Translations under genes and position numbers: made by a program
DNA from: a virus
Length of the DNA stretch: 64,000 nt
Reading direction: 5' to 3' (one strand)
Virus record (IMG/VR): IMGVR_UViG_3300007735_001031
Coordinates: 1 to 64,000 of that record
Notes under the pieces: generated by a model
The model's database searches: none
Seen by the model: the letters and a program-made list of their open reading frames with translations, nothing else
What the model was told of the DNA's origin: nothing
Part shown: positions 1-64,000 of the stretch, one piece after another
Numbering within the stretch: the stretch's first letter is position 1
How the letters are laid out: each line of letters opens with the position of its first letter

Positions 1-6486: not shown

Positions 6487-6684
6487 TTATGTAGGAATTG
6501 AAGTTTTACAGCTTATTTCATATCCGTATTTATACCAAATACTGAATAGTTGTGAAACCCAAGCAGGTCCATCTTCTCTATGAGAGAACCAAAAGTTATC
6601 GTAGTCATCAAACATTCCCCAGATCTTTACCGGCATGAGGTCTATACGATTATCTAATTTAATAGTTAATCTGGTTTGTTTCAT
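6487..6684 (-). CDS. 65-aa single-repeat HREDGPA miniprotein
   Basis: N-terminal strand pattern (T-R-L-T-I-K-L), then P-V-K-I-W-G and the signature HREDGPAW. This is one unit of a repeat, related to MORN_2-like repeats, common in phages and giant viruses. Members occur at least a dozen times in this window. A GTG three codons upstream is an alternative start. Confidence 0.68.
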   Translation of the reverse strand: MKQTRLTIKLDNRIDLMPVKIWGMFDDYDNFWFSHREDGPAWVSQLFSIWYKYGYEISCKTSIPT

Positions 6685-6685
6685 A

Positions 6686-6895
6686 TCAACCACTATACGG
6701 ATAATTTACTCTTGAAATTTCCCTGCCTTTCTGAGACCAAATCATTTCTGTTTCAGAAATCCAAGCAGGCCCATCTTCTCTATGTTGAAACCAGTAATGT
6801 AATATGTAATTAAATTGTTCCCATTTCTTTATCGGCATCATATCCAGCCGATAATCTCTTCTAATTGTTAAGCTGATACATTTTGGCTTTCTCAT
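6686..6895 (-). CDS. 69-aa single-repeat HREDGPA miniprotein
   Basis: Closest paralogue of the downstream gene: basic N-terminal strand, M-P-I-K-K-W and HREDGPAW. The start overlaps the stop of the Api92-like gene. Function unknown. Confidence 0.7.
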   Translation of the reverse strand: MRKPKCISLTIRRDYRLDMMPIKKWEQFNYILHYWFQHREDGPAWISETEMIWSQKGREISRVNYPYSG

Positions 6896-7719
6896 AGGTA
6901 TTCTTCATACTTGAAAGTAATGCTGAACTGGTTGGGATCACTACAATCGTTTAGATCGCACATGAGATTATCAATTCCCTCATCAGAATTATATTCTTCA
7001 TATACACACTGAAGGAAGGCTCCACCAATCTTATCATATTCGCCGTAATCAAAGTCCTTATTATTCATAATGCTCGTAAGAGTTTCTGGTGGAAGAAGAT
7101 TTGAATTTACAAGTTCCTGCGCCAGTTCAATAAGCGACTTTACTTCCAGTTCGCGGACGAATACATTATCCTTGAGTTCGTAGGTTTGATCGTCAATCAG
7201 TTCCTTATTGGTTTCATATGGAACCTTTACCTCCACGACATAATGCTTCGTGGTGATCTCGCCATTCTGAAAGAAATGTTCTCCGTCGTAATCCTCGTTG
7301 GTAAAGTAATCTTCTACATCGCAACCCTTCTCAACCAGAAAGTTAAGGAATCCTTCAGGGAAACACCAAGCGGTATTACCACTGATGGAAACTTCCTCAT
7401 CATTAACATAATTCAGATCGTAATCACAAATATCCCACTTGGTTCCCCAACGAGAAACCTTCCAATCATACCAATTCTTAACGCCATACTTATCAAGGTT
7501 TCGTTGTTCCTTGGCTTCGTGGGCTTCTTTATCCGCTCCGCCAACATAACCAGATGTGGTATCCAGGAGTTCCTGCGGGCAGGGAAAGATTGACTGCATA
7601 AAATCAACCTTCTTTTCCGAATCGGATGCGTCCTCTGCCGCCTTCTGAATCAAAGCCCAGAGTTCAGCATCACATTCGTTCTTCTTGATCGTAATATGGT
7701 TGTAAGTCCAATTCGGCAT
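6892..7719 (-). CDS. 275-aa Api92/DUF1281-like protein
   Basis: Begins MPNWTYN, the hallmark of the Api92-like ferredoxin-fold family (DUF1281) carried by many phages and plasmids. The family often shows a Trp/Tyr-rich centre around W-G-T-K-W, which is present here near residue 95. Role unknown. The ATG at MPNW is chosen because that is the family's N-terminus. Confidence 0.75.
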   Translation of the reverse strand: MPNWTYNHITIKKNECDAELWALIQKAAEDASDSEKKVDFMQSIFPCPQELLDTTSGYVGGADKEAHEAKEQRNLDKYGVKNWYDWKVSRWGTKWDICDYDLNYVNDEEVSISGNTAWCFPEGFLNFLVEKGCDVEDYFTNEDYDGEHFFQNGEITTKHYVVEVKVPYETNKELIDDQTYELKDNVFVRELEVKSLIELAQELVNSNLLPPETLTSIMNNKDFDYGEYDKIGGAFLQCVYEEYNSDEGIDNLMCDLNDCSDPNQFSITFKYEEYL

Positions 7720-7724
7720 TTTAA

Positions 7725-7937
7725 TCACCAATCCCGCATAGAGTTATAAATGTCTTTGTAATAGCCAAGATCGCTGTAATCATCATCAAGGCTTTCGATT
7801 AAAGATACATCACCTTCCGATCTATCTTCATCTTCCACCCGCTCAACAATCTTCTTTGCCTTCTTTCGCTTTGAAAGTTTCTGTTGAAACTTAATGTCGT
7901 TGGTATTATCAAGCTGCTTCTTCTTCATCTTCATCAT
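7725..7937 (-). CDS. 70-aa basic-then-acidic miniprotein
   Basis: Overlaps the 3' end of the upstream zinc-ribbon gene by 29 bases. The open frame extends further, but that part is antiparallel to a real gene, so I start at the ATG cluster near 7937/7928. Lys-rich first half, Asp/Ser-rich second half. Unrecognised. Confidence 0.5.
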   Translation of the reverse strand: MMKMKKKQLDNTNDIKFQQKLSKRKKAKKIVERVEDEDRSEGDVSLIESLDDDYSDLGYYKDIYNSMRDW

Positions 7938-8364
7938 CCTTATCTTCTTTCTCTCCGCGCTTCTTCTGGTATTCGGCGGAACAAGTATCACAATGAGCGA
8001 TGTACCAGCCGTTATAACTTCTGTTCTTTCCAGGATTTCCACAATCCTCGCAAGTTCTCGCGGCCATACCAGTTGCGAAGGAGATAAGGAAATCTACAAC
8101 TTCATCGTGTCCGTTCGTATAAACTCGCAGACCACCAAACTTTTCCTTAACTTGGGTGAATTCAACTTGGTGAAACTCTGGATCCTTCTGTTGCTTTCTG
8201 TCGATGTAGCCCTGAATACGACTACAGAGGACTTCCATAATGTTATACCAGCCGTCGCCTACGCATACTCCATAACACATACAAGTAATATTCATAGGAA
8301 GGCTCTTCTGCGCGAACAGCTTGGGATACTTATCATAAAGCTTTTGTTGGAGTTCGTCTTTCAT
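7909..8364 (-). CDS. 151-aa zinc-ribbon phage protein
   Basis: The N-terminal half contains a Cys/Gly-rich segment (C-M-C-Y-G-V-C) and the pattern F-G-G-L-R-V-Y. The C-terminal half has a CxxC...CxxC zinc ribbon (C-E-D-C and C-D-T-C). Ends in an acidic tail. Start set at ATG 8362-8364, which follows GAGGAATAAA. Conserved phage type without known function. Confidence 0.7.
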   Translation of the reverse strand: MKDELQQKLYDKYPKLFAQKSLPMNITCMCYGVCVGDGWYNIMEVLCSRIQGYIDRKQQKDPEFHQVEFTQVKEKFGGLRVYTNGHDEVVDFLISFATGMAARTCEDCGNPGKNRSYNGWYIAHCDTCSAEYQKKRGEKEDKDDEDEEEAA

Positions 8365-8365
8365 T

Positions 8366-8551
8366 TTATTCCTCAATATGTCTGATGTGTGATTCTACTT
8401 CGCCGTATAAATAATAGTCAACGAATCCATCTCCATAATCTGCGGCCGGGCCATCTTCTCTATGGAGTTTATCATTTTTATACCAGAACTTAAATGGTGG
8501 GCAATTAAGATCTTCTGGATAATCAATTCGTAATTCTATTACTCTACCCAT
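8366..8551 (-). CDS. 61-aa single-repeat HREDGPA miniprotein
   Basis: N-terminal strand V-I-E-L-R-I, then F-K-F-W-Y-K-N-D-K and LHREDGPAA, followed by a second half-unit (Y-Y-L-Y-G-E). The most canonical small member of the family here. Confidence 0.72.
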   Translation of the reverse strand: MGRVIELRIDYPEDLNCPPFKFWYKNDKLHREDGPAADYGDGFVDYYLYGEVESHIRHIEE

Positions 8552-8814
8552 TTGTAAATTGAAGTGTTGTATTTAGAATCAATACGGAATCCGCCATCAA
8601 CCTCTTTCAGCTCGGATGCCTTGGGCCATAGTAGCAGGGACTCCTTTTTGCTGTCAAGGTCATCATCAGACAAAGCAACATAAGAAGTAGCAACTCTTAA
8701 TACTGAACGGGTCTTATTCATTTCCGCTCCAGAGAATTCAGTTAGAACAATCTTAGCTCCCGGAATCAATCTCCGTTTCAGTTCCGCTACTGTTAGTTTC
8801 TTCTTCTTCGCCAT
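8539..8814 (-). CDS. 91-aa hypothetical protein
   Basis: Basic N-terminus, otherwise mixed. Overlaps the next gene's start by 13 bases. A SD-like AGGAGACTCTA precedes the ATG. Unrecognised. Confidence 0.62.
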   Translation of the reverse strand: MAKKKKLTVAELKRRLIPGAKIVLTEFSGAEMNKTRSVLRVATSYVALSDDDLDSKKESLLLWPKASELKEVDGGFRIDSKYNTSIYKWVE

Positions 8815-8828
8815 TAGAGTCTCCTAAA

Positions 8829-9494
8829 TTAGTTAGTCTTACCAGTCAAGAACACGACAGCTTCTTTGCTGTAAGTAAGGAATTCTTTTGTCAGTACAGT
8901 AATTCTTGAATCAAGCTCATTAATAATCATTTCTTTTGATTCACTATCGGGCTGAGATTCCAACATCATTTTTACAACATTGATGGATCTAATTTCTTCA
9001 GTGAGCTTGAACCAGCGCATATCCTTAACCATAGGATTGGTCTTATATTCCGGTTGGAGCCACTTTGTATCAATAATAGTATTGAGTCCGGCGTTTGTTC
9101 TTTGTAGATCGAAATTTTCCCTTCTCAACTTATCGGTCTCCTGACTAGAACTTTGAAGTTCGATTTCAAGAGAATAAGCATTGCTGGTGGCTTTCGATGC
9201 CACATTACGAAGACTCAGAACAATTGCTTCAAGTTCTTCAGTCTTAGAGCGAACTTTTTCATCAAGTTCAGCTGCAACTTTTTTCTTCTTGTAATCGTCA
9301 ATATTGGACCAGGTTTTAAAATTGAAGAAAAGAATCATCAAATTAAAACCAATAAAAAATTTAGAAAAACTCCCGACTCCAATCTCGCTCATATAGTTTG
9401 CGAAAAGAACAAGAAAAATTGACGGAAAAATCCACCAATGGAAAAAGATATACACAAAAGTTTCGGCCAACTTCTCTCTGTTAAACTTAAACAT
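8829..9494 (-). CDS. 221-aa membrane-anchored coiled-coil protein
   Basis: Two transmembrane helices within residues 8-65, then a long coiled coil (~75-150) with periodic Leu and charged residues. The ATG at 9492-9494 follows GAGGAAAA; an upstream GTG frame lacks a ribosome site. Possibly a membrane scaffold or sensor. Unrecognised. Confidence 0.65.
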   Translation of the reverse strand: MFKFNREKLAETFVYIFFHWWIFPSIFLVLFANYMSEIGVGSFSKFFIGFNLMILFFNFKTWSNIDDYKKKKVAAELDEKVRSKTEELEAIVLSLRNVASKATSNAYSLEIELQSSSQETDKLRRENFDLQRTNAGLNTIIDTKWLQPEYKTNPMVKDMRWFKLTEEIRSINVVKMMLESQPDSESKEMIINELDSRITVLTKEFLTYSKEAVVFLTGKTN

Positions 9495-9557
9495 TTTTCC
9501 TCGTGATCTGGTTGTCTCATCCAACGCCACCAAGAATACCAGCGAGATAAATTGCTG

Positions 9558-9836
9558 TCAACCAGCCGAAGAATCTTCTTCAGAATTTTCTACATCCTTT
9601 TCTGTTATTGGTGATCGTTCAACGATTTCTTTTCCATCGTCGTTAAAGTATCGAATACCTTTTCGTGTTTCAATTCTTTTAAGTTTGCCGTTTTCAAAGT
9701 AGCCGAATGTTTCGGATCCACTACCATAGTCAATAGCAAAGCCGTCTGCTCTATGGTATTGGCCTTCACCATTACGCCAGACCTTTTGGCCTGATGGGAA
9801 TACTTCCAATTCAGCCTTCTTCGTTGAAACTACCAC
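9558..9836 (-). CDS. 92-aa HREDGPA-family protein with two units
   Basis: GTG start overlapping the upstream gene by 26 bases. Contains K-V-W-R-N-G...Y-H-R-A-D-G-F-A and a second F-E-N-G-K unit, then an acidic tail. A divergent member (HRADGFA). Confidence 0.62.
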   Translation of the reverse strand: MVVSTKKAELEVFPSGQKVWRNGEGQYHRADGFAIDYGSGSETFGYFENGKLKRIETRKGIRYFNDDGKEIVERSPITEKDVENSEEDSSAG

Positions 9837-10005
9837 TTAGGAAACTCTCCACACATTCCTGTGCTTCTTCCTTTGTCCTGTATGGAATGGTTCTTACTTC
9901 TTCTTCTCGTCCATCATTCCATACATTAACAAGGTGCGCCCAATAACCGGCAAAGGTTTCGCTAAGCTCGGCAGACACATAACCTTCTCTAATAAATTTC
10001 GCCAT
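9811..10005 (-). CDS. 64-aa hypothetical protein
   Basis: Mixed alpha/beta. The pattern R-T-I-P-Y-R-T-K-E-E-A-Q-E-C resembles the small strand-helix domains used for regulation in phages, but no family is recognised. Confidence 0.62.
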   Translation of the reverse strand: MAKFIREGYVSAELSETFAGYWAHLVNVWNDGREEEVRTIPYRTKEEAQECVESFLSGSFNEEG

Positions 10006-10525
10006 GAAACATACTCCCTAAATAATCCTTCCATTCATCTGGAAGTGGGTTATTCTTGGTTGATTTGTTAAAGATCTCAAAGTTGTCGGGAACATAAGGT
10101 TCCTTCAATAGTTTCATTCCTGCTTGTTTTGGTGTTCTATCTTTCTTCTTTTGATTACAAGATACACAGCAAGAAACAATATTCTTCCAATTCGTCTTTC
10201 CGCCCTGCGAAATAGGGAGCACATGGTCCATCGTAAAGGTTCGCTTATCCAGCTTGATTTTACAATACTGGCATTCGTGATTGTCTCTAAGCATTACATT
10301 CGTTCGGCTGAACTTGGCGTTCTTTGCCTGACGATTGCGCTTGATGACTCCCTTTACGAAACGAATGATTGATGGAATCTGGAATGATTCTGAGATCGTA
10401 TTGACGACTCTATCTTTATAGAATTCAATAACCTCAACACGACCAGAGAACCAGAGACAGAAAGCCTCCTTCCAATCAACATACCGCATCGGCTGATAAG
10501 CTGTACTCAATACAAGTGTATCCAT
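9989..10525 (-). CDS. HNH endonuclease
   Basis: Zinc-binding CxxC (CQYC), then D-H-V-L-P-I-S-Q-G-G, N-I-V-S-C-C-V-S-C-N-Q-K-K: a complete HNH core with both zinc knuckles and the catalytic DH. Length 178 aa. I start at ATG 10523-10525 because the longer frame would begin inside the promoter at 10553-10581. Such freestanding phage HNH proteins may be homing nucleases or recombination/packaging factors. Confidence 0.85.
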   Translation of the reverse strand: MDTLVLSTAYQPMRYVDWKEAFCLWFSGRVEVIEFYKDRVVNTISESFQIPSIIRFVKGVIKRNRQAKNAKFSRTNVMLRDNHECQYCKIKLDKRTFTMDHVLPISQGGKTNWKNIVSCCVSCNQKKKDRTPKQAGMKLLKEPYVPDNFEIFNKSTKNNPLPDEWKDYLGSMFHGEIY

Positions 10526-10552
10526 CGTCGTCCCTACCACATAGGCACCACC

Positions 10553-10581
10553 AGTGTAGGCCACCAGTAATTATCTGTCAA
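10553..10581 (-). promoter_or_regulatory. sigma-70 promoter for HNH gene
   Basis: -35 TTGACA (10576-10581), 17-bp spacer containing TAATTA, -10 TACACT (10553-10558). CCACCAGT is repeated directly on both sides of the -10. Confidence 0.8.
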
Positions 10582-10590
10582 GTGTCTCAT

Positions 10591-10710
10591 TTATTCTAAT
10601 ATGATCCAAGTGGCTCTACCCGCTTCGTTATTCACCAACCAGTGATATTGAAGCCAGGTGCGATTTAACGAGGGTAAATAAGCAACATGGAGTTGAACTT
10701 GCTTTTTCAT
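10591..10710 (-). CDS. 39-aa mini-repeat protein
   Basis: ATG overlaps the stop of the GGCT-like gene. Pattern M-K-K-x-V-x-L-x-V...Y-H-W-L-V-N-N matches the N-terminal strand and W-x-x-N unit of the HREDGPA family without the HREDGPA end. Confidence 0.55.
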   Translation of the reverse strand: MKKQVQLHVAYLPSLNRTWLQYHWLVNNEAGRATWIILE

Positions 10711-11141
10711 CGCATCACGTCTGCCTTGATTTGATCAACCTTATCGTGGTAATAAGATCTCCAATCGTTAGCCGGAATCTTCACATCCAAAGCGTTTAAA
10801 GAACCCTTAGCCAAAACATAAATGTAGGCGGCAACAGGATATTCTCTATCGCCAAACACAACATCAACAAGCTTTCGCTGATAGAAATGTGGGCAACCCT
10901 CGAGAACATCCAATCGCTTCAATAGTTCATCACTAACCACATAGAGTTCGCCAAGGATGAACTTTCCTTTATCACTCTCGATAATGCCCGGAAAGTATCC
11001 AAGATCATACATATCGTATCGTTGAATGGTCTTGGCGATGGAAAGATACTTTGCGTTGTTATTACGCAGGATTCCGTTGTTCTGTAGCCCCGAACAAAGG
11101 GAGCCATAAACGAATACCAAGTTCTTATTCTTCTCTTCCAT
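10707..11141 (-). CDS. gamma-glutamylcyclotransferase-like (AIG2/GGCT) protein
   Basis: The VFVYGSL start near residue 10, the downstream glycines, and a predicted catalytic Glu in the LEG segment near residue 80 fit the BtrG/GGCT fold (usual length ~110-150 aa; 144 here). Family members release 5-oxoproline from gamma-glutamyl amines. In phages a role in modifying amines or counteracting host conjugates is possible but unproven. Confidence 0.75.
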   Translation of the reverse strand: MEEKNKNLVFVYGSLCSGLQNNGILRNNNAKYLSIAKTIQRYDMYDLGYFPGIIESDKGKFILGELYVVSDELLKRLDVLEGCPHFYQRKLVDVVFGDREYPVAAYIYVLAKGSLNALDVKIPANDWRSYYHDKVDQIKADVMR

Positions 11142-11142
11142 T

Positions 11143-11505
11143 TTAATCCTCTCTCTTCTTTTCTACCAAATCTTTCTCAATAAGCGGGAGGATGTTATCA
11201 CTCCAAATATCATTCTTAATTTCTTGGAAATTATCCCAATATCCGTCCGTTTTAGCGTCCTCTTTTGGATAATGGACATATTCCAAAAGAACATGCGGAG
11301 GAATTGTATTCAGACATTCTCTCAGGTTCTCATATTCTTCTCTGTATTCTCTATCATAGATAATATCAGTGATTACATTTTCGGTGGTAATGACTTCAAT
11401 ATCAGCAGAAACAATCTCGTCCTCACCAAGAGCTTGGAGTTCTCCAATCTTTTCTTGGAGATAGTTGATTAGTTCATTAACGGGGATAATTTTTCTGTAA
11501 TACAT
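11143..11505 (-). CDS. 120-aa acidic hypothetical protein
   Basis: Unrecognised. Start coupled to the preceding miniprotein (GGAGGATTAAATG overlaps its stop). Confidence 0.62.
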   Translation of the reverse strand: MYYRKIIPVNELINYLQEKIGELQALGEDEIVSADIEVITTENVITDIIYDREYREEYENLRECLNTIPPHVLLEYVHYPKEDAKTDGYWDNFQEIKNDIWSDNILPLIEKDLVEKKRED

Positions 11506-11655
11506 TTAATCCTCCACTTTGACGGAACGAGTGTGAATAGAACCAAAGGTTTTGTGTGGAAATTTGTGATAGGGCTTCTTATTCAGCCACCAAGAATATT
11601 CAATCACGGTTGGATTTATAGAATAAATATCAGTCATTAGAAGATAGGTTTTCAT
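11506..11655 (-). CDS. 49-aa mini-repeat protein 1 of run
   Basis: M-K-T-Y-L-L strand, then E-Y-S-W-W-L-N-K-K-P-Y-H: the repeat unit W-x-L-N-x-K-x-x-H without DGPA. Last gene of a run of seven tandem paralogues. Confidence 0.58.
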   Translation of the reverse strand: MKTYLLMTDIYSINPTVIEYSWWLNKKPYHKFPHKTFGSIHTRSVKVED

Positions 11656-11789
11656 AGCCACACAAATCGTCTATTGGTTAATCCAATCTTTTTATCCACA
11701 CAGCAATATAATGGAATTTCGTTCAACCACCAAGAATACTTAACGGCGTTCGTAGCATAACTTTCAACTCTTAAGTGGTATGTTTTCAT
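11652..11789 (-). CDS. 45-aa mini-repeat protein 2 of run
   Basis: M-K-T-Y-H-L-R-V then K-Y-S-W-W-L-N-E-I. Overlaps its neighbour by ATGA. Clearly a paralogue of the previous gene (shared Y-S-W-W-L-N). Confidence 0.58.
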   Translation of the reverse strand: MKTYHLRVESYATNAVKYSWWLNEIPLYCCVDKKIGLTNRRFVWL

Positions 11790-11899
11790 CTGAATTGTAG
11801 CAACTTAAACTTAAATGTTTTGCCGTTTATCAGCCATTCTTTTCTCAAGAGATCTGGGGCGGAATATTGTTTGCGAATTGTAAATGTATGAATCTTCAT
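11786..11899 (-). CDS. 37-aa mini-repeat protein 3 of run
   Basis: M-K-I-H-T-F-T-I, then K-E-W-L-I-N-G-K: same strand plus W-L-x-N-G-K unit. ATGA overlaps on both sides. Confidence 0.55.
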   Translation of the reverse strand: MKIHTFTIRKQYSAPDLLRKEWLINGKTFKFKLLQFR

Positions 11900-12012
11900 A
11901 GATAAATAAACCTCGTCCAAATTTCATAACCATCAACATAGAATGTTTGGCAAAGACGAGTTGGTATGTATTCCCACTCACTTGTATAGATTTTAAGTTT
12001 GTAGGTTTTCAT
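11896..12012 (-). CDS. 38-aa mini-repeat protein 4 of run
   Basis: M-K-T-Y-K-L-K-I, then T-F-Y-V-D-G-Y-E-I-W. Same layout, with the W-L-N-G element replaced by F-Y-V-D-G. Confidence 0.52.
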   Translation of the reverse strand: MKTYKLKIYTSEWEYIPTRLCQTFYVDGYEIWTRFIYL

Positions 12013-12118
12013 CTAATTTAACGATCCTGCTTCCTGCGAAAACGAATTGATAGTTTATGAACCAAGAATACTTAATATAATATCGTGTTTGAAATACTCT
12101 CAACTCATATCTTTTCAT
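11993..12118 (-). CDS. 41-aa mini-repeat protein 5 of run
   Basis: M-K-R-Y-E-L-R-V, then K-Y-S-W-F-I-N-Y. Overlaps the next gene by 20 bases instead of 4, so the final codons may be a drift extension. Confidence 0.52.
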   Translation of the reverse strand: MKRYELRVFQTRYYIKYSWFINYQFVFAGSRIVKLDENLQT

Positions 12119-12231
12119 AGATCAACATATATTCTAATTCTTTTGCCTTGGTTCTTTAGCCCAAACCATTCATAACGAACAAACGGCTCGGACACACTAA
12201 CTATCTCAACACTTAATTCAATCGTTCTCAT
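12115..12231 (-). CDS. 38-aa mini-repeat protein 6 of run
   Basis: M-R-T-I-E-L-S-V-E, then V-R-Y-E-W-F-G-L. The first 17 bases of the gene are identical to those of the following paralogue, indicating recent duplication. Confidence 0.55.
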   Translation of the reverse strand: MRTIELSVEIVSVSEPFVRYEWFGLKNQGKRIRIYVDL

Positions 12232-12331
12232 GATAAACAAACCATTGTTTAATACAACGATGATCAACAAACTTACGATACATCAAGGCATTACTTCTAC
12301 ATACATTAACATCTAATTCAATCGTTCTCAT
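12218..12331 (-). CDS. 37-aa mini-repeat protein 7 of run
   Basis: M-R-T-I-E-L-D-V, then I-K-Q-W-F-V-Y-H. First of the run, overlapping the stop of the deaminase gene (ATGA). Confidence 0.55.
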   Translation of the reverse strand: MRTIELDVNVCRSNALMYRKFVDHRCIKQWFVYHEND

Positions 12332-12738
12332 AGCTTCATCATCTCAAAGTATCCATCCTCAGTAGAGTAGAATACACGCTTGCTTCCACAGAATCGCATA
12401 GCTTCCTGACACATAGAACAAGGCTTGGAGTTGCGATACTCATTCTCATAATTCACACGAACAACATAAACATCGGCTCCCTCGGTGGAGTCCTTCGCCA
12501 TATTAAGAATGGCTCCGAGTTCAGCGTGAAGCGTTGCCTGTCCCTTAGTTCTGCAACGAAAGCGACCACCAAAAGAACAAGGCTTATCCTTGTTGTGGGA
12601 AGCATTTAGGACAACCCCGTGCTTCACCAAAACGGCACCATGACGAAACTTTCCGTAGCTGGAAAGCTCCGCCATTCTCTTTGCGAACTCAAACATTCGC
12701 TCGTTTCGTCTGGTAAGATCAATAGTTCTGATATACAC
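12328..12738 (-). CDS. dCMP/cytidine-type deaminase
   Basis: Zinc-dependent deaminase fold: the H-A-E-L motif (TLHAELGAIL) supplies the Zn His and catalytic Glu, and P-C-S-M-C supplies the two Zn Cys. Likely converts dCMP to dUMP for ThyX, also in this window, though other cytidine-deaminase-type substrates are possible. Start uncertain: GTG 12736-12738 has GGAG seven bases upstream and lies downstream of the promoter; an internal ATG at 12696 is the alternative. Confidence 0.82.
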   Translation of the reverse strand: MYIRTIDLTRRNERMFEFAKRMAELSSYGKFRHGAVLVKHGVVLNASHNKDKPCSFGGRFRCRTKGQATLHAELGAILNMAKDSTEGADVYVVRVNYENEYRNSKPCSMCQEAMRFCGSKRVFYSTEDGYFEMMKL

Positions 12739-12759
12739 GACACCGCTCCTCACCCTCAC

Positions 12760-12788
12760 AGCATACAGGGGAGATAATTACAGGTCAA
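12760..12788 (-). promoter_or_regulatory. sigma-70 promoter for deaminase and miniprotein run
   Basis: -35 TTGACC (12783-12788), 17-bp spacer with TAATTA, -10 TATGCT (12760-12765). CTCACCCT and AGGGGAG form a dyad across the -10. It overlaps the 3' end of the upstream miniprotein. Confidence 0.78.
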
Positions 12789-12915
12789 GCTTGCTAATAA
12801 TGTTTCTATAATACCTTTCATTATAGAATCTTCCATTCTTTAACCATTCACGGCGAATAAGATCACCACCGAATAACCTAACTACCAGTTTGTATTCCGC
12901 GATCTCTGGCTTCAT
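12778..12915 (-). CDS. 45-aa mini-repeat protein
   Basis: L-V-V-R-L strand, then R-R-E-W-L-K-N-G-R-F-Y-N-E-R-Y-Y: clear W-L-K-N-G unit of the HREDGPA family. Overlaps the upstream gene by 38 bases and its 3' end contains the promoter -35. Confidence 0.55.
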   Translation of the reverse strand: MKPEIAEYKLVVRLFGGDLIRREWLKNGRFYNERYYRNIISKLDL

Positions 12916-13093
12916 GTTCGTCGTCAATCCATATTCCATTTATGTAATAATCCTTATTCATTCCTTCAAAAGAGTCATAAATAAAAGCAGGGCCATCCAT
13001 TCTGTGAAGTCCATCGCCATTTCCCCACAATTTAGCGGGCATACGATCAAACTCAATTTTGTTATATTCCACAGAAAGGGTTATTACTCTCAT
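12878..13093 (-). CDS. 71-aa single-repeat HREDGPA-type protein
   Basis: M-R-V-I-T-L-S-V-E, then P-A-K-L-W-G-N-G-D-G-L-H-R-M-D-G-P-A and a second Y-I-N-G unit. Links the run of tiny members to the canonical HREDGPA proteins. Confidence 0.7.
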   Translation of the reverse strand: MRVITLSVEYNKIEFDRMPAKLWGNGDGLHRMDGPAFIYDSFEGMNKDYYINGIWIDDEHEARDRGIQTGS

Positions 13094-13401
13094 ATCAGCC
13101 CACGATCCTTCCCGTCAATACAGAAATCACATTCGCCTCTTCCATCGCAGAAACAGCAGGAGAAATATTTATCTACATTCTCTTTCACTTCTGCTTCCGA
13201 CATTTTAGCAATATCTTTGGCGAATTGTTCGGCTGAATCAAATGCTCCACAATTACAATCGTGCCAATCTTTATACCAGCCGCAAGTTGGTGAATGTTCC
13301 TCTTCACCATACTGGCAACCAACAGAACACCACAAACGATTCAACTCGTTGCTACCAATCTGATATTCTTTTCCACAAACACAGCAGTTAAGCGTTATCA
13401 T
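13090..13401 (-). CDS. 103-aa Cys-rich zinc-binding protein
   Basis: About a dozen Cys in pairs: C-C-V-C, C-N-C, C-C-F-C and C-D-F-C, including a C-x-x-C-x-G-x-G-x-C pattern (CFCDGRGEC) like half of a DnaJ-type zinc centre. Probably structural zinc; partner unknown. Confidence 0.68.
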   Translation of the reverse strand: MITLNCCVCGKEYQIGSNELNRLWCSVGCQYGEEEHSPTCGWYKDWHDCNCGAFDSAEQFAKDIAKMSEAEVKENVDKYFSCCFCDGRGECDFCIDGKDRGLI

Positions 13402-13406
13402 TTTGA

Positions 13407-13580
13407 TTATTCATATGCTCCAATATCAAAAAACTTTCCTTCCTTATCAAAGGAAAGAATGGATACGAAACCAGAATATCCTTTCTCAACTGAGATAAAA
13501 GTAAAGTTTTCATCGTGTTCTCCGCGAAAATCAATATTCTGCCGCTCAAGCCAAGAGATAAATGTTTCAAGTTCGGTCAT
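13407..13580 (-). CDS. 57-aa hypothetical protein
   Basis: Frame chosen over an alternative 60-aa frame because it gives an ordinary acidic composition, a proper ATG (13578-13580) and a stop that leaves room for the next gene. Unrecognised. Confidence 0.6.
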   Translation of the reverse strand: MTELETFISWLERQNIDFRGEHDENFTFISVEKGYSGFVSILSFDKEGKFFDIGAYE

Positions 13581-13583
13581 TAT

Positions 13584-13736
13584 TTACCCCACCATCCATT
13601 CTTCGTCTTTATATTCTGTAATGACGCTCCAAAGCAATCCTAAAAGATTCTCGTTTGTATGTAAATAGCAGGAATAAGAACAGACCCAAACAGGCTTTTT
13701 GCTTATCACTCCTGCTTTCTCACGAAAGATTTTCAT
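13584..13736 (-). CDS. 50-aa hypothetical protein
   Basis: ATG 13734-13736, TAA 13584-13586. Basic N-terminus, Trp and Cys in the middle (W-V-C-S-Y-S-C-Y). Unrecognised. Confidence 0.52.
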   Translation of the reverse strand: MKIFREKAGVISKKPVWVCSYSCYLHTNENLLGLLWSVITEYKDEEWMVG

Positions 13737-13741
13737 TTTGA

Positions 13742-13837
13742 TTACCACGATCTCCAAAAGATATATAGGACAAGGAATCCCATAACAAAGTAAAGTCCTT
13801 CCGGATTTTCTTTTACAACATTAAACGCTTCAATCAT
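13742..13837 (-). CDS. 31-aa single-helix membrane peptide
   Basis: ATG 13835-13837 behind GGAAAAA. Residues 13-29 are a hydrophobic helix ending in R-S-W. Lies directly downstream of the tmRNA. Confidence 0.5.
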   Translation of the reverse strand: MIEAFNVVKENPEGLYFVMGFLVLYIFWRSW

Positions 13838-13856
13838 TTTTTCCTTTGGTGGAGAC

Positions 13857-14209
13857 GCCGCGAGTCGAACGCGGGTCTTGAATAATAATTGTAATCACTC
13901 ATTCACAGGAATAGCCAAACACCCAGCAGTTCAGCAGACCACCCAAAATATTGGGAACTTCATATGATTTTCTTTAAGGTAGAAACCATTAAAATAACCA
14001 ATTGTGGATATTCTTTTCGGCAGTATCCAAGCTTATCCAAACTTATTTTACAGAGCGTTTGGCAACTCCGTTTAACTAAGCTGCTAGAGCGTAATTAAAA
14101 GTTTCAACATTATCGTTGGCACTTAAACATTTCAGCGTTTTTACGATGCCACGCTGCCCATCGTCCTGCATAATTACAAATCTTACCCAATCGAAACCAG
14201 TTCGTCCCC
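13857..14209 (-). ncRNA. ssrA: transfer-messenger RNA (tmRNA)
   Basis: 353 nt. The 5' end GGGGACG pairs with CGTCTCC at the 3' end, followed by discriminator A and encoded CCA (13857-13859). A tRNA-type T-arm (GCGTTCGACTCGC) is present at the 3' end. An internal reading frame (14076-14120) encodes the tag ANDNVETFNYALAA and then TAG, matching the AND...YALAA pattern of bacterial ssrA tags. tmRNA rescues stalled ribosomes and marks the product for proteolysis with SmpB; no SmpB is seen here, so host SmpB would be needed. Confidence 0.93.
14076..14120 (-). other. tmRNA tag reading frame
   Basis: GCC resume codon at 14118-14120 through TAG at 14076-14078: 14 codons giving ANDNVETFNYALAA. It is longer than the 10-11-residue enterobacterial tag but keeps the YALAA degron read by ClpXP. 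Confidence 0.88.
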
Positions 14210-14214
14210 TTATG

Positions 14215-14469
14215 TTATTCCTTCTTTTCTAGCGAGGTGAAGGCACCTTCCTCAATTAGTTTATACACTTGTCGAACATTTTTAAGTGTCTGAAACAGAA
14301 CAGCATGGGAGGGAGGAATAGAAATAATATTCTGTCCTTCGAACTCCATTAAGTCCTGCTCCACAACAACATCTAATTCTTGCGCGACAATATTCTCGAG
14401 ATTGTCGATAAGGCCTTCCATAGTTCGCTTGGTATAATCCTTATCATAAGACCAATAACGATTACGCAT
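14215..14469 (-). CDS. 84-aa hypothetical protein
   Basis: Acidic helical protein, unrecognised. Its start overlaps the stop of the upstream zinc-ribbon gene, and it ends five bases before the tmRNA 5' end, so it is probably cotranscribed with the tmRNA. Confidence 0.65.
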   Translation of the reverse strand: MRNRYWSYDKDYTKRTMEGLIDNLENIVAQELDVVVEQDLMEFEGQNIISIPPSHAVLFQTLKNVRQVYKLIEEGAFTSLEKKE

Positions 14470-14632
14470 TTCGTCCTCTAAACTTGTAGTTTTGGATGTT
14501 ATAAATGTATTGAGCAGATTGGAGAACTTGATTCTCCTTCTCTTCCTTCTGTTCGCACCAGAAGCATACGCCGTTTCTCATATCTCTAATGTCGTGCTCA
14601 ACACCACACTTCTTACAGGTTGCCGTATTCAT
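14462..14632 (-). CDS. 56-aa zinc-ribbon protein
   Basis: CxxC at residues 6-9 (CKKC) and CFWC near 23-26 form a short zinc ribbon; the rest is helical. ATG 14630-14632 follows GGAGG, which lies in one arm of the large inverted repeat at 14641-14675. Confidence 0.66.
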   Translation of the reverse strand: MNTATCKKCGVEHDIRDMRNGVCFWCEQKEEKENQVLQSAQYIYNIQNYKFRGRNA

Positions 14633-14640
14633 AATGAAGT

Positions 14641-14675
14641 CCTCCTCTGCTATACACTAACTATAGCAGAGGAGG
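14641..14675. repeat. 14-bp-arm inverted repeat over promoter and ribosome site
   Basis: Perfect arms 14641-14654 and 14662-14675 separated by 7 bases. The right arm covers the promoter -10 and spacer; the left arm contains the GGAGG used by the downstream gene. It could be an operator or an mRNA hairpin hiding the ribosome site. Confidence 0.75.
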
Positions 14676-14688
14676 AAATCTGTGTCAA
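14660..14688 (-). promoter_or_regulatory. sigma-70 promoter upstream of tmRNA operon
   Basis: -35 TTGACA (14683-14688), 17-bp spacer, -10 TATAGT (14660-14665). Drives the zinc-ribbon gene, the 84-aa gene and most likely the tmRNA. Confidence 0.83.
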
Positions 14689-14704
14689 GGGGAGTTAAAA
14701 GAGA

Positions 14705-15088
14705 TTATCCGTTGTCTAATATTTTACCAACAGTTTCAACAACTTCATCAAGAGTTGAGCAGAACCTGCCTTTAACTCTAACTCCGAAATCATCATTATC
14801 AATTGCTAAGAACATAAAAATATCATCGCTGGATGACTTACCATGTTTGTTGCCGTTATAAAAGATACCTGCGATTCCTTGAGTTTGAATTTCAAACTTA
14901 CCAGGACCAAACTCTCGATCTAATCTATCTACGATTTGATCAAGAATTGGCTTTCCTTTTCCTCTATTTGCTTTTAGCCCAAATCCACTACGACCACCAG
15001 CGGAAGGAGAAGCTCTACCAAAATCACCTTCATCTAAGGTATCTTGGATTGCCTCTAAAATCATTTTCTTTAATAATCTATCGTTCAT
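14705..15088 (-). CDS. 127-aa hypothetical protein with L-x-E-type N-terminus
   Basis: N-terminus M-N-D-R-L-L-K-K-M-I-L-E-A is an amphipathic helix with I-L-E, similar to the capsid-targeting candidates of this phage. Middle is Gly/Ser-rich. C-terminal half resembles a small alpha/beta domain. Start chosen at the second ATG (15086-15088) for its AGGAG spacing. Confidence 0.62.
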   Translation of the reverse strand: MNDRLLKKMILEAIQDTLDEGDFGRASPSAGGRSGFGLKANRGKGKPILDQIVDRLDREFGPGKFEIQTQGIAGIFYNGNKHGKSSSDDIFMFLAIDNDDFGVRVKGRFCSTLDEVVETVGKILDNG

Positions 15089-15121
15089 TAACAATCTCCT
15101 ATAAGATTACAGGATAAATAG

Positions 15122-15784
15122 TTATTCAAATTCCTTAATTGCCTTTTTAAGCTTTTTCAATTCATCTTTCAAAGAGGAAATTGATTCAGAAAATTCTTTA
15201 TCTTCTTCAAGACCAACAAACTTTAAGAAATTAGATTCCAAGCTTTCAAACTCTTTGTTTGTTTCATCAATTAAAGATTGAACTTCTTTTGATTTAGCAT
15301 CACATTTGGTTTGTTCTTCTTTCTTCTTTTCTTCCCGCTTTTGTTGATCTTGAGATTTATGATCCTGTTTGGGAGATTTAGATTTTGATCTTAACTTTTT
15401 CAAATGTCCTGCCTTTGATAGAGCAGAAACCCCTGTTGCTACTACTGCGGTTGTAGCCGCAACGGCAATCGTAGCAACGACAGCAGTTTCTGTATTGAGA
15501 ACTGGCTTATCAACTTCTTTCGGAGGAATAGCAATAAGCGTTGAACTTTCTGATAGAGGAACAGAAACAGGTGGAGTTGTAGCAGTTTGATCTGTCGGAG
15601 TTTCTACCGCTGGTGGAGCCACTATGGTATCCTCCTGGGGTAGGGGTATGGTCTTATCCTCCACCTGTTTCTTTTCTGGAATAGGATGATGTTTAACCAC
15701 TTTCTTCTTCACAGAAGGTTGTGGTTTTTTCTCTTCATCCTTTTCTTCTTCACCATATTCAAAAGAGAAAGGATTATTACTCAT
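15122..15784 (-). CDS. 220-aa Pro/Lys-rich protein with internal membrane segment
   Basis: Residues 1-85 are disordered, Pro/Lys/Glu-rich. Residues ~98-118 are an Ala/Val/Thr hydrophobic segment. The rest is a charged coiled coil. Shape resembles a TonB-like or spanin-like linker, but no motif proves this. Overlaps the upstream membrane/coiled-coil gene. Confidence 0.6.
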   Translation of the reverse strand: MSNNPFSFEYGEEEKDEEKKPQPSVKKKVVKHHPIPEKKQVEDKTIPLPQEDTIVAPPAVETPTDQTATTPPVSVPLSESSTLIAIPPKEVDKPVLNTETAVVATIAVAATTAVVATGVSALSKAGHLKKLRSKSKSPKQDHKSQDQQKREEKKKEEQTKCDAKSKEVQSLIDETNKEFESLESNFLKFVGLEEDKEFSESISSLKDELKKLKKAIKEFE

Positions 15785-16283
15785 CGTCGGAATCCTTTAC
15801 TCTTTTTTTCTTGCTCTTTCTTTCTCTTTCTTCTTGTTCTTCAATCTCTTCTTGGATCTTCTTAACTTTCTTCTTTAACTTCTTTACGCCTTCATCAAGA
15901 GCGGAAACTTCTTGTTTTTGCTTCTCAACAATCTCTTTTGAAGCTTTCTCTGTTTCGGCTGCCTTGTGGTTAATTTCATTAAGCTTTGCTTTGAGGGCTG
16001 AAACTTGAGAACCTAATTCCTCTTGTTTGGCTACGCACTGTTCGTGTCCTGTGGCTGAACTTAATTTAATCTCAGCCATCTTTTCTTCATGCTTTTGTTC
16101 TTGTTTTTGTTTTAACCAGTCCCAAACTTTCTTGCCGCCTAAAATACCAACAGCGCCCAAAGCAAGCATAACCACTGGGTTTCCGTTGCTAAGATGCGCT
16201 ATTTGATTAATATCGATATTTCCGTCTGCGACGGCACTTGAAACTGAATGTGCTAAATCAACTTGAGCTAATAAATTTATCAT
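15777..16283 (-). CDS. 168-aa membrane-anchored coiled-coil protein
   Basis: One hydrophobic segment at about residues 36-52, then long Glu/Lys/Gln coiled coil to a basic/acidic end. Paired with the next gene, which has the same layout; both may sit in the host envelope. Unrecognised. Confidence 0.6.
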   Translation of the reverse strand: MINLLAQVDLAHSVSSAVADGNIDINQIAHLSNGNPVVMLALGAVGILGGKKVWDWLKQKQEQKHEEKMAEIKLSSATGHEQCVAKQEELGSQVSALKAKLNEINHKAAETEKASKEIVEKQKQEVSALDEGVKKLKKKVKKIQEEIEEQEERERKSKKKRVKDSDDE

Positions 16284-16382
16284 ACATGAGTCCCTCCATG
16301 GTAAAAAAGTATGTATAATAAGTAGTTTGCAACATTCAGTTTTTCGGCCTTTGAGGTTTCATCCACATACCTAAACTCCCAC

Positions 16383-16459
16383 GAACTATGAGGGATTTGA
16401 ACCCACATGACGCCTTCCCCTAGTGGGCAAGCGGTTCTACCACTTTGAATTAATAGGGG
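16383..16459 (-). tRNA. degenerate tRNA-like element
   Basis: Strong D-arm word (AGTGGTAGAAC) and T-arm (GGGTTCAAATCCC) at tRNA spacing. However, only about four acceptor pairs form (CTAT/ATAG), CCA is not encoded, and in place of an anticodon arm there is a ~10-bp imperfect hairpin with a 4-base loop (ACTA). No acceptable 7-base anticodon loop with T33 can be drawn. Pseudo-tRNA or anticodon-less tRNA-like RNA. Confidence 0.5.
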
Positions 16460-16593
16460 AGTCATGCTTCTAAATGTTGCGTAAAGTATCCAGGATTGCG
16501 GCTAAAACTATACATAACCTATCATACTAACACAAGCCATTTTCAGCTCTCGATCTTCAAATGTTCGATTGTCTAGTATAACTACTTCTGGAT

Positions 16594-16669
16594 TGGTGCC
16601 GCCAGAGGGAGTCGAACCCCCGACCACATGATTACAAATCAAGTGCTCTACCAACTGAGCTATGACGGC
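16594..16669 (-). tRNA. tRNA-Thr (TGT)
   Basis: Acceptor GCCGTCA with TGGCGGC (one G-U), anticodon loop TTTGTAA giving TGT (one mismatch in the stem), T-arm GGGGTTCGACTCC, discriminator A, encoded CCA. Confidence 0.92.
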
Positions 16670-16678
16670 TTCTTTTAC

Positions 16679-16879
16679 TCATAGGTCTAGCATAGCAGAC
16701 CCATATTTCTCGCGCAAGTTATCAAAGAATTGTTTTGAGGCGAGAATGATTTTATCTGTATTCAATTTCTTCTTTGCTTTTAGTGTTAATAACTGACCAG
16801 CAAACAAAGACATATCAGCCCAACGCGGGGACAAGATATAATATTTCTCACCATCAAAAATATACTCTATAGTTGTCAT
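16679..16879 (-). CDS. 66-aa hypothetical protein
   Basis: Unrecognised; lies between tRNA-Ser and tRNA-Thr. Starts with a beta-strand pair (I-E-Y-I-F-D-G-E-K-Y-Y-I-L) and ends helical. Confidence 0.6.
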   Translation of the reverse strand: MTTIEYIFDGEKYYILSPRWADMSLFAGQLLTLKAKKKLNTDKIILASKQFFDNLREKYGSAMLDL

Positions 16880-16899
16880 CTTTTTAAGTAGTTATTTTC

Positions 16900-16988
16900 T
16901 GGCGGAAACGACAGGATTTGAACCTGTGGAACCAAAAAGGTTCGGCGGTTTAGCAAACCGCTGCTTTCGGCCACTCAGCCACGTTTCC
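16900..16988 (-). tRNA. tRNA-Ser (GCT)
   Basis: Class II tRNA with long variable arm (CCGAACC...GGTTCCAC region). Acceptor GGAAACG/CGTTTCC, anticodon loop TTGCTAA giving GCT, discriminator G, encoded CCA. Confidence 0.94.
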
Positions 16989-16989
16989 A

Positions 16990-17682
16990 TTATCTTAACG
17001 CTTCTGTCATCCTTATCGCTGAGTTCCCAACCTTACCATGATACCAAGGAGAAGTCAAGGGGTGGATCTCCAACAATAAGTTCTTTGACTTCTCAATTCT
17101 TTTTACTGAGGTTTGCGTTCCAGTTCCTTTTAAATACCAAATTTCAGTTCTAATTGGTTGCTTATTCAAACAGCTATTCCAAGCTTTATCTAGCCAATCA
17201 CCATAAGAAGCATCAGACCAAACAACCCAAGTTGGGTTTAGATTACAAAGACCACCAGTTTTCGCTGCTTCTGCTATTGCTTTACCGCCGCGAGAGTGTC
17301 CGACAATAACTAGATTTATTCTCTTATTTGTTTCTGGAACAACTTTTAATGCTGCTCTTACAAACTTTTCAAAGGAATCTTTTTGAGTCCAAGCATGTTG
17401 CCCATGCGGCTCAATAAGTCTTGTGCTCCAAGGTAATTCTGGATGAATCCATGTAAAAGATTTCTTCTCTTGAACTAGCCATTTAATAGATGGTGCCGTT
17501 CTTTCTTCAAATTCATCTTTATCAAAACCATTCATTCCATGAAACCAAACAATAATATTATGTTGTTTAGCCTCTGGAACTTCGTGATGAACTAGAACCA
17601 CTCCTCTATAATCATTCTCGACCATGGAACCAGTCCAAGTCCATAAGTGAAGAGGTAATAATAATTTTAATAATATACTCAC
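16990..17682 (-). CDS. secreted alpha/beta hydrolase
   Basis: N-terminal hydrophobic stretch (residues 3-18) like a signal peptide. Nucleophile elbow GHSRGG at 128-133 (Ser130), oxyanion-type H-G-M-N-G near 48-52, and a late His in S-P-W-Y-H-G-K. It is a serine esterase/lipase-type fold, perhaps acting on envelope lipids or lysis, but the substrate is unknown. It lies between two tRNA-Ser genes. Confidence 0.75.
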   Translation of the reverse strand: MSILLKLLLPLHLWTWTGSMVENDYRGVVLVHHEVPEAKQHNIIVWFHGMNGFDKDEFEERTAPSIKWLVQEKKSFTWIHPELPWSTRLIEPHGQHAWTQKDSFEKFVRAALKVVPETNKRINLVIVGHSRGGKAIAEAAKTGGLCNLNPTWVVWSDASYGDWLDKAWNSCLNKQPIRTEIWYLKGTGTQTSVKRIEKSKNLLLEIHPLTSPWYHGKVGNSAIRMTEALR

Positions 17683-17888
17683 TTTTCTCTTTTAGCTCTA
17701 ATTGAATTTAGCCAATCTGATGTAGAATCCAAATCAAATGGCTTAGGAATTGGTAGGAAAGGAAATACGGCATGAAGAAAATAAATTATTGCTGACATTC
17801 CAAGCCTGTAAGTTCCCTTCCAAGCAATAAGCAAATGCTCTAAATATGTTTCTCCAACTGAATGTGGATGCTTTGTAAAAGGATTCAT
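17679..17888 (-). CDS. 69-aa DUF6356-like membrane protein
   Basis: N-terminus F-T-K-H-P-H-S-V-G-E-T-Y-L-E-H-L is the conserved head of the DUF6356 family, followed by a hydrophobic segment with H-A-V-F-P-F-L. The family is common in marine bacteria and phages; function unknown. Overlaps the hydrolase gene start by ATGA. Confidence 0.75.
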   Translation of the reverse strand: MNPFTKHPHSVGETYLEHLLIAWKGTYRLGMSAIIYFLHAVFPFLPIPKPFDLDSTSDWLNSIRAKREK

Positions 17889-17900
17889 TTTATTCTCCTT

Positions 17901-17989
17901 TGGCGGAAGCTAAGAGATTCGAACTCCTGGATGCTTTTAACATCGACGGTTTTCTAGACCGTTGCCATAAACCACTCGGCCAAACTTCC
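17901..17989 (-). tRNA. tRNA-Ser (AGA)
   Basis: Class II cloverleaf with long variable arm. Acceptor GGAAGTT/AGCTTCC, anticodon stem ACGGT/ACCGT with loop CTAGAAA giving AGA, discriminator G, encoded CCA. A34 is rare in bacterial tRNA-Ser and would need deamination to inosine to read TCC. Confidence 0.88.
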
Positions 17990-17997
17990 GTTGTTAT

Positions 17998-18261
17998 TTA
18001 CTTTTCGTGGAAATCAACTGATTCGATTGCTACCAAAGTGATGGGAGTTGATGGATCCAATAAGCCCTGAGCTGTTCTATAAACTGAAGTTCCATTCTCT
18101 CCAAGTTCAACAACTTTATAACAACCTGGATTTGCTTCATCTGGAAAATCCACTAGAATTACCAACTTATTACCCAATCTGGATGGGATCATAAAACAAT
18201 CTCCAACTGCCGCATCAGATAGAACTTTTGGGCTTGAAGGTGTAACGTTATTAATATGCAT
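17998..18261 (-). CDS. 87-aa hypothetical protein
   Basis: Unrecognised, mostly beta, Pro/Gly-rich. Lies between tRNA-Tyr and tRNA-Ser(AGA). Confidence 0.6.
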   Translation of the reverse strand: MHINNVTPSSPKVLSDAAVGDCFMIPSRLGNKLVILVDFPDEANPGCYKVVELGENGTSVYRTAQGLLDPSTPITLVAIESVDFHEK

Positions 18262-18291
18262 ATTAAATGTCTCCTATGACATAATAAGTAG

Positions 18292-18375
18292 TGGAGGAAG
18301 AGAGATTCGAACTCCCTAGCCGACAAAGGAACAGATTTACAGTCTGCCGCAACCCGCCATCGTTGCCGTTCCTCC
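18292..18375 (-). tRNA. tRNA-Tyr (GTA)
   Basis: Class II with long variable arm; acceptor GGAGGAA/TTCCTCC, anticodon loop CTGTAAA giving GTA, discriminator A. CCA not encoded (CTA follows). Confidence 0.93.
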
Positions 18376-18384
18376 AATATTTAG

Positions 18385-18469
18385 TGCTCCCGGTGAGAAT
18401 CGAACTCACAAGACCCAAAGGGTCGGCAGATTTTAAGTCTGCTGCGTCTACCTGTTTCGCCACAAGAGC
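18385..18469 (-). tRNA. tRNA-Leu (TAA)
   Basis: Class II; acceptor GCTCTTG/CGGGAGC with two G-U pairs, anticodon loop CTTAAAA giving TAA, variable arm GACCC/GGGTC, discriminator A. CCA not encoded. Confidence 0.93.
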
Positions 18470-18481
18470 ATTAACTTTCAG

Positions 18482-18561
18482 TGCGTCGGGAGAGACTTGA
18501 ACTCTCACTCCAAAGGAAGCGGATTTTGAGTCCGCCGCGTCTACCATTCCACCACCAACGC
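18482..18561 (-). tRNA. tRNA-Leu (CAA)
   Basis: Acceptor GCGTTGG/CCGACGC, anticodon loop CTCAAAA giving CAA, variable arm with TCC/GGA, T-arm GAGTTCAAGTCTC, discriminator A. CCA not encoded. First gene after promoter 18570-18598. Confidence 0.92.
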
Positions 18562-18569
18562 ATGTGAAC

Positions 18570-18598
18570 AGTATAGCTGGTCTTTAATTAGCTGTCAA
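18570..18598 (-). promoter_or_regulatory. sigma-70 promoter for second tRNA block
   Basis: -35 TTGACA (18593-18598), 17-bp spacer with TAATTA, -10 TATACT (18570-18575), just upstream of tRNA-Leu(CAA). Confidence 0.85.
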
Positions 18599-18602
18599 GT
18601 CA

Positions 18603-19484
18603 TTATTTAACGTTTGCAATTATTGCAGACAACTGCGAAAAACTTAACCTTTTTCTATACTTTCCAGACTTCATCATAGACTTAAATGATGTTAGATAAA
18701 AATCATTAGTAGAGCGTCTCCAGTCTGAAATAAATTCGTTTATTTTTTGACAATCTAACTGTTTTTCCGAGAAAAATAGAGCATAATTTCTAGAAGTATT
18801 TTTTAAGAATTTTTTTCTATCAAAAGAATCATCAACTTCAGAGATGCTCAGATTTTCTTTATCTGTTCTATCAATTGCCGATAAGACATAATTTCCATGT
18901 GCTACATTAAATTTTAATTTTGAATCACCGGAAAGATTGTTCTCTTTAATTTCTTTGCCATTTACAAAGATCTTTGTTTCACATTTATCTGGACCGAAAT
19001 ATGCAACTCCGACTGGATTATCTGTGTCGTCAAACAATTGATAATCTAGCTTATCCCATGCAATTAATCTATCTTGAAATTTATTTAAGCCATAGTATGT
19101 AGATGGAATAATTGCAGCAACGTACTCGCAATTATTCAACATTAATTGAATGCAGTCAAGATAAAGATCTTCGTTTTTCATTGAAACGGATAACTTCAAC
19201 CTGCTGGCACTATTTTTTGCCAAATATGGTGGATTTGTTATGCAAACTTTATAACCAATTGGAAAATTACTTATCGTATCTCTTAATTTAATTGACGGAT
19301 GATTGGGCTCAATATCAAACCCAACCCAGCTTTCTGGAAGAAAATTGAATAGATTGCCTGCCCCAGCGAACGGCTCTAATACTTCAGCCCCTTGCGGGCG
19401 AACAGAGTTCCATAAAGAAAAAGCATCCCCAATAAATGGGTTTTTAGTCGTATAAAATTGACCAAGCTTTTTCTTTTTAGACAT
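18603..19484 (-). CDS. DNA adenine-type methyltransferase
   Basis: LGQFYTTKNPF start, AdoMet motif EPFAGAG at 37-43 and catalytic NPPY at 84-87: the order of a gamma-type N6-adenine methyltransferase. 293 aa. The C-terminal half is the likely target-recognition part. Its start overlaps the stop of the upstream nuclease-like gene, suggesting a paired modification system. Confidence 0.85.
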   Translation of the reverse strand: MSKKKKLGQFYTTKNPFIGDAFSLWNSVRPQGAEVLEPFAGAGNLFNFLPESWVGFDIEPNHPSIKLRDTISNFPIGYKVCITNPPYLAKNSASRLKLSVSMKNEDLYLDCIQLMLNNCEYVAAIIPSTYYGLNKFQDRLIAWDKLDYQLFDDTDNPVGVAYFGPDKCETKIFVNGKEIKENNLSGDSKLKFNVAHGNYVLSAIDRTDKENLSISEVDDSFDRKKFLKNTSRNYALFFSEKQLDCQKINEFISDWRRSTNDFYLTSFKSMMKSGKYRKRLSFSQLSAIIANVK

Positions 19485-20004
19485 TTGCAGTTGCTTCCTT
19501 TAATGGACCAATATAAAACTTTTCTTTTAATTCTTGCGGAATTAAATCATTCATTCTTTGCCAATGTTTAGAAAGTAATTCTCCATCTAGAATGAACAAA
19601 AATTTGTCTACCTTAATTTTATTATCAAGACTTACAGATTTTATACATGCTTTAATATGCCAATAAACTTCCTTGATTGATCTATTCTGAGATCCACCAT
19701 TTTCTGGAATCATTTTAAATGAAACTACACACTCTTTTCCATTTTTGGTGAAAACTCCATCAAAATCTTCAGACCATACGGATGGATCTAGTTCCTGCAT
19801 GGAACTTTTTACAATTTTAATCTCTCCGGAGTCAATATTAACTCTAATATCTTTTTTCTTTTTAATTTGTACACCAAGGTGTTTTTCTAAATAATCTTTT
19901 TGAAATTTTTCATCTTCAGATTTACCTCTTCCATTTGAGATAATTTCCGATCTTAGTTTTTTTGTAAAAATTTTTGGAATTTCTTGTAAAACGTTGTCGC
20001 TCAT
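19477..20004 (-). CDS. putative restriction-type nuclease paired with methylase
   Basis: Pattern E-D-F-D-G-V-F...E-C-V-V-S-F-K-M-I (about residues 78-100) fits a PD-(D/E)xK core (acidic residue, spacer, E-x-x-x-x-x-K). Translationally coupled to the methyltransferase, as in type II systems. The nuclease call rests on one motif and context. Confidence 0.5.
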   Translation of the reverse strand: MSDNVLQEIPKIFTKKLRSEIISNGRGKSEDEKFQKDYLEKHLGVQIKKKKDIRVNIDSGEIKIVKSSMQELDPSVWSEDFDGVFTKNGKECVVSFKMIPENGGSQNRSIKEVYWHIKACIKSVSLDNKIKVDKFLFILDGELLSKHWQRMNDLIPQELKEKFYIGPLKEATANV

Positions 20005-20005
20005 T

Positions 20006-20383
20006 TTATTCTTCCCTCATAATTACCTGACTCAAATCAACTCTTTCACCATCTGCATCCCAGCAGCCCCAAAAGTCATGATTGAAGAGATAAAAATATT
20101 CAGCCCAAGAATCTCTGCCCGCTCTCATAAAGATTTCAAATGAAGAATAAGTATCGGCGTCAACACCAGTTTCTCCACGATCTTTATAAAAGACACACTC
20201 ATTTAGAGTATGGTCAATAGTACTCATATCGCCACCAGCAAGTAAAGAATCTACCTGCGCTTCAGTGATATAACTATCAATTAGAATCTTACCAACATGA
20301 CCGGGATATCCGTCAAAATGGCAATAGATTGCAGTAATAGTATCATCCTTGTTGATCTTACCAATAAAACTACGAGTTGCCAT
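20006..20383 (-). CDS. conserved phage protein, MATRSFIG family
   Basis: Starts MATRSFIG and continues I-Y-C-H-F-D-G-Y-P-G-H-V-G-K, a widely conserved phage and plasmid family of about 120 aa with no known function. The aromatic-rich C-terminal part is also typical. Confidence 0.72.
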   Translation of the reverse strand: MATRSFIGKINKDDTITAIYCHFDGYPGHVGKILIDSYITEAQVDSLLAGGDMSTIDHTLNECVFYKDRGETGVDADTYSSFEIFMRAGRDSWAEYFYLFNHDFWGCWDADGERVDLSQVIMREE

Positions 20384-20391
20384 TTTATTTC

Positions 20392-20679
20392 CTAAACGGT
20401 GAAGGAGTCAAGTCTGTGTTTAATAAATGCGAGGAAAATTACTGTTCCAAAAGTATATCCAAATCCTTCGAACATCGCAAGCTTTAATTTCTCTTTAATT
20501 GTTTTTTCTTCTACAATCAAGAGAATTGGAACCATGCTAACGAAAGGATAGGTTAAGTTAGAAAAAATAGCAACTGGATAGGAATTATGGTTTGCCGCAT
20601 AAGCGCACATATTGAACCAAAATTCAACCAAGACCGCTGAAACAAAGGCGATGAAATATTTATGTTTTATCCAATTCAT
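20392..20679 (-). CDS. 95-aa membrane protein starting beside a tRNA-like RNA
   Basis: Three hydrophobic helices (about residues 8-30, 38-60, 72-88). ATG 20677-20679 lies one base after the CCA of the tRNA-like element, with no ribosome site between. If the RNA 3' end is processed as in a tRNA, this gene would become a nearly leaderless mRNA. Confidence 0.65.
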   Translation of the reverse strand: MNWIKHKYFIAFVSAVLVEFWFNMCAYAANHNSYPVAIFSNLTYPFVSMVPILLIVEEKTIKEKLKLAMFEGFGYTFGTVIFLAFIKHRLDSFTV

Positions 20680-20680
20680 T

Positions 20681-20768
20681 TGGTCCGCGCTGGAGGAGTT
20701 GAACCTCGACGGCACCGCCACTCAAGTTTAACCAAAGGTTTATAAGACCCCCGAGTGGAGCAGCGCGG
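20681..20768 (-). tRNA. aberrant tRNA-like RNA with CCA
   Basis: Perfect acceptor CCGCGCT/AGCGCGG, discriminator A, encoded CCA (20681-20683) and a T-arm GAGGTTCAACTCCTC. The 5' half is wrong for a tRNA: only ~10 bases where a D-arm should be. CCACTC pairs with GAGTGG across the middle, which conflicts with a normal anticodon arm. A loop CTTATAA (TAT) can be drawn with a weak stem. It has its own promoter at 20781-20809. Confidence 0.6.
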
Positions 20769-20780
20769 CTTGATAGAGAC

Positions 20781-20809
20781 AGTGTAGCCCGTCTCTATTT
20801 GGCTGTCAA
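20781..20809 (-). promoter_or_regulatory. sigma-70 promoter for tRNA-like RNA
   Basis: -35 TTGACA (20804-20809), 17-bp spacer, -10 TACACT (20781-20786). TAGAGAC/GTCTCTA arms (20774-20780, 20791-20797) form a dyad centred on the -10. Confidence 0.82.
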
Positions 20810-20815
20810 GCCTGG

Positions 20816-21130
20816 TTAATATTGACAGGCAACTTCACTTCCATGAAAACTTGAATCATTGGGGTCTTTAATCTTAACCGAAAGTAATGGCTTGATTGAC
20901 TTAAAGAACTCAAACGACTTCTCCGCAACTTCCTTCGCTTGTTCTTCGCTCGGGCAGGCAAGATCAAAGGCGTTCCAGTAAGTATCGCCCTCGATATGAA
21001 CATTTACAGAAAACCAATCTTCTTTCTTCTCGCCTCTTGATTTAATCTCTTGAACCTTTACATGAATACCAGATTCTTCGTCGATAAATTCAAGATCAAT
21101 TTCTTTTCTCTCTCTTGGTTTAAGTTCCAT
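20816..21130 (-). CDS. 104-aa hypothetical protein
   Basis: Beta-strand-rich first half (I-H-V-K-V-Q, F-S-V-N-V-H), then a helix with C-P-S-E-E-Q-A-K-E-V-A. Unrecognised. Ends just before the promoter at 20781. Confidence 0.63.
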   Translation of the reverse strand: MELKPRERKEIDLEFIDEESGIHVKVQEIKSRGEKKEDWFSVNVHIEGDTYWNAFDLACPSEEQAKEVAEKSFEFFKSIKPLLSVKIKDPNDSSFHGSEVACQY

Positions 21131-21139
21131 TATTATCTC

Positions 21140-21535
21140 CTATGCTGCATGGCCAGCAAAAATATACTTCTCATATCCGCCGTTATCTTGAAGCCACTTC
21201 TCCACAATCTGCTTGTCAGCTTCTTCAAGACGACCAATCATATAATCATATTCCTTCTTTGTCAAGCGCATCTTATGATTATTCTTAACAAGAGAATACT
21301 TGAAATATCCATCAATTCTTTCGATAACAGCATTAGCCGTCTTTGATTGTCTTTCCTTATCCATCATCATAGTTTCATACTCTCGCATTCTCTTCTGAAC
21401 ATGAATCTTACATAGATCCTCGAGTTCATTAAAAAGTTGCTCGTCGCAGATATTTGATAGGTGTTGCTTCAATACATCACGGGCAAGCGATGAAATAAAG
21501 TTTGTATTATTCAGCACCAGATTCGCGTTTCCCAT
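21140..21535 (-). CDS. 131-aa helical hypothetical protein
   Basis: I start at the ATG (21533-21535) with AAGGA seven bases upstream, giving a 29-base overlap with the upstream gene; the longer open frame would be antiphase to that gene. Helical, basic. Unrecognised. Confidence 0.58.
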   Translation of the reverse strand: MGNANLVLNNTNFISSLARDVLKQHLSNICDEQLFNELEDLCKIHVQKRMREYETMMMDKERQSKTANAVIERIDGYFKYSLVKNNHKMRLTKKEYDYMIGRLEEADKQIVEKWLQDNGGYEKYIFAGHAA

Positions 21536-21899
21536 TTTCATATCCTTCATCATATCCTTCTTTGCGCCCTTCTTCTTTTCCATCTTCCCAGCCACGATCA
21601 TAACCAGAATCACGACCTTCGCTTGCTCCTTCCTGATATCCATTATCATACGCATCTTCGCGCTCTGATTCAATAATGCTATCGATGGTTTCTTCAAACT
21701 CTATTACATGATAGATTCTAGCATCGGGAAAATCTTTATCCGGGTTTTTATGTTTCCACTCAACCTTAGCCTCGTAATTCAATTGCTCAGCATAAGCAGC
21801 AGCAATATCATAATCGGTAAATACCTTTTTAATATCATTAAATGGACTTGCGATGTATCCATTACGGACAAAGTATAGATCCTTAAAATCATAAAGCAT
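21507..21899 (-). CDS. 130-aa protein with Gly/Glu tetrad repeats
   Basis: Residues 88-128 are a repeat of G-x-x-x with acidic and basic positions (Y-Q-E-G, S-E-G-R, D-R-G-W, E-D-G-K, E-E-G-R, D-E-G-Y), a helix-forming glycine-zipper-like pattern seen in flagellar FliH and phage proteins. N-terminal 80 residues unrecognised. Confidence 0.63.
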   Translation of the reverse strand: MLYDFKDLYFVRNGYIASPFNDIKKVFTDYDIAAAYAEQLNYEAKVEWKHKNPDKDFPDARIYHVIEFEETIDSIIESEREDAYDNGYQEGASEGRDSGYDRGWEDGKEEGRKEGYDEGYENGKRESGAE

Positions 21900-22040
21900 T
21901 TAATACCAGCAATCTTGTAGGAGTATTGTTCTTGTTTGAAGCTGTTTGGGAAGCATTCTTTTCCCTCTCCAGCAATAATACATCATCTTGTGTCTTGAAT
22001 GATAATAAACTCTAAAGGTTATTGTTTTTACCTTTGGCAT
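21900..22040 (-). CDS. 46-aa mini-repeat protein starting inside tRNA CCA
   Basis: M-P-K-V-K-T-I-T-F-R-V strand, then M-Y-Y-C-W-R-G-K-R: the small-repeat family. The A of its ATG (22038-22040) is the last base of the CCA of tRNA-Ala, so tRNA 3' processing would remove the start codon from that transcript. No ribosome site other than tRNA sequence. Confidence 0.5.
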   Translation of the reverse strand: MPKVKTITFRVYYHSRHKMMYYCWRGKRMLPKQLQTRTILLQDCWY

Positions 22041-22113
22041 GGTGGACAGTGAGGGAATCGAACCCTCGATCTCGGCTTGCAAAGCCGATGTTATCCCGTT
22101 TAACTAACCGCCC
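22040..22113 (-). tRNA. tRNA-Ala (TGC)
   Basis: Acceptor GGGCGGT/ACTGTCC with two G-U pairs, anticodon loop TTTGCAA giving TGC, T-arm GAGGGTTCGATTCCCTC, discriminator A, encoded CCA overlapping the next gene's ATG. Confidence 0.92.
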
Positions 22114-22117
22114 TTTA

Positions 22118-22194
22118 TGGTCGGCGTTGAGGGATTTGAACCCCCGACAGCTTGCTCCCAAAGCAAGTGCGCTACCAGACTGCGCTAAACGCCG
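22118..22194 (-). tRNA. tRNA-Pro (TGG)
   Basis: Acceptor CGGCGTT/AACGCCG, anticodon stem CTTGC/GCAAG with loop TTTGGGA giving TGG, discriminator A, encoded CCA. Confidence 0.95.
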
Positions 22195-22202
22195 TTATGT
22201 TT

Positions 22203-22277
22203 TGGAGCGGGTAATGGGATTCGAACCCATGACGAACAGCTTGGAAGGCTGACACTCTACCCCTGAGTTATACCCGC
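22203..22277 (-). tRNA. tRNA-Gly (TCC)
   Basis: Acceptor GCGGGTA/TACCCGC, anticodon loop CTTCCAA giving TCC, T-arm GGGTTCGAATCCC, discriminator T, encoded CCA. Confidence 0.95.
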
Positions 22278-22290
22278 ATACCATGAGACT

Positions 22291-22319
22291 AGCATAACTA
22301 GTCTCTGGTTTTAAGTCAA
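22291..22319 (-). promoter_or_regulatory. sigma-70 promoter for Gly-Pro-Ala tRNAs
   Basis: -35 TTGACT (22314-22319), 17-bp spacer, -10 TATGCT (22291-22296). Perfect 8-bp dyad GAGACTAG/CTAGTCTC (22285-22292, 22298-22305) covers the -10. Confidence 0.82.
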
Positions 22320-22328
22320 GTCCAAAAA

Positions 22329-22718
22329 TTAATCCCACCAATTACGCATATTATTCTTCAGATAATCAAAGGCTCTGTTCCAGCGATCTTCTTCAATCTC
22401 AACAGCGCAAGCAGAAATCTTTCTCGCATCTTCTCTATCATCAGAGAAAACAGAAAGACCAAGTTCCTTTTCCGCAACCTCAATACTATTTTCGTGTTCG
22501 TTCATCAGAGCGAGATAAATATCAATCTGTCCCGCAGATTCGATAGAACGATCCATCATCGCATCATCGCTTCTCATATATTCCGCAGTAAGTTCAAGAG
22601 AACGATTAAGCATCTTGAGATTGCAACCATAATCATAACGGCGGAAATCCCATAGTTGCTTACGGAAAGCCCACAGGTTCTTGATGAAATGCTTGATACT
22701 GCGGAAGAACTGGAACAT
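22329..22718 (-). CDS. 129-aa helical hypothetical protein
   Basis: Aromatic/basic N-terminus (F-F-R-S-I-K-H-F-I-K-N-L-W), then charged helices. Unrecognised. Confidence 0.63.
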   Translation of the reverse strand: MFQFFRSIKHFIKNLWAFRKQLWDFRRYDYGCNLKMLNRSLELTAEYMRSDDAMMDRSIESAGQIDIYLALMNEHENSIEVAEKELGLSVFSDDREDARKISACAVEIEEDRWNRAFDYLKNNMRNWWD

Positions 22719-22719
22719 T

Positions 22720-22833
22720 TTATAACTCCGTACAACTTCTTTTGGTTATATAGAACATGATTCCATCACTGCTTACAAACCAATCTTGATATAATCTACC
22801 ATTATTTACATGCGTTCGTAGTTGAATTACCAC
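22720..22833 (-). CDS. 37-aa mini-repeat protein, GTG start
   Basis: V-V-I-Q-L-R-T strand, then Y-Q-D-W-F-V-S-S-D-G-I-M-F-Y-I: same plan as the 11.5-12.3 kb run. The GTG overlaps the stop of the upstream gene (TGGTAA). Confidence 0.5.
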   Translation of the reverse strand: MVIQLRTHVNNGRLYQDWFVSSDGIMFYITKRSCTEL

Positions 22834-23090
22834 GGCAGATCATCTTGTTCTTGATTAAGCCAGGGGGTAATAATCTTACCTTCTTCCATGCAGCGCTTTA
22901 GGAACGAGTCAATACCTACACCAACTTCTCCACCAACCTCGCCCCAATCAGAAACCTTGCCTTCCGCATCGCACTTGAATACGAGGGTTTCAACTGGCTG
23001 GACGAAATCGGAACTCTGTGAAATAAGATAGTTCTTACCTTCCTGCTCCACAATCGTCTGCCGATAATCAATATGCTTAACAATCTTCAT
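22827..23090 (-). CDS. 87-aa hypothetical protein
   Basis: Start at ATG 23088-23090 behind GGAGATTATTTCAA; the longer frame is antiphase to the neighbouring gene. Contains a Gly/Val/Glu repeat (W-G-E-V-G-G-E-V-G-V-G). Unrecognised. Confidence 0.62.
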   Translation of the reverse strand: MKIVKHIDYRQTIVEQEGKNYLISQSSDFVQPVETLVFKCDAEGKVSDWGEVGGEVGVGIDSFLKRCMEEGKIITPWLNQEQDDLPW

Positions 23091-23385
23091 TTGAAATAAT
23101 CTCCTCTCCGTTTTGAACTTTAAATACTTGGAACATAGCGATTTCTTCGCTGTTGAAATCGTTGGTGCGAACAGACATAACCACATCATAATAGATGAAA
23201 TCGCCTTCACGAATGTTCGTAACCACGCCACAACGATCAAGTCCGTTTGGATCAAACCAAATCATCGAACCAATCTGAACATGCTTCGGATCAACGAACT
23301 TCCACGGCTCGTCGTCAAGAAAATATTGACGCTCGCCAGTTTCTTCGTTCTCCATAATCTTGTATGTAATATCCTTGGGATCCAT
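23077..23385 (-). CDS. 102-aa hypothetical protein
   Basis: Beta-rich; the P-K-H-V-Q-I-G-S-M-I-W-F-D segment is of the small-barrel type seen in many phage accessory proteins. Unrecognised. Confidence 0.63.
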   Translation of the reverse strand: MDPKDITYKIMENEETGERQYFLDDEPWKFVDPKHVQIGSMIWFDPNGLDRCGVVTNIREGDFIYYDVVMSVRTNDFNSEEIAMFQVFKVQNGEEIISNEDC

Positions 23386-23386
23386 T

Positions 23387-23560
23387 TTAACCTACCATCT
23401 GAAGCTTAAGAAATTTCCAGTTGCCACCGTGTCTTTCACGGAGGGTATGCTGAAGTTCAAAACAATATGAAGCAACCTCTCGCCAATCAATTGACTTGCG
23501 GATTTCCTTATGCATTTGTCCTGTCTCTTCCATAAAGAACTCAACTTGATACTCTCTCAT
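23387..23560 (-). CDS. 57-aa hypothetical protein
   Basis: ATG 23558-23560 with GGAGAAGTGAA upstream. Strand-helix pattern (Y-Q-V-E-F-F then D-W-R-E-V-A-S-Y). Unrecognised. Confidence 0.58.
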   Translation of the reverse strand: MREYQVEFFMEETGQMHKEIRKSIDWREVASYCFELQHTLRERHGGNWKFLKLQMVG

Positions 23561-23772
23561 TTCACTTCTCCACACTTGAAAATTCCCTTGACGGCATCCT
23601 TGCTTCCAATATACATGTAAGCACCCTTGTTATAGGCCGGAGCCGTACAGGTAGCTTTGTAAGCTTTCTCTGCTTCTGCGTGCTTCTGTCCGCAATCAAG
23701 GCAGGAAATGTAGCCAAGGTCAAAACGCTTCTTGGAATAATCTTCACCACAATAACGGCAGACAGCAAACAT
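23557..23772 (-). CDS. 71-aa zinc-ribbon protein
   Basis: CxxC (C-R-Y-C-G) at 5-8 and C-L-D-C near 24-27 with the spacing of a rubredoxin-like knuckle, plus two more Cys. Probably structural zinc. Confidence 0.66.
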   Translation of the reverse strand: MFAVCRYCGEDYSKKRFDLGYISCLDCGQKHAEAEKAYKATCTAPAYNKGAYMYIGSKDAVKGIFKCGEVK

Positions 23773-23993
23773 TACAGATACTCCCTCAGCAACTCATAAG
23801 CAAACGCCGGGTAAGCGTTGGTATAATCTTCCACATCCCAAGTAGATGGGCTGGTAATGATATTCACCGAACCCGTTTCATGAACATAACCTTCACCATT
23901 GGAAGCCTTTTCCATCGCGCTCCATTCGTCATCAGCCTCGACAACAAAAGGAGTAATCTTCTGCTCTACAACATTCACAATAAACTTCTTCAT
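23772..23993 (-). CDS. 73-aa hypothetical protein
   Basis: Strand-helix-strand pattern (F-I-V-N-V-V-E-Q-K, W-S-A-M-E-K-A) resembling small phage regulators of the ferredoxin-like type. Unrecognised. Confidence 0.6.
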   Translation of the reverse strand: MKKFIVNVVEQKITPFVVEADDEWSAMEKASNGEGYVHETGSVNIITSPSTWDVEDYTNAYPAFAYELLREYL

Positions 23994-24001
23994 TGTTCCT
24001 C

Positions 24002-24262
24002 CTAATCGAACAGGGTGATCTGCTGCTCACTCAACTGGTACATCTTCGCATCGAGCGAGTTGTCTGTCAAGACCCGATAAAGATATTCGTTTTGCCGCTT
24101 TAGATATTCCACTTCGGCAATAACCAAACCTTCGTCGCCAACCAAACAAATTTCATCTATATCAAGCTTCTTATCTTCTCCGTCCTTCATATTAAAGACC
24201 ATACACGGCTCAATAACACGAACAACATCACCGATCTTGAACTGTGGTTCTAGCTTCTTCAT
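24002..24262 (-). CDS. 86-aa small-barrel protein
   Basis: F-K-I-G-D-V-V-R-V-I start is a typical SH3/KOW-like barrel opening. It shares that opening with the next upstream gene (F-K-V-G-D-I-V), so the two are likely paralogues. Role unknown. Confidence 0.6.
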   Translation of the reverse strand: MKKLEPQFKIGDVVRVIEPCMVFNMKDGEDKKLDIDEICLVGDEGLVIAEVEYLKRQNEYLYRVLTDNSLDAKMYQLSEQQITLFD

Positions 24263-24497
24263 TTTTGTATTCCTCTGCTGAGTAGATGAAATCTTGACCG
24301 ATTGAGTATTCTATAAAATCTGGATACTCCAGCTGCTTAATTACATACTGATTATATTTATCTGTTTGCTTTGGCGTCTCCACTACGATAAAAGCTTTAT
24401 CAAGCATGGGAGACATTCGCCAATTAAGATCCGCTAAGGATTCTTTCATATAAACAATATCACCAACTTTGAATTTAGTTTTTGAGAACTTAATCAT
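24228..24497 (-). CDS. 89-aa small-barrel protein
   Basis: Starts at ATG 24495-24497 behind GAGAAG. K-F-K-V-G-D-I-V-Y-M opening, then a strand-rich body. Probable paralogue of the adjacent gene, which it overlaps by 35 bases. Confidence 0.58.
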   Translation of the reverse strand: MIKFSKTKFKVGDIVYMKESLADLNWRMSPMLDKAFIVVETPKQTDKYNQYVIKQLEYPDFIEYSIGQDFIYSAEEYKNEEARTTVQDR

Positions 24498-24504
24498 AAG
24501 CTTC

Positions 24505-24699
24505 TCAATAACGGAACTTGTTTTCGATACAATCTCCACAAACGAAGGAGAGTCCCTTCTGCTTTCTCGCATTTGGGAAATAATCTCGGCAATAGAGGCA
24601 TGATTCTCCTCGTTCGCTCGCTTCTTTTCCCGCGAGATCGCGCGCAAGAGCGAGATTATATCTTCCTTGCTGGACGGCCACATGACGCTTCTTTCCCAT
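24505..24699 (-). CDS. 64-aa zinc-ribbon protein
   Basis: C-L-Y-C near 34-37 and C-G-D-C near 54-57 make a compact zinc ribbon after a basic N-terminus. Unrecognised. Confidence 0.62.
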   Translation of the reverse strand: MGKKRHVAVQQGRYNLALARDLAGKEASERGESCLYCRDYFPNARKQKGLSFVCGDCIENKFRY

Positions 24700-24703
24700 G
24701 GGA

Positions 24704-25312
24704 TTACCCCTTTTTGGTCTTGATTACATTTACAGCCGACTCGGGCAGGCTGAAAGTTTGTTGATGCTCCATCGCAGTCGTATCAATCACAACATAGTGA
24801 TTGGTGAATTCACGGCTGGCGTTCTTGACGCACTCCAGTACCAGAAGGGGATTACCCATCTGGCTCTTGAACTGCGAACGATTACGCTGAGTATCCCGCA
24901 GGATACACATTTCGCCAACACTGAAACGGAATGGAGCCTTGTGATTACCGATCACTCGCTTTGCCCAATCGGAAGCCACGCTCTTCTCAAAGATTTCCTT
25001 GGAAGGAACCCAGCCAGCTTCCTTGTAGCCCTTGGCCAGACGGCTGGTAGGATAATGCTTCTCGTAATACTGACCCATGATTTGGAGATCCTCCCGCATT
25101 TCATCGGTAAAGGAATTCACCCAAGCCTGTTCCTCCGCGAGCACATCCTCAGCGGGGAAACACTCAGCCCAAAACTTATCGACATAAGTAATCTGCTTCT
25201 CAGAAAGATCCTTACGCTTTGCCTGCTCGAGCATAGACTCGACAAAGCTCTTGGAACTCGCACGCAGACGAGGGGACGAAACAATCTTCTCAAGTCTCTC
25301 AACATTAGTCAT
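24704..25312 (-). CDS. 202-aa hypothetical protein
   Basis: Helical first half, C-terminal half strand-rich (M-C-I-L-R-D, P-L-L-V-L-E-C-V). ATG 25310-25312 with GGAGATTACA upstream and a sigma-70 promoter at 25356-25384. Base composition here and in the next three genes is more GC-rich than neighbours. Unrecognised. Confidence 0.65.
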   Translation of the reverse strand: MTNVERLEKIVSSPRLRASSKSFVESMLEQAKRKDLSEKQITYVDKFWAECFPAEDVLAEEQAWVNSFTDEMREDLQIMGQYYEKHYPTSRLAKGYKEAGWVPSKEIFEKSVASDWAKRVIGNHKAPFRFSVGEMCILRDTQRNRSQFKSQMGNPLLVLECVKNASREFTNHYVVIDTTAMEHQQTFSLPESAVNVIKTKKG

Positions 25313-25355
25313 TGTAATCTCCATAGGACAGGACACCTAACCAACCAACACCCCC

Positions 25356-25384
25356 ATCATAGAGGCTGGTTAATTAGGCGTCAA
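25356..25384 (-). promoter_or_regulatory. sigma-70 promoter
   Basis: -35 TTGACG (25379-25384), 17-bp spacer with TAATTA, -10 TATGAT (25356-25361). TAACCA/TGGTTA arms flank the -10. Confidence 0.78.
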
Positions 25385-25400
25385 GTCCCAGGTTAAAGTT

Positions 25401-26651
25401 TTAGTTTGCCTTCTTCTTTTCTACCACAATCATCATCTCACTCGGACGAGGATCAAAGTAAGGACGATTCGCACATTCCTTCGTGGTCATCCACATACGC
25501 GAACAACGCGAAGGGATTGGCTTTTCTGCCATCATATCGGTAAGGATGATGTGCCCGTCGAACTGACGATTCTCATTCACATACTTGGTAGGAGAAGAAA
25601 AGTTCGTACCACCGCAAAGCACACGCTCACGCTTACGATTCTCGCCCTTCTTCCACACATACACCTTATCGACGAACACTTGATCGTCAAAGGGAACAAC
25701 GGTGAAGGTTGCGAGCTTCGCCAGAGAGTTCAACTCAGCAAAGAACATCGAAAGCATTTCATCACTCACCGAGCCAGACTGGTCGATGGAGATTGCGATG
25801 TTGGCGATACGATTGACCTTTCGGCCAGGATTTACCGACACAACATTGATGCTGTTGGCGTAAGCGTGAGTGCGCTTATCAATACGGCGACGAGTGTTGG
25901 ACTTATCCGCCTTCTGAGCACGACCGATGAACAGACGAAGAATACGCTTCCAATCCACATAGGATTCCAAAGCCTTCTTGATTTCCTCACGGGTCTTGTA
26001 GGACATGGAACCCCAGCCCTTCTGATCGGCCTTCTCCGCAGCTTCCTTCAGATACTCCTTAACACGCTCGTTGGCGGTTTCGGCTTCCATTCCGTCGCCC
26101 GAACCTTCGGCCCAATTGCCGTGATCGTCGAACTGGCCGGAATCATCAACTCCGCCCATACCTTGACCTTTACCATTCCCGCCACCGCCATTCGGATCAA
26201 GCTCAACCTTCTCGAGAATCTTGCGGAAGTAGAACTCAGCCGACTGCTCGCTAGGGAAATCCTCAAAGGACTTACCACCGGGAATACAGCAATTCTCGGG
26301 CAGATTATCGGCACCAATCAGACAGTTAATCGACAGGTCAGTAGCGATATTCCATAGCTTAAAGAAACGCTCTGGCTCACGGATAACCTGAGCAGGACGA
26401 CGATTCGACACATGACGAAAGACAAGGTGATAGAACTCGTGGATGATAACACCACGACGCTGCTGCTCGGTCAGCTTCTCAAAGAAATCGGGATTGTAGA
26501 GGAACTCATACTGCATAGCTTCACGGTTCAAGCCGACAGCCGCAGTAGGAATAGAAGTAGTGGAATTCTTCTCGATACGACGAGAAAGAGCAGCAAAGAA
26601 AGGCTCGTCCTTGAGCAGACGGGCAATATCAATATTAAGATCGTAAGACAT
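25401..26651 (-). CDS. VWA protein with metallopeptidase-like N-terminus
   Basis: Residues 68-82 hold an HExxH motif (HEFYH at 71-75) as in the DUF2201 peptidase-like domain. A Gly-rich linker at ~155-185 is followed by a VWA domain with the MIDAS motif D-Q-S-G-S-V-S at 289-295. 416 aa. Adjacent upstream is a MoxR-type ATPase, the usual partner, forming a metal-dependent AAA-VWA machine. Substrate unknown. Confidence 0.82.
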   Translation of the reverse strand: MSYDLNIDIARLLKDEPFFAALSRRIEKNSTTSIPTAAVGLNREAMQYEFLYNPDFFEKLTEQQRRGVIIHEFYHLVFRHVSNRRPAQVIREPERFFKLWNIATDLSINCLIGADNLPENCCIPGGKSFEDFPSEQSAEFYFRKILEKVELDPNGGGGNGKGQGMGGVDDSGQFDDHGNWAEGSGDGMEAETANERVKEYLKEAAEKADQKGWGSMSYKTREEIKKALESYVDWKRILRLFIGRAQKADKSNTRRRIDKRTHAYANSINVVSVNPGRKVNRIANIAISIDQSGSVSDEMLSMFFAELNSLAKLATFTVVPFDDQVFVDKVYVWKKGENRKRERVLCGGTNFSSPTKYVNENRQFDGHIILTDMMAEKPIPSRCSRMWMTTKECANRPYFDPRPSEMMIVVEKKKAN

Positions 26652-26687
26652 TTTACACCTGTGAGGTGAGGGGTTGAACTTGATACA

Positions 26688-26716
26688 AGACTACCACCCT
26701 GATAGTTTCCCGTCAA
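26688..26716 (-). promoter_or_regulatory. sigma-70 promoter for VWA gene
   Basis: -35 TTGACG (26711-26716), 17-bp spacer, -10 TAGTCT (26688-26693). Perfect 12-bp inverted repeat 26687-26698/26717-26728 brackets the promoter core; no T-run, so not a terminator. Confidence 0.75.
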
Positions 26717-26744
26717 GGTGGTAGTCTTATTGTTTAGGATTTGA

Positions 26745-27815
26745 TTACTGAGCGACCTTCTTGCCGGTCAGAATCTGAACCGCATAGAGCGAAGCCAGAC
26801 CCTTCGAAGTCTGCTGCTTCATAACCAGCGGATTGTTGAGCTTACCGAAGATACCGCCCATCTTGGTAGCGGCCTCGGAAGGCAGATTGACATAGTACTC
26901 GGCCACATTCTTGGCTTCGTCAGCGGTCAGCTGCGAATCGAATACCTTGCTCGCGCCCAGCTTCTCAATCAGAGCGAGGTGCTCATTCAGAGAAAACTTC
27001 TTGGTGAGCTTAAGCGCCTTACCATTCAGCACTTCCTCAACCTTGACCTGACGATCGTAGTTGCGAACGAAATCCACGAACGCGGTGGAAGCCTCAAAGC
27101 CAACGAAACCTTGAACGATAGCTTGGAGTTCGGGAGTCGCACCCTTATCCAGCATCTTTGCCTTCGTCAGAGCGACTGAAGCGCGAGCCCACGACCGACG
27201 CGAAGGATAAACCTTGTTCGGCTCAAAGGTATCGGCGTGCTCAAGGTGAGCACGGTTGTTATTGATGAAGTCCCAGATTTCGCCAGCGACGTTATCCTTG
27301 GCCCAAGTCAGCCAATCCTCAACGGTCGGCTCCACATCGACGCACCAATAGCGGTCAAGCTCGGCAACGTCCATATCGGAAACCTGATAGTTAGCGCCGT
27401 GGATACCGCCGTTGACTGCGGCAAACATCAGCGTATCAGCGTGAAGGTGCTTGCCAGCCAGCTTGCGGGAATCCATCAGCTCGAAAAGACCTTGGCGAAC
27501 TTCCATCGCACCACGATCAACCTCGTCGAAGAACAGCACAACGCCACGCTCGCAAGCGTCTTGGAACCAGTCCGAAGCCGCCCACTTCGTAACCAAAGCG
27601 GTCTTGCGCTGTTCCAGCGTAGGCAGACCGATCAAATCGCCTTCGGTCATCTGTGAAGCGCGACGCTCGATAACCTCCATCTTGCGACGATCCGAGAACT
27701 GATAGATGAGCTGCGACTTACCGATGCCGTGGCGACCACGGATCAGAACAGGGAGCCGAGCGTCAGCAACAGCGTCCACGATAGCGTTGAAAGTACCGAA
27801 AGAAATAGTAGCCAT
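26745..27815 (-). CDS. MoxR-type AAA+ ATPase
   Basis: Walker A G-R-H-G-I-G-K-S near residue 30, Walker B V-V-L-F-F-D-E-V-D-R near 95-104, sensor 1 region F-A-A-V-N. 356 aa. MoxR ATPases with VWA partners remodel or activate protein complexes. ATG 27813-27815 chosen for the GAGG in its leader and family N-terminus. Confidence 0.85.
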   Translation of the reverse strand: MATISFGTFNAIVDAVADARLPVLIRGRHGIGKSQLIYQFSDRRKMEVIERRASQMTEGDLIGLPTLEQRKTALVTKWAASDWFQDACERGVVLFFDEVDRGAMEVRQGLFELMDSRKLAGKHLHADTLMFAAVNGGIHGANYQVSDMDVAELDRYWCVDVEPTVEDWLTWAKDNVAGEIWDFINNNRAHLEHADTFEPNKVYPSRRSWARASVALTKAKMLDKGATPELQAIVQGFVGFEASTAFVDFVRNYDRQVKVEEVLNGKALKLTKKFSLNEHLALIEKLGASKVFDSQLTADEAKNVAEYYVNLPSEAATKMGGIFGKLNNPLVMKQQTSKGLASLYAVQILTGKKVAQ

Positions 27816-27877
27816 AATAATAAACCTCAAAGGGTTAAGAGTCAGAGAGAGTGCCCCGAACCGCTCAGGACACCCCC

Positions 27878-27906
27878 ATCATAGGGGAGAGTTAATTACC
27901 TGTCAA
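27878..27906 (-). promoter_or_regulatory. sigma-70 promoter for MoxR gene
   Basis: -35 TTGACA (27901-27906), 17-bp spacer with TAATTAACTC, -10 TATGAT (27878-27883); CCCC/GGGG flank the -10. Confidence 0.8.
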
Positions 27907-28589
27907 GCCGGTGCAACAACCTCGCTGCTTCCAGCCTTAAATTTGTATCCAGCCTTGAAGAACTCTTCTGCTGAACTAAACTTCATAATTGGACTTGAGT
28001 AGCAAGCCATCTTGTTCTTCATCTTATCAATCTCAGCTGGATCCGCTTTGCTGATAATACTTACATTCTTAGAAGTTGGCTTTGGAGCATAGAAAGAATG
28101 GTATGGAAGATAGATCTTTTGTACTCTCTCATTAGCAGTATCAACAGCATCAACGGCAAACCAGTTTCTTTGGCTACCATTAACGAGTTCGTTGATAAAG
28201 CGGGTGAAAGTATATGGCCTGAAATCTCCGATTACAACCATCTTCTCTTCTTTATTACGCGAGTTCCAACGATACTCATTCGCCATACCATTAAGCATGG
28301 CTCCGGGACCAAAGCCAATCTCGTGCAGCCATTCAAAAGCCTTATCAAGATCACTAATCTCGGCTGAGAGTTTGGCTTTATGGTCGTTAAACTTCTTTGA
28401 ACACTTGGTAGAGGCGTGGTTCATACCAGCGCAGTACCCACATACCCGCTTACCACCCGAGTCCATCTTAGCTTTCATCTTAACCGCTCTCATTCTACCC
28501 GCAGTTAGAGCTGCCTTGTAATAGGAACAAGAATCGATTGTGTGGCCGGTTTGCCACCGACCACACCACTTACAATTAATAGTAGCCAT
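27903..28589 (-). CDS. CCHC zinc-knuckle protein A
   Basis: Two knuckles: C-K-W-C...H-T-I-D-S-C near residues 5-17 and C-G-Y-C...H-A-S-T-K-C near 50-63, the spacing of retroviral-type CCHC fingers (CX2CX4HX4C). Remaining 160 residues match the layout of the adjacent 28589-29356 protein. Likely binds single-stranded nucleic acid. Confidence 0.72.
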   Translation of the reverse strand: MATINCKWCGRWQTGHTIDSCSYYKAALTAGRMRAVKMKAKMDSGGKRVCGYCAGMNHASTKCSKKFNDHKAKLSAEISDLDKAFEWLHEIGFGPGAMLNGMANEYRWNSRNKEEKMVVIGDFRPYTFTRFINELVNGSQRNWFAVDAVDTANERVQKIYLPYHSFYAPKPTSKNVSIISKADPAEIDKMKNKMACYSSPIMKFSSAEEFFKAGYKFKAGSSEVVAPA

Positions 28590-29356
28590 TAATCACCTTT
28601 TTCAGCCTTCTTGGCTGCTCTGATAGCGCGTTGATAACTCTTACGATCTGGATGCTTTAGAATCTCTGGCTTGCTGCCGAGAATAACATTCACAGCCTTC
28701 TCGACTTCCTCATCACTCGCAGGAAGAATAACTTGCGTTAGATCCTTCATGTTCTGCCGACCAGACATGACCCGAGTGTAGCCTTGAGCATCATTGTCGC
28801 GCAACCACTGCTTTTGACCATCAGGGAATTCAGCTTGCATGGTAGCAACAGCCTCATAAAGACCTGGAACGGGAACAGTATTACGGAACTCATTGCGAGC
28901 TTCAGTTGGTTCAGCAAGCGTAGCACAACGAATCAACGAAGAAGCTTCGTTGGTGAAGTAGCTTGGTCTAATCTTTACAAAATCAGTTACCGTGTAATTC
29001 ACAAGCTCATAGCTATGATCGCTATCAGGCATGGAGTTCGAATAAAACATCATGGGACCATAAACGAAAGCGCCCGTAGCCAGCTTGAGATTCTTGATAA
29101 CCTCAGCCACGCCAACCATACCAGCCCATTCCTTTTGGGCTCTATCGTGATCGTCGCGATAAAGCTTTTCGCAAGTGGTCTTGGTGTGATCCGTACCATT
29201 ACAATACGAGCACTTCTTAACCGCTGCTCGCTCAACAACTCTTTGGGCGTAGGTATCGCCGTTTGCCGCAGCCTGCTTCGCAGTCGGGCAGTTATTACGA
29301 TTGTGTCCCTGATTGTAGCAATAACTACAGCGCGGGCTTCTCTTCACCAAACTCAT
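28589..29356 (-). CDS. CCHC zinc-knuckle protein B
   Basis: Two CX2CX4HX4C knuckles (C-S-Y-C-Y-N-Q-G-H and C-S-Y-C-N-G-T-D-H) in the first 55 residues, then a domain paralogous to protein A. ATG 29354-29356 follows GAGGATACAA. Tandem duplicated genes. Confidence 0.72.
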   Translation of the reverse strand: MSLVKRSPRCSYCYNQGHNRNNCPTAKQAAANGDTYAQRVVERAAVKKCSYCNGTDHTKTTCEKLYRDDHDRAQKEWAGMVGVAEVIKNLKLATGAFVYGPMMFYSNSMPDSDHSYELVNYTVTDFVKIRPSYFTNEASSLIRCATLAEPTEARNEFRNTVPVPGLYEAVATMQAEFPDGQKQWLRDNDAQGYTRVMSGRQNMKDLTQVILPASDEEVEKAVNVILGSKPEILKHPDRKSYQRAIRAAKKAEKGD

Positions 29357-29675
29357 TTGTATCCTCTTCGTCTTTGGTTTCTTCAATTAGGTCTTCAACC
29401 AGCATCGCAACATCATCGAAACTATAAACTGAAGTCTCGGTTGGCCAACCATTTTCTGGAAGGGCTGCTAGTGTTTGAAATACATACGGCTCAAACTCTG
29501 GCTGTAGAATGAGCATTACCTTTGGATTCTCCGCCATCATATAGAAGAATCCATCATCATACTTCCATGTGCCATGCTTACCGGCTTTCTCGTTCAAATC
29601 ACGAAGCATCTTGTGCTTCACGTTTGTATGAAAGTCCTTCTGTCGATTTAGAAATTCTTGTAGTGTGTTTAACAT
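29325..29675 (-). CDS. 116-aa acidic hypothetical protein
   Basis: Unrecognised. C-terminus very acidic (E-D-L-I-E-E-T-K-D-E-E-D). Overlaps the zinc-knuckle gene start by 32 bases. AGGAG six bases before ATG. Confidence 0.63.
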   Translation of the reverse strand: MLNTLQEFLNRQKDFHTNVKHKMLRDLNEKAGKHGTWKYDDGFFYMMAENPKVMLILQPEFEPYVFQTLAALPENGWPTETSVYSFDDVAMLVEDLIEETKDEEDTNEFGEEKPAL

Positions 29676-29702
29676 CGTCTGCTCCTGCTGTTCAGTCCCT
29701 AC

Positions 29703-29731
29703 AGCATAGAGCAGAGTTAATTACGTGTCAA
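29703..29731 (-). promoter_or_regulatory. sigma-70 promoter
   Basis: -35 TTGACA (29726-29731), 17-bp spacer with TAATTAACTC, -10 TATGCT (29703-29708). TCTGCTC/GAGCAGA and TGCTGT/ACAGCA form a compound dyad over the -10. Confidence 0.8.
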
Positions 29732-29735
29732 GCGG

Positions 29736-30797
29736 CTAACCAATGTCAGATGGTTTTGGCTCTACAACTCCGGGCTTCTTTTCTCTTTTAACCGGGGCTG
29801 CTTCTGGCTCCAAAGAAGTTAAATCTTCACGAACATCTAGGAAGTTAATAACTGCTTTAAGCACATCCAAAAGCATCGTTACGTCAGCAAGAGCATCATG
29901 CCAGCCCTTATTTTCTACGTCAAATGCCTTGATGATCTTTCCAAGAGATACAGACAATTTGCCTTTATCTGTTGTCATTGCATTAAGAATCTTTGCGTCT
30001 TGCTCTGAAAGTTCTTTTCCGGCCTCTCTATTTGCCTTAAACATTTTTAGAGCTGGTGTTAAGAACTTTCTAAAGATCACAACTGTATCAACAGAAATGT
30101 CGTCTGGTGGTTCTCTACCAATTCTTTGATACATGTTATTTAAAAATCCAACGTCGAATGGAGCGTTTTGAGCTACCAATACTCTATCCGGGTATTTATC
30201 CAAGAACTCTGTAAACGATCTAAGAGCTTCGCCCATTCTCATAAATGGCGCTCCCTCTGGTACTTCTTCCATAGAGATATCTTCTTTGCCGGGCATTTCT
30301 TTTGCCTGTAAGAATGCTTTTCTTCTTGCTTTCTCTGGATCTCTTGAAACTCCATATTGGGTCATAGAGAAAATATCTTCTATGCCTTTGAACTTTGAGG
30401 GCTCTTGTCTAACTCTTTTAACGCCAGGGCGTACTTCTACACCGGCAGCGCGAGCAGCTGCTAGTTTCTCTGCTTTCTTGCCGCGATCCCAATCCATAAA
30501 TCCACGGGTTCTTTGACCTAGTTGGATCTTTACATTAAATTTCTCGAGGATTTCTGGATCTGCGTCCCAATTCTTTACATCAACAGCGATCGCTGCTATT
30601 TGAGTAACTTGGTGAAAATCTTTTTCTGCTGAAAGACCTGTCGTTTCTGTGTCATAGAAGATCCAAGTTTTATTTGATGCTTCTTTCATTAGCTCTCTCA
30701 TTTCTTGGAATGAGGAGCCATATTGTTCATATTCCATTACATCTTCATTAATGGTCTTTTTAAAAGATCTCCAGTTCTCAAATAGTTTCTGATACAT
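29736..30797 (-). CDS. DEDDh exonuclease (DnaQ-like)
   Basis: Motif I F-Y-D-T-E-T-T-G at 47-54, motif II A-P-F-D-V-G-F-L near 215, motif III H-D-A-L-A-D-V near 305: complete DEDDh 3'-5' exonuclease. 353 aa with a long insertion between motifs I and II. The N-terminus M-Y-Q-K-L-F-E-N-W-R-S-F resembles the capsid-targeting candidates. May proofread for the phage DnaE or degrade host DNA. Confidence 0.85.
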   Translation of the reverse strand: MYQKLFENWRSFKKTINEDVMEYEQYGSSFQEMRELMKEASNKTWIFYDTETTGLSAEKDFHQVTQIAAIAVDVKNWDADPEILEKFNVKIQLGQRTRGFMDWDRGKKAEKLAAARAAGVEVRPGVKRVRQEPSKFKGIEDIFSMTQYGVSRDPEKARRKAFLQAKEMPGKEDISMEEVPEGAPFMRMGEALRSFTEFLDKYPDRVLVAQNAPFDVGFLNNMYQRIGREPPDDISVDTVVIFRKFLTPALKMFKANREAGKELSEQDAKILNAMTTDKGKLSVSLGKIIKAFDVENKGWHDALADVTMLLDVLKAVINFLDVREDLTSLEPEAAPVKREKKPGVVEPKPSDIG

Positions 30798-30821
30798 TAA
30801 ATTTCTCCTACTAGTACTAAA

Positions 30822-31340
30822 CTAATTAGTAGGCAGAAGAGCATTCATCGCATTGTGCATCAAAATACCACTGGCTGTTCCTACGTTCAGACTTCTAACA
30901 GAACCTCTCATCCCGATATAAACAAAGTCATCGCAGAGATCGAGGATTTCATTATTCAACCCCTTTGTCTCTTCCCCGAAAATAAATAGAGATCCAGGCT
31001 TGATCTGGTAGTCGGCAACATTGATACAAGGTCTATCAATATTACATTCAATAGCTACAAGCCTATACTCCTTCTTAAGCTCCTTGATATCATCAATTGA
31101 CTTAAGATGAACTACATTTGTGTAATGATGGGTTCCAACTGAGCCTCTGCGATCCCAAGCCTTCTTGCCGAAGTAGAAGAACTTTTCACAGCCGAAAGCA
31201 TTGGCGTTTCTAATAGCCGTTGAAATATTGAAGTCTCCTTCAACATGGCTCATCATACACGCATAAGGAAGCGTGTTAAGTTGAACGTCAGCCTTGATTA
31301 GCTCGGTCGTCCAATTAGCATACTTATTCAGAACGTTCAT
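30822..31340 (-). CDS. SpoU/TrmH-family RNA methyltransferase
   Basis: SPOUT knot motifs: A-I-R-N-A-N-A-F-G, F-I-F-G-E-E-T-K-G-L and S-L-N-V-G-T-A-S-G-I-L. Methylates 2'-OH of tRNA or rRNA in known relatives. 172 aa, normal length. With 14 phage tRNAs nearby, tRNA is a natural target, but that is inference. Confidence 0.85.
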   Translation of the reverse strand: MNVLNKYANWTTELIKADVQLNTLPYACMMSHVEGDFNISTAIRNANAFGCEKFFYFGKKAWDRRGSVGTHHYTNVVHLKSIDDIKELKKEYRLVAIECNIDRPCINVADYQIKPGSLFIFGEETKGLNNEILDLCDDFVYIGMRGSVRSLNVGTASGILMHNAMNALLPTN

Positions 31341-31536
31341 TTAGAGAATCCTTGTAATCAAAGTGTCCATACTTAGAACAATACTTTCCGCAGTATTGAT
31401 CCGAAAATACAATAGGCCATACGCCACCCCCGTAGATGTCCCCCTTAGTAGGGGCGGAGTAGATACATACACCTATCAAACCATTTTCTACATCTTGTTT
31501 AAAGTAGATACAATTTTCACAACTAATCTTAGTCAT
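31324..31536 (-). CDS. 70-aa Cys-rich protein
   Basis: C-x-x-C (C-E-N-C-I-Y-F) at the start, then single Cys near 24 and C-G-K-Y-C: four to five ligands typical of small zinc/iron proteins in phages. Unrecognised. Confidence 0.62.
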   Translation of the reverse strand: MTKISCENCIYFKQDVENGLIGVCIYSAPTKGDIYGGGVWPIVFSDQYCGKYCSKYGHFDYKDSLNERSE

Positions 31537-31772
31537 AAAACCTCGAGATCACTTAATTCGTCCAGAGAAAACCAAGCCGACACCGGCTTATCACTAGGGT
31601 CAGTGTAGCTGACCTCAATGTTCTTGTCAAACAGGACAGAAGAGACAATACCTTCGACAATCATATCTCTTTGAAAGACACCATAAGCTGTTTTATATGG
31701 AACATCACTCTTTTTTACTCTTACGAAGTCCCCCTGCTTTGGCAGGTTTAATTGCTTTTGGCTTTTTTGCAT
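31533..31772 (-). CDS. 79-aa small-barrel protein
   Basis: Start ATG 31770-31772 with GAGGTTAAGA upstream; the longer frame overlaps another gene. P-K-Q-G-D-F-V-R-V-K is an SH3-like opening. Unrecognised. Confidence 0.58.
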   Translation of the reverse strand: MQKSQKQLNLPKQGDFVRVKKSDVPYKTAYGVFQRDMIVEGIVSSVLFDKNIEVSYTDPSDKPVSAWFSLDELSDLEVL

Positions 31773-32142
31773 TCTTAACCTCGTTTTTATCTTTAACAAG
31801 GACTTTGGTTGTGCATTTAGCATTACACTTGTTATAAGTTGTTGGGAAATCAATTGTCTTTTGTACCCACTCAATCATAGCTTCCTCGGTAGGGAATGAT
31901 CCTGAGTAGATAACAGTTTCAGTAGATTTCTTATGATTATAACCCGTGCTTGCTGTATGCCAGTCCTTAAAAATTGGATCCAGGACTTTAGTATAGAGTC
32001 CTCTTTTAATTCCATCAACCTGGAACCTGTATTCTATTTCTTCTTTTCTTCTGTGATAAATCCAAATTACGCCGTGCATATTATACAAGAGGGGAGTGTT
32101 ATCTCCCCTCCCTCCTAACTCTAAGTATGTAGGATTTTTCAT
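31705..32142 (-). CDS. 145-aa hypothetical protein with basic tail
   Basis: Starts at the TAATG overlap with Hsp20. Central domain strand-rich, with Cys pair (C-N-A-K-C); last 35 residues Lys/Ala/Pro-rich. A GGGGAG/CTCCCC hairpin lies inside the 5' coding region near 32100. Confidence 0.6.
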   Translation of the reverse strand: MKNPTYLELGGRGDNTPLLYNMHGVIWIYHRRKEEIEYRFQVDGIKRGLYTKVLDPIFKDWHTASTGYNHKKSTETVIYSGSFPTEEAMIEWVQKTIDFPTTYNKCNAKCTTKVLVKDKNEVKNAKKPKAIKPAKAGGLRKSKKE

Positions 32143-32507
32143 TAGTTCACAAGGATGGTCTTCACTTTTAGAACTGGTGGCTTAACCTTTGGAACTGAGA
32201 CAGTAAGAATACCGTCAACATAGTCGGCTTTAATGTTGTCGAAATCAACATTTAGAACCTTCCAAGCTCTATCAAAAGATCCGGCGTATGGATTCTTTTT
32301 CTCCGGCTGATATGAAAGAATCAGAACTCCATTTTCTTTTACAGAAACCTTGATATCTTCTTTCTTGGCTCCTGGAAGCGGAATAGTTGCAAGATAATGG
32401 TCTCCCTTGTCTACCAAATGATAAGTAGAGACATCGTGTCTATCATAGGAACCAAAAGAGCCATTCATAATTTCATCGAAAAGCTTTGAATTGTAATTAT
32501 ACCACAT
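32142..32507 (-). CDS. small heat-shock protein Hsp20
   Basis: Alpha-crystallin domain with L-P-G-A-K-K-E-D-I-K-V and the end motif D-G-I-L-T-V-S-V-P. 121 aa, short N- and C-terminal arms. ATP-independent holdase; T4-like and cyanophages also carry Hsp20. ATG 32505-32507 is set by GGAGG eight bases upstream. Confidence 0.87.
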   Translation of the reverse strand: MWYNYNSKLFDEIMNGSFGSYDRHDVSTYHLVDKGDHYLATIPLPGAKKEDIKVSVKENGVLILSYQPEKKNPYAGSFDRAWKVLNVDFDNIKADYVDGILTVSVPKVKPPVLKVKTILVN

Positions 32508-32555
32508 TCTATTTCCTCCATGCATATACCCCCAGTAGGGGGGTAGTAGTAGTCT

Positions 32556-32584
32556 ATACTAATCCGGCCCTAGCAGTCTGTCAA
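32556..32584 (-). promoter_or_regulatory. sigma-70 promoter for hsp20
   Basis: -35 TTGACA (32579-32584), 17-bp spacer, weaker -10 TAGTAT (32556-32561). The leader contains an ACCCCC/GGGGGT hairpin (about 32527-32543) just before the ribosome site. Confidence 0.7.
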
Positions 32585-33315
32585 GTCTCATCAGGAAATT
32601 TTCCTATATAACCAGCATTTCTATAAAATTTCTTAAACATTTCAAGTTTTACATTAATTTTTGGATATGATTTTAATGTTTTCATCAATTCAGTTCTAAT
32701 AAATAAAGTTTCAGCGTAAGTATTGAAATCGTTTTCTTCATTTGTTTTTCCATAGTTATACATAAACCCATCAGAATTAATAGAATTATCGCTTGTGTAT
32801 GCAAAATAAAAATCTGTTAAACAATGATCATTAAATTCACTGGAGAAGTCGTATTTACTGCGAGAAATAGCTTTCCATTTTAAAATTAATTCGTATTGGT
32901 TTGCTTTAAAAACATCACTAGAGAACTCATGATGAAGAATTCTCAGATAAACTTCTGTGAGATCACCACTATAATTATCTAAACAAACAAATATCATCCT
33001 ACCATCACTAAGACCCCCTATATCAATTCCATTCTTTTTTAAGTTTTCAACCAATACAATCTGATCAATATGTTTTCTTAAAAAGCTGGTATCATAAGAT
33101 GATATGAATTTTTTTAAGTAAGGAAAAAATATATCTAACTTATTTTTAGAGGCCCTTGTTCCATAAATATTTGATGCATATTCGCGAGTTTTATTTGGAT
33201 TGCATGATACTTTAATTCCTGATTCGGCTGAGTAAAGATCAATTTCTCTAGTACATTCATAAGCAAAAACATTCGCGGGCAATAGTAAAAGTAAAAATAG
33301 AATAATTCTAAACAT
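32581..33315 (-). CDS. exported metallopeptidase-like protein
   Basis: Clear signal peptide (residues 1-18, ending V-F-A). H-H-E-F-S-S near residue 128 resembles the H-H-E-F motif of a zinc-binding peptidase family, and a late Y-A-E-T segment may give the third ligand. Exported, 244 aa. Peptidase activity is inferred from the motif only. Confidence 0.6.
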   Translation of the reverse strand: MFRIILFLLLLLPANVFAYECTREIDLYSAESGIKVSCNPNKTREYASNIYGTRASKNKLDIFFPYLKKFISSYDTSFLRKHIDQIVLVENLKKNGIDIGGLSDGRMIFVCLDNYSGDLTEVYLRILHHEFSSDVFKANQYELILKWKAISRSKYDFSSEFNDHCLTDFYFAYTSDNSINSDGFMYNYGKTNEENDFNTYAETLFIRTELMKTLKSYPKINVKLEMFKKFYRNAGYIGKFPDET

Positions 33316-33671
33316 TATTTTCCTTTAAAATAAAATTGAACATAGATAATACAGATAACTAAAAGGGAAGTTATTATATTTCTATGTGTAAAAAATGGCT
33401 CATTAAAAAATATCTTTGATAGAGTATACATAGCCGGAAAAGAAGCGGCAAACATAATCCATCTTATCTGCCAAATGCTATGGGTTTCTTCAAATATATA
33501 TCTTGACGCCAGCCAAAATAATATGTTTGAAGGAATGCCAAAAAGAATGATTGCGTATAATGGACTGCTTTTCCATGACTCCCATAGAAACTGAGAGTTG
33601 CCGCCGAACCATGCTACACTGTGTCCTAGGATAGCTAGAAGGCAGCCTAGAAATAGTAGAGTATGATTCAT
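33315..33671 (-). CDS. 118-aa four-helix membrane protein
   Basis: Four hydrophobic segments (about 5-20, 36-55, 66-85, 95-113). N-terminal G-H-S-V-A-W-F-G-G-N-S-Q-F motif is shared by a common family of phage membrane proteins of unknown role. Confidence 0.68.
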   Translation of the reverse strand: MNHTLLFLGCLLAILGHSVAWFGGNSQFLWESWKSSPLYAIILFGIPSNILFWLASRYIFEETHSIWQIRWIMFAASFPAMYTLSKIFFNEPFFTHRNIITSLLVICIIYVQFYFKGK

Positions 33672-33997
33672 TAGTGAATACTTAGGCTAAAATTTGAAAC
33701 ACTTGTAAATAGTTTTTCGGCCTTATAGGTACTATTTTTGTATTCGTTAATTTTCTGCATAGTATCTTTAGTAATTAAGAAAGTATTTCCTTCTAATTCT
33801 AATATCTTTTCTATTTCTAGAAGATATTGACCAAGCCAAAAATAATACATATTCAAAGAAGTGAAAGAATAGAAATCATCGTGATTATAGTTTACAACTT
33901 CTTTCATGATTAATCTGACCTGGAGCATTAAATTCAGAGTTTTTTGTCTGGCATCCGCCAAAGCATCTCTCTGTATTTTAAACTTTGTGGTTTTCAT
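33671..33997 (-). CDS. 108-aa helical hypothetical protein
   Basis: All-helical by pattern. Abuts neighbours on both sides with start/stop overlaps. Unrecognised. Confidence 0.62.
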   Translation of the reverse strand: MKTTKFKIQRDALADARQKTLNLMLQVRLIMKEVVNYNHDDFYSFTSLNMYYFWLGQYLLEIEKILELEGNTFLITKDTMQKINEYKNSTYKAEKLFTSVSNFSLSIH

Positions 33998-34386
33998 TTA
34001 ACTTCAATAGATTGTTGCATTTCTTTTAATGATTTAATTGCTTCCATGAGATTGGATAATTTATCTGAGGCCGATGCTGTTTCAACTTTTTTCTCGACAG
34101 GTTTTTCTTTGGGTTCTTCTTGTTGCGGGGTTAAAGCTACGACATAAGCCTGTGTATTGTTTTTGAGATTACCAAGCATAGCATTGATAACTTTGATTAA
34201 TTGTTCAGATTGCTCGATTGCGGATAGCGTTTCCTCTATATTTCTATTTTTACAAGCAACAGAGGCGGCTTTAATCTCACACACTAAATCATTTGAAATA
34301 GATGCAAGTTCTTCCGCATCAAGATGGATTCTATCCATCAAAGTCTCTTTTTTAACAAGAGTTGAATAATAAGCTAAAGTTGACAT
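33994..34386 (-). CDS. 130-aa helical hypothetical protein
   Basis: Helical with a Pro/Glu linker (P-Q-Q-E-E-P-K-E-K-P) then a short amphipathic helix. Its start overlaps the GroEL stop, so it may be coupled to chaperonin translation. Unrecognised. Confidence 0.62.
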   Translation of the reverse strand: MSTLAYYSTLVKKETLMDRIHLDAEELASISNDLVCEIKAASVACKNRNIEETLSAIEQSEQLIKVINAMLGNLKNNTQAYVVALTPQQEEPKEKPVEKKVETASASDKLSNLMEAIKSLKEMQQSIEVK

Positions 34387-35957
34387 TATACCTCCACGAT
34401 TGCGTTATTTGTTGTAATCAACGTTGATACAACTGAAATAGAATTCTTTATGGCAGAGGTTGTAACTTTCACAGGGTCAATCACGCCTGCCTTGTACAAG
34501 TCTACCACCGTGCGCGTCTTGGTGTCAAGGCCGAGTCCGTCCTTTGACTTGATAACCTTTTCAGAGAGAATTTGTGCCGGAAGGTCAAGATTCTCACAGA
34601 TCTTTTCAAACGGAGCCGATAACGACTTGATAACAACATTGTAGCCGACAGCTTGATCCTCGGTTAGATCCTTTGGGACTCTAATAGCCTTAGAAGCCTT
34701 TAGAAGAGTTGTGCCGCCACCTGGGTGGGTTCCGGCCATTTGCGCTGATTTAACAGCCTCCAAGGCGTCCTCAATACGGTGTTTCTTTTCTACGACTTCT
34801 ACCTCACTTGAACCACCAACACGAATGGTTACAACACCACTGGCAAGTCTTGTAATTCTATCTTGGATTCTCTTACATTCTTCTAAGTCAGCAGTCTCTT
34901 TGATAAGTTCTTTAAGTTCTTCAGATCTTTTATCTATCTCTTCCGCCGATCCCTTGCCTCCGATAATCGCCGTTTGAGTCTTTCCAACTTCCACCGCTTT
35001 ACAACGGCCAAAATCTGCAAGCGTAAATTGGGAAAAATCCAAACCAGAGTCTCTAGTAAAAAACCTACCATTAGTAGCGACAGCAAGATCAGCCAAAACA
35101 TTTCTTCTTTCTTCTCCGTAGTAAGGGGCTTTCACGGCAACAATCTTCATGGAATTACGAAGAGCATTCATAATCAAAGCAGCTAATAGTTGTCCTTCAA
35201 CATCATCAGCAACAATAATTAAAGGTTTCTTTTCTCTAGCCGCAAGTTCTAAAACAGGCATGATTGGTTCTACATGCTCTAACTTCCAGTCAGTAATAAA
35301 CAAGAGACAATCATTATGCTTGGCTACTTTTCTCATTTCGTCAGTGATAAACTGAGAAGAGAGGTAGCCAGACTCAAAGATAAAGCCTTCGGTTAAGTCC
35401 AGTTCTGTTTCGTAGGACTTGGAATCCTCAATTGTGATCGCTCCATTCTTACCCGCCAGATCAACGGCTTTGGCGATTAGCTTACCAATAACTTTATCAT
35501 TATTGGAAGATACGGTTGCGATATTCTCAATATCTTCAATTGAGTTAATTGACTTTGACTTAGAATTGATAAAGGCGATTACATCGTCCTTTGCCTTTTC
35601 CATACCCCTTCTCATTTCAGTTGGAGAAATGCCGGATGAAAGATACTTCTGTGATTCCTTTAACATACGATACGCTAGGAGGGTGCTAGTAGTGGTCCCA
35701 TCCCCTGCTTCGTGTGCTGTAAGCATGGATACTTGCTTGAGAATCTGTGCTCCAGCATTCTCAAACGGATCTTCAAAATCAACAAAGCGAGCAACAGTTA
35801 CGCCGTCCTTTGTAATGATTGGTCTTTTATCTTTTTGTTGTAAGATTACATTTCTTCCACCAGGTCCAAGTGTGGAAGAAACAAGATTAGATAGTTTTTC
35901 TACGCCTAACAGGATCTTTTCCTGTAATTGTTTGTTGCCCTCGTAAGCCTTTCCCAT
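34386..35957 (-). CDS. groL: phage GroEL-type chaperonin
   Basis: Group I chaperonin: S-S-T-L-G-P-G-G-R-N-V near the N-terminus, G-D-G-T-T-T (catalytic Asp) near 86-91, apical domain E-D-S-K-S-Y, and H-P-G-G-G-T-T with the second catalytic Asp in I-E-D-A-L. 523 aa versus ~548 in bacteria; no GGM tail. Phage chaperonins in jumbo phages fold virion proteins. ATG overlaps the DUF192 gene end, with GAGG six bases upstream. Confidence 0.93.
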   Translation of the reverse strand: MGKAYEGNKQLQEKILLGVEKLSNLVSSTLGPGGRNVILQQKDKRPIITKDGVTVARFVDFEDPFENAGAQILKQVSMLTAHEAGDGTTTSTLLAYRMLKESQKYLSSGISPTEMRRGMEKAKDDVIAFINSKSKSINSIEDIENIATVSSNNDKVIGKLIAKAVDLAGKNGAITIEDSKSYETELDLTEGFIFESGYLSSQFITDEMRKVAKHNDCLLFITDWKLEHVEPIMPVLELAAREKKPLIIVADDVEGQLLAALIMNALRNSMKIVAVKAPYYGEERRNVLADLAVATNGRFFTRDSGLDFSQFTLADFGRCKAVEVGKTQTAIIGGKGSAEEIDKRSEELKELIKETADLEECKRIQDRITRLASGVVTIRVGGSSEVEVVEKKHRIEDALEAVKSAQMAGTHPGGGTTLLKASKAIRVPKDLTEDQAVGYNVVIKSLSAPFEKICENLDLPAQILSEKVIKSKDGLGLDTKTRTVVDLYKAGVIDPVKVTTSAIKNSISVVSTLITTNNAIVEV

Positions 35958-36417
35958 TCATAGCCTCATTTATATATTTGATTAGTTGTTCTTGTAGTTG
36001 AATCTTGTCTCTATGTGAACGCGCAAGGTCAAGTGTATCAAAGAATTTCATTTTCGTCAAGCTGCCTTCTTCAATATCATTCACCAAGTCGTTTCCAGCA
36101 ACTTCCAAAACAAACTTACATGGGGCTTTAGGAGCATACGGTCCATTAGTTAAAGGCTGAACGTTTGGTAGATAATCTACAATCTGTCCGTGCTTACTGA
36201 TAAAAACCATATCCAAAGGAACATATGTATCCTTCATTTGAAAGGGGTGCTTATCTTCCTTGGGCATATCGAATAACATTCCGAAACCGTCGTCAAGTTT
36301 GTGTCTCTTTGAAAGACCTTTATATCTAGCCGCGTCATCCATAGCGACTTCAACTACATAATGTTTATCCCCAATACTAATCATACCAAATGGTTTTGTC
36401 AAGATCTTTTTTTTCAT
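35887..36417 (-). CDS. DUF192 protein
   Basis: M-D-D-A-A-R-Y-K-G-L-S-x-R, M-L-F-D-M-P, F-Q-M-K-D-T-Y-V-P-L-D-M-V-F-I: complete DUF192 pattern (residues 15-125), then a helical extension of 50 residues. The family occurs widely in bacteria and phages without known function. Confidence 0.85.
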   Translation of the reverse strand: MKKKILTKPFGMISIGDKHYVVEVAMDDAARYKGLSKRHKLDDGFGMLFDMPKEDKHPFQMKDTYVPLDMVFISKHGQIVDYLPNVQPLTNGPYAPKAPCKFVLEVAGNDLVNDIEEGSLTKMKFFDTLDLARSHRDKIQLQEQLIKYINEAMNGKGLRGQQTITGKDPVRRRKTI

Positions 36418-37658
36418 GGTTGTTCTTCTTTTATAAAATACTGATCAAATTTAACAGTGGTCTCAGATAAATTATTCACTGTTTGATATCCCGTACTTTG
36501 ATCTCTGGTTGAGAAAAATTTATTCATTGTTTGCACAGATGTTTTTAATAAATTTAATACCTCAAACATTTTGCCAGATAAAGTCCTTCTATAATTTTCT
36601 ATGACTTTATTTAAAACTTCATCTCTTAAATCTAACTCTCCAGTAAAATATGAAGCTTCTGATGGTTTCGTTCTATCGGCATAGACCTTACTCATGAAAG
36701 CTGCGTTTAATGAATATTGTGTAGGGATAGTAAATTCTTCTTTCCCTGGTATAATTTCTCTGTATTTTTCTATAAATTTTAATGCTTGATATCTTCTTAA
36801 TAAATATTCTGGACTTTGATCTTGTATTTTGTCTAAACTAGGTATAAAAATTTGATTTGTATTTGGATCAAACATATCCTGAAGATTTTTAATAAACCTT
36901 TGAAAAGTATCTGCAGATCCTCTAAAATTTGCTGGTGGTATATAAGCTCTAAATTCTTCTTTAAAATTTTTTAATTCCAATTTCTCCAGGAACCCTTTGA
37001 GATTTAATTCAAAAGTAAAGAATCTATATATTCCCGGCGTTCTATCTTTTAAAATAATAATATAAAAATAATTTGGGGATTCTTGATAATATTCTATCAG
37101 TTGAGTAAAACTTCCTCCGACCTTTGGATCTTTTGATCTTGGATTATCTGGATCTCTTGCCGATAGTGTTTTTAATTGTACGCCACCTTTAAATACTTTT
37201 TGTGATTCAATATCAACAGCGCCATTGTTTGCCTCATTGGATCCGTCTATTAATTGTGCCATAATTGTTTCAGCTTGAAATCCCGCAACTGATTCGTCTG
37301 TATTTAAAAGATTTTCTCTTATTTCTTGTATCAACAAAAAAGACGAGAAAGCTCTTTTAATATTTCCTGCTCTAATTATTTTTTCTGGTCTCAACAGAAA
37401 ATCATTTACTTTATCAATTCTCTGGTAAAGAAATGGGGAATTTCCTTTAATGTTCTTTAATAGTTCTGTGTATTCTGTATAGGCTGCCGTCTTTTTTTGT
37501 TTTCCTTCGATTTCTCCTTTGCCTGCCTCAATATCAAGAGGGCTTGGAACAAATATTTTTGGAACATCCTCATTTAGTTTATTCTCAATCAATTTAATAA
37601 GAAGTTCATTTCCTTTCTTTGGAGCATAATAGTTGTCAAGCAGTTCTTCAAGATTCAT
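36414..37658 (-). CDS. 414-aa protein with possible PD-(D/E)xK core
   Basis: F-Q-A-E-T-I-M-A-Q-L near 126, then G-A-V-D-I-E...G-V-Q-L-K-T-L near 145-165: Glu, Asp and Q-x-K at the spacing of a restriction-like nuclease fold. N- and C-terminal parts unrecognised. Head-completion or DNA-end nuclease roles are possible guesses. Confidence 0.55.
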   Translation of the reverse strand: MNLEELLDNYYAPKKGNELLIKLIENKLNEDVPKIFVPSPLDIEAGKGEIEGKQKKTAAYTEYTELLKNIKGNSPFLYQRIDKVNDFLLRPEKIIRAGNIKRAFSSFLLIQEIRENLLNTDESVAGFQAETIMAQLIDGSNEANNGAVDIESQKVFKGGVQLKTLSARDPDNPRSKDPKVGGSFTQLIEYYQESPNYFYIIILKDRTPGIYRFFTFELNLKGFLEKLELKNFKEEFRAYIPPANFRGSADTFQRFIKNLQDMFDPNTNQIFIPSLDKIQDQSPEYLLRRYQALKFIEKYREIIPGKEEFTIPTQYSLNAAFMSKVYADRTKPSEASYFTGELDLRDEVLNKVIENYRRTLSGKMFEVLNLLKTSVQTMNKFFSTRDQSTGYQTVNNLSETTVKFDQYFIKEEQP

Positions 37659-37694
37659 TGGAATACCTCTGGAGTAATTAGGTTCTTAACAACA

Positions 37695-37724
37695 ACAAAG
37701 CCCAGTTTTTAGGCTGGGCTTTGT
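37695..37724 (-). terminator. intrinsic terminator
   Basis: Perfect 11-bp stem ACAAAGCCCAG/CTGGGCTTTGT with an 8-base loop, followed leftward by TGTTGTTGTT. Lies just after the stop of the 37749 gene. Confidence 0.75.
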
Positions 37725-37748
37725 CTGATTTCTAGGATTTAGGATAAC

Positions 37749-38687
37749 TTATTTCTTTTTGGCTTTCAAGGCTGCTGCTTTCTTTTTCTTCATCATCATT
37801 TCTTTCTTTTTCTTCGCAGCGGCCTCTTCTTCTTTCTTCTTTGCGGCAGCTTGCTTTTCTTTCATTAATTTTGCCTTAGCTGATGCTTTTGGATCCTTTT
37901 TCTTTGCTTCCATTAAGCGAGCCTTAACTCTAGCAGCTACTTTATTTACGAGACGATTGATTGCTTCTGCCATTGGGGCTGGGGCTGCCTCTGGAGCTGC
38001 TGGTGGAGGGGCTTCTGGGGCTGCTTCGCCTTCTGGTGCTTTTTCTTCGCCCGATTCTTCAACTGTTACCTCTACGCCTAATGTTTCTTGTACCAATTCA
38101 CCAAGTTTCTTTACAAACTCTTTAATCTTTGTTTCCATTTCATCACCACCGGCTCCTTCTGGTGCTGGTGGTAGTTCTGCTGGGGCCTCCTCTCCACCTG
38201 CTGGTGGGGGTGGAGCGTCAGCTTGTTCGAGTAGCTTCTTTAGTCTTTTCATGCTCTTGCGAACATTTTCTTGCATATATCCTTTGCAAGAACCTTCATG
38301 AATTTCTCCACATTTCTTACAAGCCATACCTTCTTCTAACTCATTTTCTTCGTGGGGATAAGCCTCTTCTAAAGATTCATTCTCTTCATAATCTTCTTCG
38401 CCTTCATCTAAAGATTCATTCTCTTCATCATCATAAGCCTCTTCTAAAGATTCATTCTCTTCATCATCATAAGCCTCTTCTAAAGATTCATTCTCTTCAT
38501 CATAGACTTCATCTAAAGCGTCTTCGCCTTCTTCTTCTTGATCGCCTGGATAGTATCTACCTTCATCGGAACCTGTATCGTGGTGTCCTTCTTTTAAGAA
38601 TGGATTTGCTAATGAACCAATACCAGCAAGACCCATCATTCTCATAGTCGTTGCTTCTGTTAATAATAAATCTTTACGTTTTGCCAT
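37749..38687 (-). CDS. repetitive acidic/Pro/Lys virion polyprotein candidate
   Basis: N-terminus M-A-K-R-K-D-L-L-L-T-E, then an acidic region with four to five copies of E-E-N-E-S-L-E-E-A-Y-D-D, a short CxxC...C zinc patch (C-K-K-C), Ala/Pro/Glu stretches and a Lys/Ala tail (mostly K after residue 255). Repeated L-E-E fits prohead-protease sites. Low-complexity internal head proteins of large phages look like this. Followed by a strong terminator. Confidence 0.65.
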   Translation of the reverse strand: MAKRKDLLLTEATTMRMMGLAGIGSLANPFLKEGHHDTGSDEGRYYPGDQEEEGEDALDEVYDEENESLEEAYDDEENESLEEAYDDEENESLDEGEEDYEENESLEEAYPHEENELEEGMACKKCGEIHEGSCKGYMQENVRKSMKRLKKLLEQADAPPPPAGGEEAPAELPPAPEGAGGDEMETKIKEFVKKLGELVQETLGVEVTVEESGEEKAPEGEAAPEAPPPAAPEAAPAPMAEAINRLVNKVAARVKARLMEAKKKDPKASAKAKLMKEKQAAAKKKEEEAAAKKKKEMMMKKKKAAALKAKKK

Positions 38688-38730
38688 TATAGTTTCTCCT
38701 AAGAAATCATAATAAATAGTGATGAGTTTT

Positions 38731-38982
38731 CTAAAATGCCATTTCTTCTTCTAATTGATTCCAGCTTTGTTTCATTTTTGCTAAAGCTCTATCTTCTAAT
38801 TGTTTTATTCTTACATAAGATACGCCCAATCTCTTGGCTGTTTCTTCCAAAGTCAATGGACCATTTTTTCTTGCACATACTAACGTGCAATTTAAATCTT
38901 CTTCATAATTTATAAATTGATCACACTCAAAATTATTGCAAGGAACATTGTCTCTCTCGCAAATCTCATCACAACTTATCAT
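38731..38982 (-). CDS. sigma-70 region 4-like protein
   Basis: G-P-L-T-L-E-E-T-A-K-R-L-G-V-S...I-K-Q-L-E-D-R-A-L at 41-71 is a canonical region 4 helix-turn-helix that reads -35 elements. 83 aa, without regions 2-3. N-terminal Cys cluster. Family seen in many phages; may redirect host RNA polymerase. Confidence 0.78.
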   Translation of the reverse strand: MISCDEICERDNVPCNNFECDQFINYEEDLNCTLVCARKNGPLTLEETAKRLGVSYVRIKQLEDRALAKMKQSWNQLEEEMAF

Positions 38983-38989
38983 TTATTCC

Positions 38990-39328
38990 TCAGTCTGGCA
39001 TTGTTTCGTCAAGAAGATCATAGATTCCATCTATGTCGTCATCATTAAGATTATACAAAGATTCTGTTTTTTTAGCAAGCTCAGTCTGCTTTTCTATATA
39101 ATCTTTTTTACCACGACCTGAAATTTTATTTCTTTGTTTAAAGTTTTCTACAACAACTCTAACGTCTTTATCCCCGGCTAAATATGATTCCAAAAAGAAT
39201 CTAATAAGTTTTGCTGGATGTGGAATGTTCTCAAACTTAAAATTAGCTATTAGTTCGCCATATTCATATTCCGGCATATTACATATGATTCTTTTAGCAT
39301 AATTTTCAGAAAGCTTTTTCTTTTCCAT
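38990..39328 (-). CDS. 112-aa hypothetical protein
   Basis: Basic N-terminal half, acidic C-terminal half (D-D-D-I-D-G). Unrecognised; conserved neighbour of the sigma-like gene is possible. Confidence 0.62.
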   Translation of the reverse strand: MEKKKLSENYAKRIICNMPEYEYGELIANFKFENIPHPAKLIRFFLESYLAGDKDVRVVVENFKQRNKISGRGKKDYIEKQTELAKKTESLYNLNDDDIDGIYDLLDETMPD

Positions 39329-39330
39329 TA

Positions 39331-39651
39331 TTATACCTTGAAGTGTTTCTTTATTTCTTTTGTTAAACTAACTTTATCAAAGCCTTCTTGTGGATAATCT
39401 AGTTCTTTAAACTTCTTACCGTGAATATAATAGAGCGTAGGAACGCCGTCTTTAATAAAGAGATCGGATAAATCTTCCTCTTCATTTACATCAACGTCGT
39501 AGAAATCTAGGTCAGGGAAAGACTTAGCAACAGCTTGATAATCTGGTTCCAAATCTACGCACACAGGACATCCATCGCTCTTAAATTTTATTACAGCTGG
39601 CTTGCCTCCATCAACAATTTCTTTGAATTTAAATAAATCAAGTTTCTTCAT
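39331..39651 (-). CDS. thioredoxin-like protein
   Basis: Thioredoxin fold with active site C-P-V-C at about 28-31 and cis-Pro segment G-V-P-T-L-Y-Y near 69. 106 aa, standard length. Likely electron donor for the class II ribonucleotide reductase in this window. Confidence 0.87.
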   Translation of the reverse strand: MKKLDLFKFKEIVDGGKPAVIKFKSDGCPVCVDLEPDYQAVAKSFPDLDFYDVDVNEEEDLSDLFIKDGVPTLYYIHGKKFKELDYPQEGFDKVSLTKEIKKHFKV

Positions 39652-39901
39652 CTGGGAGTTGCTCCTTTACTTTATTGATACACTCTGGGCAGAACAATCT
39701 AACTAGTTTTTGTTCGCTCTTAACCACCACAACCCAAGTTTGCGCCATTTCTTTTGATTTCTTATCAAATGGTTTGGAACAAACATCACACTTATCAGGC
39801 AATCTATCAAACATACTTATCTGTTTGCCAAGATTTTTTTCAGCGTCTTTTCTTGCTTCTACTTGTTTTTGTCTTTTAATTTTATTTATTGGATTACTCA
39901 T
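39638..39901 (-). CDS. 87-aa zinc-ribbon protein
   Basis: C-D-V-C at 37-40 and C-P-E-C near 71-74 form a zinc ribbon on a basic N-terminal helix. Overlaps the thioredoxin gene by 14 bases. Confidence 0.65.
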   Translation of the reverse strand: MSNPINKIKRQKQVEARKDAEKNLGKQISMFDRLPDKCDVCSKPFDKKSKEMAQTWVVVVKSEQKLVRLFCPECINKVKEQLPDEET

Positions 39902-39907
39902 AATAAT

Positions 39908-40354
39908 TTAGCATCCCGTCGAACCAAACCCGCCTTCACCGCGATTGGATTTGGTTAGAGTTTTTGAATATAATGGAACGTCGTTTGGTAGTTCTTCAAA
40001 TGAGGGAAGTTCTATTGGATAGACAAGAATTTGAGCGATCTTATCTCCTGGATAAATTTCTTGAGCACTACGACCAATATTATGAAGATTAATCATTAAC
40101 TCACCTTCGTAGCCAGAATCAATAATACAGGCACCAACAATTATGGAACGCTTGGCTGCCATTCCCGATCTGTTTTTAACTTCTGTAACGTATCCGAGTG
40201 GGGTGGCGATTTTAATTCCTGTTCCGAGGAGTTTTGACTCTCCAGCATATATGACAACAGCATCATCCCCAGCATAAAAAATATCAGCACCAGCATCGCT
40301 AGGATTTGATCTTTGTGGTAGTTTGGCATCTTCTCGAATCTTCTGTATAAACAC
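39908..40354 (-). CDS. dut: dUTP diphosphatase
   Basis: All trimeric dUTPase motifs: R-N-P-S-D-A-G-A-D (motif 1), G-R-S-A-Q-E (motif 2 region), G-D-K-I-A-Q-I, and C-terminal R-G-E-G-G-F-G-S-T-G (motif 5). 148 aa. Hydrolyses dUTP to dUMP for ThyX and keeps uracil out of DNA. GTG start behind GGAGGTT. Own promoter. Confidence 0.92.
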   Translation of the reverse strand: MFIQKIREDAKLPQRSNPSDAGADIFYAGDDAVVIYAGESKLLGTGIKIATPLGYVTEVKNRSGMAAKRSIIVGACIIDSGYEGELMINLHNIGRSAQEIYPGDKIAQILVYPIELPSFEELPNDVPLYSKTLTKSNRGEGGFGSTGC

Positions 40355-40355
40355 A

Positions 40356-40390
40356 ATAACCTCCTGATATGTTTAGTAGCAGGAGGTTAT
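40356..40390. repeat. 11-bp inverted repeat at dut ribosome site
   Basis: ATAACCTCCTG (40356-40366) and CAGGAGGTTAT (40380-40390). One arm is the dut ribosome site, the other covers the promoter -10. Same layout as 14641-14675. Confidence 0.7.
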
Positions 40391-40412
40391 CATAGTTTTA
40401 TTAAGTTGTCAA
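40384..40412 (-). promoter_or_regulatory. sigma-70 promoter for dut
   Basis: -35 TTGACA (40407-40412) with a weak -10 TAACCT (40384-40389) at 17 bp; TATGAT lies nearby but only 12 bp from the -35. Confidence 0.55.
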
Positions 40413-40413
40413 A

Positions 40414-41181
40414 TTAAGTTGCAGAACCAGTAATATATACCCACCAACCTTTTGTTGTCGTGGTAGAGGAAGCGTGTGTTGCCGAAGAAGAGAACACAAT
40501 TCTTAGGACATTACTTCCACCTAACAAACTGGCGGTATTAACACTTGCAGACATATAAATTAATGTTGAAGATGTTAAAACAAGAGAAGCCGCAAATCTT
40601 GTAGCGGTAGAGGTGGCTGAGCCGGTGTAAATATCGACTCTATCGGATCCCGCAGAGGAAGAATTTACTTGACCAGCAAGAATGATCTTTAATTTTGGAA
40701 AATTTCCAGCTGCGCCAGTAATTGTTGTATCAAATGAAATAGAGGCCGTTCCATTTACACCGTCGCTCGTATAGTAAGGAGAGAAAGCTGCTTGTGGACC
40801 ATCGGTAGAATATATCATCGCAGGAACTAAAACATTAGTCCAAGCAGCATTTGCTGTTCCAACTCTTGACATTGAAAAATGCACAGTAGTTGAATTAACG
40901 CCAAATGTTGTTTCGCCACCAGACACTCCAGAGGCTCCATTTACACCAGTCCCTGACCAAACTCCATCCGCATTAGAAATTGCGTCAGATAATGGTCCAT
41001 AAGTGCCGTTTTGCGTGAATGGCGCAGAATATCCGCCACTAGCATAAAGACCTAAATTGATGAGATTATTTTGATTATCTGTATTGCCTCTATCATTTTC
41101 GGGGACATTTGTTTCGCCAATTGGATTTAGAGTATATAATCTTAATATATCTGCTTTTCTTTTTCTGTGTCCACTTGCCAT
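40414..41181 (-). CDS. 255-aa virion surface/fibre-like protein
   Basis: Ser/Thr/Gly/Ala-rich, strand-forming repeats throughout, few charged residues, N-terminus M-A-S-G-H-R-K-R-K. Composition of a decoration or fibre protein. Similar in style to the 512-aa protein at 59933. No named domain. Confidence 0.55.
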   Translation of the reverse strand: MASGHRKRKADILRLYTLNPIGETNVPENDRGNTDNQNNLINLGLYASGGYSAPFTQNGTYGPLSDAISNADGVWSGTGVNGASGVSGGETTFGVNSTTVHFSMSRVGTANAAWTNVLVPAMIYSTDGPQAAFSPYYTSDGVNGTASISFDTTITGAAGNFPKLKIILAGQVNSSSAGSDRVDIYTGSATSTATRFAASLVLTSSTLIYMSASVNTASLLGGSNVLRIVFSSSATHASSTTTTKGWWVYITGSAT

Positions 41182-41234
41182 TTATTAGTTCTCCTAAAAG
41201 TTCATTAATAAATAGTATGTGGAATTGATAAATA

Positions 41235-44200
41235 CTAGCCAATCATCTTCCAACTCTTAGAAATTCCTATACAAGAGAATCCACCAAAGTTTTCATCATA
41301 ATTGAGTTTAGCCACATACGGTCTATTTAAATAGATTACATCTTTATCTAAATCTACCGACCAACATTTAATTTCTGTTGTTTTACCAGAATCATCTACA
41401 ACTTGAACCACATAATAATTCTTATCATTCTTGGACTTCTTAACTTCAAAAGACATAGGAACAAACCAACAGATTTTTAAGTCCTCATCATACTTGGAAA
41501 TTGAATTAATATTTGTATCACTTAGCCGCTTATATAGTTGACTGGTCATAACCATATCAACAGGGAAGAAGCCAAGAAGGGTTGTATAATTTTCCATAAC
41601 CTCTTCTTTTGTAAAGTCTCCGGCTTCTTTATACTGATTAATGTATTCATCAAACTTTTTCTTTGTCTTTGGTCTTTCACCGCAAAAGGACATCCAGAAA
41701 TGCTTGCGACCAGTAAAGCGATTATCTATCAATTCGTCAAGAGCGCCAGAACGAGCAAGAGCATCAAAGCCCTTCTTATTTAATTTAGCGTAAGCAATCT
41801 TATCATGGAATAACATTTCGTCAATTGTTTTGAACGGACGATTGTTTATGATCTGCTCGATTGCTTTTTCGCCCAAGCCCTTAATAGAACTAAGTGGCTG
41901 ATAGAAAGTCTTTCCGTCATTTGATACACCCCATTCGTCGCCGGATACATTTACATTCGGCGGATCCACTTTATACCCCAATGCTTTAACGATTGATATG
42001 GCTTTAGTTTTTCCATCATCGTCTTGGGTTTCATCGTCCAAGTATGAAGCAATCCACTCGCTTGGGTGATAAGTAAGAAGCCATGCACACTGATAAGAGA
42101 GGATACTATAACAAACTGCGTGAGATTTGTTAAAGCCATAACCTGAGAAGAACTCAAATGTTTTCCATAGATTTTCTGCTTGGTCTCTTCCAATTTGTTT
42201 TTCAGCGCATCCCTCAATAAATTTCCTGTGAATTTCATCTTTAACCTCGTGTCCTTTGCCTGTGCCTTTCTTCGTCAAAACTTTCCGCAATAGGTTGCCT
42301 TCGTCCAAAGATAGATCCTTGCCTAGCTTGTGAGCGATCAAAGCAATCTGTTCTTGGAAAATTAGGAAGCCGAAGGTTTCTTTCGTAATCTCTTCCACGA
42401 CTGGGTGAATATATTTGATAGAATCTGGATCTTCTTTTGCCTTCACATAGTTATCATCCACATGAGCCGACAAAGGACCGGGACGATAGATAGAGGTAAT
42501 AGCAGAGAGATCAATTATGCTTCTTGGCTTTGCTTTCTTACAGAATTCTTGAGCGCCTTTTTCTGCAAACTGGAATACAGCGACCCATCTTCCGTCATGG
42601 AATACATGCTCATAAACCTTCTGGTCATCAAAGTTTATTTTTGATGGGTGTAAGTTTGCATCGTAGAAGGTTTTGATATCATCGAAGGTGGGATTAACTT
42701 GTCCCTGCTTACGCAGGACACGGCTGATCGCATTCTGTATGATACGAAGAGTTGCAAGCCCAAGAATGTCAAACTTAATAAACCCAAGAGGCTCCAGGTG
42801 TCTAACATTTTGTCCCTCGCTCCAAGGTGTTTGGATTACTCCGCCACTATTAATTAGTGGCATGAACTTCGAAATGTCCTCGGACACAATAACTCCGCCA
42901 GCATGACGGCTTGCGCTTCTTACTTGGCCTTGTAGAGCCTTGATGTGCTTGCCGACCTCTGGATACTTAGCTAGAAACTTTTGTAGGGTTTCTGAGAATT
43001 CTAAGCATTCTTCGAATGTTGGAACATACATACCAGCTGTAATACCATGCTTTTCTTTTGCTGGACTTGTTGCTTCCTTAACCATAACAGAAGTGGTTTC
43101 ATTTACTTCTGTAAACGGAATACCATAAAGCTTGCCTACATCTTTGATTAGAGAGCGGAGTTGTAGAGTATTCCAGTTTGAGATTGGAACAACACAATCC
43201 TCACCCCACTGTTCGATAAGCATTTGTTTAAGGGTCATAGGATCGCTTACATCATAATCGATATCAGGATAGTCCTTTGCGTTCTTCTGCAAGAAGCGAC
43301 TGAATAGAAGACCATACTTGATTGGATCAATCTGAGTAATGTTTAATAGATATGAGATTAGAGAACCGGCCGCAGAACCACGACCAGCTCCAACAAGCTG
43401 ATTCTCAACTGCCTTGTCTGCAATCGCTTTCATGGTTAGAAAATACTTTGCGAAACCACGATTTTTAATTACCAGCAGTTCTTCTTTGAGGCGCTCAATA
43501 TACTCTTTGTTCTTATCTAGCCCATGCTTCTTCATAGAAGAAGAGCAGAGTTCGATAAGAGCTTGAATATCCGTCTTACCTTCCGGCACAACGAAATCCG
43601 GTAGTCTTACCTTTGATTCTGGTAGGAAATCCTCGATCTGTTCGTGAGCAATACGATAAGTATTTTCAAACGATTCCAATACAAGATCGTCGTCATACTC
43701 GTTAAATGTTTGAGCTGAATACTTTTTGTATGACTCCCACATTTGATCGCCGTTCTTTGGGTAAAGCTCGGAGTTTAGATCCTCTCGCTTTGATGGGAGA
43801 GAATCCAAAGACATATTCTTTGATCCAAGCCAACCAAGCATCTTATAGATTTCTCTTTCCTTCCACAACTCGGGACGAGGATAATGAGAATCACAGGTCG
43901 ATACCAGCTTGATATTATTAGCCTTGGCGACTTTGATTACAGCCTTGTTGATTTCATGCTGATCTTCATAGGCGTTCCATTGTAGTTCGCAATAGAATCT
44001 ATCTCCAAGAATGTTCTTGAAGTTTTGAACCACCTTCGTCATTTCTTCTTGGACTTTGTCTTCGCCTTGCTCTTTAAACATCCAATAGCATTTAGATAAA
44101 GGACCACCCATACAAGCAGTTAAGGCAATAACGCCTTCGCTGTGTTGTTTTAGTAGTTCGTAATCAATCCGAGGAAAACGATAAAAGTTTCCTGGTCGAT

Positions 44201-44642
44201 ATGACTTGGAAACCAATTGAAAAATGTTTGAGAGGCCTGTTTGATTCTGAGCCAGAAGAACGAGGTGAGCGCGGAAATTAAGAAAGCTCTTCTCATCTTT
44301 CTTTGATTCCTCTTCGTCTTCAACAACGACTCCTGCTTCTTCATCATCGCTCTTTTTATTCTTCTTGTCTTCTTTATGCTTCGCATAAGCTTCTGCCCAT
44401 TCCGTCAAAGACGGATTAAAATAAGCCTCAACGCCAAAGATAGGCTTGAAGTTCTTACCTTCCGCCCGCAGTTTCTTTGTGTGAAGAACTTGATAAGACA
44501 AGCCATTCATGTTGCCGTGATCGGTCAAAGCAAGAGCGTCTGCTCCGTTGCTAATAGCAAAGTCAATATGCTCGTTTGGATAGCCGAGTCCGTCAAACAC
44601 GCTGAAACAGCTATGTCCGTGTAGATTTACAAACTTAATCAT
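41235..44642 (-). CDS. dnaE: DNA polymerase III alpha subunit (DnaE)
   Basis: C-family replicase, 1135 aa. PHP domain at 1-~235 (L-H-G-H-S, D-H-G-N-M) with an acidic insertion at 90-118; polymerase palm with G-R-G-S-A-A-G-S-L at 420-427 and catalytic P-D-I-D-Y-D at 459-464; HhH-type I-K-G-L-G-E-K near 905-930; C-terminal OB-fold. Phage-encoded bacterial-type replicases are uncommon. The DEDDh exonuclease at 29736 could supply proofreading if the PHP domain does not. Confidence 0.95.
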   Translation of the reverse strand: MIKFVNLHGHSCFSVFDGLGYPNEHIDFAISNGADALALTDHGNMNGLSYQVLHTKKLRAEGKNFKPIFGVEAYFNPSLTEWAEAYAKHKEDKKNKKSDDEEAGVVVEDEEESKKDEKSFLNFRAHLVLLAQNQTGLSNIFQLVSKSYRPGNFYRFPRIDYELLKQHSEGVIALTACMGGPLSKCYWMFKEQGEDKVQEEMTKVVQNFKNILGDRFYCELQWNAYEDQHEINKAVIKVAKANNIKLVSTCDSHYPRPELWKEREIYKMLGWLGSKNMSLDSLPSKREDLNSELYPKNGDQMWESYKKYSAQTFNEYDDDLVLESFENTYRIAHEQIEDFLPESKVRLPDFVVPEGKTDIQALIELCSSSMKKHGLDKNKEYIERLKEELLVIKNRGFAKYFLTMKAIADKAVENQLVGAGRGSAAGSLISYLLNITQIDPIKYGLLFSRFLQKNAKDYPDIDYDVSDPMTLKQMLIEQWGEDCVVPISNWNTLQLRSLIKDVGKLYGIPFTEVNETTSVMVKEATSPAKEKHGITAGMYVPTFEECLEFSETLQKFLAKYPEVGKHIKALQGQVRSASRHAGGVIVSEDISKFMPLINSGGVIQTPWSEGQNVRHLEPLGFIKFDILGLATLRIIQNAISRVLRKQGQVNPTFDDIKTFYDANLHPSKINFDDQKVYEHVFHDGRWVAVFQFAEKGAQEFCKKAKPRSIIDLSAITSIYRPGPLSAHVDDNYVKAKEDPDSIKYIHPVVEEITKETFGFLIFQEQIALIAHKLGKDLSLDEGNLLRKVLTKKGTGKGHEVKDEIHRKFIEGCAEKQIGRDQAENLWKTFEFFSGYGFNKSHAVCYSILSYQCAWLLTYHPSEWIASYLDDETQDDDGKTKAISIVKALGYKVDPPNVNVSGDEWGVSNDGKTFYQPLSSIKGLGEKAIEQIINNRPFKTIDEMLFHDKIAYAKLNKKGFDALARSGALDELIDNRFTGRKHFWMSFCGERPKTKKKFDEYINQYKEAGDFTKEEVMENYTTLLGFFPVDMVMTSQLYKRLSDTNINSISKYDEDLKICWFVPMSFEVKKSKNDKNYYVVQVVDDSGKTTEIKCWSVDLDKDVIYLNRPYVAKLNYDENFGGFSCIGISKSWKMIG

Positions 44643-44918
44643 TTATTCCTCATAGACGCTGTATTTTTCAACGTCTTTTTTTGCTGTTTCTTCTTCTAGC
44701 TCTTCTTCTGTGTCTTTCAGATCTTCGTTAAAGTCGTCAATTTGATACTGAAAGTATGTTTCACAGATATTAATTAATTCATCTACATACGCTCTTTGAT
44801 CTGTCGTAAGCAGGTAATAACTTGAGGCAAGGCCGGCGTTTGTTGTATCTACGATATGTAGAGAATTAAAAACTTTAGCCGGGTCAAGTTTCTTTAGGGT
44901 CATCTTTGGTAGCTTCAT
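44643..44918 (-). CDS. 91-aa acidic hypothetical protein
   Basis: ATG 44916-44918 behind GGAGATG; overlaps the upstream gene by 35 bases. C-terminal coiled-coil acidic tail. Directly precedes DnaE, so an accessory role is conceivable. Confidence 0.58.
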   Translation of the reverse strand: MKLPKMTLKKLDPAKVFNSLHIVDTTNAGLASSYYLLTTDQRAYVDELINICETYFQYQIDDFNEDLKDTEEELEEETAKKDVEKYSVYEE

Positions 44919-45825
44919 CGTAATCATCTCCACAATCAATTGTTCTTGTTTCAAGATTCTTCATCTTGTTGAACTTAAAATACTTAACCTTCTTGGGCAT
45001 TCTATACCATTTAGAGGTAGAAATATATTTAGCATATCCTTCCCAAGTAGATATATTATTACTTTTATCACACTCTACGAGTGTAGCGTCGTCTAGTGTA
45101 GCAGACCTGAATACTTCGTCAAGGGTCAGCCTTGTCGCCGTGTTCCTCTCCTCTTTCGGCTTTCTATGAAGGCCTTTCATTCCATCAAAAGAAATCCATG
45201 CGCCCTTATCTCTTGCCTTAAAGTCTTTCTTAAATCTTTCAAAATCCTCTTTAAAGAAAGTGAAGCCTACATCTACGCCGTCTTTTATAGTTTTGCCGTC
45301 TATTGTAAAGTAGAGGTTCTTGTTGGCGTCTTTTACTTTCTTCCGCAGATTTTGTAGCATCCACGCTGAATAAACCCTGTGTGGAAACGACACGAAGAAT
45401 TTATCCGGCACTGCCTTATTGGATAATCTTTGCGCGAGTTTTATGGCGTATTCCGCCCCGGCAAGAATGGTTCTACCATAGCAGTCCCGCCTTCCAATAT
45501 CTCGAGCTGGAAGTGAGGCATACCAGATTGGAACTTTCATCTTAAAATTATCTTTAAACTCTACTGGTAGTTGAGCCAAGATTGGATCCTCAACATAAGA
45601 GCCGACAACTGCTTTTAATAAAGGTATGTGTCTCTTTTCTGTTATTACCCAAATAGAAGAACAGCCAGCCATAGCACATTCCAAGACGCTTCTATGAAGG
45701 GCTGTATAGTGTCTATAAAGAGGAGTTAAGGCATTCGGCCAAGGGAATCCATCATTTTTTGGACCACTCTGGATCGGGACGATCCCAACCAGGTTTGAAA
45801 CGTATGTGGCTTTCTTTCCTTCCAT
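44884..45825 (-). CDS. putative GT-A-fold nucleotidyltransferase
   Basis: G-I-V-P-I-Q-S-G-P near residue 13, P-W-P-N-A-L-T-P-L-Y near 28 and A-M-A-G-C-S-S-I-W-V-I-T near 51 are reminiscent of the N-terminal nucleotide-binding part of sugar-nucleotidyltransferases. The acidic catalytic pair is not certain. 313 aa. Confidence 0.45.
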   Translation of the reverse strand: MEGKKATYVSNLVGIVPIQSGPKNDGFPWPNALTPLYRHYTALHRSVLECAMAGCSSIWVITEKRHIPLLKAVVGSYVEDPILAQLPVEFKDNFKMKVPIWYASLPARDIGRRDCYGRTILAGAEYAIKLAQRLSNKAVPDKFFVSFPHRVYSAWMLQNLRKKVKDANKNLYFTIDGKTIKDGVDVGFTFFKEDFERFKKDFKARDKGAWISFDGMKGLHRKPKEERNTATRLTLDEVFRSATLDDATLVECDKSNNISTWEGYAKYISTSKWYRMPKKVKYFKFNKMKNLETRTIDCGDDYDEATKDDPKET

Positions 45826-46598
45826 ATTTCCTCTTCGTTCCTTTTATCTATTATCAGCCAATCTTTTTGTTCGTATTCTAGATTATCTTTTTCTTCCGTG
45901 TGTCTTTTTAGCCACTCTAATTTACCAGTTATATCGTGTTGTCCCAAAACAGACTCTACTTGCTTTGTTATAAAAAATGAAGAGTATTCAGGCTGGTTCA
46001 TTTGATCTGGTGTTAATAATGAATGAGCCATAAGTTTCTTTTTATCGTTTGATACATACACATTACGGGGGAAGTCCCCACTAGTAGGTATCATATGATA
46101 AAAGTGTTTTGATCTTAAATCAAAAGAGAATTCGTCCAAGACATAGTGTTTTTCGCTTGTGCTGCCGACTGAGTTGAGGAATTCTAATCCTCTCGTATCA
46201 AAGATTCGTAGTTTATTAAAGTTATATCTTATAAGTCGTTGATTTTTTGTGGTTATTTTTAATAACTTGTCTTCTTCGTCCAGCCGAATATCAGCAACTT
46301 TATCATCAAGCGGAATCATTCCAGTTAAAGATTGTATAAGATACAAATGACTTAATACACTCTCTTTCAGATAAGGCATAATTAATTGCCCTTCTGGTGT
46401 ATTAAGCTTCTTGTCGTCTTTAAGAATAGCCGTCTTAGTTAGATTAACTGAATTATCGATATACTCAAAGAATCTATACTTTGTTTGATATTTATAGATT
46501 ACTGGAACATTATGAATATAAGAATATAGAAGGGCTGGGATAGTTAAACCTATCACAACCTCTTCTACTTCGTAGGTATGATTCTTTAAGTTCCCCAT
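45726..46598 (-). CDS. 290-aa hypothetical protein
   Basis: N-terminal hydrophobic segment E-V-V-I-G-L-T-I-P-A-L-L-Y-S resembles a dinucleotide-binding strand-turn-helix but lacks a clear GxGxxG. Overlaps the next gene by 100 bases, unusually long here. Unrecognised. Confidence 0.6.
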   Translation of the reverse strand: MGNLKNHTYEVEEVVIGLTIPALLYSYIHNVPVIYKYQTKYRFFEYIDNSVNLTKTAILKDDKKLNTPEGQLIMPYLKESVLSHLYLIQSLTGMIPLDDKVADIRLDEEDKLLKITTKNQRLIRYNFNKLRIFDTRGLEFLNSVGSTSEKHYVLDEFSFDLRSKHFYHMIPTSGDFPRNVYVSNDKKKLMAHSLLTPDQMNQPEYSSFFITKQVESVLGQHDITGKLEWLKRHTEEKDNLEYEQKDWLIIDKRNEEEIWKERKPHTFQTWLGSSRSRVVQKMMDSLGRMP

Positions 46599-46610
46599 AT
46601 AATAAATATC

Positions 46611-47276
46611 TCATAGCTGATTAATCATAGGGAAGATTTCTGTAATAACTTTGGCGATTTCTGCGGCAACAAGCATATGTTCTTTTTGCGTTCCCGATCC
46701 TTCACCGCGAACTTCTAAGTAATGAACCCAAGAACGAAGAGATCCTTTCATGTAGAGGCGGGACTTTGTTAGACCTTCTGGTAGAACTTTGCGGGCAACT
46801 TCTTTGGCGATGCCGAGATCTATGGCTTGGCGATAAACCATATTACAATATTCAATTACATTCTTCTGATAATCATTCCACCACTCTTGGGTCTTTTGAT
46901 CTTCTGTTGGAATGCTATTCTGCCGATTCTTTAGATCTTGTGTTCTGGCCTCGGATAATTCAAACATATCACCAAGAGCAGAAACGTCAGAGTATCTCTG
47001 GCTAAACTCTTGGAAACTAAATGATCTATGTCTAAGCATTTGACGAGCAATATCTCTCGTCGTCTCGATCTCCAAAGTCATATCCACCATTTCCAACGGA
47101 GACCAGTGTTTATGCTGAATAAGATACTTAATCAGTTTCTCGGAGGTTGCCGAATTCATTTGATTTGTTGGATTGGATACACGAGCGCAATACGCCACCA
47201 GGTCGGTAGGAGTGGATAAACCTTGTTCTTGTAGATTATCGGCTGCTTTTGTATAGGAAACTAAACTAACTTTCAT
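46611..47276 (-). CDS. thyX: flavin-dependent thymidylate synthase
   Basis: ThyX signature R-H-R-S-F-S-F-Q-E-F-S-Q-R-Y (RHRx7S) near residue 80, plus H-W-S-P-L-E-M. 221 aa, usual length. Converts dUMP to dTMP with folate and FAD. Works with the dUTPase and deaminase of this phage. Confidence 0.93.
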   Translation of the reverse strand: MKVSLVSYTKAADNLQEQGLSTPTDLVAYCARVSNPTNQMNSATSEKLIKYLIQHKHWSPLEMVDMTLEIETTRDIARQMLRHRSFSFQEFSQRYSDVSALGDMFELSEARTQDLKNRQNSIPTEDQKTQEWWNDYQKNVIEYCNMVYRQAIDLGIAKEVARKVLPEGLTKSRLYMKGSLRSWVHYLEVRGEGSGTQKEHMLVAAEIAKVITEIFPMINQL

Positions 47277-47303
47277 AAGACCTCATAGAGTTATAGTGTC
47301 TCT

Positions 47304-47332
47304 ATGATAAGCTATGTTTAGTTTTAGGTCAA
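47304..47332 (-). promoter_or_regulatory. sigma-70 promoter for thyX
   Basis: -35 TTGACC (47327-47332), 17-bp spacer, -10 TATCAT (47304-47309). Perfect CATAGAG/CTCTATG dyad (47284-47290, 47300-47306) overlaps the -10 and start region. Confidence 0.8.
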
Positions 47333-47736
47333 GACCACTTTCTTTTAAATGCTTTTTTAGACATAAATGAACCGCCTGCTCCGCCAGCGTATCCCTCTAC
47401 TGACGAAGCTCCTGGTCCGCCAGACATAGCAGACATTTCTTCTAATTGCTCTTCTTCTACAGAATCTACGGCTTTATTTGTTTCAGATCCAGAAGGCTCA
47501 TTGATTACTGCTTCATTTTCGAATTCTTCCCATTCGTTCTTAACGACAAATGAAGGATCGGTCATTAATTCTTTTGCTTTCTTGGGTGGTGGTCCAACTT
47601 TCTTTTTGTTTTTCTTTTTATTATTCTTCTTATTTATTTCGTCTTTCTCTTCGTCTGGATTAATAATCATATCTTCCTTGAACGTATTTTCGAGGAGAAA
47701 AGATTTCCATTTATCATTTATATCTTTATAGTTCAT
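47329..47736 (-). CDS. 135-aa internal-head candidate
   Basis: N-terminus K-W-K-S-F-L-L-E-N matches the shared F/W...F-L-x-E motif of capsid-targeting candidates. Then Lys/Asn-rich and Gly/Ser-rich disordered regions, including K-K-N-K-K-K. Ends K-A-F-K-R-K-W-S. Likely a small basic virion protein. Confidence 0.58.
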   Translation of the reverse strand: MNYKDINDKWKSFLLENTFKEDMIINPDEEKDEINKKNNKKKNKKKVGPPPKKAKELMTDPSFVVKNEWEEFENEAVINEPSGSETNKAVDSVEEEQLEEMSAMSGGPGASSVEGYAGGAGGSFMSKKAFKRKWS

Positions 47737-47891
47737 TATCTTCCTTGACCACGATATTTCTTCTTATAAAGCTTGGAGTGCTTATGTGTAGCAAACTTGG
47801 TATTGCAGCTATTACCTTGTCTTGTTCTCTTTGGCTTTGAGTATCCCTTTTTAGCGTTTTTTGATATTGCTGCTTCTGATTTCTTTGCCAT
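47736..47891 (-). CDS. 51-aa basic KKYRGQGR protein
   Basis: ATG 47889-47891 behind GGAG. One third Lys/Arg; ends K-L-Y-K-K-K-Y-R-G-Q-G-R, an ending seen in many phage small proteins. Overlaps the next gene's ATG. Probably nucleic-acid binding. Confidence 0.65.
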   Translation of the reverse strand: MAKKSEAAISKNAKKGYSKPKRTRQGNSCNTKFATHKHSKLYKKKYRGQGR

Positions 47892-47939
47892 TTAATTAAT
47901 CTCCTTTGATATTAATTATATAGCAGAAAACAAATAATC

Positions 47940-48485
47940 CTATAGAGGAAGATTTACTATACGAGTATCTACATCAATCTTCTTTATGATATCAAAACCT
48001 TCTTCTTCTGTAGGTTTTTCGTATTTATCAATCATTATTTTTAGGAAATGTCTTGGGAGAGTTTTTCTTCTACCGACTTTCATATGTTCTATGTCTCTTA
48101 GTTCATTTGATCTAACAAGTTTCTCAAAATTATTTGAATCAATCATAAAATCTAAGGCTACAAACTGGAACTTATCCTTGGAGAAGCGTGTTAATATATA
48201 AGATCTCTCCGCTCTATTAATATTCGTCATATCAATCGCAACATCTTTATCTTCGATCGAGGCTTGAGTCAATAAATCCTCTACTTCTTGCTTAATAGAT
48301 ACATTTATTTCAGCAATTTTTGGATCGTCGTTGAATAAATCATTATATTTAAGACCATTTAGATCTGCGTGTTTCTCTCTTATATCATCTCGAGAGATAA
48401 TGGTTGTGTTTGGGAGGTTCTTTCTAACATAATATGACTTTCCCACTCCTGGTGGGCCAATCATAACAAACAGATTATTCTTCAT
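47940..48485 (-). CDS. polynucleotide kinase-like P-loop protein
   Basis: Walker A G-P-P-G-V-G-K-S at 9-16, then R-D-D-I-R and D-M-T-N near 93, as in T4 Pnk-type 5'-kinases. 181 aa, kinase domain only, no phosphatase. May repair tRNA or DNA 5' ends; no phage RNA ligase seen here. Confidence 0.8.
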   Translation of the reverse strand: MKNNLFVMIGPPGVGKSYYVRKNLPNTTIISRDDIREKHADLNGLKYNDLFNDDPKIAEINVSIKQEVEDLLTQASIEDKDVAIDMTNINRAERSYILTRFSKDKFQFVALDFMIDSNNFEKLVRSNELRDIEHMKVGRRKTLPRHFLKIMIDKYEKPTEEEGFDIIKKIDVDTRIVNLPL

Positions 48486-48512
48486 AATGCCTCTTGCTAA
48501 TGAGTTGGCCGT

Positions 48513-48541
48513 ATCATAAACGGGAGTTAATTAAAAGTCAA
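48513..48541 (-). promoter_or_regulatory. sigma-70 promoter for kinase gene
   Basis: -35 TTGACT (48536-48541), 17-bp spacer with TAATTAACTC, -10 TATGAT (48513-48518). Confidence 0.8.
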
Positions 48542-50108
48542 ATTTAAATGATGTGTAATCTGGTTCTGGTTGTTTCTCTGCCTGTGGTTTTATCTCTGGC
48601 TTTGATTCTGGTTCACTGGTTAATCCCAATTTCTCTTTTTCAGCTTGCCAAGCTTTTTGAGACCGATATTTTTTTCCATCTATGTAGTATTCTTTAGAAT
48701 ATGGACTAAACACGGCTGGTCCATCTAATCTATGTTTTTTACCATCTTTATACCACATCTCAGATCCATCAATAGCTTTAACTGCTGGGCCTCCAATTCT
48801 ATGTTGTTTACCATGCTTATACCAGCTTTCGGATCCGTTCTTCCAAATAATTGCTGGCCCATTTTCTCTGTGTCTTTCTCCGTCTTTAAACCATTCTTTA
48901 ATGGCACCGTTATTCTGGATCGATGCTGGTCCGTCATCTCTATCTAATTTACCATTACGATACCAATATTGGGAATCGCGGGTAATTCTTGCTGGACCAT
49001 CTTCTCTATGAAGCACTCCATTTTGCCACCATTCTTCTTTATTCAAATAAGAATATTTGGGATCTTTATAAACAAGAGCAGGGCCACCTACTCTATGTCT
49101 TTCTCCGTCTTTATACCACTCTTGCTGAGTTTCTCCGAAATCAATTGCTGGTCCATCCAATCTATGTAGTTTACCATTCTTATACCACTCCTGCTTAATC
49201 ATAAGACCATCTGTCGGAGTTTTAATTATAACTGCTGGTCCGTCGTCTCTATGTTTTTCGCCGGATGAATTATAATAAGTTATATGAGGGCCAGAATATC
49301 CTTTTACTTGCGTAACCATTCCACCATTTGGTAGTTTTTCAGATTTATATTCTTTAGCCTTATTAATAACTTGTTTTGGTAGCTCTTTTATTTGTTTAAC
49401 AATATCGTTTAATATAAAGAATATACCTTGTCCATATACGGTTTTATCTTCTTTATCCATATATTGATTAGAACCATAACTAAACTGATATTTTTCACTT
49501 GGGTCCTGTTTAGAAATAAAAATAATTAATGGACTATCTCGCTTATGATACTGCGTATAATAGTTTCTACTGCCTCTTGAAGCAGTACACCATCTAGTTC
49601 CAGTTCCAAGTTGGCAAGAGGCCGCCTTTGATTCTGGAATATAAACATTCCATTCATTATCTTCATAGATTTTTCTTACGTCTTCTTCTTTAACTACGGC
49701 CGCTTTCTTTTTGCCTTGATAAACTCTCCATTTACGAGAAGATTTTTTCATCATCTCTGTAAATTCTTCTACGCTTTCAAAAGCATTAATATCATTTTTG
49801 GTTAGCATTCTATCAAGATTATTTGCCTTAATCATATAGAATTCTTCAACAAATTTTTGCTTAGGTCCTTCAACAACTCCATTCATCATGAATTGTTTTA
49901 TTCTCCAGTTAAGATAATTTGCTTTCTCAGAATCTTCTATATCTTCTGGAACAGTTGATAGTATTGCTTCTTTTGTTTGTTGAGCATCTACTTTATGATA
50001 ATTGCAGGAATTAAGGAATTTTTGTGAATCTAATCTTGGTAGAACCTCTTCATATTTTAGTTCTACTAATAAATACCTTCTCCAAGATTCCATTAAAAGA
50101 TGCATCAT
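48531..50108 (-). CDS. 525-aa multi-repeat HREDGPA protein with TRWCTA domain
   Basis: N-terminus L-L-M-E-S-W-R-R-Y-L-L-V-E fits the capsid-targeting motif. Residues ~170-230 contain G-T-R-W-C-T-A-S...P-L-I-I-F-I, a domain common in phage head-region proteins. Residues ~280-480 are about ten copies of a 20-24-residue repeat (W-Y-K-N-G-K-L-H-R-x-D-G-P-A). Ends in a Pro/Glu linker. Likely packaged; repeat role unknown, paralogous to the single-repeat miniproteins. Confidence 0.75.
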   Translation of the reverse strand: MMHLLMESWRRYLLVELKYEEVLPRLDSQKFLNSCNYHKVDAQQTKEAILSTVPEDIEDSEKANYLNWRIKQFMMNGVVEGPKQKFVEEFYMIKANNLDRMLTKNDINAFESVEEFTEMMKKSSRKWRVYQGKKKAAVVKEEDVRKIYEDNEWNVYIPESKAASCQLGTGTRWCTASRGSRNYYTQYHKRDSPLIIFISKQDPSEKYQFSYGSNQYMDKEDKTVYGQGIFFILNDIVKQIKELPKQVINKAKEYKSEKLPNGGMVTQVKGYSGPHITYYNSSGEKHRDDGPAVIIKTPTDGLMIKQEWYKNGKLHRLDGPAIDFGETQQEWYKDGERHRVGGPALVYKDPKYSYLNKEEWWQNGVLHREDGPARITRDSQYWYRNGKLDRDDGPASIQNNGAIKEWFKDGERHRENGPAIIWKNGSESWYKHGKQHRIGGPAVKAIDGSEMWYKDGKKHRLDGPAVFSPYSKEYYIDGKKYRSQKAWQAEKEKLGLTSEPESKPEIKPQAEKQPEPDYTSFKFDF

Positions 50109-50122
50109 ATTTTATTCCCTAA

Positions 50123-50764
50123 TTAATCATCGATCTCTAAACTTGGTCCAGAACTTCTCGGGGCAGACGATCTTGCTGGTGTTGGAATTTTTGGTAAAGA
50201 ACGACCAACTGGGGCTTCGGATGATTCACCAGCCATCATTTTTAATACCATAGCTTTTAGATCATCAAAATCTTGTTTTAGTTTTTCGTGTTCTCTTCTT
50301 AGTTTAGCCAATTCTTCTTGTTGATCGAGGGCGGAAGAAGAACCAGAAGTTCCGGCATCTTCATACTTATCTTCTGGTCCTTTCTTGGCTCCAGCCATCT
50401 TATAAATCTTATTGATTACAGGCTGCATAACTCTTTCCATTTGCTCGGCATTTTGGAGAAGAATATACGCTCCTTGCTTTGCTCCATCGGCCCCTTTTCT
50501 ATAAGAGGCTGGTTGCATATCTGATTTGGTATATGCTGCTGAAACAGGAGTAAAGTTGTGGAACTTTCCTTCTTGATCTTTAATTGTAATATAAGAAGAG
50601 TGTCCTTCGGATCCTTGTCCTACTTCACAATTAGATCCAAATAATTGCGTTAAGGCAGCAGATAATTTGCTAACTTGTTTATCTGTTGGTGCCTCATTTA
50701 AAAGAGTTTCTTTTAAGAAATATCGCGGATCAAATGGTTTTTTGTTTTGTCTATTAAATAACAT
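50123..50764 (-). CDS. 213-aa virion protein candidate
   Basis: N-terminus F-L-K-E-T-L-L-N-E-A is another L-x-E leader. Central strand-rich domain, coiled coil ~135-165, then Pro/Ser/Ala/Arg-rich tail. Same operon as other head candidates. Confidence 0.58.
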   Translation of the reverse strand: MLFNRQNKKPFDPRYFLKETLLNEAPTDKQVSKLSAALTQLFGSNCEVGQGSEGHSSYITIKDQEGKFHNFTPVSAAYTKSDMQPASYRKGADGAKQGAYILLQNAEQMERVMQPVINKIYKMAGAKKGPEDKYEDAGTSGSSSALDQQEELAKLRREHEKLKQDFDDLKAMVLKMMAGESSEAPVGRSLPKIPTPARSSAPRSSGPSLEIDD

Positions 50765-51687
50765 TATTCCTCTCCCTCCACTTTCTTACCTGCTCTCCAT
50801 TGATAACAAGACCAGTAGCGAGCTGTGCAACGATCTTTGCCTGCTGGCTTATCGCACTTATGTCTTGCTCTGAAATTCTTTCTACGGGCTGGCGAATCTC
50901 TCTTAATTGATAATCCTGGATCACCGAAAGAAATCTTCTTTACTCTTCCGCCGCATTTAACATAAACGTGAAATTTCTTATTTGAGCCTGCGGGATTACG
51001 TGTTACTTTGCCGAGCCTTGGTTTCTTTTTTTTTACTTCGGCTTCTGAGAGATATTCAACGCCTTCCTCCATCTCCCATCCTTCTCCTGGCGCTGGATCG
51101 TCTTCATCTGCCTCTTCTCCACGTTTTCTAAAATGTTCGTCCGCATCATAATCACAATCTGGGCATTTACCGGTAACTGGATCAAATTCATAAGATCCAC
51201 ATTCTGGGCAACCATCATCGTCGCCACCAAAATCATCATCGTCGTCGTCAAAATCATCGTCGTCGTCAAAATCGTCGTTGTCGTCAAGATCTTGTTCTGC
51301 TTGGTCTGGCTCTCTTTCTTCGCCATATTCATCCAACATGGCGTCGGCTTGTTCTTCTGTTATTTCTCTGACTTCCAAATTCTCAAACAAGATTTTTTCA
51401 AGCTTCTCAATTGCTTCATCAATCTTGCTCTTCTTGGCTTTTTTCTTTTTAGCAATATGCATTCTTAATTGTGGGGGAATTTTACCTTTGCCTTTTTTAG
51501 CTTTTGGAGTATCCTTCTTTCCACCAGCTTCTTTTGAAGCTTTGCTCATAGGTTCTTCTTTATCGCCGTCTTTATCAAGATCTAAGAAATCTGGCTTTGA
51601 TCCTTTGGACTTGCTGGCCTTTACTTCTTTTTCCTTCTTCTCTTGTAGAAGGCGATACATCATTCTATCCCACAAATTATGTCTCAT
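50764..51687 (-). CDS. 307-aa head-polyprotein candidate
   Basis: Start L-W-D-R-M-M-Y-R-L-L-Q-E-K fits the leader motif. Basic Lys/Ala region, I-L-F-E-N-L-E and A-M-L-D-E linkers, a long Asp run (about 20 D in 35 residues), a CxxC...CxxC zinc ribbon near 175-195, L-S-E-A-E linker, then a basic module (K-I-S-F-G-D-P...A-R-Y-W-S-C-Y-Q-W) widespread in marine phage virion proteins. Confidence 0.65.
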   Translation of the reverse strand: MRHNLWDRMMYRLLQEKKEKEVKASKSKGSKPDFLDLDKDGDKEEPMSKASKEAGGKKDTPKAKKGKGKIPPQLRMHIAKKKKAKKSKIDEAIEKLEKILFENLEVREITEEQADAMLDEYGEEREPDQAEQDLDDNDDFDDDDDFDDDDDDFGGDDDGCPECGSYEFDPVTGKCPDCDYDADEHFRKRGEEADEDDPAPGEGWEMEEGVEYLSEAEVKKKKPRLGKVTRNPAGSNKKFHVYVKCGGRVKKISFGDPGLSIKRDSPARRKNFRARHKCDKPAGKDRCTARYWSCYQWRAGKKVEGEE

Positions 51688-51720
51688 TACAATTCTCCTA
51701 TTGGTATATTAAATAGTCTG

Positions 51721-52017
51721 TTAATCTTTAGTTTTCTTTTGACCGGCCCAAGTATTACACCATTTCTTGCCCATACACATAAAGTCATGCATCTCGCAGA
51801 AACCAAGACCTTCTCCGTCATCTACACACTTTTCTACAATTTTTGTATTCCATGCTTTACAATTTTCGCAGAGTTCGCCTTTAACTTGTGATTTACCGTA
51901 TTCATATTCTTCTATGGCGTGCTGTTTATTTTTAGCATTAACTTTTGGATTCTTTGTTGCCTCGGGGCATTTTGAAATTGAAAGTTTGCTTTCATGAAGT
52001 TTAATTATAAGTTTCAT
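51721..52017 (-). CDS. 98-aa Cys-rich protein
   Basis: Seven Cys, including C-E-N-C-K-A-W and C-E-M-H-D-F-M-C-M-G-K-K-W-C. Pattern recalls small iron-sulfur/zinc domains found in phage structural operons. Same module type as in the neighbouring polyproteins. Confidence 0.6.
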   Translation of the reverse strand: MKLIIKLHESKLSISKCPEATKNPKVNAKNKQHAIEEYEYGKSQVKGELCENCKAWNTKIVEKCVDDGEGLGFCEMHDFMCMGKKWCNTWAGQKKTKD

Positions 52018-53882
52018 TAATCTTCCTCTCCTACGCCAATGTTTTTAAGCCGTTGTTGATTCGTTGGCTGAGTTGGGCCGGTTTCTTCTTGTTCTCTTTG
52101 TAAGTTATCGCCTCTTCTCTTATAGCCTTTGCACTGAGAAGGTGTTGGGCGGCATCTTGGATACTTAGATCTCTTCTCACCGCCTTGTCTGCCGCATGGC
52201 TTACATTTACCATCACGGCAAGTATTGCAATCAACCCAACCGCCTTTTTTGCCGGGGGCACCTTTGCGTTTAAACCAGTCGCCTAAGTTTGTTTCACTGG
52301 AAGGCTTACCGAGCTTACGTTCATCCAACTCAATCTCTTCGTTTTTCTTTCTACCTTGACAATGCGCTCTTTGAGAAAAGCCCTTTGGATTCTTACAGTC
52401 AATAGATTTTTTATATTTTTCAGACCATTTTTCGTCTAGCTCTTCTTCAGCTACAATATGTTTTTCTGTTTTTGCTTTCTTTGACTTCTGAAGTTTTTCT
52501 TGATCCTTGGAACCAAGCATCGTAGAAGCGGCGGCGGCAAGAGCCACGCCTTTTTTGGCTAGATGTTTTGCTTTAGAGTGTTTCTTTGTTTCTTCTAATT
52601 CTTCCTCTTCTTTTATGTTTTTCCAGATCTTTCCCTGACGGCATTTAACAACAGCACCAGAAGCATAGGCAGAAGGCCAAGCATCATATTTACTCTTTGC
52701 TATTCTAGTACAACGATCTTCTTTGCCTTTTTTCTTTCCTTCTTCTAATACTTCACCAAATTTAATTGTAATTTTTCTATTTTCGGATATTGTATTACCG
52801 AATTCTTGTTCAGCCTTGGCAATTGCAGCCATCTTTCTTTGTCCACCTTCATCAGTTCCGGCATACATTCTCATTGCTCTTTCTAAGTCGCCACCTTTAG
52901 CTTTTATGTTTTTGGCAATAGTAATAATAGATGCTTCAATTCCATATTTTGGAATCCAAATCATATAATGAGGAACACCAAGAATACTTTTAATATTATA
53001 ACCCTCATATGTTGTAAGAGTTACGCCGCCCATTCCATAAGCAGTTGAGTTTGCTCTTATTGCAGCTTGGGGGTCTCCCTTTGATCTCATAGTTTGACTA
53101 TAAATTCCAGTAGGAGTTAAACCAGACTCTCCTTTCATAACACCAATTGCAATATGTGGAGGCAGCCCGTATTTAGGAGCAATCTGTTTAATTAAATCAA
53201 TTGATTGAGAGACCGTCCAACCGCTCACTGATGATTTATTTTCATCAAATAATTTCCAAAGAAATTCTATATAACCATTAAATCCGCCAAATTTAGCAAT
53301 CAATTCTTTTTTGCTTAATGACAAATCAGCTTTTGGATCGACTCCAGATATATTAATAGAATCAGTTTGTTTGGCTTCGGGCTCTTTTTTCTTTTGTTCC
53401 TTGTCTTTAGAGTCTTCCTTTTCATCTCCATCAAAGGCAGATTTAATTTTTTCCCATGCAGAGCTACCAAAACTTTTTAAATCATCCAGCCAATCTTCTT
53501 CTAAAAGAGCTTGTTCTAATTCCTCTTTAATGATAGATTCTTTTAAGTGTTTAAAATATTGAACTTGTCTCTCTCTCTTCATTGCTCCCGCCTTTGATGA
53601 ATAGCATCCTAAATTTCTTTTTGTCTTTTTAGAAAATAAACAATATTTTCCACCTTTTTTTCTAATAACTTCGTCTAGTTGTTCGGACTCTTCTATAGAT
53701 CCACCGAATCCAGGAGGAGCTGACTTGCCCATTTTGTAGTCAGGCTTTTCTTTATAAGGACTTCCACCGCTACTTGCCTTTTGGCCACCTTTAGATAATA
53801 AACGAAGTTTCCATTTTTTATAGTTTTTTCCAACTATTTTCTGAAATTGGCTATCCGCTTTTGGAACCTGCTGATTATCCAT
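52017..53882 (-). CDS. 621-aa polyprotein with transglycosylase-like domain
   Basis: Residues ~190-350 look like an SLT-type lysozyme fold (A-I-G-V-M-K-G-E-S-G-L, A-Y-G-M-G-G, M-R-M-Y-A-G-T-D). Four or more small Lys/Cys-rich modules surround it, including R-I-A-K-S-K-Y-D-A-W-P-S-A-Y-A-S-G and G-G-W-V-D-C-N-T-C. They are separated by Glu-rich linkers with L-D-E or L-E-E (S-E-Q-L-D-E, V-L-E-E, E-E-L-D-E, I-E-L-D-E). Reads as a string of internal-head proteins cut at L-x-E by the prohead protease. Confidence 0.7.
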   Translation of the reverse strand: MDNQQVPKADSQFQKIVGKNYKKWKLRLLSKGGQKASSGGSPYKEKPDYKMGKSAPPGFGGSIEESEQLDEVIRKKGGKYCLFSKKTKRNLGCYSSKAGAMKRERQVQYFKHLKESIIKEELEQALLEEDWLDDLKSFGSSAWEKIKSAFDGDEKEDSKDKEQKKKEPEAKQTDSINISGVDPKADLSLSKKELIAKFGGFNGYIEFLWKLFDENKSSVSGWTVSQSIDLIKQIAPKYGLPPHIAIGVMKGESGLTPTGIYSQTMRSKGDPQAAIRANSTAYGMGGVTLTTYEGYNIKSILGVPHYMIWIPKYGIEASIITIAKNIKAKGGDLERAMRMYAGTDEGGQRKMAAIAKAEQEFGNTISENRKITIKFGEVLEEGKKKGKEDRCTRIAKSKYDAWPSAYASGAVVKCRQGKIWKNIKEEEELEETKKHSKAKHLAKKGVALAAAASTMLGSKDQEKLQKSKKAKTEKHIVAEEELDEKWSEKYKKSIDCKNPKGFSQRAHCQGRKKNEEIELDERKLGKPSSETNLGDWFKRKGAPGKKGGWVDCNTCRDGKCKPCGRQGGEKRSKYPRCRPTPSQCKGYKRRGDNLQREQEETGPTQPTNQQRLKNIGVGEED

Positions 53883-53885
53883 TAA

Positions 53886-54236
53886 CTAAACCTCGTATTG
53901 TTTCCAGGCATATTTCTTTCTTTTTTGGAAATAAGAAATTTCATTTTGGTGTTCAAAAGCCTCTTGTTCAAATGGATTTTGAAAGTATGCTCTTCTTCTA
54001 TCCTTATACTTAATTAGACCTTTAATATAGTAATAAGCATACATGGCCCATTGTCCTAGGAAATACAATTCTTTTTGTTGGACGTAGTGTATAAGTTCAT
54101 GTCTTTTTGTTTTTTGAGATAACTTCTCAGCCGAAATAATCCAAATAGCAAATGAGATTGCTATGATATTTAAGTTAAATATTTTTGATAGATAAGAGGG
54201 GATCTTTGAATTTTCTATGATTATTGGTAATTTCAT
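53886..54236 (-). CDS. 116-aa membrane HExxH protein
   Basis: Hydrophobic helix near 25-40, then H-E-L-I-H-Y-V-Q-Q near 52, a zinc-peptidase motif of the type found in DUF4157-like domains. ATG 54234-54236 with GGAGG upstream. Confidence 0.6.
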   Translation of the reverse strand: MKLPIIIENSKIPSYLSKIFNLNIIAISFAIWIISAEKLSQKTKRHELIHYVQQKELYFLGQWAMYAYYYIKGLIKYKDRRRAYFQNPFEQEAFEHQNEISYFQKRKKYAWKQYEV

Positions 54237-54257
54237 ACATAAGCCCTCCAAATTAAA

Positions 54258-55436
54258 TTAAGCAACTTGTGAAGTTGATTGTTGTGGTTCTGTTTTAACG
54301 GTTGAAACAATTTCTGGATATATTCCTCTTCTGTTCATTATACAATTTTTTGCTTTTGGATCCTGTTTACAATTACGTATCTTTTCAACAATATAATCTC
54401 TTACTTCTGGAACAGGTGTTCCTTTTGTTGCTTGCTCTATTTGATAGGCTAAATTTTCATATTCTTCTGGTGTCGCATATGATTGTAGAATAACATAATA
54501 ATTTGGATCACCTAAATTTGGAATCTCTCCTCTTTGTATCTTCCCTTCCTTCTTTATTCTTTGAAGTATTTTAGCAAACCAGAATTTCATTGGACGATAA
54601 TATCGTTGTTGAGATTCCGAACGAGAAAGAACATACGGGAGTTGATATTCTGTTTTTTGAACATTTAACATGTCCTTAACTTTTTCATATTGTTCTGGTC
54701 TTTCTTTTTTAAAGCTTGGTAAAATTATTTGTCCAAGATTTGAAAGTTCATCATATATATTTTTCTTATCCTTTTCAAGATTCTGCACCCTATAACCTCT
54801 GCCCAAACCATATCCTCGTGATGTTGCTACATCCATCTGAGCTTCCGCATTTAATCTTCCAGCGCTTGGTCCATCATTAATGCAGTGTCCTAATTCGTGA
54901 ACGATTGTTTGAAGAGGATCTTTGTCCGCTTTTCTTAGCGCTGGAAAATTAATAAATAAAGTATCAACAGCTGGTTTATATACTCCAAATCGCCCCTCTA
55001 GTTCACTATTCTTGGAAATTTTTAATGGCTTTGGTCTCCAATATAAAGAACCGCCAACACCATATGCTTTATTTTTTCTTATTTTTTGAGCATCTACCCA
55101 CACCTTTTGCCACCCACCTGGAAATAAATTTGTAGGATATAGAGCATTTAAATATTTTGGAAGATCAATTATTATTGTTGTTCCATCTGGTGATTTTTCA
55201 AGTCCCAATAGTTGATTTTCAATTTCATCGCTCATTATATGAACGAAAGTTCCATGTTGGTCTGAGTTAGGATTATTAATCGGATCTTTCTTTGGGTCCT
55301 TTGAAACAGCGGGCTGCTTGGATATCGTTGGAGCGGTTGTCGTTTTAGGCGTTGCTAAATAATTACCTTGTTCTGCGGGAGAACCTTCTTCTTCTTTTAA
55401 TAAGAATTTTATCCAATTCTCATACAAAATTTTCAT
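54258..55436 (-). CDS. 392-aa packaged metallopeptidase-like protein
   Basis: Leader M-K-I-L-Y-E-N-W-I-K-F-L-L-K-E matches the shared motif. Pro/Thr linker to ~70. H-E-L-G-H near residue 187 with a following E-A-Q-M-D gives a plausible zinc site. ATG 55434-55436 follows GGAGAGGAAA. Could act in the head or be injected. Confidence 0.68.
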   Translation of the reverse strand: MKILYENWIKFLLKEEEGSPAEQGNYLATPKTTTAPTISKQPAVSKDPKKDPINNPNSDQHGTFVHIMSDEIENQLLGLEKSPDGTTIIIDLPKYLNALYPTNLFPGGWQKVWVDAQKIRKNKAYGVGGSLYWRPKPLKISKNSELEGRFGVYKPAVDTLFINFPALRKADKDPLQTIVHELGHCINDGPSAGRLNAEAQMDVATSRGYGLGRGYRVQNLEKDKKNIYDELSNLGQIILPSFKKERPEQYEKVKDMLNVQKTEYQLPYVLSRSESQQRYYRPMKFWFAKILQRIKKEGKIQRGEIPNLGDPNYYVILQSYATPEEYENLAYQIEQATKGTPVPEVRDYIVEKIRNCKQDPKAKNCIMNRRGIYPEIVSTVKTEPQQSTSQVA

Positions 55437-55462
55437 TTTCCTCTCCAAAACAAAAAACAAAA

Positions 55463-55492
55463 AAGCCACCAAACTAAATAGTTCAGTGGCTT
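55463..55492 (-). terminator. intrinsic terminator
   Basis: AAGCCAC/GTGGCTT stem followed leftward by TTTTGTTTTTTG: textbook terminator after the 55506 gene and before the internal-head operon. Confidence 0.82.
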
Positions 55493-55505
55493 CTTAAAGG
55501 GTCTA

Positions 55506-56018
55506 TTAGACTATGATGAAAGGTATTTTTCGTCTTGCGGCAAACCAATCAGGTATTTTATTTTTTGGATATCTCATTTTTTCTTTTGTAGAATAATAGT
55601 CTCGGTATGATTTTACAGGATTATTTGACTTAAATTCATCCGGCATAGCAAGACGAAGTGGTGTAGGATTTACATTTGAAAACTTTTTGGCGTCATATGT
55701 TCCACACATTTCAATCAATCTATCATAGCACTTATGCTTCTTCTTAAAACGCTCTTCATACTCTTCATTTAGAGCAAGAGCATGAACCATAAGAGCGCCC
55801 CAATTGGCAGAGCTTTCAGCAGTCCAAATAGTAGAAGGGTGTTTGGCATGATTGGGTTTGTATGGTCCTGGCATACCATTTAGTTGTAATGCTGTAGAAA
55901 GTAGTTGGGTGCTTTCTAATAGCATTTTAACTGTCCGCAGATTGTCCTGTGTTCTGCCAGATTGATACCAATCAATAGTTCCAGTTGTTTCATCACCCTC
56001 AATAGCAAAAATATTCAT
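55506..56018 (-). CDS. conserved phage protein, HxxHP...YRxYY family
   Basis: D-N-L-R-T-V-K-M-L-L-E-S, N-H-A-K-H-P-S-T-I-W, Y-R-D-Y-Y-S-T-K-E: pattern of a widespread phage family of ~160 aa, sometimes annotated as pyrimidine-dimer glycosylase. Catalytic evidence is not visible here. Ends before a strong terminator. Confidence 0.65.
   Translation of the reverse strand: MNIFAIEGDETTGTIDWYQSGRTQDNLRTVKMLLESTQLLSTALQLNGMPGPYKPNHAKHPSTIWTAESSANWGALMVHALALNEEYEERFKKKHKCYDRLIEMCGTYDAKKFSNVNPTPLRLAMPDEFKSNNPVKSYRDYYSTKEKMRYPKNKIPDWFAARRKIPFIIV

Positions 56019-64000: not shown

Follow-up and report, generated by a model that had tools for sequence, protein, structure and literature searches.

A one-piece tmRNA gene in an environmental virus and a viral family of tmRNA tags

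Results

A complete tmRNA gene in a viral record

The window (the whole 64,000-nucleotide stretch of DNA that we analysed) comes from a linear viral record of 72,348 bases in IMG/VR. On its minus strand, ARAGORN predicts a gene for tmRNA, the RNA that releases stalled ribosomes and tags the unfinished protein for destruction. The tag is read as ANDNVETFNYALAA, followed by a stop codon (Table 1). Among all Rfam families, the window matches only the standard form of tmRNA (RF00023), which rules out a permuted two-piece tmRNA (RF04321 or RF01849). The match scores 119 bits (E = 6.6e-46; the gathering score is 47 bits) and covers all of the model's 374 positions (1-374); the first pseudoknot region aligns well and the later internal pseudoknot regions align poorly. 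The fold of the tmRNA lies 3.6 standard deviations below the shuffle mean and is more stable than all 100 shuffles. The tRNA-like end has a 7-bp acceptor stem with G3·U70, a T arm, and an encoded CCA, and the tag frame ends with a hydrophobic residue and two alanines (ALAA).

The initial annotation had described a complete ssrA gene at this locus, and the full-length RF00023 match, the ARAGORN call, and the fold beyond shuffles bear this out. Failure of the covariance model and lack of the alanine identity pair had each been set beforehand as grounds for rejecting the gene; the model matched, and the pair is present as G3·U70 in GGGGACG/CGTCTCC. The tag frame that had been said to end in YALAA is the one that ARAGORN reads. 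The gene had been placed at 13857-14209, with no strand stated. The end at 14209 stands, but the start was 10 nt too high: the true limit is 13847, so that 10 nt of the 3' end, with the encoded CCA, had been omitted.

Table 1. Features of the tmRNA locus and other genes in the window
Feature	Position	Strand	Basis or comment
tmRNA gene (ssrA), one-piece, 363 nt, CCA encoded	13847-14209	-	ARAGORN, RF00023, shuffle test
Acceptor stem, 5' half, GGGGACG, with G3 of G3·U70	14203-14209	-	Sequence reading and RF00023
Tag-encoding frame from the resume codon (GCC) to the stop codon (TAG), ANDNVETFNYALAA	14076-14120	-	ARAGORN (gene positions 90-134) and direct reading
Acceptor stem, 3' half, CGTCTCC, with U70 opposite G3	13851-13857	-	Sequence reading and RF00023
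A-CCA after the 3' half of the acceptor stem	13847-13850	-	Sequence reading
Putative 31-aa ORF, MIEAFNVVKENPEGLYFVMGFLVLYIFWRSW, directly 3' of tmRNA	13742-13837	-	Read from sequence
84-aa ORF, ends 6 nt before tmRNA	14215-14469	-	Same place in two close relatives
56-aa ORF, first of unit, two CxxC pairs (zinc-ribbon-like by eye)	14462-14632	-	Conserved in two close relatives
Sigma70-type promoter, TTGACA-N17-TATAGT, ahead of the two-ORF and tmRNA unit	14660-14688	-	11 of 12 consensus matches
Inverted repeat, perfect 15 bp, TCCTCCTCTGCTATA-N7-TATAGCAGAGGAGGA, around the -10 element and start region	14640-14676		Sequence reading
dCMP deaminase	12328-12738
GroEL chaperonin	34386-35957		PHROG 5725, E = 1.2e-134
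DnaE-type DNA polymerase	41235-44642
Virion structural protein	59933-61471
Ribonucleotide reductase	61501-63357

The window also has 14 tRNA genes on the same strand as the tmRNA (ARAGORN), and, outside the window, the same record carries gp32-like, RecA/UvsX-like, DnaB-like, and family-A polymerase genes. In a nucleotide search, the tmRNA locus and 24 kb of the window had no match in 50,697 phage records, and the DnaE-type polymerase is just 30.7% identical to that of the nearest cultured phage. No phage integrase family matched anything in the 72,348-base record, and SmpB was found neither in this record nor in 30 further records. With viral neighbours, no integrase match, and synteny in relatives, the tmRNA lies in a viral genome with no sign of being a prophage att-site remnant.

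The replication set of this virus is an unusual mixture, in which the DnaE-type polymerase is joined by one of family A (L292:11162-12349) and by gp32-like and RecA-like genes. The closest cultured relative for GroEL is from a Flavobacterium phage (42% identity). Near the recombination genes, a 274-aa protein (L292:10341-11165, minus strand) contains a GGGNISG motif that, by eye, recalls the nucleotide-binding loop of tubulin/FtsZ-like proteins; this protein had no match in Pfam and one weak match in PHROGs (E = 0.022) with no assigned function.

Neighbourhood and promoter of the tmRNA

The tmRNA is preceded by two small ORFs, neither of which matched Pfam or PHROG, and followed by dCMP deaminase. 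This arrangement is kept in the two closest records, which are independent of the window's (G002 and G003). A similar ORF start lies 3' of the tmRNA in L170, as with the 31-aa ORF of the window.

The promoter-like site ahead of the unit is kept in both close relatives (L088 and L089). These relatives also have a repeat similar to the inverted repeat, which occurs once in the window and looks like an operator. About ten other viral tmRNA genes have a promoter-like site at a distance of 42-71 nt on their 5' side. Across the window (1-64000), TTGACA-N17-TATANT occurs 17 times when one mismatch is allowed, the site ahead of the tmRNA unit included; every copy lies on the minus strand, and 2.0 would be expected. 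This suggests that the virus relies on host sigma70-type promoters throughout. It is a natural inference from these sites that the tmRNA unit would be transcribed by the host polymerase.

Elsewhere on the minus strand, four strong sigma70-type matches (5123, 5245, 5368, and 5560) are spaced about 120-190 nt apart in a G+C-rich region (5123-5588), which is perhaps the source of a series of short non-coding transcripts. In L088, downstream of position 1859, ATTTCCCCTCAGCTCCACCA directly follows the CCA of the tmRNA and resembles a second 3' end of an acceptor stem; it is possibly a trace of a tmRNA 3' part that was replaced by recombination.

The tmRNA recurs in a virus lineage

We gathered relatives of the virus through the DnaE-type polymerase alone, which gave 46 records. 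We traced the lineage by the polymerase because the major structural protein is not shared by most of the records with this family of tags. RF00023 matched above its cut-off in five of the 46, and four of these five are among the five records of at least 95 kb; the absence of a match in the others means little because most are fragments of 12-64 kb. The tags of four of the five tmRNAs belong to one family (ANDNVAFDYAVAA twice, ANDNVEFDYALAA, and ANDNVEFEYALAA) with the form ANDNV[EA]F[DE]YA[LV]AA. The fifth has the tag ANNNNHFEQRLAA. For L090/L159, we rejected the tag VAIKKVLKSAGRLNYIRTI that ARAGORN reported, as the ordinary frame, ANDNVEFDYALAA, is evident there from the alignment.

We also searched in the reverse direction, with a degenerate pattern for ANDNxxF[DENK]YAxAA over viral contigs. 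This identified 68 contigs, and 63 of them have a recognisable tmRNA (58 from ARAGORN and 5 more from Rfam). Among 25 of the tag-pattern records that were searched for the window's polymerase, nine carry it (55-86% identity), including eight of the 12 records above 100 kb. The link between this tmRNA and the virus lineage is therefore seen in both search directions. Judging from these searches, the tmRNA is a recurrent gene in a poorly known lineage of environmental viruses. Two other viral contigs (L118 and L143) have permuted alpha-type tmRNAs whose tags, ANDNVPFDYALAA and ANDNEAFDYALAA, are near this family.

Conservation of the acceptor stem and the tag

All 54 distinct one-piece viral tmRNAs keep seven of seven acceptor pairs as well as G3·U70. 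There are nine different acceptor stems among them (for example, GGGGACG/CGTCTCC, GGGTCTG/CAGATCC, and GTGCCCG/CGGGTAC), and because all pairs are kept across these nine, the changes in the stem are compensated. This conservation is support rather than proof because ARAGORN may favour good stems; also, shared ancestry inflates conservation counts among the viral tmRNAs.

We could read the tag in 53 of the 54 tmRNAs, and 52 of these tags have 13 residues. Among these 52, variation is concentrated at the third codon position (entropies of 0.20, 0.09, and 0.70 bits at positions 1, 2, and 3), and the tag always ends in [LVIM]AA. Conservation of the tag is partly built in, as the search pattern fixed several of its residues; codons 5 and 6 were left free. 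Of the 52 tags, 51 have valine at codon 5, and codon 6 varies (E, A, S, T, D, or G). The same family of tags was present in the four relatives that were found by the polymerase alone. The window's own tag, at 14 residues, is one residue longer than all of the other tags in the family.

The tag is absent from the cellular genomes scanned

It had been suggested that the tag could help identify the host lineage. We searched 84,980 bacterial and archaeal species genomes (one per species; contigs of at least 3 kb) for ANDN[VIM]xF[DENK]YAxAA followed by a stop, and the 13-residue family form was found in none of them. A scan of this kind detects only tags with the pattern's own residues and length. 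That the scan works is indicated by a looser pattern (ANDNxxxxYAxAA followed by a stop), which gave at least 118 stretches in the same genomes; among the matches listed, those that we read are alphaproteobacterial tags such as ANDNNAKEYALAA. These cellular tags resemble the viral ones in having 13 residues, an ANDN start, and a YA[LV]AA end, but they differ at residues 5-8, and in the three alphaproteobacterial genomes that we checked, the tmRNA has the permuted form.

Neither exact nor near-exact forms of the window's 14-residue tag occurred elsewhere in the viral contigs scanned. When we compared the window's tmRNA to 299 Pseudomonadota genomes with blastn, there were only matches of 22-41 bases, which we judged to be due to chance. 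Since the family's tag is absent from the scanned cellular genomes, it cannot name the host.

Comparison to known tmRNAs

In most respects, the window's gene is like any standard one-piece tmRNA (RF00023): it has the full-length match, the tRNA-like domain, G3·U70, the CCA, and a tag frame ending in ALAA. It differs in its viral tag, whose family form, ANDNVxF[DEN]YALAA, is in none of the 84,980 species genomes.

The initial annotation had stated that tmRNA is rarely carried by phages. As a proportion this is correct, as a 2022 survey reported tmRNA in 402 of 18,146 phage genomes (2.3%; PMC9004378). Even so, tmRNA in phages is a familiar phenomenon. Phage tmRNAs on record include those of Bxz1 and its relatives, Wildcat, phage G, and DS6A (PMC4131195); the tmRNA database holds 79 unique phage sequences (PMC11915505); and huge phages carry both tmRNA and SmpB (PMC7162821). 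Such RNAs have been proposed to keep the translation machinery going, to recycle host proteins, and to counteract host tagging (PMC4131195, PMC11915505, PMC9004378, PMC7162821). We did not find tags of this family in the phage tmRNA literature that we searched.

The virus resembles several cultured phages (mycobacteriophage Bxz1 and its C1 relatives, Bacillus phage G, Streptomyces BE phages, and Lacusarx) in combining a tmRNA with many tRNAs (PMC4131195, PMC11237712, PMC5648845). Those phages are large and apparently virulent, and several have DnaE-type polymerases, as here; in contrast to them, this record has no nucleotide match in the 50,697 phage records and its polymerase is about 31% identical to the nearest. 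The 2022 survey also described the marine phage Melnitz, which, like pelagimyophages, has a phage tmRNA with no need for an SmpB of its own and a proposed role in translation upkeep (PMC9004378); these marine tmRNAs are permuted two-piece forms, whereas the window's is one-piece. The RNA of DS6A is likewise viral and derived from tmRNA, but it has only the tRNA-like domain and no tag; the complete tag frame and mRNA-like region in the window rule out an RNA of that type.

Discussion

Given its features, the viral tmRNA is probably functional. This kind of gene is already known. By the pattern scan, what is added here is a viral tmRNA family with a tag that is absent from the roughly 85,000 cellular genomes scanned.

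We consider it likely that the virus carries a working one-piece tmRNA that recycles ribosomes during infection together with the host's SmpB, AlaRS, and proteases. The tmRNA would be transcribed in a short unit from the sigma70-type promoter, and the host's AlaRS would charge it with alanine via G3·U70. Host SmpB, which would be needed because there is no SmpB in the viral records, would act with EF-Tu to bring the tmRNA to ribosomes that have stalled on broken mRNAs. A-ANDNVETFNYALAA would then be added to the stalled product, host tag-directed proteases (of the ClpXP type) would clear it, and the ribosome would go back to translation for the virus, which may benefit. A rather unlikely extension is that the lineage has a tmRNA family of its own, with a tag that selection maintains and that differs from every cellular tag, and that this tag sends rescue products to another fate (in adaptor, protease, or removal rate) than host tagging does.

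A tentative proposal, and to us a somewhat doubtful one, is that the viral tmRNA substitutes for the host's tmRNA, or for an overloaded rescue system, when defences cleave RNA or when the virus degrades host RNA. The presence of 14 tRNA genes fits with this, but we know of no defence that cleaves tmRNA. Phage tRNAs, which evade tRNA-cleaving defences (PMC10264068, PMC11555353), provide an analogy that makes the proposal reasonable, and it is a special case of ribosome recycling by the viral tmRNA, not a separate mechanism. It seems improbable that the viral RNA instead competes for SmpB and so blocks host trans-translation, as was proposed for the DS6A RNA (PMC4131195, PMC11915505). Any viral tmRNA would compete for the host's SmpB, given that the viral records have none; yet inhibition would not need the full mRNA-like part or the hydrophobic-Ala-Ala tag, both of which are kept across the family, so a tag frame that is both complete and conserved speaks against this role.

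The gene might also have no function for the virus, having been gained by chance or as a copy of ssrA at an integration site. Integration at tmRNA genes is common, fragments of these genes are found in prophages (PMC9004378), and the second acceptor-like fragment 3' of the tmRNA in L088 could be read in this way. We think that such a passenger is very unlikely because the gene is complete, changes in its stem are compensated, no phage integrase family matches the record, the locus is syntenic in two relatives, and the tmRNA recurs in the polymerase lineage. As the record is a metagenome assembly, host DNA could have been misjoined to a viral contig, or the call could be false, but we give this hardly any credence: the independent records G002 and G003 have the same locus order, the neighbouring genes are viral, and the 299 Pseudomonadota genomes sampled gave no real match to the tmRNA.

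Phage tmRNAs have been catalogued for years but little studied. The tag of this family is a warning that a viral tag may be a poor guide to the host. Because the tag is absent from the cells scanned, mass spectrometry of infected communities could distinguish viral tagging from that of the host, and a lineage that carries this tmRNA offers a way to ask if viruses adjust how stalled proteins are removed.

Follow-up and report, generated by a model that had tools for sequence, protein, structure and literature searches.

Eight proteins with unrelated bodies, encoded in a 64,000-base stretch of viral DNA (hereafter the window; bases 1-64000 of a linear 72,348-base virus record), begin with short peptides that look alike, which raises the question of whether these peptides form a common signal directing proteins into the phage head. 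The first-pass annotation had treated all eight as one motif ending in L-x-E and had likened it to the capsid-targeting sequence of T4, which the protease gp21 removes after (L/I)-x-E. Each of the eight quoted peptides was found at the N-terminus of a minus-strand open reading frame. Genes are named here, as they were there, by their low (3') ends, and the tags sit at the high ends (Table 1).

Table 1. Genes of the window with tags or tag-like N-termini
Gene product	Gene position	Strand	N-terminus	Position of N-terminus	Remark
DEDD (RNase_T/DnaQ-like) exonuclease	29736..30797	-	MYQKLFENWRSFKKTINE	30797-30744	class A; Pfam PF00929 5e-15; matrix rank 2
135-aa protein	47329..47736	-	MNYKDINDKWKSFLLE	47736-47689	class A; exact T4 spacing
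HREDGPA-repeat protein with GTRWCTA segment	48531..50108	-	MMHLLMESWRRYLLVE	50108-50061	class A; matrix rank 1
HELGH metallopeptidase-like protein	54258..55436	-	MKILYENWIKFLLKE	55436-55392	class A; matrix rank 3
213-aa protein	50123..50764	-	...FDPRYFLKETLLNE	50764-50693	
phrog_7595 protein	50764..51687	-	MRHNLWDRMMYRLLQE	51687-51640	tag-like
Acidic repetitive protein	37749..38687	-	MAKRKDLLLTE	38687-38655	without W tag
414-aa protein	36414..37658	-	...KGNELLIKLIENKLNE	37658-37569	conserved N-terminus
Class B tag protein	14705..15088	-	MNDRLLKKMILEAIQDTLDE	15088-15029	
Class B tag protein	63415..64000	-	MATKYLRKIILEELKKVLKE		gene start 64143, beyond the window

The window and its relatives

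The window is a piece of a T4-like phage. No DNA match to it was found among named phages; relatives found through RecA (G001, G002 and G003, of 111-117 kb, together with G004 and G005) were 81-90% identical in RecA and syntenic. No head genes were found in the window, and Peptidase_S77, the gp21-type family, was not found in the 72-kb record. Since the structural module of G001 comes before the homologue of the record's last gene, the start of the head and tail genes is expected at the end of the record. Peptidase_S77 and gp23 (PF07068) are both present in G001-G003 and in G006. The GELDHP and SSRGLGS segments of the relatives' protease align to T4 gp21, and their gp23 capsid protein has a predicted cut site, LLRE↓A, at the place of T4 FLTE↓A. 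A gp23 with a gp21-type propeptide site, as in a T4-like head, is thus encoded by the relatives.

Four of the eight N-termini share a W-type tag

The idea of a single motif held for 29736, 47329, 48531 and 54258, which share E-[NSK]-W-[RKI]-x-[FY]...(L/I)-x-E (the W tag, or class A tag; an example is MKLLFENWRKFLNE); the other four differ and have in common with it the L/I-x-E. The pattern [EDN]-x-W-[RKI]-x-[FY], picked after the data had been seen, occurred in 4 of 92 N-terminal 30-mers and 1 of 521 internal ones (Fisher p 0.002). Because circularity was to be avoided, a 12-column matrix was built from 18 tags of other phages only, and each of the 20,401 positions of the window record was scored. 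The three best positions were the tags of 48531, 29736 and 54258, all at residue 3-4 and with 18.5-19.7 bits, the next score being 7.5 bits; 47329 ranked fifth. [LIFM][LI]xE alone showed only a moderate excess at N-termini (16/92 vs 29/521 internal, p 3e-4), and the strict T4 pattern [FYW]xx[FYW][LIVM]xE showed no significant enrichment in the window's own genome (1/112 N-terminal vs 3/662), so that the case stands on the W-tag matrix and on data from outside the window.

The tags were retained in relatives. Orthologues of the exonuclease begin with LFESWRKYQKVIKE in G001 and LFESWRKFKTLKE in G003, and those of 47329 with INDKWKVFLTE and INNRWKQFLAE (81% identity to G001 in the tag, 38% in the body). 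Orthologues of 48531 carry LLENWNRFILKE and IFENWRKFLNE; the tag reads MKQLLENWNRFILKE in the G005 homologue and MKLIFENWRKFLNE in the L378 homologue (36% over 507 aa, E 2e-105). G003 also has tagged proteins that are absent from the window (LFESWRRYVEVINE and LLENFRRFTEEE). When the candidate set was compared with other genes, its N-termini were conserved better than its bodies (p 0.009 with G001, p 0.07 with G003). In AlphaFold models of low confidence (mean pLDDT 55 for 48531 and 45 for 54258), the tag lies in an N-terminal helix, which in 54258 is followed by a long unstructured stretch; a Foldseek search with the 48531 model returned nothing.

The start of 54258 is most likely ATG 55436, which has an AGG upstream, and not TTG 55472. 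The protein had no Pfam match, and its HELGH is kept in the G003 homologue. A search of IMG/VR for further relatives gave none with the single sequence and one with an alignment, the known G003 copy. A weak blastp link between 54258 and a tagged G017 protein was dropped; the HELGH region lay outside the match.

Occurrence of the W tag in other phages

IMG/VR was searched with two FENWRKF DNA patterns whose position was unconstrained, and open frames of at least 60 residues were counted. FENWRKF was N-terminal in 13 of 13 and 40 of 40 frames (53/53), and the reversed peptide gave one match, in a short frame. Cellular genomes (one per species, 84,980 species; AGR-codon pattern) yielded 13 frames, none of them N-terminal. 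These counts, together with the out-of-sample matrix ranks, refute for the W tag the explanation that short hydrophobic N-termini with L-x-E are frequent and resemble each other by chance; as L-x-E alone occurs in 29% of internal 30-aa windows, chance could cover 50123, 50764 and 37749 within the window, and as an account of the tag it is extremely improbable. A 20-aa query of the W tag against a phage collection, insensitive because of its shortness, had no convincing match among named phages, and no phage paper turned up in the literature for FENWR.

The second IMG/VR set comprised 36 non-redundant proteins, which fell into 28 blastp body families, and tagged proteins elsewhere included a DnaJ protein, a tRNA nucleotidyltransferase (PolyA_pol head), a deoxyribonucleotidase (NT5C) and a phrog_727 protein. 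Like a capsid-targeting sequence, the W tag is short, lies at the very N-terminus and is carried by proteins that have nothing else in common. As a separate observation, the tRNA nucleotidyltransferase and the deoxyribonucleotidase are not obvious head cargo, which speaks against a head-cargo reading.

Tagged genes form runs. In G018, 13 consecutive genes (72,822-86,429) start with MKL[LI]-[FL]-E-[NS]-W, one of them with an extra M; three class B genes (MKITKTQLKQIIKEEL) follow nearby, and gp23 and gp21 are located at 59-66 kb. In G017, six of seven consecutive genes are tagged. Two of the G018 genes (82683-83939 and 84515-85900) are alike at the start and look like real paralogues, the 461-aa protein of the pair being a relative of 48531. 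This pair and the tandem arrangement would suit a common descent of the tagged genes as diverged copies of one gene whose N-terminus changed least, but the unrelated catalytic domains (DnaQ-like exonuclease, DnaJ, PolyA_pol head, NT5C and HELGH protein) and the separate body families contradict such an origin, which we consider very unlikely. The codons of the tag vary synonymously (KLL as AAA TTA TTA, AAA CTC TTA or AAG CTA TTA; Arg as CGA, AGA or CGC), and selection therefore acts on the protein. This variation makes a DNA element, such as a translation start region or a recombination site, a highly improbable reading of the shared stretch, even though the tagged genes are adjoining cassettes that recall the T-even ip loci (PMC12373910).

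Spacing of the glutamate and the head protease

The residues after FENWRKF were left free in the search. Among the 36 non-redundant proteins, Glu was located at W+6 in 30, as compared to fractions of 0.03 at W+4 and 0.06 at W+5 (background 0.087), and L/I/V/M was located at W+4 in 31. The tag family thereby has aromatic residues at i and i+3 followed by (L/I)-x-E with E at i+6. T4 ipII and ipIII (MKTYQEFIAE↓A, i.e. Y-x-x-F-I-x-E) have the same Glu spacing, and in ipI the L/I-x-E comes later. Targeting by the T4 sequence depends on its residues 4 and 7, and processing on residues 8 and 10 (PMC9026906). Within the window, Glu is at W+6 in 47329 only and at W+7 to W+9 in 48531, 54258 and 29736; the tags found in the window are divergent members of the family. 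That only one of the four has the exact T4 spacing, and that the G003 homologue of the metallopeptidase lacks an in-frame W tag, are points against a head-cargo reading.

Of the 12 tagged contigs that reach 100 kb, 11 had Peptidase_S77, as had 9/9 of those that reach 130 kb; the tagged set may hold related contigs. Among control contigs, the count was 2 of 24. Since most control contigs are short (only two reach 100 kb), this co-occurrence is supporting rather than decisive. The search for a gp21-type protease that the first-pass annotation had proposed was thus successful in the close relatives and in nearly all of the long tagged contigs. Its T4-type interpretation, with cutting by gp21 after (L/I)-x-E, gained support for the W tag from the relatives' protease, the Glu spacing and the tagged operons; for the list as a whole the support is only partial, since the eight do not form a single motif and the tag of 14705 is of another class, with uncertain processing.

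These results suggest that the W-type peptide is very probably a capsid-targeting sequence of the T4 type, in a variant that is new and specific to this lineage. The Glu fixed directly after the helix with the spacing of T4, the link with gp21 and gp23 in long contigs and the K-W...L-L-E segment of the relatives' gp23 propeptide, which resembles the W tag, argue against a localisation signal for another site (host membrane, replication compartment or a phage-made scaffold) in which (L/I)-x-E would be part of the helix. We regard such a signal as unlikely, although the tagged bodies include several metabolic or RNA enzymes and the phage encodes an FtsZ/tubulin-like protein (named by eye); some other tubulin-encoding phages make intracellular compartments.

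A second tag class and module swaps

14705 and 63415 carry a different tag, class B. The latter shares 71% identity with G001 at the N-terminus and 28% in the body. Across this phage and its relatives, the class B pattern LLKKMILEAIQDTLDE matched 14 of 1029 N-termini and none of 6127 internal windows; a look-alike, 66863-68302 (SLRSQILSEIKKLLNE), was missed by it. LRKIIxEEI was N-terminal in 67/89 cases, as against 1/17 for the reversed control. (L/I/V/M)-x-E stood at a fixed place in 16/66, and S77 occurred in 8 of 15 contigs, class B being present also in contigs without S77. Class B is probably a second cargo tag of the phages that have the W tag, and its processing is less certain; it is graded only as probable because the L-x-E site is loose and about half of the contigs are without S77.

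50123, 50764 and 37749 each have an N-terminus of their own that is kept in relatives, and only L/I-x-E is common to them. In 37749, the N-terminal 22 aa are 76-81% identical to those of relatives and the body 47-58%; in 36414, which was not on the original list, the corresponding values are 67-71% and 20%. The N-terminus of 50123 resembles that of G001_71546 (FRDPRYFLREQ), a protein otherwise different. This 698-residue fusion protein consists of the 50123-like N-terminus, a weak NlpC/P60-like match (E 0.011, under the Pfam cut-off) and a 50764 copy in which the MRxxxWDxxMxRLLxE of the N-terminus has become internal (KWDILMHRLLTEKKEKE); in G005 the segment is N-terminal. A Zeta-toxin-like kinase begins with MKNLLTLIQEEITSVLSE-GLYD in G003 and MIPFILKE-GLYD in HTVC008M. 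These swaps, and that of the phrog_7595 domain described below, fit a removable leader, its cutting being unproven by them.

Proposed route and implications

Judging by the matching protease kept in relatives, the W tag most likely routes proteins into the head and is then removed. During prohead assembly, the short helix F/L-E-N-W-R-x-F/Y would dock the cargo on the scaffolding core, perhaps at the docking site of the similar gp23 propeptide segment. Once the shell had closed, the gp21-type protease would cut after (L/I)-x-E, the site and the protease being those recognised in the sequences. The freed exonuclease, metallopeptidase, HREDGPA-repeat protein and others would stay with the DNA and, by analogy with T4, be injected.

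On balance, we lean slightly towards the wider view that uncultured T4-like phages of one large lineage have a modular cargo delivery system. Their operons would encode at least a dozen unrelated enzymes, every one bearing one or the other of two interchangeable tags at its N-terminus, and these enzymes would be packaged in the head, trimmed and injected when infection starts. The cargo would then include nucleases, a metallopeptidase, cell-wall enzymes, a tRNA nucleotidyltransferase and repeat proteins, and, with cargo of that breadth, the tag alone would give the injected protein set of a phage from its sequence. The internal proteins marked by the targeting sequence of T-even phages turned out later to be anti-restriction proteins that are injected (PMC12373910, PMC9391042). 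From sequence alone, the W tag would allow candidate injected proteins to be listed for uncultured phages, most of whose genes have no assigned function. It suggests head-borne enzymatic cargo far beyond that of T4 and is a compact candidate for loading proteins into phage heads.

Comparison with known systems

In the giant phages SPN3US and phiKZ, head propeptides are removed by a related prohead protease and cargo is ejected with the DNA; these propeptides are mostly longer than 100 residues with A/S-x-E sites, and no short tag is shared by many genes (PMC5694885). The gp21-cut targeting sequence of T4 IPI, IPII and IPIII is, like the W tag, a short N-terminal peptide on unrelated proteins (Mullaney and Black 1996, reviewed in PMC9026906). 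The two have the aromatic-x-x-aromatic-(L/I)-x-E spacing, the protease family and the clustering of cassettes in common, whereas the W tag reads FENWRKF and the T4 sequence KTYQEF, and in W-tag phages the enzymatic cargo would be larger, as many as 13 tagged genes follow one another, and a second tag class occurs nearby. The Kyanoviridae phage C48C1 has T4-type N-termini (MLSFKQFVSE, MMLDFKNFITE, MITFKKYLEE and MKKFKQYIDE), the T4 pattern being found in 7 of its 50 N-termini and 1 of 448 internal windows. Its tag is of the F-K-x-F/Y type without the W-R core, and the phrog_7595 domain of 50764 lies behind MKKFKQYIDE in this phage, a swap of cargo between tags.

Class B-like N-termini in the phage and its relatives

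A protein encoded beyond the window, at 66863-68302 of the same record, and the protein G001_58289 of the near relative G001 have N-terminal segments resembling the class B tag (LRKIIxEEI) and C-terminal ESKNW..TRE...SxLFERLV segments in common and are otherwise diverged. Since both segments are common to these diverged proteins, both ends may be processed, a putative likeness to T4 Alt, which is processed at both ends. The record 66863-68302 protein also gave a PG-binding match.

In a second relative, G003, the metallopeptidase homologue lacking the W tag comes after an ORF in another frame whose beginning is class B-like (MNNILREMILQELRTVLAEQ; L058, upstream of 2966). This arrangement suggests a possible tag swap accompanied by a frame break. 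G003 also carries a gene similar to the ribosomal protein S21-like gene of G001.

Other features

Several small, separate ORFs (window 6487-9836) contain HREDGPA-type repeats, and so does the W-tagged protein at 48531-50108. Besides the tmRNA gene, the window has 14 tRNA genes. Window positions 1-5900, with a G+C content of ca. 50-53% versus roughly 35-46% across most of the remainder, are a contig end of differing composition. Five tRNA genes lie there, and clear genes are few.

Coordinates of features in the record and in G001
Feature	Position	Remark
tmRNA gene	window 13847-14209	tag ANDNVETFNYALAA
Class B-like protein	record 66863-68302 (L001, a stretch of this record, 11863-13302)	
Ribosomal protein S21-like gene (phrog_21469)	L053 13761-14003 (G001)	between head protease and capsid gene
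FtsZ/tubulin-like protein	L001 15340-16164 (record 70340-71164)	named by eye; conserved in relatives
GroEL-like, adenylosuccinate-synthetase-like, IMPDH/GMP-reductase-like, ribonucleotide-reductase-like genes	window 34386-35957, 56401-58383, 61501-63357	named by eye from sequence
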